From Ehretia macrophylla (Eukaryota; Streptophyta; Magnoliopsida; Boraginales; Ehretiaceae), in NCBI GenBank assembly GCA_037974665.1, contig CM075773.1, positions 48,438,080-48,502,079 of the forward strand: 64,000 nucleotides of DNA, written 5' to 3'. This document shows positions 1 to 64,000 of this stretch, in pieces. Within the stretch, counting starts at the first letter, position 1. Each line of letters begins with the position of its first letter. The position numbers and the translations under genes were made by a program. Under the pieces are notes generated by a model. It saw nothing but the letters and a program-made list of their open reading frames with translations, had not been told where the DNA came from and ran no database searches.

Positions 1-700
1 GGCATATCTGAGCCTAAGATCATCAATTTATGAGATTGTCATGGAAAACTATCATCATCGTGTAGAAGAGATGCATTATGTTTAATAGCTCAAGAAGAAT
101 CTTCCAGAGAGAAGATGATATTGCATAATTAACACAACAAATTAGTAAAAGTTATTGGACAGACTTTGTCGTGTGAAAAAATTAATTTATTATTTAAACT
201 TTTTGAATCAAGCAAATTGTTAATCTTCTAAAGGACGTTGTTTTTATAAATTTTTAAAATTTCAAAAAGATATATTTGCGTCATAAAGCTACATTAACTT
301 TAAAATTTGCGATGTTGCAACTTAAACACAAAATAGCCAACTACTATATTACTTTGGGAAAGTTGTCGTTGACCCTCTGACAAATCAATTATTGTGGGGC
401 TTATTTTTCTTGGAAATAAGTTATGGTTGATACGTAACTATTTAAACTCAAATATTGAGAATTGAAGCCTTCAACACAAAAAGAAAGGGAACAAATCAAT
501 CATCATTACCCATTAAGCATAGGATGAAAATGATTAAGTATAAGATGAATTCAAGTACAAGATAAAAAGGAGACAATGTCAAACTATCTTGATATACATT
601 TTTTCATATTATTTTATTAGTAGACAATGTCAAATGACTTCAACACACGTTTTTTCATATCGTTTTACCTTATTCTTTATATTGTATATGTTTTAATTGA
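1..700. repeat. Block A, copy 1a (ERF-promoter-like block)
   Basis: Matches the sequence upstream of the plus-strand ERF (11741-12580) with scattered substitutions and small indels, but leads into a copia gag fragment instead of an ERF. Rich in A/T; no open frame I trust. Similarity to the ERF upstream region fades after about position 700. Confidence 0.75.
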
Positions 701-1128
701 TGTCATTATTAAGGATATAATATCAATGACTTCGGAGTAGCCAAAGCATCCTAGATCATGATGATATTATGTGGACATTCTTAGTAAATGTATTTAAAGG
801 ACTACATAAAGTTAATTGACATCAATAGTTGTATTTGGTTTATGAAGATAATTTACTTGGCCCCACAGGAAAGTGGTTATTTTCATAAGCTTAATAGAAT
901 AAGATAGTAAATTTAGCTTAAAAAATAGATATTCCTAGACCCACATGTATGGACTATTTATCTTTTGATGTTTAATTTACTAGTCTTATGATGAAGTTAG
1001 TAAATTTATGCATGATATGACCTCTGCCCGTAGGAAGGTTTGAATTTACTATTTGAATTTAACATTGGTTGATTCAAAATTAAGTTTTTGTTCATAGCAT
1101 AATGTATGTGTTTTCTTGGTTATTGCAG
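701..1128. other. Leader of the copia gag fragment, no gene seen
   Basis: AT-rich sequence conserved in copies 1 and 3. Positions 877-1083 are missing from copy 2, where flanking bases join directly. It ends in a pyrimidine-rich run and TTGCAG at 1123-1128, which looks like a 3' splice site immediately before the gag-like reading frame. No primer-binding site or LTR end was recognised here. Confidence 0.5.
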
Positions 1129-1472
1129 TTGTTCCTCCTACTATTTTTAGTGATACTTATCGTATTCCAATTTTGACTGGTGACAATTTTTCTAACTGCA
1201 AAGAGAAAATTCTCTTGACACTTGGGTGCATGGACCTTGATTTGGGGCTTCGTGTGGACGAACCACCCGTCCCCACGGAATCAAGTTCACCAACTGATAA
1301 AAGTTTGTATGAGCGGTGGGAGCAATCTAATTGCTTAAGTCTAATGCTCATCAAATCTCATATTAGTAATAGTGTTCGAGGTTCCATTTATGACCGTGAT
1401 AAAGTCAAAGAATTTATGAAAGCCATTGAGGAACAGTTTGTAAAATCTGATAAGGCATTGAGGAACACCTAG
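1129..1472 (+). pseudogene. Ty1/copia gag N-terminal fragment, copy 1
   Basis: The frame has no ATG near its start. It encodes a copia-type Gag N-terminus: a segment like IPILTGDNF followed by a K-E-K-I-L-L-T-L-G-C-M-D-L-D-L core, then L-Y-E-R-W-E, S-L-M-L-I-K and K-E-F-M-K-A-I-E-E-Q-F blocks, all typical of plant copia Gag. It stops at 1470-1472, before the zinc knuckle, and no protease, integrase or reverse transcriptase follows. A fold-back element begins 15 bases later. It is a fragment of a retroelement, or a captured gag exon given the splice-acceptor-like TTGCAG in front. Compared with the other copies it reads N-C-K in place of D-W-K at the start of the core. Confidence 0.8.
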
Positions 1473-1487
1473 CATGCATTGTATATA

Positions 1488-1883
1488 GGGTAAATACCCA
1501 ATTTGGTCCCTTATCTTTAGGGTTTGTGTCATTTTAATCATTATTTTTTAAAATGTACCATTTTAGTCCTATATCTTTACCATTTGTCTTAACTTAATCC
1601 TTATCTTTTAAAATGTACCCTTTTAGTCTCGTATTTTTATCATTTATCATAACTTAGTTCTTATCTTTCAAAATGATGGAGGACTAATGTGGATCATAAT
1701 GACAAAGATAAGGAATAAGTTGGGACAAATGGTAAAGATACGAGACTAAAACAGTACATTTTGAATGATAAGGACTAAGTTGAGATAAATGACAAAGATA
1801 CAGGACTAAAATGGTACATTTTGAAAGATAAGAACTAAAATAACACAAACCCTAAAGATAAGAGACTGAACTGTGTATTTATT

Positions 1884-1886
<3 letters not shown>
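1488..1886. mobile_element. Fold-back MITE (MULE-like), copy 1
   Basis: Begins GGGTAAATACCCAATTTGG and ends with the imperfect inverse. The two arms are inverted over nearly the whole length, and each arm holds two or three direct repeats of a ~60-base motif containing TTTTAGTCC and CTTATCTTT. It is followed by an (AT)n run at about 1888-1917 that obscures any TSD. Non-coding. The same element is at the same site in copies 2 and 3. Confidence 0.7.
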
Positions 1887-1887
<1 letters not shown>

Positions 1888-1920
<33 letters not shown>

Positions 1921-2000
1921 TACTCTATCTATTATTTCTTGTTTTCCCAAGGCTAATTTGGGGTGCTTATGCTCCTCGACTGTGAGGATAATAAATAATA
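1888..2000. repeat. (AT)n microsatellite and MULE insertion flank
   Basis: Alternating AT run at 1888-1917, then unique sequence. The last nine bases, TAAATAATA (1992-2000), are the left TSD of the outer MULE. Confidence 0.7.
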
Positions 2001-2242
2001 GGGTTAAATTCACTTACTACCCTTATCCTTTATATGTTCTAACACTTATTAACCTTAACGTTTAACCTTAACCACTTATTACCCCTTGACCCAAGTCAAA
2101 GCTAATAGAAGCTTGACGCAGTTGAAAATTCTTATTAAAATTACCATTACGCACTTCTATTTATTTATTTCTCATTTTCCATTTTGTATTTATTTTTACT
2201 TTTTCATATGTTCATCTTCTTCTTCTTCTTCACAATACCCAC

Positions 2243-2614
2243 ATGCCCACACAATACCCACATACACATACACAAATCTTAAGAAAAAAGGAAGATGTTA
2301 CAAAGAGCCTTAGAGCACTTAAGAAAATGGAAAACAACATCAAATCTTCATCTTCCCCTATAGTTGAGGACAATCAACTATTAGTGTTAATCAAGTTGCT
2401 AAGAGAAGTAGTTGCCATTACAATTTTAGTCTTCCGATCCCTCTTACTCTACTTATTCACGCTAGCTTCAAATGCGAAGTTTGCTGACTTGTCATTGATC
2501 TCAAAGCTGATGCTCACAATGAGAAAAGGAGTAATTTTGGCTTCTGCTAAGCGTTTTTTAGTAAAATTTTTAAAAGGGTATAATGGAAATTTTAATAGAA
2601 TTTTTAAGGGTTAA
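2243..2614 (+). pseudogene. Captured DUF241-family gene fragment, copy 1
   Basis: An open frame of 123 codons. Its central part follows the C-terminal half of plant DUF241 (PF03087) proteins: a K-S-L-R-A-L-K-K-M-E segment, an acidic break, then L-L-R-E-V..I-T-I-L-V-F-R-S-L-L-L-Y-L and L-S-L-I-S-K-L-M. The family N-terminus and last segment are missing, and the frame runs into the TIR-proximal tail and the inner MULE insertion. It lies wholly inside the outer MULE, so it is best read as transduplicated host sequence. The family's biochemical function is unknown. Start codon choice is arbitrary; the recognisable part is about 2280-2530. Confidence 0.7.
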
Positions 2615-2879
2615 TACAACTTTTGGTCCCTTATCTTTGTCCTCATTGACACTTTGGTCCCTTATCTTTAAAAGTGAGACATTTTAGTCCCTTATCTTAT
2701 AAAATTGGGACACCATTTGTCATTTTTGCTTAATCCGTTAATGTTTTAACGGGAATGGCACATGTGCAGCACATGTATTTTTCCCCCCAAATTGTAGGGG
2801 TAATTTGGTCTGCATGGTAAAATAGATCGTAGATTAAAAGAAGAGGTTGATTTATTCTAGGGTTTTTACGCTTTTTCTT

Positions 2880-3356
2880 CCCAAATCCCCAAATAATCTC
2901 CTCACTAGAAATTGACACCAAAATTGCAAAGATTTCACCATAAAGTTTACTGAAGGCTTCGATTACTCAAAAGTTACTTTTGATTCGCTATATTGTATCA
3001 AACGAAGATAGCTCCAACAAATCACGATAAACCCAATAGTAAGTTTTCACTGTTTTTAACCAAAAAAAAAAAGTTTTAACTGTTTTGATCTATACGAAAT
3101 ATATATTTTTTGTGGGCTTTGCATATATAATAGTCCTACTAATTATTTAATTGTATGTAGGTATACTTTATGTGTTTTTTTTTATCTAGTCTACTCATTG
3201 CTTATTCTAATTTATTATTGATTATAAAATCAAGAATTTTGTGCTAATACTTTAATGCCAACATCATTTGCGTTTGTATTTTAGGTAGAAGACAATTTAT
3301 TTTGTGATTTTTAGATTATTGTATTTTTTTTCTAAAGCTATTTTCCTTCGGGATTG
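2880..3356 (+). other. Putative 5' UTR and intron of MURA-like relic
   Basis: Between the left TIR and the first ATG. A GTAAGT donor-like site occurs near 3042 and pyrimidine-rich AG acceptors near 3283 and 3345, compatible with a 5' UTR intron. No conserved coding frame is seen. The splice sites are inferred. Confidence 0.35.
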
Positions 3357-4211
3357 ATGCCATTATATGATGTATTTCCATCTGACTGTTTAGATTATTT
3401 TTCGTTGAAGGTGAATTATGGTGGGCAATTTATGCATATTCCGAACAAGATTTATGTAGGAGGTAATATTATATTTAAAGAAAATTGCCGATATGAGGAC
3501 ATGGCAATGCAAATATTAGTGAATATGGTTGTTGAATTGGGACACGACAATTCTATTAGCTTGTATTATAGAAAACCTAGAGTGGATATGGATAATAGGT
3601 TGCAACTCGTAAGTACTGTCCATGATTTATTCGATATAAGTATGTTAGGGAATGAAACAAAGTTGATAGATTTGTATATTATTGGGTCCTTAAACGAAAC
3701 TGAGTGTAAGAATGCAAATGAGAATATAAAGGTTAGTCAAGAGCCATACATGAGTTTTGTACCTTTGGGTTGTCCAGATAATCCAAAAAGAACTAGCAGA
3801 ACTAAAAAACATGATTGATGAACATATGAATGTACATCTATCAAACCCAATACCTACTTTGAAGAAATTTCCTATGAGAAAAGTTAGGCATAACGTGTAT
3901 TTGAAACAAGGGCATGACATCAGAATCTGCCTAACAAAAAGTGCAAACACCATGAGAAGAATTAAAGCTAATGCCTTGGGTCCATCAACTACACCTACAA
4001 TACCTACTAAGGTATATATATTTCAAATTTAACTCTAACTATTACCTTTATAAAATGTCTAAGTCCAATAAATTTCAAGCAGGTTAGTGATAAAACAACA
4101 AGCCATGCAAAAAGACCACCATTTCTTTCAGCTGGAGCTAGAATACATGTAAGAGTTGCAACTCCTCTTTCAAGCGACAAACCAGTGAAGGTTGGTTCTA
4201 TTATGTTGTGA
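3357..4211 (+). pseudogene. MULE transposase relic: PB1-like N-terminus fused to zinc-knuckle tail, copy 1
   Basis: The ATG at 3357 opens a frame to 3818 that matches the PB1-like domain at the N-terminus of plant MURA-type transposases: D-Y-F-S-L-K-V-N-Y-G-G-Q-F, then K-I-Y-V-G-G, E-L-G-H, and Y-Y-R-K-P...M-D. At about 3785 a shift to another frame gives a basic region and a degenerate zinc knuckle (Q-G-H-D-I-R-I-C), then a GT-AG intron of about 71 bases (4012-4082) and a short tail ending TGA at 4209-4211. The whole catalytic DDE core and SWIM region that should lie between are absent, so it cannot be a working transposase. In copies 2 and 3 this frame is broken by a stop; here the N-terminal part is open. 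That patch is also more diverged from the other copies than its flanks. Confidence 0.78.
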
Positions 4212-5008
4212 CCTAGTGCAAATACTTGGAAAGGACAAAGATGTGTGAGCATGAAATCTCTCATAGGTCAAGCTTTTACTAATGTGAGAATAAGAGAATC
4301 ATCTTCAAGCTCCAGTCACAAACCTTCTTCAACTTCAACTCCGAATGCTACTTCAACAATTCTAAAGAAAGACTAGCATTGCCTTTGTTGGATATTAGCT
4401 TGTGCACAATGCCTTTTTGGATATTAACTTGTCCACAATTCGAAAGAAAGACTAGTGTTATTGTTTCTTCTTTCGTTGGTTATTATCTTGTCCACAATGT
4501 CATTTTGTCAGCCAATGTTGGCACATTTTGGATATTTTTTGCTAGGTTTCGAATTGGGAACAATGTTGTTCATTCCAAGATATAGATTCAGTGTTGATGC
4601 TCATCTTTTGTTTGTTGATATAAATCATGTGGTTTTGTTGCTATAAAACCATATTTACAGGTTGTTTTGAGTCATTGCAAGTTATTACTATAGCATTCAT
4701 AATCCCTATTAAGCCATCATTTACAGGTTGTTAATTGATAGGTTTAATAAAACTTAGCACAATCAGTCCAACAACATTTCATTTACTGGTTGTTAGTGAA
4801 CACATTTAACAAACATTACATAGTTAATAGTTAAAAACTTCATTACAACATAACCAATGTTACAAGTGCATCAAACAACCAACCTCAACAAAATCAGCTA
4901 GTGTTCATTAGCTACAACTCAGAAGTGCACACAACTTCCTACTATGTTACAAAAAAAAAAAAAAAAAAAATACAATAGCACCAAACAGACCAATGTTAGA
5001 AAAAGTAG
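4212..5008. other. Inner MULE, non-coding middle
   Basis: Between the two convergent reading frames. It holds short direct repeats built on CACAATGCC and CTTGTCCACAA (about 4385-4500), likely 3' UTR material, and a poly-A run near 4950. Nothing coding recognised. Confidence 0.5.
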
Positions 5009-5406
5009 CTAGTGTTCACCAGCTACAAGACTGAGTGCACAATTCTTCACTAGCAAAAAAAAAAAAATACTGCCACTACTCCTAAATACTACTAATATTT
5101 TACAACCTACCATCATCAACAACGACTCATCATTATCCTTAGCATCATCATCAGACACAAACCCAGCAAGACCACACATGCAAACTTCCACTTCTTGTTT
5201 TCTTGCTCACGTCTCTGTAAAGACTACAGCAACCCAAGTATCAATGTTCTACTTTGATCACACATTGGTGGATCTAGCCAAACAAAGAAACCATATGACT
5301 CAAAAACTCCATAATTTTTACAACCAATAAACCTCCTTCCAGAGTTAGCATTCATCCAAGATGTGTTTATTTTGCTGGGCTTTCCACAGTAGCACGGTGC
5401 AGCCAT
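5009..5406 (-). pseudogene. GRF-type zinc-finger gene of the inner MULE, copy 1 (broken)
   Basis: Reads from the ATG at 5406 downwards. The N-terminus M-A-A-P-C-Y-C-G-K..., then N-A-N-S-G-R-R-F-I-G-C and F-F-V-W-L-D-P-P, matches the GRF zinc finger (CxCG, NxGRRF, C, FFxW), a DNA/RNA-binding fold common in plant transposon-linked genes. In this copy the last zinc-ligand cysteine (E-S-C in copies 2 and 3) is replaced by tyrosine, and a stop splits the frame at about 5224. A downstream segment (5009-5191) matches the second half of the copy 3 protein. It is convergent with the MURA-like relic, in the position mudrB occupies in MuDR. Non-functional here. Confidence 0.72.
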
Positions 5407-5900
5407 GGATTTGGTGGGTTTAAGAGATGTAACATGTGAAATTTATGCTTGGGGTTTGGTAGGTTTTAAGAGATGTGTGTGTTTGAGAGAGGAATGAGTT
5501 AAATAAGGCTAAAAAGTTATGCTGAAAAATATATAGAGTCATTGAAATGTTGTGCGGACCAAATTACCCTTGTAATTTAGGGGAAAAAAACCAAATGTGT
5601 TGCACACGTGCTATTCCCGTTAAAAAATTAACGAACTGAGTAAAAAGGACTAAAGGTGTCCCAATTTTATAAGATAAGGGACTGAAATATCTCACTTTTG
5701 AAGATAAGATATCAAAGTGTCAATGTCAGCAAAGATAAGAGGCCAAAAGTGCTATTAACCCAATTTTTAACAAAGTTAAGTTCCTTTTTGTTTTGACTTG
5801 GGTCAAGGGGTAGTAAGTGGTTGAAGTTAAACTTTAGGGTTAATAAGTTTCAAATTATGTAAAAGATAAGGGTAGTAAGTGGATTTAATCCTAAATAATC

Positions 5901-7099
5901 TAATAAATCTCTTTCCAACAATTTAAATTTTTTAATGAGGTGGAAACTTAATATGGTATCAGAGCTTAAGGTTTTAGGTTCAAAATTAAGTGTCACCCAT
6001 TTAAAAACAATAAAATTGTTCAAGTGCAAGACTAAAAACTAACTCTACTTACACTTGCGAGGTCTGTTGAAGGTAATAAATAAATCGAATATTATAATAA
6101 ACCTCTAAATAATATAATAAGCGAATAATATAATAAACCTCTCTCCAACAATTTTTAGATGAACTGCATATATGGTAATTTAATATCAGCTTTAGTAACT
6201 TATCATGGAGATTTGATATTCAAGAGTAGTTTAGTGATAGATTACTCCTCGTGATAGTTAGATATATATCGGATGCTTATTAGCTTCCTTACGAGTTGTG
6301 CAACTTAAATCAGTTGGGCATCAAACTTATAAGGTTTCGGATTTTTTGGCACGACATTGTTGTTTATCTGCTCTTCCCACAAATTGGATCATTGGATGTC
6401 CAATATACCTCCCAGTTTGTACGTAAAGTCTCCCTCAAGTTGATTTCCCTGCCATAGAAATCAGCTAGCTTGTACATATTTTTTATGCAATAAAATTTCT
6501 ACTTGACTAAAACCAAAACAAAAAACAAAAAGGAAAGTTCGTCGAAACATAGTTGTTTTAAATAACTGTTGTGTATGTTCTCAAGTATTTAAATTTAAAG
6601 GTAGAAAAAAGGGACATGAAGCATAATACGCAATGCAGAATGACAGAAAATCTATAATCTAACGGTTGAATGATATCAAATTAATAACAAAAAAAAAAAA
6701 AGCATAGAGAAGAATGTATAACGATTGAAAATGACGTATGAATGATATTAAATGACAATAAATTGTTGAGTCTTACACAGAAAACGAAATGAGAGAAGCT
6801 CCATTGCACCCTCCTAGCTAGCTATATGCATGGTCATCGATGCAGGGGTATTTACTATAGGGCCCCGTTGACTTAGAAAATGATAAAAATTTATGTATTT
6901 TTTTAAAAAAATTAAATAGTTATATATTTTTAGTTAAAAAATTAATTAATTTTTACTAAAAAGTATTTATATATTTAAAAATTTTATATTTTATTTACAC
7001 TGAAAAAAATTTCTAAATTCGGCCATACATCTATGAAATTTTTTTTTTTTTCTTGGTCAACTCATCTATGGACTTTGAAACATTTCCTTAATGGAAAAA
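5901..7099. other. Spacer between outer MULE and copy-1-specific MULE-like element
   Basis: Contains a perfect plant retroelement primer-binding motif, TGGTATCAGAGC (5954-5965), preceded by CCAACA, a common LTR end, so part of this spacer is probably an old LTR remnant. The stretch 6200-6500 ends near an AATAAA signal (about 6489) and may be the 3' end of an unrecognised gene. A run of A lies at about 6690. No open frame is supported. Confidence 0.5.
5954..5965 (+). other. Initiator-Met-tRNA primer-binding-site motif, copy 1
   Basis: TGGTATCAGAGC, complementary to plant initiator tRNA-Met and normally found just 3' of a 5' LTR. Repeated at 31162-31173 and, mutated, at 61169-61180. No paired LTRs were recognised around it, so it marks a retroelement relic rather than an intact element. 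Confidence 0.5.
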
Positions 7100-7821
7100 G
7101 GGTGAAGTGCACAAAACCCCCTTATCCTTTTATTAAGGTGCACAAGACCTCCCTGTGTTTTTTAAAGTGCACAAGACCCTCCTATAATTTTTAAAACACA
7201 TCACGGTTAGTCCTTCTGTCAAAAAAATCGTTAATTCTAACCGTAAGTGTATGACAAACCCCCATTTAATAACTGAAATTATTCTTTTCTCAATTTTACA
7301 ATAAAATATTCTTATTCATTTACTACAATACCATTTTCACAGAAAATATTTTCTAAAAAAAATTAAACAGTCATCTTCTTCTCCAAAATCCTCCCCTCCA
7401 GAATCAACCCATCTTGTCTTGACCTGCTTAAAAATTCTCCTGAAGCACAGCTTGGAAAAAGGTTTGCCAATATTTTCTCATTGCGACATTTCATCGAAAC
7501 TCTCTCGCTAAAGACATTCCCTTTGCGTTTTTCCTTGATCTTCTTCTCTGTTTATTAGTATCCCTCCTATGGAGGAGATACATCCCTCTCATCAGCCACC
7601 CTACCTCCTCACCCCCACCCCCTGAAACATAAATATATATACAATATCAAGTTTGCTTATTAAGTGCACCTGAAAGCTTTTTGTTGCATTTTGCTTATTT
7701 TCGCTGCCTCTCAAAGACACAATATCAAGTTTTTTCATCCTTTTTTATGCTAAGAAATAAACAATTGAAAGATATTTAATTTTTACAATATGTATGTATA
7801 TATATTCATCTATATATACAT

Positions 7822-7860
<39 letters not shown>

Positions 7861-8147
7861 TAGAAAGATGGATGTGGAAATATTTTAATATTTTTGGAGA
7901 TTATTGTGTAGAGATATATGTACGTGTTTAATAAGTAAAAGGGAAAAGTAAAAAAAGAGAGAAGAAAAGTAAAAAAAAAGGTATTTATGTCTTTTATCAT
8001 TTTCCGTCAACAAAGTTAACGGAAAAGTGGAGATAGAGTAACCATGATGTGTTTTGAAAATCACAGAGGGGGTCTTGTATACTTTTAAAAGTATAGAGAA
8101 TCTTGTGTAGCTTAACAAAAATATAAGGGAGATTTGTGCACTTCACT
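7100..8147. mobile_element. MULE-like element private to copy 1
   Basis: The corresponding sites at 40380-40390 (copy 2) and 62300-62310 (copy 3) are uninterrupted. The ends are inverted repeats of about 100 bases (GGGTGAAGTGCACAAA at the left, its imperfect inverse at the right) rich in GTGCACAAGAC motifs. The flanks AATGGAAAA and TATAGAAAA suggest a degraded nine-base TSD. The interior has an (AT)n run at about 7830-7857 and a less AT-rich stretch (7370-7560) that might be captured host sequence; I do not recognise it. Confidence 0.75.
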
Positions 8148-8369
8148 TATAGAAAAATTCTCAATATGCCAATCAAACATTGCGGTGATAAGCACGTGTG
8201 TTCGTCTTCGCACTTATCGAGACAACTTGGTATTTGCTAAATATGGAAAGCAGAAACATTCAAGTCAAAGTCACGTGGCATGACAAATTTGGTTGCTTAA
8301 ATTTTCGTTCTTCGTAATGCCAAAAATGGAAAAAAAGCCCTTCATCATTTTGATATAGACATTTACATC
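8148..8369. other. Short spacer before hAT element
   Basis: Conserved in all copies. Ends with TTTACATC (8362-8369), the left TSD of the hAT element. Nothing coding. Confidence 0.5.
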
Positions 8370-8439
8370 CAGAGGGCCGACTTGGCGAGAGGACCTGGGC
8401 AGCCTGGGTCCCCCCAACCTCCAACCAAGAAAAAAAAAT

Positions 8440-9115
8440 GGGAATAGGTTAATTTAGTTTTGGAGGTATATGTTAAAAACCAAATAAGTTTTTATGTTTT
8501 GTAAAAGTACTATTTTTGTCTTTAAAATTTTGTTAAAAAATTATTTTTTTTCTGTCATTAACTTTTATTTAACGGTTAATAGTTTGACCGAGATAAAAAA
8601 TTAAAATACTCTTATATTTATTTATTATAGATTAGGTGGCAAAGAAAAATAAAATAATGTCAAATGTGCACAAAATATATTCCAAAAAATTAGCTATTAT
8701 TGCACAAACTATATTCTAAAATAAAAAATAAAAATAAAATACAGTCTTTATATATACATAAATCAACAAAAAAAAGAATTACAAAAAAAACCAACACCCT
8801 GTCGACGTCTTTTTTTTGTAATACAATCTTTCTTTTTTTTTTTTGTAATTCTTTCTTTATTGATTTTTGTATATAAAGATTGCATTTTGTTTTTATTTTT
8901 TATTTTGGAATATATTTTGTGCACATTTGACATTTTTTTTTTTTGCCACCTAATCTATAATAGATAAATATAAGGGCATTTTAGTATTTTATCTCGGTCA
9001 AACCATTGACCGTTAAATAAAAGTTAACGATAGGGACGAAAATGGTACTTTCACAAAACAGAAGGACCTGTTTGGTCTTTAATATAAACCTCAGAGACTA
9101 AATTGACCTATTCCC
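8440..9115. mobile_element. Fold-back MULE-like element nested in hAT, copy 1
   Basis: GGGAATAGGTTAATTTAG at the left pairs with GGGAATAGGTCAATTTAG read from the right. The inverted arms extend to the centre, around a CCTGTCGACGTC core (8799-8810), so the single strand could fold into one long hairpin. Flanks are A-rich ((A)nT), consistent with a nine- or ten-base TSD but low in complexity. Non-coding. Found at the same site in all three copies. Confidence 0.72.
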
Positions 9116-9583
9116 AGAAAAAAATTGAGTGCAATTTTTTTCTAAAAATGACCACCCCCCACCCCCACCCCATTCATAGTTTCGATGACCTTTCCATCTA
9201 ACATTTTCATCATTTTTCAACTTTTTCATCATTTTACTTCACATTTTTTAAATTTTTTACCCCTCCCTTTTTCTTTAACATCTAACTTTAATCATTTTCT
9301 AACTTTTTCATCATTTCATTTACCTTTACTTTAAGAAAAAAAACTAACCTAATATCTTTCTTCTCCTACCCGAAATCTAACATCAATTGAATTCCTCTTT
9401 CTCTTTCTTCTTCATCTCTCATTATGCCTAAGCTTCTTCCTAAAATTTTAACTCTCGCAAGATAAATCATACACCAACATAGATACAGAAAGTTAAGGTA
9501 ATATATCATGAAAAATTTGTGTTATATTTATTTATTTATTTTTTCTTAGCTATATCATTTTATGCATAATTTGTTTTTGAGTA

Positions 9584-9625
9584 ATGGGTAAACATCATAA
9601 GGTAGACACCAGTAAGTGGCCAAGG
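9584..9625 (+). other. Exon-like start inside hAT, copy 1
   Basis: ATG followed by 13 codons (M-G-K-H-H-K-V-D-T-S-K-W-P-R), then AG/GTAAGT, a near-consensus 5' splice site. Copies 2 and 3 keep the ATG, the frame and the donor, with H5R and V7A changes. With the nested fold-back removed this lies about 0.54 kb from the left hAT end, where a transposase first exon could sit. The next exon is not found. Confidence 0.35.
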
Positions 9626-10022
9626 TAAGTAATTTGACTGAAATACTTCTCGAAATATTTTTTAGTGTGTACATTTTTTTGTAATTTTATTTTAATGGCC
9701 ATTTTAATGTAATAAATAGATAATTTTAATGGATAAATTTCAGTAAGGTATAATTTATTCAATGTTTTGCTAGTTAATTTTAGTTCTTTTTATACATACA
9801 AAATTAAGGGTTCTTCATTATGATTAGAATAATTAAAGATATAAATATAGTTTGAAATTCTATATAGAGTTTTTATACATAAATATACCTAAATAGAATT
9901 TTTTATACTTATTTATGTTTAACATATTTGTTATCGTTATCATTTCTAAAAAAACACATAACCAAATCCCACAACCCCGCCCCCCCCCCCCCAACAATAC
10001 TAATTTCCTGGATACGGCCCTG

Positions 10023-11740
10023 TTTACCTCCCGGGAAAAAAAAAATTACCCTATAATTGAATCAGTAATCTGTCATGTTCATGTTTAGAATTCTGACTTG
10101 TAAAGCAAGTTTAAAAATTAACTTTTTATCAAATTTATTAATCTTAATTTAAATTATTATTTACATATAACATTAATTTATAAACAACTCTCTATCACGT
10201 ATGCTAAAATATATGTTAAATCAGACAACATATAGTATTCCTATGTCACCCAGGCAAAAAAAAAATTGAGTTAAAACCCAATGGAAACGTTCTTGCTCTG
10301 CCAAATAATTTTATACAGTCTCTCATTAATTATTGCAAGAAAATGCTAATCTTTTTCCCCCCATAAAATGACCAAAAAATGCTTAAAAAAATGTATGCTT
10401 GGAATAATACATCTAGCATTTTTAATGGGCGTTGTTGGATATCATAAACCTTTTTCCTTTTTCTGACAACTACTTACAACTTTCTATGATATGAACGAAT
10501 TTTCAAAGAAGAGTTATAAGATTAATGAATAATAAAAAAGTCAAAGTTTGACCGACAACCGAAGTACATATTGATTTTCCCTTCCAACTGATAAAGAAGC
10601 AAGCCACAAAGTTGTCGGGGAATAGGGTCTAACTATTCGAGATATTTAAGCAAATGGTTAGCCGTTTTAAATGGTTGAAATTTTTAAATCAAAACAAAGT
10701 AAATCAACAGAAATTTTATTTGTTTATAAATTCAATTGAAAGATCCGATATATTTTACACTGACTGCCAGCTACTTAACGTAATCTTCCTTCTTTATTCG
10801 AGTTTGAAACCAACAGTGTCAGGGAAAGACTCCTAACACAGGCGGAGTTGGCTGCAATTTTTAAATATTATTTTAAAAAAATAAAATTATAATTTATATG
10901 AAATTATAAACGCACCCCACCAACAATCTTATTGGATGTGCGAAAAAGAATGTACGATCCTTATCCCATTTCGCCATCCTTTGCCACACTTTCTCTTCTT
11001 TCTCCTCTTCTCACACCTATCCTCTCTTCTCTCACTGTCAACGTCATCGACCCCTCACTGCTCTTCTTACGTCTCTCGTTGATGAAAAGATAATATTGGC
11101 CATTTTGCACCGTACCAATTCTCTATGCTTTTTCTTGCCATTTGCCATCTTTGGAGTCAAATATAAGTATCCATACTTTAACATTTTCATACACATGATA
11201 GCACCATAAGAAGTCCTTTTAAACGTACGTATATAATTAATTATGAAGAATTTTCCTTAAGCAAATAATATGAGAAATCACATCCTAATATGGCACCTTA
11301 GTAAGTCTATAATAAAAGTAAGCCTCTCAGGCTTCCCTTAAATATCTCTCTAAACGAAAAAGAGATAAGTAAAATGTGACTCAAAATTAAATCAATTGTT
11401 CCAAAAGAGACATTAAAGTTTTGACCCAAAAAAAAAAAAAGAGACATTAAAGTAGACATGATAGGCAATCAATTGGATTTCTGACCTACCACATCCACTG
11501 GTTTATTTGCTTTATGCAAGACTTATCCAAACATCATGTTGTTGAACCAATGTATCTGTTTTGTTTCGACTATTGTAAGCAAAGGTTTAGGCTCACGTGG
11601 AAGGTTAACTTACTTAGATTCTTTTTTAATAAACAGAATATTCTTAACAGTCCTTTAAACTTACACGAGAATTTACACCATAAAACACGTTTGCACCATA
11701 AAACACATAATACCACTTAGTGTACGTGATTCTATTGATA
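10023..11740. other. Spacer upstream of block A', copy 1; no gene seen
   Basis: Shared with copy 2 (about 42307-44017). A pyrimidine-rich CT tract lies at 10980-11080 and a TTGACC-containing motif near 10545. Short open frames here are not conserved as proteins between copies. Nothing is assigned. Confidence 0.45.
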
Positions 11741-12580
11741 GAAATATAAGAAATATAAGAAACGGAAACAACTTAAGAAAAATGTTCATCGTCTCTAAAT
11801 CGGAAGGGATTTAATTCACAAAGTAGAGAAAAAACTGTAAATACTTTTATAATACTAAAATAATTTAAGAGAAAATGAAAATTTTGAGCTAGGCATATCT
11901 GAGCTTAAGATCATAAATGTAGATTATCATGGAAAACTATCATCATCGTGTAGAAGAGATGCATTATGTTTAATTACTCAAGAAGAATCTTCCAGAGAGA
12001 AGATGATATTGCATAGTTAACACAACAAATTAGTAAAAGTTATTGGACAGACTTTGTCGTGTGAAAAAATTGTTAACTCTCATCATTAATTTATTATTTA
12101 AACTTTTTGAATCAAGCAAATTGTTAATCTTCTAAATGATGTTGTTTTAATAAATTTTTAAAATTTCTAAAAGATATATTTGCGTCATAAAGCTACATTA
12201 ACTTTAAAATTTGCGACGTTGCAACTTAAACACAAAATAGCCAACTACTGTATTACTTTGGGAAAGTTGTTTTTGACCCTCTGACAAATCAATGAATGTG
12301 AGACTTATTTTTCTTGGAAATAAGTTATGGTTGAAATGTAACTTTAAACTCAAATATTGAGAATTGAAGTCTTCAACACAAAAAGAAAGGGAGCAAATCA
12401 ATCATCATTACCCATTAAGCATGGGATGAATATGATTAAGTATAAGATGGATTCAAGTACAAGATAAAAAGTAGACAATCAAACTATCCCGACATTAGTT
12501 TTTTCGTATCATTTTATCAGTAAACAATATCAAATGACTCTGACACACGCTTATTCTCTATACTTATTTGTTATTTAATA
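11741..12580 (+). promoter_or_regulatory. Block A', upstream region of plus-strand ERF (copy 1)
   Basis: About 840 bases that recur, diverged, at 1-700, 24403-25240, 44018-44825 and 55117-55955. Here it lies directly upstream of the ERF, so it probably includes distal promoter sequence. It starts with a small tandem repeat of GAAATATAA. I cannot point to a specific cis-element with confidence. Confidence 0.55.
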
Positions 12581-12694
12581 TCATTCAACTACGGCACCAT
12601 GCCCTGCAATAGCATTCAACAAGTTTGAAGTTTTAATAATATTATACTATTCACCATTTTTATAAGTTCATGAACCTTTTTCATCAAATGTCAC

Positions 12695-12704
12695 CTATAT
12701 AAAC
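12695..12704 (+). promoter_or_regulatory. TATA box of plus-strand ERF
   Basis: CTATATAAAC, 157 bases before the ATG at 12861. It implies transcription start near 12728 and a 5' UTR of about 130 bases, a normal arrangement for an intronless plant ERF. Confidence 0.6.
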
Positions 12705-12860
12705 CCCGTACACCCTGTAACTCAAACTCGTGCTAAATTTCTCTTTTTCTAACTATTTCTTGAACATTTGAATTCAGTTAGTTTGAAGCGAAACAGCCTC
12801 GAACCCAGAAAAGTTATTACATAAAAGTCTTCAGTTTTTGTTGAATTATATTCAGTATTG

Positions 12861-13522
12861 ATGAATACTAAAAGTGATTATGATTTTGATCTTGCTTTTT
12901 TTGAATCAATAAGTCGCTTTTTGGTTTATGATCATTTTGAAACTCCAGCAACAAATGCAAGCCCAATGTTTCCTTCCTTGACTGACAATGAAGGAGAGCT
13001 TCCACTAAACGAGAATGACTCGGAGGAAATGGTGCTTTATGGGGTGTTTGATGACGGTGTTAGTACAGGATGGCTTCCATCGACGACTGCCAACACAACT
13101 GTTCAGGCTGAGCTTCAAACGAGCTCTGAATTCCAGGTGGGGGCGCTAGCTGAGCCGGTGGTAGCAGTGGCGGAGGAAACAACACTGTGCCTCCGACGGG
13201 AAAGCGTTACTGGGGTGTCAGGAGGCGACCGTGGGGAAGGTTCGCGGCGGAGATAAGGGACCCGGTGAAGAAAGGGGCCCGCTTGTGGCTCGGGACTTTT
13301 GAGATGGCCGAGGATGCAGCATTGGCCTATGATCAGGCGGCATTTCGCATTCGCGGATCACGTGTGTTGCTTAATTTTCCGCTTAGGATTAATTCCGGCG
13401 AACCTCAACCAGTTAGGGTTAGGTCAAAGAGGTCATCGGTGTCGCCCGACCGTTCTTCATCCTCCGAGCAGGAGAATGGGTCACTGAAGAGGAGGAGAAA
13501 GAATATAAAAGTAGTGGACTGA
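12861..13522 (+). pseudogene. AP2/ERF transcription factor, group IX type, with frameshift
   Basis: Intronless ERF gene. It starts M-N-T-K-S-D-Y-D-F-D-L-A-F-F-E-S-I, and an acidic motif L-P-L-N-E-N-D-S-E-E-M-V-L-Y-G lies upstream of the DNA-binding domain, both typical of group IX activators. The AP2 domain (13199-13390) has [23 protein letters not shown] and L-N-F-P-L-R-I, followed by E-P-Q-P-V-R-V and a basic K-R-R-R-K tail (possible nuclear signal). Expected role: binding GCC-box promoters in the nucleus. The first frame stops at 13256; the AP2 frame runs from 13154 to 13522. One extra AC at about 13182-13186 explains the shift; without it the product would be 219 residues. Alternative: a sequence error, with the gene intact. 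Family call is very strong; functionality is uncertain. Confidence 0.88.
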
Positions 13523-15837
13523 AGATATAATTATATTTTCTGTATTTCATTTACACGTGACACTGACTCATGTTCAACAGTTTGAATGTACCTTTTACCC
13601 CAAATAAGTGATAGAGCAAAAGCTATTTCATAAGAAAAAAAAAAAAAAAGGTGAGAGAGCAACTTAGGAGTGGAAAAAACATGTGCATTCATGTATTTAT
13701 TCTTGTACACGGTTAATTTTTCGTTGAAATGAAAATTTTGTGTAATTTTAGTCTTAATTTTGGTCTTGTAAGATATTGTTAAACAATTGGTATGCAAATG
13801 ATCTTGTAATCGTAACATTCATTTGATTGGTACCAGTTAGCTGGCTTTTTGGGCTTTCTCAGCCATTATCTACTTGTGTTTTCTTCATTTAGCCATTGGC
13901 TTACTCCTCTTATAGCTATCATCGGCATGCACTCTCATGGTCCCATCCATCATTGGCCTATTTTTGCAAGTGGAGTTAATCTTCCTTGCAACTAACGATC
14001 TTAAATTTTTCACCTGAGGGTCATTGGCCTATTGTCTAGTTATTTTACATGGAGGTGAATATTACATTTATTCTCTCACAATATTATTGATATTAGAGAA
14101 TTTTTCCATATTAAGAGCACTGATTTAATCACAAATTACTATAATTTGTCAGATTTTTGGCAGGTGAAGTTAATTTAAAGTAAATAAAGACAATTATAAC
14201 TTGATGTATCTTGTTTTTGTGCTTCAATAAATCACTTTGCTTTTTTTTTTTTTTAAAGTTTAAAACTAGAATGAAATCTTATTAGCATAATTAAATCTCT
14301 CAACTATTTGAGAGATTCCCGTACCCAAAAAGAATTAAAAAAAAAATCTATCTAAGAATTCGTTATAAATCCCATGACTAACTTTTTCAAAATGGACTTC
14401 TAGGGAAAATCTCATCCATTAAAACCCTCTCCTAAAGTTTCACCAATATAAAACCTACTTACAGTTTTATTTGTGAAAAAAAAAAAACATGTTTTCGGTA
14501 TTCTATTCAAAATTTAGGTGGTCAATCCACCTTTTTGTTTATAGATTAGTCCAAGAATTTATATACTGATTTTGGACTTATCAATTCATATGGAATACTT
14601 GGATTCCTCAATAAAGATAAAAGAAAAACCAATTTCTGAAAGGAGAAAAAAAAACCATTTTTATGGCATACATACAATGAGAGAAATCTAAGCCTTGGTA
14701 AATATATACTATAGTCAATGAGCTTAATAGTTTTATGCCCTAAAACTTACGTTTGTTAAAATCTATTAAATATGTTCTAGAGAATTTTCCTTGAGAAGAC
14801 AAAAACAAAGTTTAAATATAAGCTACAAACATGAATCATATGTATGGTCGCTCCTTGTCCTTGGTGGTTGCTATTATGTATACATTATAAACGGGATATC
14901 TTAAAGCTAAAATTGGGGTGCACTAAAAAATTTATGAAGTTGCACTTGAAAATTTTCAATCACCACCCATTCTTGTCCTCCTTTTTTTAACTTTTTTCTG
15001 ACACAATAAAATCTTTTGCAATTAGCATCGCTAAAATACAAGAAAGCAAATTAAAGAATAATTATGACATTCGAGAACAAATATTGAACCGGGAAGAAAT
15101 TTTTCTTTGAGCTAAATAGCAAGTTGGTATCAGCATATGACAAATATCTATATTTTAAATCCTCTCATAACATTATAATAGTATAAGAGAAATCGAACAA
15201 TATATAATGATAAACTAATTAATATGTTGTAGTTATGATAGAATATACTACTTATGTGAGGGATCCAAATCTAATGTAACTATGTCATCTTCAAGCTTAA
15301 ATCTACGAATACTAACGTTTCCATACGTTCAATGAAAACTTTTTTTTTTTTTGGTCAATCAATGAAACAACTTATTTATCCATTATTTTGACTTTCAAAC
15401 TTAGACCAGTTTGATCCAACAGTGGGTTTTTTTTTGTCTGACCTTTCACCTTCTTTTTTTTTTGTATAACATGATTTTCACATTTCACCTTTTTCAATGG
15501 GAATAGCAAGTTGCTTTGCTAGTAGCATTTCAAATTGACCGTCACCTGCCCAGTTCAATGTGACGTTTTATTTACTTTCTTTGTTTTTGGTTAGAAAAGA
15601 GATTCCTGACAAAAAAAGTTACAAAAGAGATTTGTTAACGAACAAATAATTATTAATTAGACTAACTACTAAGCATTTCCTCTAATGATATACTTCTCGC
15701 TTAGTGTGTGATAAATTCCGAGATCTTGACAAATATAATATCGCTTATATATGATATAATATTAGCCTAGACATCCTTTTAAATAAACAAAATAATAATT
15801 ATTACACTAAAGCTGTAGGCGAATTTGGTGAAGATGC
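13523..15837. other. ERF downstream region, absent from copy 2; no gene seen
   Basis: AT-rich sequence found only in copy 1 of the window. It includes the ERF 3' flank, several poly-A/T runs (13637, 14240, 15340) and scattered short frames without recognisable domains. It lies in the segment (about 12603-16266) that copy 2 lacks. Confidence 0.5.
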
Positions 15838-16241
15838 ATTAAATTTGTTATGTCCCCGGTTGGAAGCATTCAATGGAATAGAAGCCTCCACTTCATCTTG
15901 AGAAGCACCAAAGGCAAAACTGTTAAGTCAGCTACTCAAAATTCATTTTCCTGCCTGCATCTATCACATTTGGATAGAGCGCAATAGTAGACCGTTTGAT
16001 AAAAGAACTTCAATAGAAGATCAACTTGTTACGAGAATTATGATAAATGCTATACTTCAACAGAAGATCAATTTAGAGATAGCAATAGTAATCAAGTCAT
16101 TTGTACTACTTGGAAACTAAATGCTTTAATTTTGAGTCTTTTGGTCGCTAGTTCTTGTTAACATTGTACATATAGATTTCCACACGTTTTTGAAGTTAAA
16201 TGAAATTTTATTAGTGGTTTAGTAAAAAAAAAAAAAAAACT
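15838..16241 (+). pseudogene. LINE 3' end with poly(A), 5'-truncated
   Basis: One frame reads Y-H-I-W-I-E-R-N-S-R, then D-Q-L-V and ends in a stop at about 16120. The W-x-E-R-N motif is the hallmark of the zinc-binding (zf-RVT) C-terminus of plant LINE ORF2. A short 3' UTR with GAAATTTTATTAGTGG leads to a run of 16 A at about 16226-16241. No upstream reverse transcriptase, as expected for a 5'-truncated LINE insertion. Absent from copy 2. Confidence 0.72.
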
Positions 16242-16510
16242 GTAGTCCAAATACAAAAAACTGTACGCCCGACACAAACCCAGAGCACAAAGAACCAAAG
16301 AATCTGTCCAACAAGATATCTCCAAAAGTAGCCATCCAATATAAGGAGAAACCCAAGCCGAAGAGTGAAGATGGTAAGGACCATCTTTAATTCATCAAAC
16401 ATGATTGTATATACATATTCCGGTCAAGCATCCACATCCATTTTTCAAACTCTTCCATTTGCTTATGGTATGTTCTGGATTTGGATTCTCTCACATCATA
16501 TAATATTACG
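16242..16510 (-). other. Possible LINE 3' UTR relic, copy 1
   Basis: Read on the minus strand it contains the string TTGTGCTCTGGGTTTGTGTC, of the kind found in LINE 3' UTRs. About 45 bases (16268-16315) and then 16395 onward match copy 2 at 45042-45195, so this marks the right edge of the copy 1/copy 2 difference. Low certainty for the LINE assignment. Confidence 0.35.
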
Positions 16511-16780
16511 AGTTAAATTTAGAAAAATTGTCATATTTAGTTTTTATTATTTTTCAAAAGTTTCAATTTCGTCCTTATTATTTTCCTAAAGTTTTAAGCT
16601 TGTTCCTATTGTTCAAAATTAGTCAATTTAATCTTTATTATTTTAAAAATTAAAATAAAATTCATCGACTATTGTTTCTAAAAAAAATATCAATTTAGCC
16701 CTATTATTTTTTAAAAAAAATATCAATTTATCCCTATTATTTTTGAAAAAAATATCAATTTAGCCCTATTATTTTTTGAA
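16511..16780. mobile_element. Fold-back element, truncated (left arm only), copy 1
   Basis: Left arm of the fold-back element that is complete in copy 2 (45196-45655). It ends abruptly at 16780, where the sequence jumps to what is position 47395 in copy 2. Three direct repeats of about 34 bases (ATATCAATTTAGCCCTATTA core) occupy 16680-16780; copy 2 has one. Confidence 0.7.
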
Positions 16781-17636
16781 CAAGTTGAAATTAATAACCA
16801 AATAAATGATACTAGTATATCATGAATCTTTTTATTTTATTTTTATTTATGTTTCAAGGGTTTGGAAATAGGCTAAAATGCATCTAGATGAATCCACATT
16901 TTGGTCACATGAAAATTTTAACACACTATCACAACTTAAACAACCCCTTATCCTCAAACAATAAATTTCGAGCACTAAATTTTGTTTAAGAAAATTTGTA
17001 CATAAAGCTGAAAGCAAAGGTAAATTGAACAGCTTACGACGTTATATTGTTTTTTGTCAGTAGTTTATCACGTTAAGAGGTTATTCTTTTGCTACAATAG
17101 AGACCGAAGGCAGAGTTTGAATTTAAAGTTTCGAATTATAACATATTACTATTTGATCAATCCACCTAATTCTTTAGTGTACTTTAAGAGGTTTTTCATT
17201 TGATGCCAATTAAAATAAAAAAAGAGAAACAATAAACCAGTGTGCATGAAGACCATATCCTCCAGGTAGAAATTGGAATATTCACTTGACAAAGTCCTCA
17301 ATACAACTCATCTAAGGGGAGCTCGTTAGTGCATATGTTGCAAGGTTTTTTTTTGTTTCCATTTTGGATAAGTGAGAATTCTCATGAAAAGTTTTTTAGG
17401 TGTCACATCAATGGCATTAAATCTCAAAATATATAATTTTTACTAGAGAAAACATGATCTAAATTAATCAAACACAAGGTCTATCTAGATTTGATATAGT
17501 TTGTTGCTTATTATCTTTCTTAATATTGGATAACGAGCTTATGAGATTGTGATTCACAATTAATAATGCTTTTCATAAATCCTATAACTGCTAGGTTTGT
17601 GATCATCATTGTGAAATTCTATTTCACATTAGTTCT
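16781..17636. other. Spacer, copy 1; no gene seen
   Basis: Shared with 47395-48255 in copy 2. AT-rich, no conserved frame, no recognised element. Confidence 0.5.
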
Positions 17637-18010
17637 TGATATGGGTGTAGACCCAACTCGGAGCATCATTAAGCATGAGCCGACCTGTACCTGACCCGCA
17701 AGCTAGCGCCTGACCTCAGCATTAAATGCTAAATGGGATATAAAGGTTTTAACCATTGGGTAATAATTTTATCTAGGGGGCAAGAGCGCGGGGCAGACAT
17801 GAACAGTGTCACGCCAAATTAAACATTTAATGTTGTCCGTCTTAATAGCTAGTATAAATATCCTATACAATGCTCACATTCAATTGTAACGAAACTCTCA
17901 TTAATTGCTCCTTATCTTCTGCAATTATCTGAGCTCGTACGTACTAACTTACTCTCACGCCGTAGGGGAAGCACGAGTCATAATTCCCGCGGTTCCTTCC
18001 TTTCTTTTGT
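17637..18010 (+). mobile_element. Probable Ty3/gypsy LTR remnant, copy 1
   Basis: Less AT-rich than its surroundings, with a promoter-like AGTATAAATA box (17851-17860) followed by TACAATGCTCACATTCAATTG, CTCATTAATTGCTCC and TACTAACTTACTCTCACG, a layout resembling the U3-R-U5 of gypsy LTRs. It begins TGATATGGG. I find no partner LTR, primer site or TSD, so it may be a solo or truncated LTR. Ends are approximate. Confidence 0.45.
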
Positions 18011-18553
18011 AAATATTCACTGAACTCATGCTGAAGCAGATTTCAACCTTTACCAATTTTATTAAATGATCGTATTCATTTTATAATAACTTAAATTCTC
18101 TATTAGTGTCAGCACAAATTCAAATATTTTAATTTAGTTAGTTAGACCTCACGTGCCAGAATAGTAGTTAAACCTAAGTCATACATGTGGTTTCAAAACA
18201 TGCTAATAGGCAGAAGTGTGCACTTTCTCCACCAGGTTGGTGGTCATGGACTGTGACGGGGAGATATTGTTTGGCCTTATGAATTATAAGCTAGTTAATT
18301 AGATTTAATGAGTTAGTTATAGTAATTAAATTTAAATCTTTACAATTAGCTTTCATTCTTGAAATTCTTATTACAAGAGTAAATGTGATTTTAGAAAAGA
18401 AAGAGTTTTAGTATTTTAGAAAAATGAAAAAGGGAAAGGCAATTTTCAATTGATTTATAAAATTTTGAGCTATTCATTTAATACTAATTAATTTTATGAT
18501 TAAGCTTCACGTTATAACTATCCAAAGTACACCAATGTATTGATCAACTTACC

Positions 18554-18725
18554 TTTTTTTTTTTGTCAATAAAATGCAGAAATTTCATTACGAACAACAG
18601 AAAGTTACATGAAGTTGGTCAATTCCAGTTGGCTCCAAATTTGAATTAAGCAAGTTACATAGTAGCGATGGTGGATTTTGGAGCCAATCATCATTAAGTT
18701 ATAAATAATTATCTTCAGTGGGACA
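18554..18725 (-). mobile_element. Short LINE 3' fragment, copy 1
   Basis: A T-run at 18554-18564, followed on the plus strand by GTCAATAAAATGCAGAAATT, reads on the minus strand as a 3' UTR ending in poly(A), typical of severely truncated LINEs. Same site in copy 2 (49173-49345). Confidence 0.5.
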
Positions 18726-18910
18726 AAAAATTACCCTAACCGTGGGCGCAACAGAGAGTCAACGACAGCAAGATCTGATGGTATTAATGATATAGTTGTG
18801 ATAAGATAATTTTGTATAGTTAACACGTATTAGATCTTATTCATAATTTTTTGAGTATATTGATTTTTTTTCTCGTCAAGGGGTACATACATTGAACATT
18901 TTGTCTAAAA

Positions 18911-19310
18911 AGGTAAATTTCACACTTAGTCCCTATTATCTATACTTTTTTTCAAGTTGGTCTTTAATATTTTAAAAAAATCATATTAGTCCCTAATATT
19001 TACAAAGTGATTCAAAATAGTCCTTATTATTCAAAACTAGCCAATTTAGTCCATATTATTTTCCATAAAATTTAATTTACTCTCCAAATAAGGGTCATGC
19101 ATAAGGATTGAATTCAATTTTTTTAGAAAATAATAAGGACTAATTTGAATTTTTTGAAAAACAATAAGGACCAAATTGGTTAAGTTTAAACAATATAAAC
19201 TATTTTGAATAATTTTTGTAAATATTAAGAACCACTATTAATTTTTTAAAACACTAAGAACTACATTGAAAAAACATATAAACAATAAGTATTAAGTGTG
19301 AAATTTACCC
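18911..19310. mobile_element. Fold-back MITE, copy 1
   Basis: The left end (A)GGTAAATTTCACACTTAG and the inverse of the right end GGGTAAATTTCACACTTAA are nearly identical. The arms contain alternating ATTAGTCCCTAATATTTAC-type motifs and are inverted over their length. No convincing TSD. Conserved at 49533-49927 in copy 2. Confidence 0.65.
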
Positions 19311-20870
19311 TTTCCTGGAATCTAATTAAAATGTTAAATCGTTGGCCTAGCTTCCTAGATTTGCTGTATTTGGCGTTTTGCGGCTGCTGGGTGACATTGA
19401 TAATAATTTATAAATTCTTGAGTCAATGTTTAATGCTGAAAATGACTAACAGTATTATAAATATTTCTAGTACGAAGACAGAAATATAATTAATGACAAA
19501 AAAATAAAAACACAGAAATATAATATCCTCTCAGGGTTTTATATATGTTGTATCCCACATGATTTAGCCAGACAAATTATTTGAATTTGATACTTACCTG
19601 ATCATTCAGAATTATATCAAGTGGCACAAAATATATAGTTAGATTAATGATGGTATAAATTCTTCAAACAAACTGGATTAAGTTTCAAGTCTTAAAATAA
19701 ACTTGTATATAAATATATATATTTATATGTATACACAAACACACAATAAAAAGTTATGAGCACGTAGATTGATAATGGTCCCTCAACCGACCAACACTAA
19801 CCAGTTATTACCAATAAATATTAGATAAAGTAGACATTTAATAGTTGAGAGATTATATAACTACTAATATGAAAATATATTGTGTAATAATTGAAAGATA
19901 AATTAAATCGCCAATGGAACAGATACTAAAAAGTTGAATATGTTCGACTTGATAATGAAGGCTGCGGAGTCCAATGAAAATTTTAAATTCCAAATTTGGT
20001 TAATTGTCGACATCCACAAGCATTGATGTTATTTTTTTTTATTACTATTTTTATTCAAGGGAGTTTTAAGCTGTACAACATATATATTAAAGAATATCAT
20101 TCACGAGAATTGATATCGTAATTTCTCATACTCATAACGAATGGCACACCACTATACCAAAGGCCTGTTGGTGAGCTAGGTTGGCCTTTGGCATTATTAG
20201 GCTGCTAGATCAGCAGTATTAGGATACATTTAGGGAACATTAAACTTCCATTGAAGAAAAACTCTTATTGGTTGGAATTTTTAGCTATCTTGATAGAAAT
20301 TTGATATCCTTTTTTTCATCTAAGCAAATCGTTTTTTTCTCACAAGAGATCGTGATGTCTTTTTACAGGATCGTGGGTTGCATTCCGAAACAAGCGACAA
20401 ACTTAATAGGTGTGATAGGTTTAACATGCGTTTAGCAAGCTTTTAATTAACACAAAATTATAAACACAAAAGCCATTTGCTTGTCGTTAAGAGAAAAAGG
20501 TTCTTAATGACAACTGATATGTTGAAACAGGGTGGTGGGCGGGACATGTGGAACATCCACTTAAAAGTTACTTTTACTTCTTTTTCCCTAACATATGGAA
20601 TTGAAATGTTTGATTTATTGGTTCATATCATATTTACAATCAACGTTCACTCTAGCTTGAGGTGGAATCAATAGCGTCTGATTTCAAACTTATTTGTTAC
20701 TTCATTCAATTTTAACTTTTTTCCTTGTAAATTTTTAGATGTCTGAAACTCGATTAATATTTGAAGCGTAAGCCCTTTATTTCTCTTTTTTAGTTTTCTT
20801 GCTCTTGGCCACAAGCAAGAGGCAAAAGCTTGAAAGTTGTTAATCTCATTAAAAAGGTGTAATATATCAC
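19311..20870. other. Spacer, copy 1; no gene seen
   Basis: Matches 49928-51490 in copy 2. An (AT)-rich run occurs near 19715, and a small inverted pair AGGCC..GGCCT near 20160-20195. No frame shows recognisable domains. Confidence 0.5.
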
Positions 20871-22240
20871 TTTTTTTTTTGGCTAAATCAGAGAAATGAA
20901 TATCATTAAAAATGAACTAGTAGAAAAGGGGGTGAACCGACCAAATACAAAGAACTGCTGAAAATGAAAGTGAAGCTCGCAAACCGACAAACAAAGGCAA
21001 GCAATCTCAAGACACAGAAAAAATCACATTTCGAAACTCAATAATTAGAAAAACTATCTAAGTTAAGGACAAATGAACTCTATTGGCGAAATGTCTATTA
21101 ATGCTAGAGTTGTTGTAGTTTCGTTTCGCATGAACTCTTGCAAAGATATCAACTCGAATCTTCTCGATAATCTGCTCTCTAATGTTAAACTCATTTCGAA
21201 AGATTCATCCGTTTCTCTCGATCCAAACATGGTAGACAGTAACACAAAACAGGAGCCCAAACATGGAGCTTAATTTTGAGATCCCTATTGCCTGCTAGTG
21301 AACGTGCAAACGTAAGAATTGAATCAAATGAATAAAAATAGAGATAAAAAAGAAGTAAATTCAAACATTCCTTCCAGATTCATTTAGTGAAACTGCATTC
21401 AAAGAAGATGTGATATCTAGTCTCACAACTGAGGTAACAAAAAGTGCAGCTGGCTCTATCTACAACTCTCCATGTGAGAAGACAGTATCTAGTATTCAAG
21501 TGATTATGACTAGCAAACCAGGAAATGAAGCTTTTGTTTAGGGATATTATGCGGGAACCAAACTAATCTGTACCACTCTACAGGGTTGCCTCTCTTCCTA
21601 ATATTATCCAAAGTTTTGCCGAAAGAGAACAAACCATTATGAGAGAACTTCCATTCAAAACAGTCATTCTGATCATCCCTCGTGAACAAGTTATGGTTGC
21701 TGGGATTCAGATTAACCAAATCAGGCTGGTAGATTGGCTAAACCTGTTGCCTGTCTTCGACGATATCCGCGACTTTGCTATCAAGATATGGATAGAGAAC
21801 TTTGACATTATGGAGGAAAAAAATGATACCAGTAGGGTGCTAATTATCATGCCAAAAAAAAAGTATTCCTGTCATTCCCAATTCTATGCACAATAAATGC
21901 ATGAGCAAGAGGTCTGAGGTTGAGTATCTTCATTCAAGATCAACAGGCATCACTTGGGACTTTCATTGTCCTGAAACATTTAATCTTGATATAATTGGTT
22001 CAAACCGATGAGCTCCAACTTGTGTCTCTGAAGGAGTAAAACCTCTAGAGAAGCTTTAAAAAAGCAAGTTTGCTAATGTGAACAAGCTTTCTAATTCCAA
22101 GACTGCCTTCCTCAATTGGTTTACAAACACAATCCCAAGCAATTTTAGGCCCCGAGTCACGCCAAAGAAAAGCCATAAATTGGAGATAAATAGTTTCATT
22201 CTTTTACCTTATCCAAAATTTGACCATTCACTTTCTATTG
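20871..22240 (-). pseudogene. LINE ORF2 C-terminus, 5'-truncated, copy 1
   Basis: Minus-strand relic. From high to low coordinate it shows F-L-W-R-D-S-G..K-I-A-W-D and C-K-P-I-E-E-G-S-L-G-I (end of the reverse transcriptase region), then F-E-W-K-F-S-H-N-G-L-F-S and L-V-W-F-P-H-N-I-P-K of the zf-RVT domain (21510-21719), then a W/R-x-E-R/T-N tail near 21230. The 3' UTR ends in a 10-base T run at 20871-20880, the poly(A) tail seen in reverse. Multiple frameshifts and stops. Shared with copy 2, so the insertion predates the duplication. Confidence 0.82.
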
Positions 22241-23096
22241 AATAGAGGTAATCATGAAATCCGTCCATTTAATAGCAACATCGTTGGTTTGTTCACATTG
22301 CATTTTGGTACGCCGTAAATTATTTCATTACAATCAAACTAACATATACAAACAAGTATGCAAGGCATAACCAATATTTACAAACCTCATTAGTAGTTCA
22401 CATGGTGCAATGTCAATTAAAAGGCATGATACATTAATGTTTTTAAGTAGAAAGACAATTTGATCATAATAATATGAATAAGCAAATATTCTCTAAAGTG
22501 ACACATTAGAATACTAACCTGAGCCGTATTAGAATTTGTTCAATCGCGAAGTCCTGAAACCAATAAATATTAAACTAATTAGTAAACAAAGAAAACTAAA
22601 GTTGAAAACAAAATTCAAAACAAAAATGCGAAATATATAAATAACGAATAAAGGAAAAAGATTAAAAAATAAAACTGAAAAATAAAAAATTGAACAATTC
22701 CCCCAAAAAAAAACGAAAAAAAAACTTACATCTACTTATTCAAAAAATAGGTATATATGCATATATATATATATATATATATATATGTATAAAAATAAAA
22801 AAACTGAAAAAGAAACAAAACAAAAACCCCCAAAAAAAATAAAATAAAATAAACTTACATCTAACAACAATAAATAGGTATATATGCATATATATACTTA
22901 TAATTATATATATATATATTTATTTATATATTTATATATATATATATAAAGAAAAATAAAACTAAAAAAAAAATTAACTAAAACCCCAAACATAAAAAAA
23001 AAACGAAAATACAAAAAAAAACTTCTACATCTACATATATTTATACATCTATATATACATATACATATACAAACATATACATATATATCAACCTTA
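22241..23096. other. AT-rich spacer, copy 1; no gene seen
   Basis: Contains (AT)n and ATAC runs at 22755-22790 and 22905-22950 and A-rich tracts. The motif AATAGGTATATATGCATATA occurs twice (about 22747 and 22873). Copy 2 has an inverted duplication at this place. Confidence 0.5.
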
Positions 23097-23260
23097 ATGT
23101 GGGTTTGGAAAATGGAGGGGTTGGGGGTAGAGAAAGAAATTTTAGAATTAAGAGGAGGGTTTGAGGGAGAGGGGGTGGGGGGTAGGGTATTACGGAGTGA
23201 GGGGTGGTATTTTAGTGGGAGGGGAGGGAAGGGAAGGGAAGGGGATGGGGGTTTGAAATT
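23097..23260 (+). repeat. G-rich, quadruplex-capable tract, copy 1
   Basis: Purine strand with many G runs of three or more (GGGAGAGGGGGTGGGGGGTA and GGGAGGGGAGGGAAGGG-type segments). It can form G-quadruplexes in principle. Partner tract at about 53805-53965. It abuts the palindrome pair. Confidence 0.65.
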
Positions 23261-23276
23261 TTTTAAAGTAAAATTA

Positions 23277-23407
23277 GCTGAGGGCACGATCTGTGCCCTT
23301 AGCCAATTTAAATGTGGCCACATGAGACGGACCCAATGGGTCGGTCTTATCCGTCACATTTAAGAGACGAACCCATTGGCTGAGGGCACAGGTCGTGCCC
23401 TCAGCCA
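23277..23407. repeat. Palindrome pair, GCTGAGGGCAC family, copy 1
   Basis: Two near-perfect palindromes, GCTGAGGGCACG..GTGCCCTTAGC (23277-23302) and GGCTGAGGGCAC..GTGCCCTCAGCC (23379-23407). They flank a stretch in which AATTTAAATGTGG..GAGACGGACCCAATGGG is matched by an inverted copy, so the whole ~130 bases can fold as a hairpin. Confidence 0.7.
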
Positions 23408-23829
23408 TTTGTTCCTTTTTATTTTTTTTGGGTCAACATTTGTTCTTAAAACACTCCCCCCCCCCCCCCCCCCCCCAAACCTTTTTACCAATTTTTTTTT
23501 AAAAAATTCATGAGTAATTTTTTTTTATTTGGGGATTTTTTATAAAAAAATTTATGGGAGAATTAATTTATTTACTATTTAATTTATAATTTATTTACAA
23601 GTTTAGGGTAAATTATTAATAATTGGCTAATTATTAATTATTATTTTTAACTTAAATTCAAAATTAAAACATTTTATTAAGTTGTAAAAATAATTTTTAA
23701 TTTAATTCTTAAGTATCATTATTAGATTATTTACTTATTTAAAATAAATAAATTATTAATTTAATTATTAAATGGCAAGATTAATTAAATAACTACGTAA
23801 CATTATATATTTAACCATGTTGTCTCATT
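23408..23829. other. AT-rich interior, probable part of CACTA remnant, copy 1
   Basis: Starts with a C-run of about 20 (23456-23476), then very AT-rich sequence without frames. Its position between the palindromes and the CACTA subterminal repeats suggests transposon interior. Confidence 0.4.
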
Positions 23830-24366
23830 TTTGTCTTTTTTTGAAGATGAATTGGAGACGATATTCATATTCCGTCTCCAAATTATGACGACGGACCATA
23901 ATTTTTGCCACCAATTTAGTGACGGACCATCTATTTCTTCACCAAACTTGGTGACGAACAAGCTAATCCGTTACCAAGGTGGTGACGGATAGAAATTTCC
24001 GTCACCATTTTGGTGACGAACAATCATTTATGTCACCATCACCAAAATGGTGACGGACCATCATTTCCGTTACCATTTTGGTGACGGACCAGCTTGTTCG
24101 TCACCAAAAAGGTGACAGATCAGCTTGTCCATCACCAAATTGGTGATGGACTAGCTGATCGGTCATGGCTTGGTGACGATTTGGGGACGGTATTTGCTGT
24201 TCGTCACCAAATCGTCTCCATTGGGAGACGGCCATTGGGAGATGGTTTGGAGACGATGTACTTAAGTCGTCTCCAAATTGTCACCATTCATGTATCAAAA
24301 TTTTCATCGCTTTTTTGGCGACAAAAAGGAGACAGACCGTCACCTTAAATAATTTTTCTTGTAGTG
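23830..24366. mobile_element. CACTA (En/Spm) transposon terminus with subterminal repeats, copy 1
   Basis: Ends TTTTTCTTGTAGTG at 24366, the reverse complement of the canonical CACTACAAGAAAA terminus. The preceding ~500 bases hold about a dozen direct and inverted copies of GGTGACGGA / TCCGTCACC, with a variant set TTGGAGACG / CGTCTCCAA, matching the transposase-binding subterminal arrays of CACTA elements. No partner CACTA end and no transposase gene are seen, so this is a truncated or internally deleted element. Confidence 0.82.
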
Positions 24367-24402
24367 GATGGAAAAATCAAAGGCTACAAGGATAAGAATT
24401 CA

Positions 24403-25240
24403 GAAATATAAGAAACGGAAACAACTTGAGCAAAATGTTCCTCGACTCTAAATCGGAAGGGATTTAATTCACAAAGTAGAGAAAAAACTGTAAATACTCT
24501 TATAATACTAAAATAATTTATGAGAAAATGAAAATTTTGAGCTAGGCATATCTAAGCCTAAGATCATCAATTTATGAGATTGTCATGGAAAACTATCATC
24601 ATCGTGTAGAAGAGATGCATTATGTTTAATAGCTCAAGAAGAATCTTCCAGAGAGAAGATGATATTGCATAATTAACACAACAAATTAGTAAAAGTTATT
24701 GGACAGACTTTGTCGTGTGAAAAAATTAATTTATTATTTAAACTTTTTGAATCAAGAAAATTGTTAATCTTCTAAAGGACGTTGTTTTTATAAATTTTTA
24801 AAATTTGAAAAAGATATATTTGCAGCATAAAGCTACATTAACTTTAAAATTTGCGATGTTGCAACTTAAACACAACATAGCCAACTACTATATTACTTTG
24901 GGAAAGTTGTCGTTGACCCTCTGACAAATCAATGATTGTGGGGCTTATTTTTCTTGGAAATAAGTTATGGTTGATATGTAACTATTTAAACTCAAATATT
25001 GAGAATTGAAGTCTTCAACACAAAAAGAAAGGCAACAAATGAATCATCATTACCCATTAAGAATGGGATAAATTTGATTAAGTATAAGATGAATTCAAGT
25101 ACAAGATAAAAAGTAGACAATGTCAAAATATCTCGATATACATTTTTCCGTATTATTTTATTAGTAGACAATGTCAAATGACTCTAACACACGTTTTCAC
25201 ATATCGTTTTACCTTATTCTCTATATTGTATATGTTTTAA
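24403..25240. repeat. Block A, copy 2a
   Basis: Same block as 1-700 and, more distantly, the ERF upstream region at 11741. It starts 36 bases after the CACTA end and defines the start of the second tandem unit. Confidence 0.75.
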
Positions 25241-25472
25241 TTGATGTCATCATCAATGATATAATATCAATGACTTCGGAGTAGCCAAAGCATCCTAGAT
25301 CATGATGATATTATGTGGACATTCTTAGTAAATGTATTTAAAGGACTACATAAAGTTAATTGACATCAATAGTTGTATTTGGTTTATGAAGATAATTTAC
25401 TTGGCCCTACAGGAAAGTGGTTATTAAGTTTTTGTTCAGAGCATAATGTATGTGTTTTCTTGGTTATTGCAG

Positions 25473-25833
25473 TTGTTCCTACTACTATTTTTAGTAATAC
25501 TTCTCGTATTCCAATTTTGATTGTTGACAATTTTTCTGACTGGAAAGAGAAAATTCTCATGACACTTGGGTGCATGGACCTTGATCTAATGCTTCGTGTG
25601 GACGAACCACCGTCCCCACGGAATCAAGTTCACCAACTGATAAGAGTTTGTATGAGCGGTGGGAGCGATCTAATTGCTTAAGTCTAATGCTCATCAAATC
25701 TCATATTAGTAATAGTGTTCGAGGTTCCATTTATGACTGTGATAAAGTCAAAGAATTTATGAAAGCCATTGAGGAACAGTTTGTAAAATCTGATAAGGCA
25801 TTGAGGAACACCGAGCATGCATTGTATATAGGG
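25473..25833 (+). pseudogene. Ty1/copia gag N-terminal fragment, copy 2 (frameshifted)
   Basis: Homologue of 1129-1472. One base is missing near 25610 (CCACCGTCC versus CCACCCGTCC in copy 1), breaking the frame. The second part (25648-25833) continues in another frame to K-A-L-R-N-T-E. The leader is about 205 bases shorter than in copies 1 and 3. The AG acceptor-like site at 25471-25472 is kept. Confidence 0.78.
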
Positions 25834-26229
25834 TAAATACCCAATTTGGTCCCTTATCTTTAAAGTTTGTGTCATTTTAGTCATTAACTTTTAAAATGTA
25901 CCATTTTAGTCATGTATATTTACCATTTGTCCCAACTTAATCCTTATATTTCAAAATGTACCATTTTAGTCCCGTATCTTTACCATTTGTCACAATTTAG
26001 TCCTTATCTTTTAAAATGATGGAGGATTAATGTGGACCATAATGATAAAGATAAGAATTAAATTGAGACAAATAGTAAAGATACAGAACTAAAAGGGTAC
26101 ATTTTAAAAGATAAGGATTAAGTTAAGACAAATGGTAAAGATATAGGACTAAAATGGTACATTTTGAAAGATAAGAACTAAAATGACACAAACCCTAAAG
26201 ATAAGAGACCGAACTGTGTATTTATTCTT
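25831..26229. mobile_element. Fold-back MITE (MULE-like), copy 2
   Basis: Copy of 1488-1886 at the orthologous site, with the same GGGTAAATACCC terminus and internal TAGTCC/CTTATCTTT repeats. Confidence 0.7.
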
Positions 26230-26626
26230 ATAAATATATATATATATATACATATATATTCTGCTCTATCTATTATTTCTTGTTTTCCCAAGGCTAATTT
26301 AGGGTGCTTATGCTCCTCAACAGTGAGGATAATAAATAATAGGGTAAAATTCACTTACTACCCTTATCCTTTATATGTTCTGACACTTATTAACCTTAAC
26401 GTTTAACCTTAACCACTTATTACCCCTTGACCCAAGTCAAAGCTAACAGAAACTTAACGCAGTTGAAAATTCTTATTAAAATTACCATTACGCACTTCTA
26501 TTTATTTATTTCTCATTTTCCATTTTGTATTTCTTTTTACTCTTTCATATGTTCATCATCTTCTTCTTCTTCACAATACCCACATACCCATACAATACCT
26601 ACATGCACATACACAAATCTTAAGAA

Positions 26627-26905
26627 AATGGAAGATGTTACAAAGAGCCTTAGAGCACTTAAGAAAATGGAAAACAACATCAAATCTTCATCTTCCCCTA
26701 TAGTTTAGGACAATCAACTATTAGTGTTAATCAAGTTGGTAAGAGAAGTAGTTGCCATTACAATTTTAGTCTTCCAATCCCTCTTACTCTACTTATCCGC
26801 TCTAGCTTCAAATGCGAAGTTTGCTAACTGGTCATTGATCTTAAAGCTGATGCTCACAATGAGAAAAAAGAGTAATTTTGGCTTCCGCTAAGCTTTTTTT
26901 AGTAG
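26627..26905 (+). pseudogene. DUF241 fragment, copy 2 (broken)
   Basis: Homologue of the frame at 2243. It keeps K-S-L-R-A-L-K-K-M-E but has a stop at 26706-26708 where copies 1 and 3 read a glutamate codon. Non-coding relic. Confidence 0.65.
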
Positions 26906-27693
26906 AATTTTTAAAAGGGTATAATGGGAATTTTAATACAATTTTTAAGGGTTAATACAACTTTTGGTCCCTTATCTTTGCCCTCATTAACACTTTGGTC
27001 CGTTATCTTCAAAAGTGAGACATTTTAGTCCATTATCTAATAAAATTGGACATCATTAGTCTTTTTTGCTTAATCCGTTAATGTTTTAACGAGAATGGCA
27101 CGTGTGCGGCACATGTAGTTTTCCCCCCAAATTGTAGGGGTAATTTGGTCTGCATGGTAAAATAGATCGTAGATTAAAAGAAGAGGTTGATTTATTCTAG
27201 GGTTTTTACCCATTTTCTTCCCAAATCCCCAAATAATCTCTTCACTAGAAATTGACACCAAAATTGCAAAGATTTCACCATAAAGTTTACTGAAGGCTTC
27301 GATTACTCAAAAGTTGCTTTTGATTTGCTATTTTGTATCAAACGAAGATAGCTCCAACAAATCACGATAAACCTAATAGTAAGTTTTCACTGTTTTTAAC
27401 CAAAAAATTTTTTTAACTGTTTTGATTTGTACGAAATATATATTTTTTGTGGGCTTTGCATATATAATAGTCCTACTGATTATTTAATTGTATGTATGTA
27501 TGCTTTATGTGTTTTTTTTTTCTAATCTACTCATTGTTTATTCTAATTTATTATTGATTATAAAATCAAGAATTTTGTGCTAATACTTTACTGCCGAGAT
27601 CATTCGCATTTGTATTTTAGGTTGCAGACAATATGTTTTTGTGATTTTTAGATTACTGTATTTTTTTCCTAAAGCTATTTTCCTTCGGGATTG

Positions 27694-28556
27694 AAGCCAT
27701 TATATGATGGATTTCCATCTGACTGTTCAGATTATTTTTCGTTGAAGGTGAATTATGGTGGAAAGTTTATGCATATTCTGAAATAGATTTATGTAGAATG
27801 TAATATTACATTTAAGGAAAACTGTCGATATGAGGACATGCCTATGAAAATGTTAATGAATATGGTTATTGAATTGGGACACGACAATTCTGTTAGCTTT
27901 TATTATAGAAAACCTAGAGTGGATATGGATAATGGATTGGAATTGATAAGTATTGTCCATGATATATTAGATTTGTGCATGTTAGGAAGTGAATCAAAGT
28001 TGATAGAGTTGTATATTATTGGGTCCTTGAAGAAATCTGAGTGTTATGATGCAGATGAGCATATAAAGGTTAGTCAAGAGCCATACATGAGTTTTGTACC
28101 TTTGGGTTGCCCAGATAATCCAAAAAGAACTGGCAGAACTAAAAAACATGATTGATGAACATATGAATGTACATCTATCAAACCCAATACCTACTTTGAA
28201 GAAATTGCCTGTGAGAAAAGTTAGGCATAACATGTGTTTGAAACAAGGACATGACATCAAAATTTGCCTAACAAAAAGTGCAAACACTATGAGAAGAATT
28301 AAAGCTGATGCCTTGGGTCCATCAACTACATCTGCAATACCTACTAAGGTATATATATATTTCAAAGTTAACTCTAAATATTACCTTTATAAAATGTCTA
28401 AGTCCAATAAATTTCATGCTGGTTAGTGATAAGACAACAAGCCATGCAAAAAGACCACCATTTCTTCCAGCTAGAACTGGAATACATATAAGAGCTGCAA
28501 CTCCTCTTTCAAGTAACAAACCCGTGAAGGTTGGTTCTACTATGTTGCGACCTTGA
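27694..28556 (+). pseudogene. MULE transposase relic (PB1-like + zinc knuckle), copy 2
   Basis: Homologue of 3357-4211. The start codon is lost (AAG in place of ATG), a TAG interrupts the PB1-like domain near 27783, and the same frame jump as in copy 1 precedes the zinc-knuckle segment (C-L-K-Q-G-H-D-I-K-I-C). The DDE core is missing as in the other copies, so the internal deletion is older than the tandem duplication. Confidence 0.72.
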
Positions 28557-29479
28557 ACAAATACTTGGAAAGGACAAAGATATGTGAGCATGAAATCTCT
28601 CCTAGGTCAAGCTTCTACTAATGTGAGATTAGGAGAATCATCTTCAAGCTCCAGTCACAAACCTTCTTCAACTTCAACTCCGAATGCTACTTCAACAATT
28701 CTAAAGAAAGACTAGCATTGCCTTTGTTGGATATTAGCTTGTGCACAATGCCTTTTTGGATATTAACTTGTCCACAATTCGAAAGAAAGACTAGTGTTAT
28801 TGTTTCTTCTTTCGTTGGTTATTATCTTGTCCACAATGTCATTTTGTCAGCCAATGTTGGCACATTTTGGATGTTTTTTGCTAGGTTTCGAATTGGGAAC
28901 AATGTTGTTCATTCCAAGATACAGATTCAGTGTTGATGCTCATCTTTTGTTTGTTGATATAAATCAGGTGGTTTTGTTGCTATAAAACCATATTTACAGG
29001 TTGTTTTGAGTCATTGCAAGTTATTACTCTAGCATTCATAATCCCTATTAAGCCATCATTTACAGGTTGTTAATTGACAGGTTTAATAAAACTTAGCACA
29101 ATCAGTCCAACAACATTTCATTTACTGGTTGTTAATGAACACATTTAACAAACATTACATAGTTAACAGTTAAAAACTTCATTACAACATAACCAATGTT
29201 ACAAGTGCATCAAACAACCAACCTCAACAAAATCAGCTAGTGTTCACTAGCTACAACACAGAAGTGCACACAACTTCCTACTATGTTACAAAAAAAAAAT
29301 CACAATAGTACCAAACAGTCCAATGTTAGCAAAAGTAGCTAGTGTTCACCAGCTACAAGACTGAGTGCACAATTCTTCACTAGCAAAAAAAAAAAATACT
29401 GCCACTACTCCTAAATACTACTAATATTTTATAACCTACCATCATCAACAACGACTCATCATCATCCTTAGCATCATTA

Positions 29480-29734
29480 TCAGACACAACCCAGCAAGAC
29501 CACACATGCAAACTTCCACTTCTTGCTTTCTTGCTCACATCTCTGTAAAGACTTCAGCAACCCAGGTATCAATCTTCTACTTCGATCACACATTGGTGGA
29601 TCTAGCCAAACAAAGAAACCACATGACTCAAAAACTCCATAATTTTTACAGCCAAGAAACCTCATTCCGGAATTAGCATTCATCCAAGATGTGTTCATTT
29701 TGCTGGGCTTTCCACAGTAGCATGATGCAGCCAT
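29480..29734 (-). pseudogene. GRF-type zinc-finger gene, copy 2 (truncated)
   Basis: 84 codons from the ATG at 29734. It has the C-Y-C-G, S-G-M-R-F-L-G-C and E-S-C-G-F-F-V-W-L-D motifs, so all four zinc-ligand positions are kept. It stops at 29480, before the C-terminal segment present in copy 3. Convergent with the MURA-like relic. Confidence 0.7.
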
Positions 29735-29981
29735 GGATTTGGTGGGTTTGAGAGATGTAACATGTGAAATTTATGCTTGGGGTTTGGTAGGTTTTGAGAG
29801 ATGTGTGTGTTTGAGAGAGGAATGAGTTAAATAAGGCTAAAAAGCTATGTTGAAAAATATATAGAGTCGTTGAAATGTTGTGCGGACCAAATTACCCTTG
29901 CAATTTGGGGGAAAAAAACCAAATGTGCCGCACACGTACTATTCCCGTTAAAAAATTAACGGATTGAGTAAAAAGGACTAA

Positions 29982-30495
29982 GGCAGTGATTGGTATGTGG
30001 GAATGAGTTGGGAATTGAATGACATTTCCAATTCTATTTTAATTCCCATATTTGGTATGAGAGAATGAACTTGGAAATGTCATTTTCAAGGGAAATTCAT
30101 TCCCACATACATGGAAATAGCTATTCCAGACCAAATACATGGGAATGACCTATTCCCATGTATTTGAGAATCAACTTGACTACTATACCTTTTATAAATA
30201 ATTTGTTTCATTATTATTATTATTATTATAAAAATAATAATTATTATTATTATGAAAATAAAAAAATAATAAATAATAATAATAATAATAGTGATTAAAT
30301 AATAATAATAATAATAATTAAAAATATAATAATATTATTATGAAAATAATAATAATAATAATAATAATAATAATTAAAAAATGATAATAATAATAATAAT
30401 AAATAAATAAAATAAAATAATAAAAACAAAAATAAAAAATAATAGTATTGATTAAATAATAATAATAATAATAATTAAAAATATAATAATAATTT

Positions 30496-30571
<76 letters not shown>

Positions 30572-30858
30572 TCTTATTTCTTATTTTATTATATTATTAT
30601 TATTATTATTATTTATTGTTGTTATTATTATTATTATTATTATTTATGTTTATATTGTTTATGATTATGTTTATATTTATTCTTATTTTTAATACTATAA
30701 TAATAAAAAGGCAATTATGTTATATTATACAAGTCATTCACATTACTACTCTTAATTCCTATAGCATACCAAACATATCATTCGCATTCCCAAGTTCATT
30801 CCATTCCCAATTTCATTCAATTCCTGCCTAAATCCATTCCAATGTACCAATCGCTATC
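29982..30858. mobile_element. PIF/Harbinger-like MITE with (AAT)n/(ATT)n interior
   Basis: Interrupts the right TIR of the inner MULE. Copies 1 and 3 are uninterrupted there. The ends GGCAGTGATTGGTATGTGGG and the inverse GATAGCGATTGGTACATTGG are related. The flanking TAA (29979-29981 and 30859-30861) fits the three-base TWA target of PIF/Harbinger elements. The interior is a long AAT/ATT array, largely self-complementary (30205-30655). No transposase. Confidence 0.75.
30205..30655. repeat. (AAT)n / (ATT)n trinucleotide array
   Basis: Interrupted AAT units followed by ATT units, giving an inverted arrangement able to form a very long AT hairpin. Any translation here is low-complexity and not a gene. 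Confidence 0.85.
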
Positions 30859-31161
30859 TAAAGGTGTCTCAATTTTATAAGATAAGGGACTGAAATGTCT
30901 CACTTTTGAAGATAAGATACCAAAGTGTCAATGAGAGCAAAGATAAGGGGCCAAAAGTGCTATTAACCCAATTTTTAGCAAAGTTAAGTTTCTTTTTGTT
31001 TTGACTTAGGTCAAGGGGTAGTAAGTGGTTGAAGTTAAACTTTAGGGTTAATAAGTTTCTGAACATGTAAAAGATAAGGGTAGTAAGTGGATTTAATCCT
31101 AAATAATATAATAAATCTCTTTCCAACAATTTAAATTTTTTAATGAGGTAGAAACTTAATA

Positions 31162-31173
31162 TGGTATCAGAGC
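31162..31173 (+). other. Met-tRNA primer-binding-site motif, copy 2
   Basis: TGGTATCAGAGC, as at 5954. It belongs to the old spacer, not to the copia element that begins at 31325, whose own primer site is at its other end on the minus strand. Confidence 0.45.
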
Positions 31174-31324
31174 TTAAGGTTCTAGGTTCAAAATTCAGTG
31201 TCACCCATTTAAAAATAATAAAATTGTTCAAGTGCAAGACTAAAAAACTAACTCTAATTACACTTGCGAGGTCTGTTGAAGGTAATAAATAAATCGAATA
31301 TTATAATAAACCTCTAAATAATAT

Positions 31325-31738
31325 TGAAGAATTTAACACAGAATATGGATCTTCATAAACCGAATAAAATACTAACCTCGTAGTATGCGGAAGAGTCTGC
31401 AGGAATTAACCACGTTCGTTCCACCGTTAAACAGCCGCGAATCGAAGTCCAAAATACATATTCAATCTTGGACTATATTGCCACAACTTAAATGCTGATT
31501 TGATTTTGATGTCTATGCACTATAGACATAGTAGGAGAGATTAAGAGAGAGAGTAGAGAAGATGAGAAGAAGACTCATTGTCTTCTTTTCTTGTATCTGA
31601 TGTCTAAGAAAAAAGAACGTCTCTTTTTTCTTAGATATCAGAAGTTGTGGGAAGTTGACTAACTTCCCATAATTTCTATACCCATAAATGGGTTGGGTTA
31701 GGTCAACCCACATTGGGCGACCCGTCCCAAATCCAACA
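31325..31738 (-). repeat. Copia 3' LTR
   Basis: Starts TGAAGAATTTAACACAG and ends CCAACA on the plus strand. It contains a small palindrome TCTAAGAAAAAAGA..TCTTTTTTCTTAGA at about 31600-31640. By eye about twenty differences from the other LTR, so the insertion is not brand new. Confidence 0.93.
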
Positions 31739-32949
31739 TCTCCCACTCGTACAAGATGGGTAGACTCGTATCCACCATTATCTCTCTCTACGACCTTGTC
31801 GGGAACCACCATCAAATTCATACGGGCAAATAAGTCGTGTGACCTGCGAGCACACAACAAGTGGAAGCTCAAACCATGCACATGTTAGGGATGACATGGG
31901 AGTTATAGTCTTCAACAGAAGAAAATGTCTCACTGTACCATAAACCAACTTAAGTTCACATCAGTCAACACACACCTTATTCCTCGCAGGCTATGTTTGA
32001 CCTTTAAATCTCAAACATGTATTCATAGTTATATTCAATCACAAAGATTATTTAATTGCAAAGATTGTATAACTGGTCGACCAATGAACACATGTAGCGT
32101 TAGATGCGAATAGTCTTCCCTTCGCTTAATATCCTTCTAAATCAAGTCAACCGTCTTCCCGGACATGTCCCATATGATTGAATCTAACATGATCTTTAGG
32201 CAACATACCAAAGTAGCTAACATTGAACTTGACCTATTACAATATGAGCGTAGGTTACTAAGGGTATCCCAAAGAAGCATTTATTGCTTCAAGGACTTAC
32301 ACAGTGGTGAAGCAGGGATCCATTCACCAACTTCTTTTTTATGGTTGCAAAGCACACATGGTATGAAACATGTGTTACGGTGTGACTTCCTTTATAAGGG
32401 GCGTATGTCTTTTACCTAAATCAAACACCGTATAGATCTTGGTCTAGTTATCACTCAGAAACTAACCTGAATTCTCAAACTTAATACACTTAGTAATCAA
32501 GGTTTCAAATCTGGCTACAAACCAGTTATATGGATAGTGGGAATCCATATCAACCTCATGTCAGTCTTTAATTGTAACATATACAATTAAGAGGTCTCAT
32601 CTTAATATTGTCACAGAAACCAATTCCAAACCAATACTTAAGGCGACATATCTTATATGAGTATAGTATTTCTCGACGAATACTAACCAACTCATATCGT
32701 CTCATCTCTGCACGCTCCCACTGCGCCAAAGGCGATTGCTCGTGTGAGAGAGCCAATCTCATCAACCTGTCGACATACTTTTCGATGCCAACCTGTGCTA
32801 GTATACTCATACTCGATTTCTTCCAAACTTATCACAAAGACAAGGCACTAAGCTACCAGATGAAGAAAATTTTGTTCACTATGAACTGGCATCAAATACT
32901 TACCAGTATGAGTACATTAGTAATTGCACATCACTTTATAGAACATCAA

Positions 32950-35900
32950 TATCAAGTCCTATGCAATCCTAGAGATTCTATTGCAACAAATACATATCTC
33001 TGGATATACACTTATCGAGTGCGTCATTGCCTTCTCTTGCGTAGGTGAATGTTCCACAATCACTTCCTTTTATGACACAAAGCCATAATGTGTATGTACT
33101 AGGTCTCGCCATGAAATTTAGGATCATTAGCATAGGCGACGGATAATTAGTGGACACAATAGATCGTCATTGCCTGTCTAGCAACTGACTCATCTTAAGT
33201 CTATCATAATCTCTTGAGCCATACTGCCTTTTGCATAGTTGCTGAGCATGCCACACAACTCAATTTCCACAGTTGACAATACTATGAATATTTGTTTCTT
33301 GCCATTCTACAAAGTCGTGCCATTGACCAGCAAGAAAACATAAGAGGTAACTTTACGCTCATCTGGGTTATCACCCAAATTAACACTTGTAGATCTCTAC
33401 TGATAAAGATCAACATTTCAATGGCATAGGCAAAATCTAAGTTGCCTTTCAAATACCTCAAGATCCTTTTGACAATGCTCTAACAAGCTTGTCTAAGTCT
33501 GTGATTGATAACAACATATCAATTCCATGGCAAAAACGAATATCTGGCCATGTACATACTATAATATATACAGGGCTTCTCATGATGCTTGAATAAGGAA
33601 CATTTTATCTCATTAGTCTACTCTGGCATTGGGGACACTTCCCTTGGCTTAGGTTTTATCCCTCAGTTACAGGAGCATCCCTAGGTTTGTAGACTTACGC
33701 GTTGAGTCATTCAAGAACTTGCTTGACATATGACTCTTGCAACAAAAACAAGAATCTTAGATTGACCCATCTGGATCTTGACTCTAAACACATAAGTTAC
33801 TCCACCAATGTCCTTTATCCCACAAAGTTAAGGACAACTAACCACTTCCTGATAGTGACTATATACTCCTTGTCATTTCTGATCAATGATATCATCTATC
33901 TAGAGATATAGAACCACATATCTACTCTCAGATCAATTGACATATACGCATATGCCTTATTGAACCATTTGAAGATCATACATAATGAATTCTTCTTGCA
34001 TTTCTCCACTAAGAAACATCAACTTTACATCTATCTAATGTAATTTGAGGTTCAATTGGGTGACATGATCAGAAATAAGTGAATAGAGATAAACCTAACA
34101 ATGAAAGAAGGTTTTCTTGCAAGTTATACCCTCAATTTGGGTACAAATTTTAGTCACTAGCGAGCTTCTATTTGATATTAAATCCAATTATTCTTTCATT
34201 ACTTTTCATCCGACTTTCCCTTACAAAAAGATGAGAGAATTTTCAGCCACTATGTAAGATCCATCATCATCTTAACTAGTAATCAAATGCAAAACTTATT
34301 TTCATAATCACTCGGTAGTGAAACGAACTCATATTGATCACGAAACAGATTCAAGTTGATCAAACCGATATTACTATTGCAAGTGAACATGATCCACAAA
34401 CCAGTTTATGAGACAAACTCATTTTGGTTATAAGACAAACTCACTTTGATCTTGAAACAAATTCAAGTAGATCAAACCAAACCAAACGTGTTTCTCTCCC
34501 ACTTGGATTAGTGAACGGAAGCAAATCCTCCTTTCAACTGAAAATTTGTGAGAGATAGGACCATTAGGAGTATTCAATTCAGAAAAATGAATCTCCTGCT
34601 AAGAAATTCTATATCCAAGAATGTTGAGTTCAGACACACTCCCACTATCTGTTTAGCAATGAACATTTCCTTTGGAGCGTTCAAAGTACCAAATGGAAAT
34701 ACATATATTTCCTTTTGGTTTAAATTTCTCAAGCTCATGAGAAATGTGATGAACAAAAGTGGTCAACTCACATGGTCATAAGTCATCGGAGACTAGTTCA
34801 CCACCTGTCCATGACGCATAGAGAGTTGAAGTGACTGATTTCTGGGGCTCTCGGTCAAGTAGATATCTATGTGGCAGTTATTTATTCGCAACACAAAATT
34901 GAGAAAACTACATGAACCAACATATACTTAACCACATCCAATGAGGTTTTATCCCTTCTTCTACCACATCTCATAGTTGCGAAGTGCCAGGAATATTTAG
35001 CCCTCACGTCATACATTTTTTTTTGTCACAAATTGTTTTGAACAAATCAAATCAATATCACCGAACTAGATCGGTTCTCAAAGATTTCTCATTATGTTGG
35101 TTTGATTCTCAACATGATTAAAATATCATCCAAAGAAATTAAACTTCGGACATGTGAGAACAAAAAAAAAAGGGCAAGACCAACACTTGTGAAAGCTTTG
35201 AGAAAAGTAACGAAATGCCTCATGTCTCTCCCTATCATTCTTTGGACCGTAGATTTCAAGATGAATTCAAGACAATTGAAAACTAGCTCGCAAGCCTTCG
35301 CCAAACATTTTTACCGTGGAGTTATTAGCTAGACAACTTGCACACAGAGGCAGATAGAATTATGCAAATCACAGGCTCAAAAGACCTTCTCTTGTGAGTC
35401 TGTGCATTCTATTTTGCTCAATATGCCTAGCTTGCTATGCTACAAATTTCAACTATATAGCGTTAAAAACATTTTATATAGCAATGGTTCTTCATGTTCA
35501 GTGTATAGAACAAGAAGAGCATCCACAATATATAACCAGATTTATAATGAGTTGTTCCTAACAATTTGACTGAGTTCCATATATACGAAGTTGAGAACCT
35601 AATCGTAAGAGAATTTGATCCATAGACCATATATTTCTAGAATCGGAGCTTATAGGATGCATGGAAAAAATTAGAGTTTGACCATCACATAGTGGTAGCT
35701 AACAAGTGCCGATGCCCTTGTCTTCAACTCTCGGGTTATTTCCTACAAACATCCACTGGAATTCACCCAAAATCTAATGGTATTGTAAATGCTCCTTCAT
35801 GTCTAGTTATAGGGTTAGACACTTAGTCTTCGGCTCAAGGCAATTCCGAGCTTAGTGACCGTTTTTATGACAATTGTAGTACATAGCTCAAATTTGTCAC
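32950..35900 (-). pseudogene. Copia gag-pol relic
   Basis: Minus-strand remnants in order. The Gag zinc knuckle Y-Y-N-C-H-K-N-G-H-x-A-R-N-C lies at 35840-35881, with a stop at x and the first cysteine lost. An integrase-core start resembling L-x-x-I-H-x-E-I-Y-G-P lies at about 35130-35300. An A-K-Q..T-F-L-D-I-E-F-L stretch that follows integrase in copia proteins lies at 34574-34700. The reverse transcriptase D-D-I-I (YVDD site) lies at about 33885-33905. RNase H with K-F-H-G-E-T...I and V-I-V-E-H lies at 33020-33150. The protease interval between knuckle and integrase is too short, so it is deleted. No frame is open for long. Confidence 0.7.
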
Positions 35901-38009
35901 ATATACGTCTGGCCTTCTTGGCCTCACAGTCAGCTTATCCTTTCTTTTTATCATTGGAGTCATTGCCCCTTGTGCTTGGATCCTCATGACCCTTGTTTAT
36001 TGGACTTAGCTACATAAGCTTGACCAATGGCCTAGATGGCTAAGAGGTGTTACCTACAATCTCCAGTTGACGTTTTATGTTTGGAACGTCTTAACATTCC
36101 TATTGTACGTCATGTTGACAATAATGTGCACTCAACTAGATGGAAAGGATAATATGACAACTTGCACTAGTTGTTCATTAGTGAGAATGTGGCCAACTGC
36201 CTTCAGTTCTCTAATTATGTTCGACATCTCGAGAATGCTACCTCTCAGTAGCATTGGGACGCTTCTAGCATCTGTCGAACTTGATTATAAGCTAACTTAG
36301 CTTAGAAATAGAAATTTCACTGAACTTCTCTTTCAAGCTTTCAAAATCCCCACATCAGTAGGTCTTACTTCGTAATAAGTAATGAGGCAATATGCATAAT
36401 GCTCCGCAATGTGATGCAAGCATTAGTATTTTTCCAACATGATAGGCTACTATCTCTTATGTAGAGTGGTGTTCCACCCTAATGGTTCACCACAACATAA
36501 CTCAGTTTTTTAAGCACCTATTTGTTCCTCAAGGATATTCTGAACTATATGATGCCATGTTCGGCAATCATCACCGTTCTTTTTTCCTTTGGTTGAGGGC
36601 AAGGATGATATTTTGGCTATTATTAGTAATAACCACAACATAGACATAGTTTGGATGTTTGATACTAGCACATTTAGATGTTTAATTCTACTTGAACAAA
36701 TATTTAAATGTAATAAAGTGACATAAGATATAGTACCAACACATTGTAGTACAACCTGCCAAATGCTATATTCAAATGTCACAATTATCACAATTTAATC
36801 CTATTCGAGTAGAAACATTAGTTCCGTATATGAATTACATAAATTCACATGGATGGGAACTAATAGTTCTAGATTAAAATCACACCAATCCCAAACTTAG
36901 AACTCTCACTCAGATAAATGATTAATAAACTAATTATTAATATAATAACATATGCAGTAGAAGATTATAATAAAAGAATGATGATAAATACAAATATTAT
37001 CATGAGATGAACATGAAAAAATATTTAACATATAAATAACTAATAATGTTAGAGATAATTAAGCACTCTTCAATGTTCTCTATCCATTCATAACTCAGTT
37101 CGGTCTACAAGAATTAACACATTCAATTCTCTTTACATATGTAGACGATGATTACTAGGGACATAGAAGCTATCTCAAACTTATTGAGATTCAAAAGGCA
37201 CATTTTGGTTCTACATGTTAAGAGAAATAAGGGTGCGGTCTGACATTATGCATGAAACCACATATGACTATCACATGCTTATCAAATTATCCCATCATAT
37301 AATTATAAGAATAAGAAAATTTAAGGGATAATCATTTTGGGCCCACAACAATGTGTGTTCATATGGTCAGTAGTGTTAAGAGTATTTCTCGCTGGTTGTT
37401 TAACTCACACAATCCTCAAATGACCACTAAAGTCATCAGGAAAATAAACAACTTTAGTACATAATGATCCAATCAATTAATTTCAAAATTAATAGTGCAC
37501 ATAGCAACTATTAATATTGTACACAACAAGTTGTATGATGAAATGACATAAATTTCATACTATGAAATGAAATTACAAAAATTTCATGTAACTTGTTACA
37601 AAGATTCCAACGTAATTACACAAATTTCTGAATTTAAATGAAATTACAAAAATTTCATGCCCCTAATTGTAAATATTACAAGAAAATTACACAAATTTTA
37701 GGCATTTATATAAAATTGCAAAAATTTCATACCTATATTGTAATAATTATAATTGAATCACAAAGAAATTTGGGTAAGTAAATGAAATCACTCATGATTT
37801 CATTTCTAAATTAAAATTAATTTAAATTATATACTTGCTCTGCGAGAAATAGAAGCCTAAAACACAATTATCACAAAGATAATGACCCTAATTGAGAACA
37901 TGGAGGTCAAAAATGATATTATCACAGAGATAATAGGCCAAAAGAAAAACATGAGGTTAAAAAAAAAACTAAATTACCACTAAGGTAATGGGCTAGATAA
38001 AAAATAATA

Positions 38010-38245
38010 CATAGTTATGAGGTCAAACTGTAAATAATATAAAGTTTTTGGGGTCAAATCGTAAATAACATAAAGTTATAAGGTCAAATCATAAATAATA
38101 CAAAGTTATGGGATCAATCCGTAAATAATATAAAGTTATGGGGCAAAACCATAAATAACACAAAGTTATGGGGTCAAACCATAAATAACACAAAGATATG
38201 AGATCAAAACGTAAATAATACAAAGTTATAGGGTCATTTATAAAA
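38010..38245. repeat. Minisatellite in copia leader, ~34-base unit
   Basis: About seven units based on ACAAAGTTATGGGGTCAAAC followed by CATAAATAA, with drift. Confined to the leader of the copia element. Confidence 0.75.
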
Positions 38246-38324
38246 ATATCACAAAGATGTGGGCCAAAAAAAAATTAATAATAATAATACAACGTATTAA
38301 TAAATTTTTTTTTTTTTAAAATGC

Positions 38325-38480
38325 CAAGCCGAGCCGAGCCAAGCCAAAACTAAGCCGAGCCGAGCTATAAAGCCGAGCCGTTAAGTAAGCCACCAAGCCG
38401 AGTCGTTGGTCGAGCCACTAAGCCGAGCCATCAAGCCGAGCCGGAGCCAACTGAGCAAGCCTCCAAGTCGAGCCGAACCG
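38325..38480. repeat. AAGCCGAGCC array in copia leader
   Basis: Irregular tandem AAGCCGAGCC/GAGCCAAGCC units, strikingly GC-rich against the AT-rich element. Immediately 3' is a poly-T run. Confidence 0.75.
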
Positions 38481-39316
38481 CCATATCACAAGCCAAGCCA
38501 AGTCACATTTGAGAGCTAAGAATTAAAAACAAATTTTAATTCTGTTTCTCTTTTTTTTTTTTTTAATAAATAAAATAAAAAAAGTTTATATGGCACATGG
38601 CCACGTGGCCCATCTTAATTGAGCCACGTGGCCCACTACTTGATGTTCAGACGTGTGTGTTCAATCACGTCTGACACAAGTTGCAATGACCCCATTTTGT
38701 TTTCCTTTTAAAAAAAAAAAAAAATCTCAGCCACAAAAAAAAAATGCGCGGCCACGTGGCATCCGACGATTGGGCCACGTGGCCCCTATGTCCAAACCCA
38801 TATTCAGCCAATGTTTCATGTTTTTCGTCGCGCACACACTACACCAAGAACACGCACTAGTCCAATTTTTTTTTCAGATTTTCACGAAAAACTTCCAAAA
38901 ATCAGATCTCATGCATTTTAAGCCCAAATTTAGCGAATTACATGTCTACAGAAAGCTTTCAACGAGCCTGTTCTAATAGTACCAAATACACAATTTTTGG
39001 AACATGATACAGACATGAAAAAAGCCAAAACAATGACGAAAAAACGCAAAAAAAAATGTTTTAATCAGTTTGACAATCAAACTTTAAAAATTCATAATAA
39101 ATTCATTACTTAACGAAAAATTACGAAATTTGCTCTATTAGAATCCTTGCAATGAGCACTTTCTACCAGTACCAAAAATACACATACTTATGATACTTTA
39201 CAGAAACGTAAATTAACAATTATTACGTTAAAAATTGCTCAAAAACATGCATATACACATATATACTGCAGAGATCAAATATCTACGGAGAACCAACAAT
39301 TTGGCTCTGATACTAA

Positions 39317-39731
39317 TGAAGAATTTAACACAGAATACGGATCTTCATAAACCGAATAGAATACTAACCTCGTAGTATGCGGAAGAATCTGCAGGAATTA
39401 ACCACGTTCGTTCCACCGTTAAACAGCCGCGAATCGAAGTCCAAAATACATATTCGATATTGGACTATATTGCCACAACTTAAATGTCGATTTGATTTTG
39501 ATGTCTATGCACTATAGACATAGTAAGAGAGATTGAGAGAGAGAGTAGAGAAGATGAGAAGAAGATCATTGTCTTCTTTTCTTGTATCTGATATCTAAGA
39601 AAAAAAATAACGTCTCTTTTTTCTTAGATATCAAAAGTTGTGGGAAGTTGAATAACTTCCCATAATTTTCATACCCATAAATGGATCGGGTCAGGTGAAC
39701 CCACATTGGGCGACCCGTCCCAAATCCAACA
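39317..39731 (-). repeat. Copia 5' LTR
   Basis: Partner of 31325-31738. Its inner edge at 39317 is directly followed, on the minus strand, by the primer-binding site. Confidence 0.93.
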
Positions 39732-39736
39732 AATAT

Positions 39737-40615
39737 AATAAGCGAATAATATAATAAACCCTCTCCAATAATTTTTAATGAAGTGCATATATAGTAATTT
39801 AATATCAGCTTTAGTAACTTATCAAAGAGATTTGATATTCAAGAGTAGTCTAGTGATAGATTACTCCTCGTGATAATTAGATATATATCGGATGCTTATT
39901 AGCTTTAGTAACTTATCAAAGAGATTTGATATTCAAGAGTAATCTAACGGTTGAATGATATCAAATTAATAACCCAAAAAAAAAAAGCATAGAAAAGAAT
40001 GTATAACGATCGAAAATGACGTATGAATGATATTAAATGACAATAAATTGTTGAGTCTTACACAGAAAACGAAGTGAGTGAAGCTCCATTGCACCCTCCT
40101 AGCTAGCTATATGCATGGTCATCTATGCAGGGGTATTTACTATCGGGCCCCGTTGACTTAAAAAATGATAAAAATTTTATGTATTGTTTTAAAAAAATTA
40201 AATATTTATATATTTTTAGTTAAAAAATTAATTAATTTTCACTAAAAAAATATTTATATATTTAAAAATTATATATTTTGTTTACACTGAAGTTTTTTTC
40301 TAAATTCGGCCATACATCTAAGAAATTTGTTTTTTTCTTTCTTGGTCAACGCATCTACGGACTTTGAAACATTTCCTTAATGGAAAAATTCTCAATATGC
40401 CAAAAATGGAATCAAACATTGCGGTGAAAAGCACGTGTGTTCGTATCGTCTTCGCACTTATCGAGACAACTTGGTATTTGCTAATAATGGAAAGCAGAAA
40501 CATTAAAGTCAAAGTCACTTGGTGTGACAAATTTGGTTGCTTAAATTTTCGTACTTCGTAATGCCAAAAATGGAAAAAAAAAGCCCTTCATCATTTTGAT
40601 ATAGACATTTACATC
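39737..40615. other. Spacer with deletion and templated insertion, copy 2; no gene seen
   Basis: Homologous to 6112-7099 and 8148-8369 of copy 1 but lacking about 0.37 kb. A 41-base segment (39807-39847) is repeated exactly at 39901-39941, at the deletion junction. No MULE-like insertion here, unlike copy 1. Nothing coding. Confidence 0.6.
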
Positions 40616-40685
40616 CAGAGGGCAGACTTGGCGAGGGGACCTGGGGAGCCTGGGTCCCCCCAACCACCAACCAAGAAAAAAAAAT

Positions 40686-41384
40686 GGGAATAGGTTAATT
40701 TAGTTTATGAGTTTTATGTTAAAAACTAAATAAGTTCTTATATTTTGTAAAAGTACCATTTTTATTTTTTAAATTTTGTTAAAAAATTATTTTCATTTTT
40801 ATCGTTAATTTTTATTTAATGGTCAATAGTTTGACTGAAATAAAAGACTAACATGCCTTTATATTTATCTATTATAAATTAGGTGGCAAAAAAAAAAATG
40901 TCAAATATGCACAAAATATATTTCAAAAAATTAGCTATTATTGCACAAACTATATTCCAAAATAAAAAATAAAAATAAAATACAATCTTTAGATACATAA
41001 ATCAACAAAAAAAAAAGAATTACAAAAAAAAACCAACATCCTGTCGACGTCTTTTTTTTGTAATGCAATCTTTTTTTTTTTGTAATTTTTTTTTTATTGA
41101 TTTTTGTATATAAAGATTTCTTTTTGTTTTTTTTTTTTATTTGAGAATATATTTTGTGCACATTTGGCATTATTTTTTTTTTGTCACCTAATCTATAATA
41201 GATAAATATAAGGGCATTTTAGTCTTTTATCTCGGTCAAACTATTGACCGTTAAATAAAAGTTAACGCCAATGACGAAAATGGTTTTTTAACAAAACTTC
41301 AGAGACGAAAATGGTACTTTTACAAAACACAGGGACCTGTTTGATCTTTAATATAAACCTCCAGAACTAAATTGACCTATTCCC
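40686..41384. mobile_element. Fold-back MULE-like element nested in hAT, copy 2
   Basis: Same element as 8440-9115, around the CCTGTCGACGTC core (41040-41051). Confidence 0.7.
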
Positions 41385-41859
41385 AAAAAAAAGTTGAGTG
41401 CAAATTTTTTCTAAAAATGACCACCCCCACCCCCACCCCCACCCCCACCCCATTCCTAGTTTCGATGACCTTTCCATCTAACATTTTCATCATTTTTCAA
41501 CTTTTTCATCATTTCACTTCACATTTTTTAAATTTTTTACCCCTCCCTTTTTCTTTAACATCTAACTTTAATCATTTTCTAACTTTTTCGTCATTTCATT
41601 TACTTTTACTTTAAGAAAAAAAAAGTAACCTAATATCTTTCTTCTCCTACCCGAAATCTAACATCAATTGAATTCCTCTTTCTCTATCTTCTTCATCTCT
41701 CATTATGCCTAAGCTTCTTCCTAAAATTTTAACGCTCACAAGATAAATCATACACCAACATAGATACATAAAGTTAAGGTAATACATCATGAAAAAATTG
41801 TATTATATATATATTTTTTTCTTAGCTATATCATTTTATGCATAATTTGTTTTTGAGTA

Positions 41860-41901
41860 ATGGGTAAACATCGTAAGGCAGACACTAGTAAGTGGCCAAG
41901 G
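41860..41901 (+). other. Exon-like start inside hAT, copy 2
   Basis: M-G-K-H-R-K-A-D-T-S-K-W-P-R then AG/GTAAGT. Identical peptide to copy 3 at 63774. Confidence 0.35.
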
Positions 41902-42314
41902 TAAGTAATTTGACTGAAATACTTCTCGAAATATTTTTTAGTGTGTACATTTTTTTTTGTAAATTTATTTTAATGGCCAATTTAATGTAATAAATAGATA
42001 ATTTTAATGGATAAATTTCAGTAAGGTATAATTTATTCAATGTTTTGCTAGTTAATTTTAGTTCTTTTTATACATACAAAATTAAGGGTTCTTCATTATG
42101 ATTAGAATAATTAACGATATAAATATAGTCTGAAATTCTATATAGAGTTTTTATACATAAATATAGCTAAATAGATTTTTTTACACTTATTTATGTTTAA
42201 AATATTTGTTATCATTATTATTTCTAAAAAATACATAACCAAATTTAACCACCCCCCCCCCCCCCCCCCCCCCTCTCCCAATACCAATTTCCTGGATACG
42301 GCCCTGTTTACCTT

Positions 42315-44017
42315 CCGGAAAAAAAATATATATATTACCCTATAATTGAATCAGTAATCTGTCATGTTCATGTTTAGAATTCTGACTTGTAAAGCAAGTT
42401 TAAAAATTAACTTTTTATCAAATTTATTAATTAAAAATAATTAATTTAAATTATTATTTATATATAATATTAATTTATAAACAACTCTCTATCACGTATG
42501 CTAAAATATATGTTAAATCAGACAACATATAGTATTCCTATGTCACCCAGGCAAAAAAAAAATTGAGTTAAAACCCAATGGAAACGTTCTTGCTCTGCCA
42601 AATAATTTTATGCAGTCTCTCATTAATTATTGTAAGAAAATGCTAATCTTTTTTCCCCCATAAAATGACCAAAACATGCTAAAAAAAATGTATGCTTGGA
42701 ATAATACATCTAGCATTTTTAATGGGCGTTGTTGGATATCATAAACCTTTTTCCTTTTTCTGACCACTACTAACAACTTTCTATGATATGAACGAATTTT
42801 CAAAGAAGAGTTATAAGATTAATGAATAATAAAAAAGTCAAAGTTTGACCAACAACCGAAGTACATATTGATTTTCCCTTCCAACTGATAAAGAAGCAAG
42901 CCACAACGTTGTCGGGGAATAGGGTCTAACTATTCGAGATATGTAAGCAAATGGTTAGTCGTTTTAAATGGTTGAAATTTTTAAATCAAAACAAAGTAAA
43001 TCAAGAGTAATTTTATTTGTTTGTAAATTTATTTGAAAGATTCGATATATTTTATACTGACTGTCAACTACTTAACGTAACCTTCCTCTTTTATCCGAGT
43101 TTGGAACCAACAGTGCCAAGGAAGGACTCCTAACACAGGTGGAGTTGGCTGCAATTTTTAAACATTATTTTTTAAAAATAAAATTATAATTTATATGAAA
43201 TTATAAACGCACCCCACCAACAATCTTATTGGATGTGCGAAAAAGAATGTACGATCTTTATCCCATTTCGCCATCCTTTGCCACACTTTCTCTTCTTTCT
43301 CCTCTTCTCATACGTATCCTCTCTTCTCTCACTGTCAACGTCATCGACCCCTCACCGTTCTTCTTACATCTCTCGTTGATGAAAAGATAATATTGGCCAT
43401 TTTGCACTAATTCTCTATGCTTTTTCTTGCCATTTGCCATCTTTGGAGCCAAATATAAGTATCCATACTTTAACATTTTCATACACATGATAGCACCATA
43501 AGAAGTCATTTTAAACGTACGTATATAATTAATTATGAAGAATTTTCCTTAAGCAAATAATATGAGAAATCACATCCTAATATGGCACCTTAGTAAGTCT
43601 ATAATAAAAGTAAGCCTCTCAGGCTTTCCTTAAATATCTCTCTAAACGAAAAAGAGATAAGTAAAATGTGATTCAAAATTAAATCAATTGTTCCAAAAGA
43701 GACATTAAAGTTTTGACCCAAAAAAAAAAAAAAGAGACATTAAAGTAGACATGATAGGCAATCAATTGGATTTCTGACCTACCGCATCATGTTGTTGAAC
43801 CAATGTATCTGTTTTGTTTCGACTATTGTAAGCAAAGGCTTAGGCTCACGTGGAAGGTTAACTTACTTAGATTCCTTTTTAATAAACAGAATATTCTTAA
43901 CAGTCCTTTAAACTTACACGAGAATTTACACCATAGAACACGTTTGCACCATAAAACACATAATACCACCAAAGTATCGCCCACTTAGTGTACGTGATTC
44001 TATTGATAGAAATATAA
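42315..44017. other. Spacer upstream of block A'', copy 2; no gene seen
   Basis: Matches 10031-11740 of copy 1, with a short deletion near 43786. Minus-strand frames (for example 43258-43509) have no known domain and no protein-level conservation beyond DNA identity. Confidence 0.45.
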
Positions 44018-44825
44018 GAAATATAAGAAACGGCAACAACTTAAGCAAAATGTTCATCGTCTCTAAATCGGAAGGGATTTAATTCACAAAGTAGAGAAAA
44101 AACTGTAAATACTTTTATAATACTAAAATAATTTAAGAGAAAATGAAAATTTTGAGCTAGGAATATCTTAGCTTAAGATCATAAATGTATGAGATTATCA
44201 TGGAAAACTATCATCATCGTGTAGAAGAGATGCATTATGTTTAATTGCTCAAGAAGTTAACACAACAAATTAGTAAAAGTTATTGGACAGACTTTGTCGT
44301 GTGAAAAAAATGTTAACTCTCATCATTAATTTATTATTTAAACTTTTTGAATCAAGCAAATTGTTAATCTTCTAAATGATGATGTTTTTATAAATTTTTA
44401 AAATTTCAAAAAGATATATTTGCGTCATAAAGCTACATTAACTTTAAAATTTACACGTTGCAACTTCAACACAAAATAGCCAACTATTATATTACTTTGG
44501 GAAAGTTGTTGTTGACCCTCTGACAAATCAATGAATGTGAGACTTATTTTTCTTGGAAATAAGTTATGGTTGAAATGTAACTTTAAACTCAAATATTGAG
44601 AATTGAAGTCTTCAACACAAAAAGAAAGGGAGCAAATCAATCATCATTACCCATTAAGCATGGGATGAATATGAGTAAGTATAAGATGAATTCAAGTACA
44701 AGATAAAAAGTAAACAATCAAACTATCCCGACATTAGTTTTTTCGTATCATTTTGTCAGTAAACAATATCAAATGACTCTGACACATGCTTATTCTCTAT
44801 ACTTATTTGTTATTTAATATCATTC
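44018..44825. repeat. Block A'', copy 2b (orphan ERF upstream region)
   Basis: Orthologous to the region directly upstream of the plus-strand ERF in copy 1, ending at CATTCAACCACGGCA (copy 1: CATTCAACTACGGCA). The ERF itself does not follow; about 200 bases of unrelated sequence do. Confidence 0.75.
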
Positions 44826-44837
44826 AACCACGGCATC

Positions 44838-45195
44838 ATTTTGTTTTTTTGTCATTTTACATTACACTGGCACATCATACTTTCATCACTTTTTTTATCA
44901 TTTCCTATTTTTGACGTCAAGCACAATTTTTCCGTGAAAGGGTAAAGTTGAATAGCTAGAAGAACAGAAAGGATAACATTTGCTAGGCTTGGCTAAAATT
45001 TTCTGCAACAAACTGTAAGCAAGACCATTTGGTACAAACCCCGACACAAACCCAGAGCACAAAGAACCAAACAATCTGTCCAGCAAACATGATTGGATAT
45101 ACATATTCCGGTCAAGCATTCACATCCATTTTTCAACTCTTCCATTTGCTTATGGTATGTTATGGATTTGGATTCTCTCACATCATATAATATTA
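44838..45195. other. Replacement sequence where the plus-strand ERF is missing
   Basis: About 200 bases (44838-45040) without match in copy 1, then sequence colinear with 16268 and, after a gap, 16395 onward. Read on the minus strand the first part resembles a LINE tail. It replaces 3.66 kb of copy 1 that includes the ERF. Confidence 0.55.
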
Positions 45196-45655
45196 CGAGT
45201 TAAATTTAGAAAAATTGCCATTTTTAGTTTTTATTGTTTTTCAAAAATTTCAATTTCATCCTTATTATTTTTCTAAAGTTTTAAGCTTGTTCCTATTGTT
45301 CAAAATTAGTCAATTTAATCTTTATTATTTTTAAAAAAAAAATAAAATTCATCCACTATTGTTTCTAAAAAAAATATCAATTTAGCTCTATTATTTTTTG
45401 AAAAATAATAAAGACTAAATTGACTAATTTTGAACATTATCAAGGAATTTGAAACTTTAGAAAAATAATAGTGACAAAACTGAAACTTTTTAGAAATAAT
45501 TGAGACGAAATTAAAAATTTTGAAAAAATAATGGGGATGAAATTAAAACTTTTGGTAAAATAATAAGGATGAAATTAAAAATAAATAAATAAAGAAATTT
45601 AAATTTTTTGAAAATAATAAGTACTAAATATGTTATTTTTTCTTAAATTTAATAT
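45196..45655. mobile_element. Fold-back element, complete, copy 2
   Basis: Left arm (45196-45400) rich in ATTTAG/CTTATTATTTT motifs, right arm (45405-45655) its inverse (AAATAATAAGGATGAAATT). Copy 1 has only the left arm. Non-coding. Confidence 0.7.
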
Positions 45656-45952
45656 AGTAAATTATTTATTTATTTTATAATAAAATCTTTAAACATATTT
45701 TATAATCCAGCATAGATCTCCGAAAGCGACCCACGAAAGCAAACAAAACAGAATCTAACGCTCGCAATTCATATCACCATCAGTTTATGAGATCCCGAAG
45801 GCGAGGAGATAACGGAAGATAGTCAAACATCCCATCTAAATTCTGATCCCAAGCCGTACTCCAACTTGACGGCGTTAACGGCCATTCGATTATTTTCACA
45901 TTTCTCAATTTTCTCTTTTTTCATTGGAGTAGCAGTACTCACCTCAACCACC
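45656..45952 (-). other. 3' flank of minus-strand ERF with the displaced C-terminal frame
   Basis: Minus-strand codons from about 45960 down to a stop at 45823-45825 look like the original ERF C-terminus: an acidic E-N-E-V-V-E-V stretch followed by basic M-K-K-E-K-I-E-K. They are out of frame with the current ORF because of a 10-bp duplication at 45963-45982. Confidence 0.55.
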
Positions 45953-46735
45953 TCATTCTCCCCGTCTCTCCGCGTCTCTCCGCCGCTTTCTCCGACGATC
46001 ACCGTACATGGCGGCGTTTGATATATCAGCCATCTCCTTATCCTCCCCAATCTCCAACGGAAAATTCAGAATTGCTTGGCGGCCACGCATCCTAAACGCA
46101 GCTCTGTCGTACGCTTTCGCTGCCTCCACCGCAGTGTCGAACGTCCCAAGCCAAACCCTATGCCCCTGGCGCTTCGGGTCACGTATCTCCGCCGCGTACT
46201 TCCCCCACTGCCGATGCCTCACGCCTCTGTAGTGCTCCTGCTGCTTCCGCTCTTCCTCATGAACCACCACCGAGTTCGATCGAGTCGAGTCGGTGGCGGC
46301 CATGGTTTTGCACTGAGTCGACTCGCCGAACTCAATCCACTCGACCTTCTTTGCTCTCGGCGTCGTAAGATCAATGACTTCGGGCTCCGAAATCGTGCGA
46401 GCGCTCTCACGCTTTTGCGCGACATTTATTGGCTGCGAGCTCTGACTTTGGTTAAAGTCCAATAAATCGGAAATACAACTGAAGATTTGATTGTTAGCCT
46501 CGCTCAATGTGATAGAAGTCGTGTCTTGCGATGACGATTGTGACTTTGAACTCGAAGCGTCATAATTTGATATAAAATTACTATCGAAGTTGCTAACGCT
46601 CCAACATTGTCCCACATTGGAAAAATAGGAATAACTCTGTCCAAGGTCGGAGGAGTATGAATCTTCCTGAGAGATTTCACCAAGGAGATGATTTCTAATT
46701 TGCTCTAACACAAACATTTCATCAAAGGAATCCAT
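45953..46735 (-). CDS. AP2/ERF transcription factor, group IX type, C-terminally truncated
   Basis: Intronless, 260 codons from the ATG at 46735. The N-terminal half is acidic and Ser/Gln-rich with an I-S-D-L-L-D-F segment, a likely activation region. The AP2 domain is at about residues 168-227: [44 protein letters not shown]. The very conserved R-P-W is R-Q-W here. A basic K-R-R-R-D run follows. Expected role: nuclear GCC-box-binding regulator. Two adjacent copies of CGTCTCTCCG (45963-45982, plus strand) shift the frame just before the stop; with one copy the frame would continue to 45823, giving about 300 residues. Present only in copy 2. The gene may be functional without its tail. Confidence 0.88.
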
Positions 46736-46873
46736 GATAAATAATGTATCGAAATTTAAAAAGAAAAATATTTGATCAAGTAAAGAATTCGAGTGAAACT
46801 AGATTTTGTTTACAGTTTGAAATAGTACGAAAAATGAGAGCTTTGGAAAGTTGGACAATAAGAGTGTGGAAAA

Positions 46874-46887
46874 GGATATATATAAAG
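46874..46887 (-). promoter_or_regulatory. TATA box of minus-strand ERF
   Basis: CTTTATATATATCC on the minus strand, about 140 bases upstream of the ATG, a plausible position with a 5' UTR near 110 bases. Confidence 0.55.
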
Positions 46888-47394
46888 CGAGGGAGAGAAA
46901 TGATTTGTCTTATGATTTGTTCATGAAGACTAGATACTCCATACGTGTTTCGACAGGGTTGTTGCCGATCCTGTTGTTTCGAAGAGTTCGTTAAATGTAA
47001 TAAGTTCCTAGTTAGGAAGTGTGTTTTGATACAGTTTCAGATCATTTCATATCATTATAACGTTATAATATTATAATTAATAGATAATATTTGAATTTTT
47101 TAACAATAGGAGAGATCTAATAGTAATTATATGTTTATGTATGGATCCAAGACATGTTTAACATAGATCACTAATTAAAATTAGAAATACATAAATATTT
47201 AATTATTTTGATTCCTTGACATGACTGTCTTCAAGGGTTCGATGAATGGTTAAGAAAGAAAGTCAATGATCATTATAAAGCTTTCTAGACGGTTTCATAG
47301 AACTAAGGCTCTGAAAGATTGATATAATACTTCTATTGGTATTTATTCACAATTTTCTATTTGTGAATGAAGAATCTCAGTTGTAGAAATGGAA
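46888..47394. other. ERF upstream region missing from copy 1
   Basis: Remainder of the ~2-kb segment (45403-47394) that copy 1 lacks. No second gene. Probably contains the promoter of the minus-strand ERF. Confidence 0.5.
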
Positions 47395-48255
47395 CAAGTT
47401 GAAATTAAGAACCAAATAAATGATACTAGTATATTATGAATCTTTTTTTTTTTTTTTTTTCTTTATGTTTCAAGGGTTTGGAAATAGGCTAAAATGCATC
47501 TAGATGCATCCACATTTTGGGCACATGAAAAATTTAACACACTATCCCAACTTGAACAACCCCTTATCCTCAAACAATAAATTTCGAGCACTAAATTTTG
47601 TTTAAGAAAATTTGTACATAAAGCTGAAAGCAAAGGTAAATTGAACAGCTTACGATGTTATATTGCTTTTTGTCAGCAGCTTATCACGTTAAGAGGTTAT
47701 TCTTTTGCTACAATAGAGACCGAAGGCAGAGTTTAAACTTAAAATTTCGGATCATAACATATTACTATTTGATCAATCTACTTAATTCTTTAGTGTACTT
47801 TAAGAGGTTTTTTATTTGATGCCAATTTAAATAAAAAAGAGAAACAATAAACCAGTGTGCATGAAGACCATATCCTCCAGGTAGAAATTGGAATATTATC
47901 ACTTGACAAAGTCCTCAATACAACTCATCTAAGGGGAGCTCGTTAGTGCATATGTTGCAAGGTTTTTTTTTTTGTTTCCATTTTGGATAAGTGAGAATTC
48001 TCATGAAAAGTTTTTTAGGTGTCACATCAATGGCATTAAATCTCAAAATATATAATTTTTACTAGAGAAAACATGATTTAAATTAATCAAACACAAGGTC
48101 TATCTAGATTTGATATAGTTTGTTGATTATTATCTTTCTTAATATTGGATAACGAGCTTATGAGATTGTGATTCACGATTAATAATGCTTTTCATAAATC
48201 CTATAACTGCTAGGTTTGTGATCATCATTGTGAAATTCTATTTCACATTAGTTCT
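47395..48255. other. Spacer, copy 2; no gene seen
   Basis: Colinear with 16781-17636. A T-run at about 47444-47460. Confidence 0.5.
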
Positions 48256-48630
48256 TGATATGGGTGTAGACCCGACCCGGAGCATCATTGGGCATGAGTC
48301 GACCTGTACCTAACCTGTAATCTAGCGCCTGACCTCAACATTAAATGCTAAATGGGATATAAAGGTTTTAACCATTGGGTAATATTTTTATCTAGGGGGC
48401 AAGAGCACGAGCAGACATGAACAGTGTCACGCCAAATTAAGCATTTAATGTTGTCCGTCTTAATGGCTAGTATAAATACCCCATACAATGCTCACATTCA
48501 ATTGTAACGAAACTCTCATTAATTGCTCCTTACCTTCTGCAATTATCTGAACTCGTACGTACTAACTTACTCTCACGCCTTAGGGGAAGCACGATTCATA
48601 ATCCCTGCGGTTCCTTCCTTTCTTTTGTAG
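48256..48630 (+). mobile_element. Probable Ty3/gypsy LTR remnant, copy 2
   Basis: Copy of 17637-18010 with a TATAAATACCCC promoter-like site near 48472. Same absence of a partner LTR. Confidence 0.42.
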
Positions 48631-49172
48631 ATATTCACTGAACTCGGGCTAAAGCAGATTTCAACCTTTACCAGTTTTATAAAATAATCGTATTCATTTT
48701 ATAATAACTTGAATTCTCTATTAGTGTCAGCACAAATTCAAATATTTTGATTTAGTTAGTTAGGCTTCACGTGCCAGAATAGTAGTTAAACCTAAGTCAT
48801 ACATGTGGTTTCAGAACATGCTAATAGGCAGAAGTGTGCAATTTCTCCACCAGGTTGGTGGTCATGGATTGTGACGGGGAGATATTGTTTGGCCTTATGA
48901 ATTATAAGCTAGTTAATTAGACTTAATGAGTTAGTTATAGTAATTAAATTTAAATCTTTACAATTAGCTTTAGTACTTGAAATTCTTGTTACAAGAGTAA
49001 ATGTGATTTCAGAAGAGAAAGAGTTTTAGTATTTTAGAAAAATGAAAAAGGGAAAGGCAATTTTCAATTGGTTTATAAAATTTTGAGCTATTCACTTAAC
49101 ACTAATTAATTTTATGATTAAACGTCACGTTATAACTATCAAAAGTACACCAATGTATTGATCAACTAACCA

Positions 49173-49345
49173 TTTTTTTTTTTGTCAATAAAATGCAGAA
49201 ATTTTATTACGAACAACAGAAAGTTACATGAAGTTGGTCAATTCCAGTTGGCTCCAAATTTGAATTAAGGAAGTTACATAGTAGCGATGGTGGATTTTGG
49301 AGCCAATCATCATTAAGTTATAAATAATTATCTTCAGTGGGACAA
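49173..49345 (-). mobile_element. Short LINE 3' fragment, copy 2
   Basis: Copy of 18554-18725, with the T-run at 49173-49183 as the reversed poly(A). Confidence 0.48.
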
Positions 49346-49532
49346 AAGAGTAGTACCCTAACTGTGGGCGCAACAGAGAGTCAACGACAGCAAGATCTGA
49401 TGGTATTAATGATATAGTTGTGATAAGATAATCTTGTATAGTTTACACGTATTAGATCTTACTCATAATTCTTCCAGTATGTTGATTTTTTTTCTCGTCA
49501 AGCGGTACCTACATTGAACATTTTGTCTAAAA

Positions 49533-49927
49533 GGGTAAATTTTACACTTAGTCCCTATTATTTATATATTTTTTCAAGTTGATTTTTAATGTTTCAAAAA
49601 AATCATATTAATCCATAATATTTACAAAGTGATTCAAAATAGTCCATATTGTTCAAAACTAGCCAATTTAGTCCCTATTATTTTCCATAAAATTTAATTT
49701 ACTCTCCAAATAGGGGTCATGCGTAAGGATTGAATTCAATTTTTTTAGAAAATAACAAGGACTAATTTGAATTTTTTGAAATAAGGACCAAATTGGTTAA
49801 GTTTGGACAATAGGAACTATTTTGAATAACTTTTATAAACATTAAAGACCACTATGAATTTTTTAAAACACTAAGAACTACATTGAAAAAGCATATAAAC
49901 AATAAGTATTAAGTGTGAAATTTACCC
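49533..49927. mobile_element. Fold-back MITE, copy 2
   Basis: Copy of 18911-19310; GGGTAAATTTTACACTTAG end and its inverse. Confidence 0.65.
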
Positions 49928-51490
49928 TTTCCTGGAATCTAATTAAAATGTTAAATCGTTGGCCTAGCTTCCTAGATTTGCTGTATTTGGCGTTTTGCGG
50001 CTGCTGGGTGACATTGATAATAATTTATAAATTCTTGAGTCAATTTTTAATGCTGAAAATGACTAACAGTATTATAAATATTTCTAGTACGAAGACAGAA
50101 ATATAATTAATGACAAAAAAATAAACACAGAAATATAATATCCTCCCAGGGTTTTATATACGTTGTATCCCACATGATTGAGCAAGACAAATTATTTGAA
50201 TTTGATGCTTACCTGATCATTCAGAATTATATCAAGTGGCACAAAATATATAGTTAGATTAATGATGGTATAAATTCTTCAAACAAACTGGATTAAGTTT
50301 CAAGTCTTAAAATAAACTTGTATATAAATATATATATTTATATATATACACACGCACACAATAAAAAGTTATGAGCACATGGATTGATAATGGTCCCTCA
50401 ACCTACAAACCTAACCAGTTATTGCTAATAAATATTAATTAGATAAAGTAGACATTTAATAGTTGAGAGATTATATAACTACTAATATGAAAATATCTTG
50501 TGTAATAATTGAAAGCTAAATTAAATCGCCAATGGAACAGATACTAAAAAGTTGAATATGTTCGACTTGATAATGAAGGCTGCGGAGTCCAAAGAAAATT
50601 TTAAATTCCAAATTTGGTTAATTGTCGACATCCACAAGCATTGATGTTATTTTTTTTTTTATTACTATTTTTATTCAAGGGAGTTTTAAGCTGTACAATA
50701 TATATATTAAAGAATATCATTCACGAGAATTGATATCGTAATTTCTTATACTCATAACGAATGGCACACCACTATACCAAAGGCCTGTTGGTGAGCTAGG
50801 TTGGCCTTTGGCATTATTAGGCTGCTAGATCAGCAGTATTAGGATACATTTAGGGAAAATTAAACTTCCATTGAAGAAAAACTCTTATTGGTTGGAATTT
50901 TCAATTATCTTGGTAGTAAATTGACATCTTTTTTTCATCTAAGCAAATTGTTTTTTTCTCACAAGAGATCGTGATGTCTTTTTACAGGATCGTGGGTTGC
51001 ATTCCGAAACAAGCGACAAACTTAATAGGGGTGATAGGTTTTAACATGCGTTTAGCAAGCTTTTAATTAACACAAAATTACAAACACAAAAGCCATTTAC
51101 TTGTCGTTAAGAGAAAAAAATTCTTAATGACAACTGATATGTTGAAACAGGGTGGTGGGCGGGACATGTGGAACCTCCACTTAAAAGTTACTTTTACTTC
51201 TTTTTCCCTAACATATGGAATTGAAATGTTTGATTTATTGATTCATATCATACTTACAATCAACGTTCACTCTAGCATGAGGTGGAATCAATAGCATCTG
51301 ATTTCAAACTTATTTGTTACTTCATTCAATTTTAACTTTTTTCTTTGTAAATTTTTAGATGTATGAAACTCGATTAATATTTGAAGCGTAAGCCCTTTAT
51401 TTCTCTTTTTTAGTTTTCTTGTTCTTGGCCACAAGCAAGAGGCAAAAGATTGAAAGTTGTTAATCTCATTAAAAAGGTGTAATATATCAC
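49928..51490. other. Spacer, copy 2; no gene seen
   Basis: Colinear with 19311-20870, no coding sequence recognised. Confidence 0.5.
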
Positions 51491-52850
51491 CTTTTTTTTG
51501 GCTAAGTCAGAGAAATGAATATCATTAAAAATGATCCAGTACAGAAGAGGGTGACCCGACCAAATACAAAGAACTGCTGAAAATGAAAGTAAAGCTCGCA
51601 AACTGACAAAAAAAGGCAAGCAATCTCAAGACACAGAAAAAATCACATTCCGAAACTTAGTAATTAGAAAAACTATCTAAGTTAAGGACAAATGAACTCT
51701 ATTGGCGAAATGTCTATTAATGCTAGAGTTGTTGTAGTTTCGTTTCGCATGAACTCTTGCAAAGATATCAACTCGAATCTTCTCGATAATCTGCTCTCTA
51801 GTGTTAAACTCATTTCGAAAGATTCGTTTGTTTCTCTCAATCCAAACATGGTTGACAGTAACACAAAACAGGAGCCGAAACATGGAGCTTAATTTTGAGA
51901 TCCTTGTTGCCTGCTAGTGAACGTGCAAACGTAAGAATTGAATCAAAGGAATAAAAATAGAGATAAAAAAGAAGTAAATTCAAACATTTATTCTAGATTT
52001 GTTTAGTGAAACTGCATTCAAAGAAGATGTGAAATCTAGTCTCACAACCGAGGTAGCAGAAAGTGCAGCTGGCTCTATCTACAACTCCCCATGTGAGAAG
52101 ACGGTATCTAGTATTCAAGCTATCATGACTAGCAAGCCAGGAAATGAAGCTTTTGTTTAGGGATATTATAAGGGAACTAAACTAATCTGTACCACTCTAC
52201 AGGGTTGCCTCTCCTCCTAATATTATCCCAAGTTTTGCCGAAAGAGAACAAACCATTATGAGAGAACTTCCATTCAAAGCAGTCATTCTGATCATCCCTC
52301 GTGAACAAGTTATGGTTGCTGGGATTGAGATTAACCAAAGCAGGCGGGTAGAATGGCCAAACCCATTGCCCGTCTTCGACGATATCCGCGACTTTGCTAT
52401 CAAGATATAGATAGAGAACTCTGATATTATGAAGGAAAAAAAGGATACCAGTGGGGTGCTAATTATCATGCCAAAAGAAATTATTCCTATCATTCCCAAT
52501 TCTATGCACAATAAATGCACGAGCAAGATGTTTGAGGTTGAGTATCTTCATTCAAGATCAACAGGCATCACTTGGGACTTTCATTGTCCATAAACATTTA
52601 ATCTTGATATAATTGGTCCAAACCTATGAGCTCCAACTTGTGTCTTTGAGGGAGTATAACATCTAGATGAGCTTTAAAAATGCAACTTTGCTATGTAAAC
52701 AAGCTTTCTAATTCCAATTTTGCCTTCCATAAATGGTTTACAAACATAATGTAATTTTAGGCCCCGAGTCACGCCAAAGAAAAGCCATAAATTGGAGATA
52801 AATAGTTTCATTCTTTTACCTTATCCAAAATTTGACCATTCACTTTCTAT
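51491..52850 (-). pseudogene. LINE ORF2 C-terminus, copy 2
   Basis: Copy of 20871-22240. The tail is better preserved: an open minus-strand stretch (51677-51883) reads V-W-I-E-R-N-K-R-I-F-R-N, the zf-RVT-end motif, then stops. T-run at 51492-51499 is the poly(A) tail reversed. Confidence 0.82.
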
Positions 52851-53362
52851 TGAATGAAGGTAATCATGAAATCTGTCCATTTAATAGCAACATTGTTAGT
52901 TTGTTCACATTGCATTTTGGAACGCCATAAATTATTTCATTACAATCAAACTAGCATATACAAACAAGTATGCAAGGCATAGCCAATATTTACTAACCTC
53001 ATTAGTAGCTTACATGGTGCAATATCAATTAAAAGGCATGATACATTAATATTTTTTAGTAGAAAGACAATTTGATCATAATAATATGAATAAGCAAATA
53101 TTCTCTAAAGTGACACATTAGAATATTAACCTGAGCCGTATTAGAATTTGTTCAATCGCGAAGTCCTGAAACCAAGAAATATTAAACTAATTAGTAAACA
53201 AAGAAAACTAAAAATTGAAAACAAAATTCAAAACTAAAATGTGAAATATATAAATAATGAATAAAGGAAAAAACATTAAAAAGTAAAACTGAAAAATAAA
53301 AAATTGAACAATTCCCCCAAAAAAAAAAAAAAACTTACATCTACTTATTCAAAAAATAGGTA

Positions 53363-53384
<22 letters not shown>
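52851..53384. other. AT-rich spacer, copy 2; no gene seen
   Basis: Colinear with 22241-22780; (AT)n at 53365-53393. Confidence 0.5.
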
Positions 53385-53390
<6 letters not shown>

Positions 53391-53394
<4 letters not shown>

Positions 53395-53645
53395 CCTATT
53401 TCTTGTTGGCAGATGTAATTTTATATACCTATTTATTGTTGGTAGATGTAATTTTATTTTTTATTTTCTTTTTTTTGGGGTTTTAGTTTTGGTTTTTTTA
53501 TATATGTATCAAAAGAAAAAACTGAAAAAAAACCAAAACTAAAACCCCAAAAAAAAAGAAAATAAAAAATAAAATTACATCTACCAACAATAAATAGGTA
53601 TATAAAATTACATCTGCCAACAATAAATAGGTATATATATATATA
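53391..53645. repeat. Inverted duplication (hairpin), copy 2 only
   Basis: Arms of about 115 bases: ACCTATTTATTGTTGGTAGA..TTTTGGGGTTTTAGTTTTGG is followed by its inverse. Each arm itself holds two direct copies of an ATAGGTATA/ACATCT(A/G)CCAACAATAA motif. Copy 1 has only the single-orientation version (about 22800-22890). Confidence 0.75.
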
Positions 53646-53804
53646 TATAAAGAAAAATAAAACTAAAAAAAAATTAACTAACACCCCAAACAAAAAAAAC
53701 AAACAAAGAAAATACAAAAAAAAACTTCTACATCTACATATATTTATACATCTATATATACATATACATATACAAACATATACATATATATCAAACTTAA
53801 TGTG

Positions 53805-53965
53805 GGTTTGGAAAATGGAGGGGTTAGAGGAAGAGAAAGAAATTTTAGAATTAGGAGGTGGGTTTGAGGGAGAGGGGGCTGGGGGGTAGGGTATTACGAA
53901 GTGGGGGGTGGGTGGGGGTAGTGTTTTAGTAGGAAGGAAGGGAAGGGGAGGGGGATTTGAATTTT
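53805..53965 (+). repeat. G-rich tract, copy 2
   Basis: Copy of 23097-23260 with GGGGGGTGGGTGGGGGTA-type runs. Confidence 0.62.
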
Positions 53966-53989
53966 TTTTAAGTACAATTAGCTAAGGGC

Positions 53990-54100
53990 ACGATCTGTGT
54001 CCTCAGCCAATTTAAATGTGGCCACATGAGATGGGTCCGTCTCATCCGTCACATTTAAGAGATGGACCCATTTCCGAGGGCATAGGTTGTGCCCTCAGCC
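53990..54100. repeat. Palindrome pair, GCTGAGGGCAC family, copy 2 (decayed)
   Basis: Copy of 23277-23407; the left palindrome is decayed (GCTAAGGGCACG..GTGTCCTCAGC). Confidence 0.6.
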
Positions 54101-54494
54101 ATTTGTTCCTATTTGTTTTTTTTTGGTCAACATTTGTTCTTAAAATACCCTCCCCCCCTCTCCCCCAACCTTTTTACCAATTTTTTTTAAAAAAATTTAT
54201 GAGTAATTTTTTTTTTATTTGGGGATTTTTTATAAAAAAATTTATGGGACAATTAATTTCTTTACTATTTAATTTATAATTTAATTACAAGTTTAGGGTA
54301 AATTATTAATAATTGGTTAATTGTTAATTATTATTTTAAACTTAAATTCAAAATTAAAACATTTTATTCAGTAGTAAAAATAATTTTTAATTTAATTCTT
54401 AAGTACCATTATTAGATTATTTACTTATTTAAAATAAATAAATAATTAATTTAATTATTAAATGGCAAGATTAATTAAATAACTACGTAATATT
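54101..54494. other. AT-rich interior, probable CACTA remnant, copy 2
   Basis: Colinear with 23408-23829; no gene. Confidence 0.4.
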
Positions 54495-55080
54495 ATATAT
54501 GTAACCATGTTGTCTCCTTTTCGTCTCTTTTCGAAGATGAATTGGAGACGATATTTATATTCCGTCTCCAAATTATAGTGGCGGACCATAATTTTCGCCA
54601 CCAATTTTAGTGACAGACCATCTATTTCGTCATCAAACTTGGTGACGGACAAGCTAGTCCGTCACCATTTTGGTGACATACCATCTGTTTTGTCACCAAA
54701 ATTGGTGACTAACAAGCTAGTCCGTCACCAAGGTGGTGACGGATAAAGCGATCTGTCACCAAAATGGTGACGAACCATCATTTCCGTCACCATTTTGGTA
54801 ACAGACCAGCTTGTTCGTCACCAAAGAGGTGACAGATCAGCTTGTCCGTCACCAAATTGGTGATGGACTAGCTGATCGATCATGGCTTGGTGACGATTTA
54901 GAGACGGTATTTGTTGTTCGTCACCAAACCGTCTCCATTGGGAGACAGTTTGAAGACGATGTACCTAAGTCGTCTCCAAACCGTCTTCAAATTATCACCA
55001 TTCATGTATCAAAATTTTCATCGCTTTTTTGACGACAAAAAGGAGACGAACTGTCACCTTTAATAATTTTTCTTGTAGTG
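54495..55080. mobile_element. CACTA terminus with subterminal repeats, copy 2
   Basis: Copy of 23830-24366, ending TTTTTCTTGTAGTG at 55080. It carries an extra GGTGACATACC..GGTGACTAAC segment near 54670-54720 relative to copy 1, so the subterminal array length varies. Confidence 0.82.
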
Positions 55081-55116
55081 GATGGAAAAATCAAAGGCTA
55101 TAAGGATGAGAATTCA

Positions 55117-55955
55117 GAAATATAAGAAACGGAAACAACTTGAGAAAAATGTTCATCGTCTCTAAATCGGAAGGGATTTAATTCACAAAGTAGAGAAAAA
55201 ACTGTAAATACTCTTATAATACTAAAATAATTTATGAGAAAATGAAAATTTTGAGCTAGACATATCTGAGCCTAAGATCATCAATTTATGAGATTGTCAT
55301 GGAAAACTATCATCATCGTGTAGAAGAGATGCATTATGTTTAATAGCTCAAGAAGAATCTTCCAGAGAGAAGATGATATTGCATAATTAACACAACAAAT
55401 TAGTAAAAGTTATTGGACAGACTTTGTCGTGTGAAAAAAATAATTTATTATTTAAACTTTTTGAATCAAGAAAATTGTTAATCTTCTAAAGGACGTTGTT
55501 TTTATAAATTTTTAAAATTTCAAAAAGATATATTTGCATCATAAAGCTACATTAACTTTAAAATTTGCGATGTTGCAACTTAAACACAAAATAGCCAACT
55601 ACTATATTACTTTGGGAAAGTTGTCGTTGACCCTCTGACAAATCAATGATTGTGGGGCTTATTTTTCTTGGAAATAAGTTATGGTTGATACGTAACTATT
55701 TAAACTCAAATATTGAGAATTGAAGTCTTCAACACAAAAAGAAAGGGAACAAATCAATCATCATTACCCATTAAGCATGGGATGAATATGATTAAGTATA
55801 AGATGAATTCAAGTACAAGATAAAAAGTAGACAATGTCAAACTATCTCGATATATATATTTTTTGTATTATTTTATTAGTAGACAATGTCTAATGACTTT
55901 AACACACGTTTTTTCATATCGTTTTACCTTATTCTTTATATCGTATATGTTTTAA
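55117..55955. repeat. Block A, copy 3a
   Basis: Start of the third unit, 36 bases after the CACTA end. Very similar to 1-700. Confidence 0.75.
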
Positions 55956-56387
55956 TTGATGTCATTATTAAGGATATAATATCAATGACTTCGGAGTAGC
56001 CAAATCATCCTAGATCATGATGATATTATGTGGACATTCTTAGTAAATGTATTTAAAGGACTACATAAAGTTAATTGACATCAATAGTTGTATTTGGTTT
56101 ATGAAGATAATTTACTTGGCCCCACAGGAAAGTGGTTATTTTCATAAGCTTAATAGAATAAGATAGTAAATTTAGCTTAAAATATAGATATTCCTAGACC
56201 CACATGTATGGACTATTTATCTTTTGATGTTTAATTTACTAGTCTTATGATGAAGTTAGTAAATTTATGCATGATGTGACCTCTGCCTGTAGGAAGGTTT
56301 GAATTTACTATTTGAATTTAACATTGGTTGATTCAAAATTAAGTTTTTGTTCATAGCATAATGTATGTGTTTTCTTGGTTATTGCAG

Positions 56388-56731
56388 TTGTTCCTCCTAC
56401 TATTTTTAGTGATACTTCTCGTATTCCAATTTTGACTGGTGACAATTTTTTTGACTGGAAAGAGAAAATTCTCTTGACACTTGGGTGCATGGACCTTGAT
56501 TTGGTGCTTCGTGTGGACGAACCACCCATCCCCGCGGAATCAAGTTCACCAACTGATAAGAGTTTGTATGAGCGGTGGGAGCGATCTAATTGCTTAAGTC
56601 TAATGCTCATCAAATCTCATATTAGTAATAGTGTTCGAGGTTCCATTTATGACTGTGATAAAGTCAAAGAATTTATGAAAGCCATTGAGGAACAGTTTGT
56701 AAAATCTGATAAGGCATTGAGGAACACCTAG
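56388..56731 (+). pseudogene. Ty1/copia gag N-terminal fragment, copy 3
   Basis: Open throughout, the most intact of the three, with D-W-K-E-K-I-L-L-T-L-G-C-M-D-L-D-L. Same TTGCAG before it and same stop after K-A-L-R-N-T. Confidence 0.8.
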
Positions 56732-56746
56732 CATGCATTGTATATA

Positions 56747-57144
56747 GGGTAAATACCAATTTGGTCCCTTATCTTTAAAGTTTGTGTCATTTTAGTCATT
56801 AACTTTTAAAATGTACCATTTTCGTCCTGTATATTTACCATTTGTCCCAACTTAGTCCTTATTTTTTTAAATGTACCCTTTTAGTCTCGTATTTTTATCA
56901 TTTATCCCAACTTAATCCTTATCTTTCAAAATGATGGAGGACTAATGTGGACCATAATGACAAAGATAAGGTATAAGTTGGGACAAATGGTAAAGATACG
57001 AGACTAAAATGGTACATTTTGAATGATAAGGACTAAGTTGAGATAAATGACAAAGATACAAGACTAAAATGGTACATTTTGAAAGAGAAGAACTAAAATA
57101 ACACAAACCCTAAAGATAAGATACCGAACTGTGTATTTATTCTT
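56747..57144. mobile_element. Fold-back MITE (MULE-like), copy 3
   Basis: Copy of 1488-1886, followed by an (AT)n run. Confidence 0.7.
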
Positions 57145-57487
57145 ATATATATATATATATATATGTACATATATATTCTACTCTATCTATTATTTCTTGT
57201 TTTCCCAAGGCTAATTTGGGGTGCTTATGCTCCTCGACTGTGAGGATAATAAATAATAGGGTTAAATTCACTTACTACCCTTATCCTTTATATGTTCTAA
57301 CACTTATTAACCTTAACCACTTATTACCCCTTGACCCAAGTCAAAGCTAACAGAAGCTTGACGCAGTTGAAAATTCTTATTAAAATTACCATTACGCACT
57401 TCTATTTATTTATTTTTCATTTTCCATTTTGTATTTCTTTTTTCACTTTCATATGTTCATCTTCTTCTTCTTCTTCACAATACCCAC

Positions 57488-57859
57488 ATGCCCACACAAT
57501 ACCCACATGCACATACACAAATCTTAAGAAAAAAGGAAGATGTTACAAAGAGCCTTAGAACACTTAAGAAAATGGAAAACAACATCAAATCTTCATCTTC
57601 CCCTATAGTTGAGGACAATCAACTATTAGTGTTAATCAAGTTGCTAAGAGAAGTAGTTGCCATTACAATTTTAGTCTTCCGATTCCTCTTACTCTACTTA
57701 TCCGCACTAGCTTCAAATGCGAAGTTTGCTGACTTATCATTGATCTCAAAGCTAATGCTCACAATGAGAAAAGGAGTAATTTTGGCTTCTGCTAAGATTT
57801 TTTTAGTAGAATTTTTAAAAGGTTATAATGGGAATTTTAATAGAATTTTTAAGGGTTAA
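57488..57859 (+). pseudogene. DUF241 fragment, copy 3
   Basis: 123 open codons, same frame as 2243-2614, with L-L-R-E-V..I-T-I-L-V-F-R-F-L-L-L-Y-L-S, closer to the family consensus at the final S than copy 1. Confidence 0.68.
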
Positions 57860-58599
57860 TACAACTTTTGGTCCCTTATCTTTGCCCTCATTGACACTTT
57901 GGTCCCTTATCTTCAAAAGTGAGACATTTTAGTCCCTTATCTTATAAAATTAGGATACCATTAGTCATTTTTGCTTAATCCGTTAATGTTTTAACGGGAA
58001 TGGCACGTGTGCAGCACATGTATTTTTCCCCCCAAATTGTAGGGGTAATTTGGTCTGCATGGTAAAATAGATCGTAGATTAAAAGAAGAGGTTGATTTAT
58101 TCTAGGGTTTTTACCCTTTTTCTTCCCAAATCCCCAAATAATCTCCTCACTAGAAATTGACACCAAAATTGCAAAGATTTCACCATAAAGTTTACTGAAG
58201 GCTTCGATTACTCAAAAGTTACTTTTGATTCGCTATATTGTATCAAACGAAGATAGCTCCAACAAATCACGATAAACCCAATAGTAAGTTTTCACTGTTT
58301 TTAACCAAAAAAAAAGTTTTAACTGTTTTGATCTATACGAAATATATATTTTTTGTGGGCTTTGCATATATAATAGTCCTACTGATTATTTAATTGTATG
58401 TAGGTATACTTTATGTGTTTTTTTTATCTAGTCTACTCATTGCTTATTCTAATTTATTCTTGATTATAAAATCAAGAATTTTGTGCTAATACTTTAATGC
58501 CGACATCATTTGTGTTTGTATTTTAGGTAGAAGACAATTTATTTTGTGATTTTTAGATTACTGTATTTTTTTTTCTAAAGCTATTTTCCTTCGGGATTG

Positions 58600-59452
58600 A
58601 TGCCATTATATGATGTATTTCCATCTGACTGTTCAGATTATTTTTCATTGAAGATGCATTATGGTGGGCAATTTATGCATATTCTGAAATAGATTTATGT
58701 AGAATGTAATATTACATTTAAGTAAAACTGTCGATATGAGGACATGGCAATGCAAATGTTAGTGAATATGGTTGTTGAATTGGGACTCGATAATTCTGTT
58801 TGCTTTTATTATAGAAAACCTAGAGTGGATATGGATAATGGATTGGAATTGATAAGTACTGTCCATGATATATTAGATGTGTGCATGTTAGGAAGTGAAT
58901 CAAAGTTGATAGAGTTGTATATTATTGGGTCCTTGAAGAAAACTGAGTGTAATGATGCAGATGAGCATATAAAGGTTAGTCAAGAGCCATACATGAGTTT
59001 TGTACCTTTGGGTTGCCCAGATAATCCAAAAAGAACTAGCATAACTAAAAAACATGATTGATGAACATATGAATGTACATCTATCAAACCCAATACCTAC
59101 TTTGAAGAAATTGCCTATGAGAAAGTTAGGCATAACGTGTGTTTGAAACAAGGGCATGACATCAGAATCTGCCTAACAAAAAGTGCAAACACCGTGAGAA
59201 GAATTAAAGCTAATGCCTTGGGTCCATCAACTACACCTGCAATACCTACTAAGGTATATATATTTCAAATTTAACTATAACTATTACCTTATAAAATGTC
59301 TAAGTCCAATAAATTTCAAGCAGGTTAGTGATAAAACAACAAGCCATGCAAAAAGACCACCATTTCTTCCAGCTGGAGCTGGAATACATGTAAGAGTTGC
59401 AACTCCTCTTTCAAGCAACAAACCAGTGAAGGTTGGTTCTACTATGTTGTGA
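58600..59452 (+). pseudogene. MULE transposase relic (PB1-like + zinc knuckle), copy 3
   Basis: ATG kept at 58600, but a TAG interrupts the PB1-like domain near 58690, as in copy 2. From 58744 the frame is open to 59061. A one-base deletion near 59121 adds a frameshift before the zinc-knuckle part. DDE core absent. Confidence 0.72.
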
Positions 59453-60246
59453 CCTAGTGCAAATACTTAGAAAGGACAAAGATGTGTGAGCATGAAATCT
59501 CTCATAGGTCAAGCTTCTACTAATGTGAGAATAAGAGAATCATCTTCAAGCTCCAGTCACAAACCTTCTTCAACTTCAACTCTGAATGCTACTTCAACAA
59601 TTCTAAAGAAAGACTAGCATTGCCTTTGTTGGATATTAGCTTGTGCACAATGCCTTTTTGGATATTAACTTGTCCACAATTCGAAAGAAAGACTAGTTTT
59701 ATTGTTTCTTCTTTCGTTGGTTATTATCTTGTCCACAATGTCATTTTGTCAGCCAATGTTGGCACATTTTGGATGTTTTTTGCTAGGTTTCAAATTGGGA
59801 ACAATGTTGTTCATTCCATGATATAGATTCAGTGTTGATGCTCATCTTTTGTTTGTTGATATAAATCATGTGGTTTTGTTACTATAAAACCATATTTACA
59901 GGTTGTTTCGAGTCATTGCAAGTTATTACTCTAGCATTCATAATCCCTATTAAGCCATCATTTACAGGTTGTTAATTGATAGATTTAATAAAACTTAGCA
60001 CAATCAGTCCAACAACATTTCATTTACTGGTTGTTAATGAACACATTTAACAAACATTACATAGTTAACAGTTAAAAACTTCATTACAACATAACCAATG
60101 TTACAAGTGCATCAAACAACCAACCTCAACAAAATCAGCTAGTGTTCACTAGCTACAACACAGAAGTGCACACAACTTCCTACTATGTTACAAAAAAAAA
60201 AAAAAAATTACAATAGCACCAAACAGTCCAATGTTAGAAAAAGTAG

Positions 60247-60621
60247 CTAATGTTCACCAGCTACAAGACTGAGTGCACAATTCTTCACTATCAAAAAAAA
60301 AAAAAAAATACTGCCACTACTCCTAAATACTACTAATATTTTACAACCTACCATCATCAACAACGACTCATCATCAGACACAAACCCAGCAAGACCACAC
60401 ATGCAAACTTCCACTTCTTGCTTACATCTCTGTAAAGACTTCAGCAACCCAGGTATCAATCTTCTACTTCGATCACACATTGGTAGATCTAGCCAAACAA
60501 AGAAATCACATGACTCAAAAACTCCATAATTTTTACAGCCAAGAAACCTTCTTCCGGGGTTAGCATTCATCCAAGATGTGTTTATTTTGCTGGGCTTTCC
60601 ACAGTAGCACGGTGCAGCCAT
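60247..60621 (-). CDS. GRF-type zinc-finger protein of the inner MULE, copy 3 (open)
   Basis: 124 codons from the ATG at 60621, the only copy with the frame open throughout. GRF finger at residues 5-46: C-Y-C-G, N-P-G-R-R-F-L-G-C, E-S-C-D-F-F-V-W-L-D. A basic/hydrophobic linker and a second half with C-M-C-G and a hydrophobic F-F-F-F-L-I-V stretch follow, the latter encoded by a poly-A run and doubtful. It points towards the MURA-like relic from the opposite TIR. A role in nucleic-acid binding is inferred from the domain; expression is unknown. Confidence 0.6.
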   Translation of the reverse strand: MAAPCYCGKPSKINTSWMNANPGRRFLGCKNYGVFESCDFFVWLDLPMCDRSRRLIPGLLKSLQRCKQEVEVCMCGLAGFVSDDESLLMMVGCKILVVFRSSGSIFFFFLIVKNCALSLVAGEH

Positions 60622-61115
60622 GGATTTGGTGGCTTTAAGAGATGTAACATGTGAAATTTATTCTTGGGGTTTGGTAGGTTTTAAGAGATGTGTGTGTTTG
60701 AGAGAGGAATGAGTTAAATAAGGCTAAAAAGTTATGTTGAAAAATATATAGAGTCGTTGAAATGTTGTGCGGACCAAATTACACTTGTAATTTGGGGGAA
60801 AAAAACCAAATGTGCCGCACACGTGCTATTCCCAATAAAAAATTAACGGACTGAGTAAAAAGGACTAAAGGTGTCCCAATTTTATAAGATAAAAGACTGA
60901 AATATCTCACTTTTAAAGATAAGATATCAAAGTGTCAATGAGAGCAAAGATAAGGGGCTAAAAGTGCTATTAACCCAATTTTTAACAAACTTAAGTTCCT
61001 TTTTGTTTTGACTTGGGTCAAGGGGTAGTAAGTGGTTGAAGTTAAACTTTAGGGTTAATAAGTTTCAGATTATGTAAAAGATAAGGGTAGTAAGTGGATT
61101 TAATCCTAAGTAATC

Positions 61116-62512
61116 TAATAAATCTCTTTCCAACAATTTAAATTTTTTAATGAGGTGGAAACTTAATATGGTATCAGAACTTAAGGTTCTAGGTTCAAAA
61201 TTCAGTGTCACCCATTTAAAAACAATAAAATTGTTCAAGTGTAAGACTAAAAAACTATCTATAATTACACTTGCGAGGTCTGTTGAAGGTAATAAATTAA
61301 TCAAATATTATAATAAACCTCTAAATAATATAATAAGCGAATAATATAATAAACCTCTCTCCAACAATTTTTAGATGAAGTGCATATATGGTAATTTAAT
61401 ATCAGCTTTAGTAACTTATCAAGGAGATTTGATATTCAAGAATAGTCTAGTGATAGATTAGTCCTCGTGATAGTTGGATATATATCGGATGCTTATTAGC
61501 TTCCTTACGAGTTGTGCAACTTAAATCAGTTGGGCATCAAACTAATAAGGTTTCGTATTTTTTGGCACGACATTGTTGTTTATCTGCTCTTCCCACAAAT
61601 TGGATCATTGGATGTCCAATATACCTCCCAGTTTTTACGTAAAGTCTACCTCAAGTTGATTTCCCTGCCATAGAAATCAGCTAGCTTGTACATATTTTTT
61701 ATGAAATAAAATTTCTACTTGACTAACACCAAAACAAAAAACAAAAAGGAAAGTTCGTCGAAACATAGTTGTTTTAAATAACTGTTGTGTATGTTCTCAA
61801 GTATTTAAATTTAAAGGTAGAAAAAAGGGACATGAAGCATAATACGCAATGCAGAATGGCAGAAAATGTATAATCTAACGGTTGAATGATATCAAATTAA
61901 TAAAAAAAAAAAAAAAAAGCATAGAGAAGAATGTATAACGATTGAAAATGACGTATGAATGATATTAAATGACAATAAATTGTTGAGTCTTACACAGAAA
62001 GCGAAGTGAGAGAAGCTCCATTGCACCCTCCTAGCTAGCTATATGCATGGTCATCTATGCAGGGGTATTTACTATCGGGCCCGTTGACTTAGAAAATGAT
62101 AAAAAATTTATGTATTTTTTTAATAAATTTAAATATTTATATATTTTTAGTTAAAAAATTAATTAATTTTTACTAAAAAATATTTATATATTTAAAAATT
62201 ATATATTTTATTTACACTGAAATTTTTTTTTAAATTCGGCCATACATCTATGAAATTTGTTTTCTTGGTCAACTCATCTATGGACTTTGAAACATTTCCC
62301 TAATGGAAAAATTCTCAATATGCCAAAAATGGAATCAAACATTGCGGTGTTCGTCTTCGCACTTATCGAGACAACTTGGTATTTGCTAATTATGGAAAGC
62401 AGAAACATTCAAGTCAAAGTCACGTGGCATGACAAATTTGGTTGCTTAAATTTTCGTACTTCGTAATGCCAAAAATGGCAAAAAAAAGCCCTTCATCATT
62501 TTGATATAGACA
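61116..62512. other. Spacer, copy 3; no gene seen
   Basis: Colinear with 5901-7099 plus 8148-8369. It has a mutated primer-site motif TGGTATCAGAAC (61169-61180) and neither the copia insertion of copy 2 nor the MULE-like insertion of copy 1. Confidence 0.5.
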
Positions 62513-62590
62513 TTTACATCCAGAGGGCCGACTTGGCGAGGGGACCTGGGGAGCCTGGGTCCCCCCAACCTCCAACCAAGAAAAAAAAAT

Positions 62591-63286
62591 GGGAATAGGT
62601 TAATTTAGTTTTGGAGGTTTATGTTAAAAACCAAATAAGTTTTTATATTTTGTAAAAGTACTATTTTCGTCTTTAAAATTTTGTTAAAAAATTATTTTTG
62701 TCTCTGTCATTAATTTTTATTTAACGGTCAATAATTTGACCGAGATAAAAGATTAAAATGTCTTTATATTTATTTATTATAAATTAGGTGGCAAATAACA
62801 ATAAAATAATGTCAAATGTACATAAAATATATTCTAAAAAATTAACTATTATTGTACAAACTATATTCCAAAATAAAAAATAAAATACAATCTTTATATA
62901 CATAAATCAACAAAAAAAAAGAATTATAAAAAAAACCAACACCCTGTCGACGTCTTTTTTTTGTAATGCAATCTTTTTTTTGTAATTTTTTTTTTGTTGA
63001 TTTATTTATATAAAGATTGCATTTTGTCTTTATTTTTTATTTTGGAATATAGTTTGTGCACATTTGACATTATTTTTTTTTTTTGCCACATAATCTATAA
63101 TAGATAAATATAAGGGCATTTTAGTCTTTTATCTCGGTCAAACCATTAATCGTTAAATAAAAGTTAACGATAGGGAGGAAAATGGTTTTTTGACAAAACC
63201 TCAGGGACGAAAATGGTATTTTCACAAAATACAGGGACCTGTTTGGTTTTTAATATAAACCTTAGGGACTAAATTGACCTATTCCC
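62591..63286. mobile_element. Fold-back MULE-like element nested in hAT, copy 3
   Basis: Same element as 8440-9115, ends GGGAATAGG, core CCTGTCGACGTC near 62943. Confidence 0.7.
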
Positions 63287-63773
63287 AAAAAAAAATTGAG
63301 TGCAATTTTTTTCTAAAAATGACCACCCCACCCCCACCCCCACCCCTACCCCAACCCCAATCCCATTCATAGTTTCAATGACCTTTCCATCTAACATTTT
63401 CATCATTTTTCAACTTTTTCATCATTTTACTTCACATTTTTTAAATTTTTTACCCCTCCCTTTTTCTTTAACATCTAACTTTAATCATTTTCTAACTTTT
63501 TCGTCATTTCATTTACTTTTACTTTAAGGAAAAAAACTAACCTAATATTTTTCTTCTCCTACCCGAAATCTAACATCAATTGAATTCCCCTTTCTCTATC
63601 TTCTTCATCTTTCATTATGCCTAAGCTTCTTCCTAAAATTTTAACTCTTGCAAGATAAATCATACACAACATAGATACACAAAGTTAAGGTAATATATCA
63701 TGAAAAATTTGTATTATATTTATTTATTTTTTTTCTTAGCTATATAATTTTATGCGTAATTTGTTTTTGAGTA

Positions 63774-63815
63774 ATGGGTAAACATCGTAAGGCAGACACC
63801 AGTAAGTGGCCAAGG
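63774..63815 (+). other. Exon-like start inside hAT, copy 3
   Basis: M-G-K-H-R-K-A-D-T-S-K-W-P-R then AG/GTAAGT, peptide identical to copy 2. Confidence 0.35.
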
Positions 63816-64000
63816 TAAGTAATTTGACTGAAATACTTCTCGAAATATTTTTTAGTGTGTACATTTTATTTGTAATTTTATTTTAATGGCCAATTTAATG
63901 TAATAAATAGATAATTTTAATGGATAAATTTCAGTAAGGCATAATTTTTTCAATGTTTTGCTAGTTAATTTTAGTTCTTTTTATACATACAAAATTAAGG

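Follow-up and report, generated by a model that had tools for sequence, protein, structure and literature searches.

The 64,000-nucleotide window of Ehretia macrophylla contig CM075773.1 analysed here raises the question of why two neighbouring tandem units each hold a different ERF gene. From self-BLAST of the window, copy 1 (U1) carries a plus-strand ERF only and copy 2 (U2) a minus-strand ERF only, as a previous sequence-only reading had reported with segment borders that are correct within a few bases; that reading attributed the pattern to complementary deletion from an ancestral unit with both genes. We read the window together with 200 kb leftward and 60 kb rightward (joined sequence of 324 kb) and found seven tandem ERF units in series, U-2 to U4 [Table 1], none of which holds an intact ERF pair. 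The "reciprocal" pattern of the window is two decay states adjoining each other, and the array is very probably the product of a recent tandem amplification of an old IXb(-)/IXa(+) ERF dyad followed by piecemeal decay, the ancestor being reconstructed within one genome.

Table 1. Features of the ERF array in window coordinates
Feature	Position	Strand	Remarks
U1 (copy 1)	1-24400; start at about window -139	n/a	self-BLAST, unit comparison
U2 (copy 2)	24402-55114	n/a	self-BLAST, unit comparison
U3, left part	55116-64000 in window; unit extends to ~100058		unit comparison
Flank L of U1	11532-12600	+	= 43785-44839 in U2
L', related 0.8-kb copy of L	24402-25193; 55116-55915		opens U2; opens U3
Plus-ERF block, U1	12603-~16266	+	absent from U2, U0, U4 (self-BLAST, junction comparison)
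Predicted IXa-type (AtERF1-like) ERF, U1	12861-13522	+	frameshifted
Spacer M, U1	16393-16722	+	95% to 45081-45410 in U2 (self-BLAST)
Right flank R1-R4, U1	16778-24400		95% identical to 47392-53394 in U2 over the initial 6 kb
LTR-type insertion, U2	31325-39731		~421-bp terminal direct repeats (94%), TG...CA ends, 5-bp duplication AATAT
Segment ahead of plus gene, then deletion scar and right-flank start, U2	44840-45080	+	44840-~45036 absent from U1 and U3
Imperfect palindrome, U2	45239-45496		~260 bp, 79%
Minus-ERF block, U2	~45403/45411-47391	-	absent from U1 (self-BLAST)
Predicted IXb-like ERF, U2	45953-46735	-	260 aa, AP2 domain

The two copies are 97% alike between 12015-12600 and 44255-44839 and 95% alike between 16778-22785 and 47392-53394, and with 95% identity spanning kilobases, chance resemblance is not a concern. 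Divergence between the units is mostly 2-10% depending on the segment, excluding two distances (A3 of U2 and R3 of U-1) that inserted stretches distort. The segment trees (one-row segment left out and the split L of U0 excluded) disagree with one another, which is expected where tandem units recombine. The U1 site matching the LTR-type insertion of U2 is empty, and a third unit, overlooked in the sequence-only reading, begins inside the window at 55116 with its plus and minus ERFs located beyond it at 66608-92400. Head-to-tail units with inactivating changes that are both shared and private place this tandem array under birth-and-death evolution, of which our literature search on ERF clusters returned no relevant account.

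Both losses in the window can be polarised as deletions. The plus-deletion junction is identical to the base in U0, U2, and U4, both flanks of the deletion persist in the plus-bearing units, and U2 is also devoid of ~16316-16392 of U1. The minus-ERF deletion of U1 begins inside the palindrome and removes the greater part of the right arm, with the junction near 16778 and GAA present at both ends; U2 has the entire palindrome and U1 only a portion of it, which shows that U1 once had a minus gene and lost it by deletion. This minus-only deletion was found in U1 alone among the units read, and the minus gene of U-2 was removed by a different, larger deletion. U1 and U3 have a second small deletion in common; that U1 is also devoid of 44840-~45036 of U2 had been overlooked earlier. 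As U0 and U4 have exactly the same plus deletion as U2, the two losses in the window are separate events. Complementary deletion thus stands in that both losses are deletions, but not in being reciprocal; a single reciprocal event is ruled out by junctions that differ, one of them being common to three units.

Reading the neighbouring units for both ERFs, the check proposed with the earlier claim, revealed both genes in U3, where each is broken, and in part in U-1, where plus-block positions 754-2291 (the remaining 3' portion of the plus gene) are followed by M and then the full minus block. The ancestral two-ERF unit is supported by these two units and by dyads elsewhere in the genome. U3 contains L, the plus ERF, M, the minus ERF, and R1, and each ERF coding region is interrupted by a 9.79-kb element with TG...CA ends. 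The two elements are inverted relative to each other and ~93% alike, and a profile search of the first element alone gave gag, reverse transcriptase, and integrase matches. Their 5-bp duplications, ATGAT and CTCCC, are exchanged between the elements and the intervening DNA is inverted; swapped target-site duplications are a signature of inversion by recombination between elements. Given the flanking 9.8-kb inverted repeats, the inversion could be an assembly orientation error, and the presence of both ERFs in U3 is independent of whether it is real. The LTRs of both elements diverge by 7-10% (K2P) against only 2-4% between the U3 ERF blocks and other units, and because the excess lies in transitions, this divergence gives no dates for insertion or duplication. 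The minus gene of U0 is likewise interrupted by an LTR insertion. As other copies lost or broke their genes by deletion, frameshift, and insertion, the two copies noticed at the outset represent ordinary gene-family decay.

The plus gene is predicted to be an ERF of subgroup IXa as it groups with AtERF1. Its AP2 domain scored above the PF00847 cut-off of 33.3 bits both in U-2 (53.3) and in the U1 fragment (50.1), and its best PDB match is AtERF1 (125 bits). In the ERF tree of 19 rows, in which the AtERF1 domain is the sole named IXa row, the plus gene of U-2, an older plus paralog, C1 4784k, and C6 3037k share a branch side with AtERF1 (92/99), the group supports of 92 being under the program's star level of 95; four of the 15 fetched AP2 loci (L003, L005, L006, and L008) are excluded from this tree as they yielded no protein through the motif filter. 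The broken state of the U1 plus ERF, with a frameshift that precedes the AP2 domain, was missed by the sequence-only reading: the ORF at 12861-13256 does not share its frame with the AP2 domain (frame 13154-13522). Two extra bases near 13186-13189, not present in U-2, U3, or the older paralog, put the start codon and the AP2 domain out of frame.

The minus gene falls in a tree group of seven with C1 4812k, C6 3067k, and C6 3086k (92/92), separate from IXa, a group containing no named IXb reference; its IXb label is putative and draws on AtERF5/6 features and the dyad context. The U2 copy scored 49.5 bits against the same AP2 cut-off and has RQWGK where RPWGK is usual. Its best PDB match is also AtERF1 (101 bits), and as both genes match AtERF1 best, this match alone cannot settle the subgroup of either. 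Against C1 4812k, the U2 protein aligns over 255 columns at 40% without composition correction, and otherwise by a short BLAST match only. A C-terminal tail with LSPLSPHP, which we take to be the defining mark of IXb, was found in both older minus paralogs to the left of the array (open frames of 331 and 361 aa), in C1 4812k, and in C6 3067k, and was not seen in the C6 3086k stretch. Unlike both older paralogs, the U2 minus ERF has no such tail: one frameshift common to all five array minus copies read puts it out of frame, so that these copies do not carry the IXb mark, and in U2 a 10-bp duplication shared with U4 contributes to the tail loss. Most simply, the tail frameshift arose before the multiplication of the units. 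The N-terminus and AP2 domain are still open in the minus copies of U-1, U2, and U4, and dN/dS is 0.20-0.75 across six array pairs with few changes. Conceivably, the array would yield predicted DNA-binding ERFs without the usual tail, and its amplification may have been kept through GCC-box competition with full-length IXb ERFs, a proposal that we consider unlikely.

To judge from sequence, the two array genes appear to represent an old IXa-IXb ERF dyad. Of the three outgroup pairs tested within the same genome, C1 4784k(-)/4812k(+) and C6 3037k(-)/3067k(+) each consist of one IXa-like and one IXb-like gene in divergent orientation; the C17 candidate pair is not IXa-IXb. We take AT5G47220/AT5G47230 to be ERF2/ERF5 and AT4G17500/AT4G17490 to be ERF1/ERF6. 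In the excerpted text of PMC6752658, these are tandem dyads with a counterpart strawberry dyad (mrna10841/mrna10845), and these group 9 ERF pairs are taken as ancestral to Arabidopsis and strawberry. Adjacent group 9 ERFs of differing type are found in those species as here, although they form two-gene tandem repeats there (PMC6752658), whereas none of the seven tandem units read here has an intact pair. The grapevine VviERF6L clade is a comparable ERF6-like expansion, perhaps tandem, with some members devoid of the MAPK-site motif; it has 18 ERF6-like members, and the portion of PMC7350745 available, which names ERF5 and ERF6, does not mention a paired IXa gene or a retroelement inversion.

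Could the units have held one ERF originally, with the second inserted later in some of them? Six of the seven units, which have at most one gene present over more than half its coding length, would agree with such a gain. Nevertheless, U3 carries both genes and U-1 a minus gene with a plus remnant, neither transposon ends nor target-site duplications were seen at the block borders examined, the U1 palindrome is partial, plus-bearing units retain the sequence on either side of the plus deletion, and the C1 and C6 pairs include both types. Gain of the second ERF is hence extremely improbable, its insertion being ruled out by the border evidence, the cut palindrome, and the two genes of U3. Mixing of genes among units by misjoined haplotypes or collapsed repeats has the least probability of all: ~95% tandem repeats and inverted 9.8-kb elements are difficult to assemble, yet the units are mostly 2-10% apart by segment with private insertions and junctions, and the joined 324 kb, considered as assembly only, contains no N.

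Selection for one ERF per unit, that is, a true reciprocal loss with subfunctionalisation of neighbouring copies, would fit with four apparently separate deletions that each left the other gene in place and with gene bodies that coincide in one of seven units against 2.14 expected. However, with classes set by the analyst and the U-1 plus remnant scored absent, the prevalence of one-ERF units does not exceed what chance would give (P = 0.14 for gene bodies, 0.57 when open frames are counted), and because of shared ancestry the units represent fewer independent events than their number suggests. Moreover, the gene that remained was damaged as well, by a frameshift in U1 and by an LTR insertion in U0, and the tail is gone in the five minus copies read, which renders such selection very unlikely. 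The sequence-only reading had also linked the cluster to jasmonate-induced metabolism. A functioning cluster of metabolic regulators of the ORCA, NIC2, or GAME9 kind would be in keeping with clustered genes and an IXa-like plus gene but appears quite unlikely, and the link is weakened, having no support in the sequence. From the sections available of PMC7295393 and PMC6528166, ORCA, NIC2 (ERF189), and JRE4/GAME9 are, like the genes here, tandem group IX ERFs with unequal crossing-over presumed; they are, however, clade II IXa genes with metabolic roles (AtERF13 being the sole Arabidopsis member of clade II; PMC6528166), whereas the array combines an AtERF1-like with an IXb-like gene. The majority of the array copies read are broken, and the plus gene joins AtERF1 in a tree without a clade II reference.

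Amplification and decay of a dyad would have begun from a repeat with an AtERF1-type IXa gene on the plus strand and an AtERF5/6-type IXb gene on the minus strand. Unequal crossing-over, perhaps helped by the direct L/L' repeats, may have multiplied the units, after which the plus gene would have been deleted once, in the common ancestor of U0, U2, and U4. The minus gene of U1 would have been lost by a separate deletion beginning in the palindrome and that of U-2 by the larger one, and the plus gene of U-1 would have been shortened by a 5' deletion. LTR elements presumably disrupted the U0 minus gene and both U3 genes, and the intervening DNA in U3 may have been flipped when its two inverted elements recombined.

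The array is a well-preserved natural series of a transcription-factor pair that was multiplied and then dismantled, spanning a shared deletion, a private deletion, a frameshift, LTR insertions of differing age, and, in a unit whose two genes are both broken, an inversion marked by swapped target-site duplications. Caution should be exercised in counting "ERF genes" by domain matches in such clusters, as these counts exceed the number of working regulators. Three small unit ORFs (1098-1472, 3336-3818, and 21567-21896) matched no Pfam family. To the right of the units read (C10 48562080 onwards), searches placed older plus genes and one more minus copy, the latter at 48595557.

From our analysis of the window (C10:48438080-48502079) with 200 kb leftward and 60 kb rightward (324 kb, onto which the window blocks were mapped), seven tandem units carrying ERF DNA were found on C10 (U-2 to U4). 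Their parts are an AtERF1-like, IXa-type ERF on the plus strand (plus gene), an IXb-like ERF on the minus strand (minus gene), related left flanks (L, L'), a spacer between the ERF blocks (M), and right flank segments (R1-R4). Window self-comparison bore out the two copies of the sequence-only reading (here U1 and U2), together with the borders of the plus block missing from U2 (12603-16266 in U1) and the minus block missing from U1 (45411-47391 in U2). Both gene bodies occur in one of the seven units (U3), the minus gene with a plus remnant in another (U-1), the plus gene only in two (U-2, U1), and the minus gene only in three (U0, U2, U4). Left of U-2, L is fused to L' with no ERF half in between (U-3), which could be the product expected of a crossover between direct repeats, or the original state.

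Features of the ERF array and outgroup dyads (array positions on the window scale, negative values left of the window; C10 position = value + 48438079)
Feature	Position	Content
U-2	-53.2k to -44.6k	plus block present; adjoining deletion removes M, minus gene, R1
U-1	-44.6k to -22.8k	truncated plus block, starting at position 754 (final quarter of coding region), followed by M and a complete minus block
U0	-22.8k to -0.2k	no plus gene (deleted); inserted element splits minus gene
U0 element	inside minus gene	1.69 kb; 229-bp terminal repeats 99.6% alike; 5-bp duplication AGATC
U1	-139 to 24400	frameshifted plus gene; minus gene lost by deletion
U2	24402-55114	minus present; plus deleted
U2 LTR-type element	31325-39731	8.4 kb; clean empty site in U1
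U3	55116-100058	plus and minus both present, both broken
U3 plus-block positions 1-330	66608-66937
U3 first element	66938-76729	interrupts plus gene
U3 inverted stretch	76730-81260	minus-block 637-1, M, plus-block 3788-326, all inverted
U3 second element	81261-91051	inverted; about 93% like first element
U3 minus-block positions 633-1981	91052-92400	R1 next
U4	from 100060	minus present, plus deleted; 99.6% to U2
C1 dyad	4784k(-)/4812k(+)
C6 dyad	3037k(-)/3067k(+)	second minus-type gene at 3086k

The region C10 48.297-48.634 Mb holds 14 of the 150 AP2 matches scored from 220 candidates in the 1.58-Gb genome of 20 contigs, a plant genome judging from its ERFs, and a further minus copy (95% identity) was located at C10 48595557. 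The array sits at the border of two older groups, with five older plus-type ERFs (C10 48555917, 48577575, 48606714, 48621355, and 48633081; 77-79% to the array plus gene) at and past its right end, outside the window, and two older minus-type genes on its left.

For the outgroup test, three candidate pairs were chosen among the genome AP2 matches (C1, C6, and C17), two of which are dyads of a plus-gene relative and a minus-gene relative, divergent and 28-30 kb apart. The C17 pair (23053k, 23084k) was rejected, as neither gene falls in the plus-type or minus-type group. These groups were named before the tree was made; in the 19-row tree, plus-type genes with AtERF1 formed a 5-row group (support 92/99) and minus-type genes a 7-row group (92/92), neither starred by the program. 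The same divergent arrangement, minus(-) then plus(+), is present on C10 at 106644/117892 (U4) and, judged by coordinates, at 48595557/48606714. We take the minus genes here to be IXb, and likewise assume the subgroup labels of the Arabidopsis and strawberry pair genes other than ERF5 and ERF6. One study describes two tandem pairs of this kind from Arabidopsis and one from strawberry, with a common origin as its inference (PMC6752658), and another places ERF5 and ERF6 in IXb (PMC7350745).

Judged from the sequence, the ERF losses are deletions, in separate lineages. U0, U2, and U4 have one and the same plus-deletion junction, with no base of difference; sequence left of it is retained in U-2, and sequence right of it in U1 and U3, beside the plus gene. 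A small distinct deletion closely upstream of the plus gene is common to U1 and U3. The minus-deletion junction of U1 (TTTTTTGAA joined to GAACAAG) falls within an imperfect palindrome, complete in U2 and ~260 bp long; M and the right arm of the palindrome are contiguous also in U-1, U0, U3, and U4, and relatives of this arm were found on many chromosomes. Gene bodies coincide in one of seven units against 2.14 expected (P = 0.14), and open frames of both genes in none of seven against 0.43 (P = 0.57); moreover, the number of independent events is lowered further by shared deletions. No special process of reciprocal loss, as proposed from U1 and U2, is needed, although with seven units a weak one may have acted.

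Segment trees disagree among blocks: for R2-R3, U1 falls beside U-2, while U0, U2, and U3 fall together; for L, U1 falls with U2; the units are therefore mosaics, and U1 and U2 are not simple sisters. U2 and U4 differ by 0.4% in their minus genes but by 8% in their R1 flanks, a contrast that suggests gene conversion or a recent crossover inside the array. Over their full length, the minus-ERF blocks of U2 (45411-47391) and U4 (106644-108624; C10 48544723-48546703) are 99.6% alike.

The 5-bp target-site duplications of U3, ATGAT and CTCCC, show as the block overlaps 326-330 and 633-637, and each is divided between both elements. Each ERF would have received its own element, the two lying in opposite orientation, and recombination between them would have followed; the swapped duplications fit this history, and a misoriented assembly would look alike. 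The first element has open frames with matches to retrotransposon gag, to reverse transcriptase with RNase H, and to the zinc-binding domain of an integrase, whose core scores slightly under the cut-off; no open frame >160 aa was listed for the U2 LTR-type element. The four LTRs of the U3 elements differ by K2P 0.068-0.096 across all six pairings, transitions predominating. LTR transversions (0.7-1.7%) resemble in level those counted between the compared units (0.35-1.7%), so that a similar age of elements and array is plausible. A 124-aa frame on the minus strand of U3 (60247-60621) matches the GRF zinc-ribbon family PF06839 and is perhaps a transposon or gene remnant.

Of the four array copies with plus coding DNA (U-2, U-1, U1, and U3), U-2 alone keeps the frame open from the start through AP2, and the U3 plus gene has an additional stop upstream of the AP2 domain. 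The older flanking minus paralogs have open frames of 361 aa (-141k) and 331 aa (-91k), both with the tail EWPLTPSSW...LLSPLSPHP, which an extra base upstream of it puts out of frame in all five array minus copies read (U-1, U0, U2, U3, and U4). A further 10-bp duplication, common to U2 and U4, terminates the protein at 260 aa, and U0 has an additional 11-bp deletion in the AP2 region. The AP2 of U2 (46082-46234) and of U0 reads RHRQWGK; U-1, U4, and other aligned ERFs have PWG at the RQWGK site. The lost tail would correspond to the C-terminal part of ERF6, for which one report gives phosphorylation by MPK3/6 at Ser266 and Ser269 (PMC7672596). Some constraint may act on the short minus proteins, since dN/dS is 0.20-0.75 over six array pairs (few changes) and 0.31 between the two older paralogs.

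The suggested link to the ORCA, nicotine ERF, and GAME9 clusters is weakened: these belong to clade II of IXa, with AtERF13 as sole Arabidopsis member (PMC6528166); the array plus gene groups with AtERF1 in a tree without a clade II protein. Damage affects most of the array copies read. The likeliest reading of the sequence is an array of decaying copies of general stress ERFs adjoining older relatives with open frames, in which a short minus protein may act as a competitor. Other clusters of AP2 matches in the genome lie at C13 81.5-81.85 Mb, C4 16.27-16.61 Mb, and C3 11.7-12.1 Mb.
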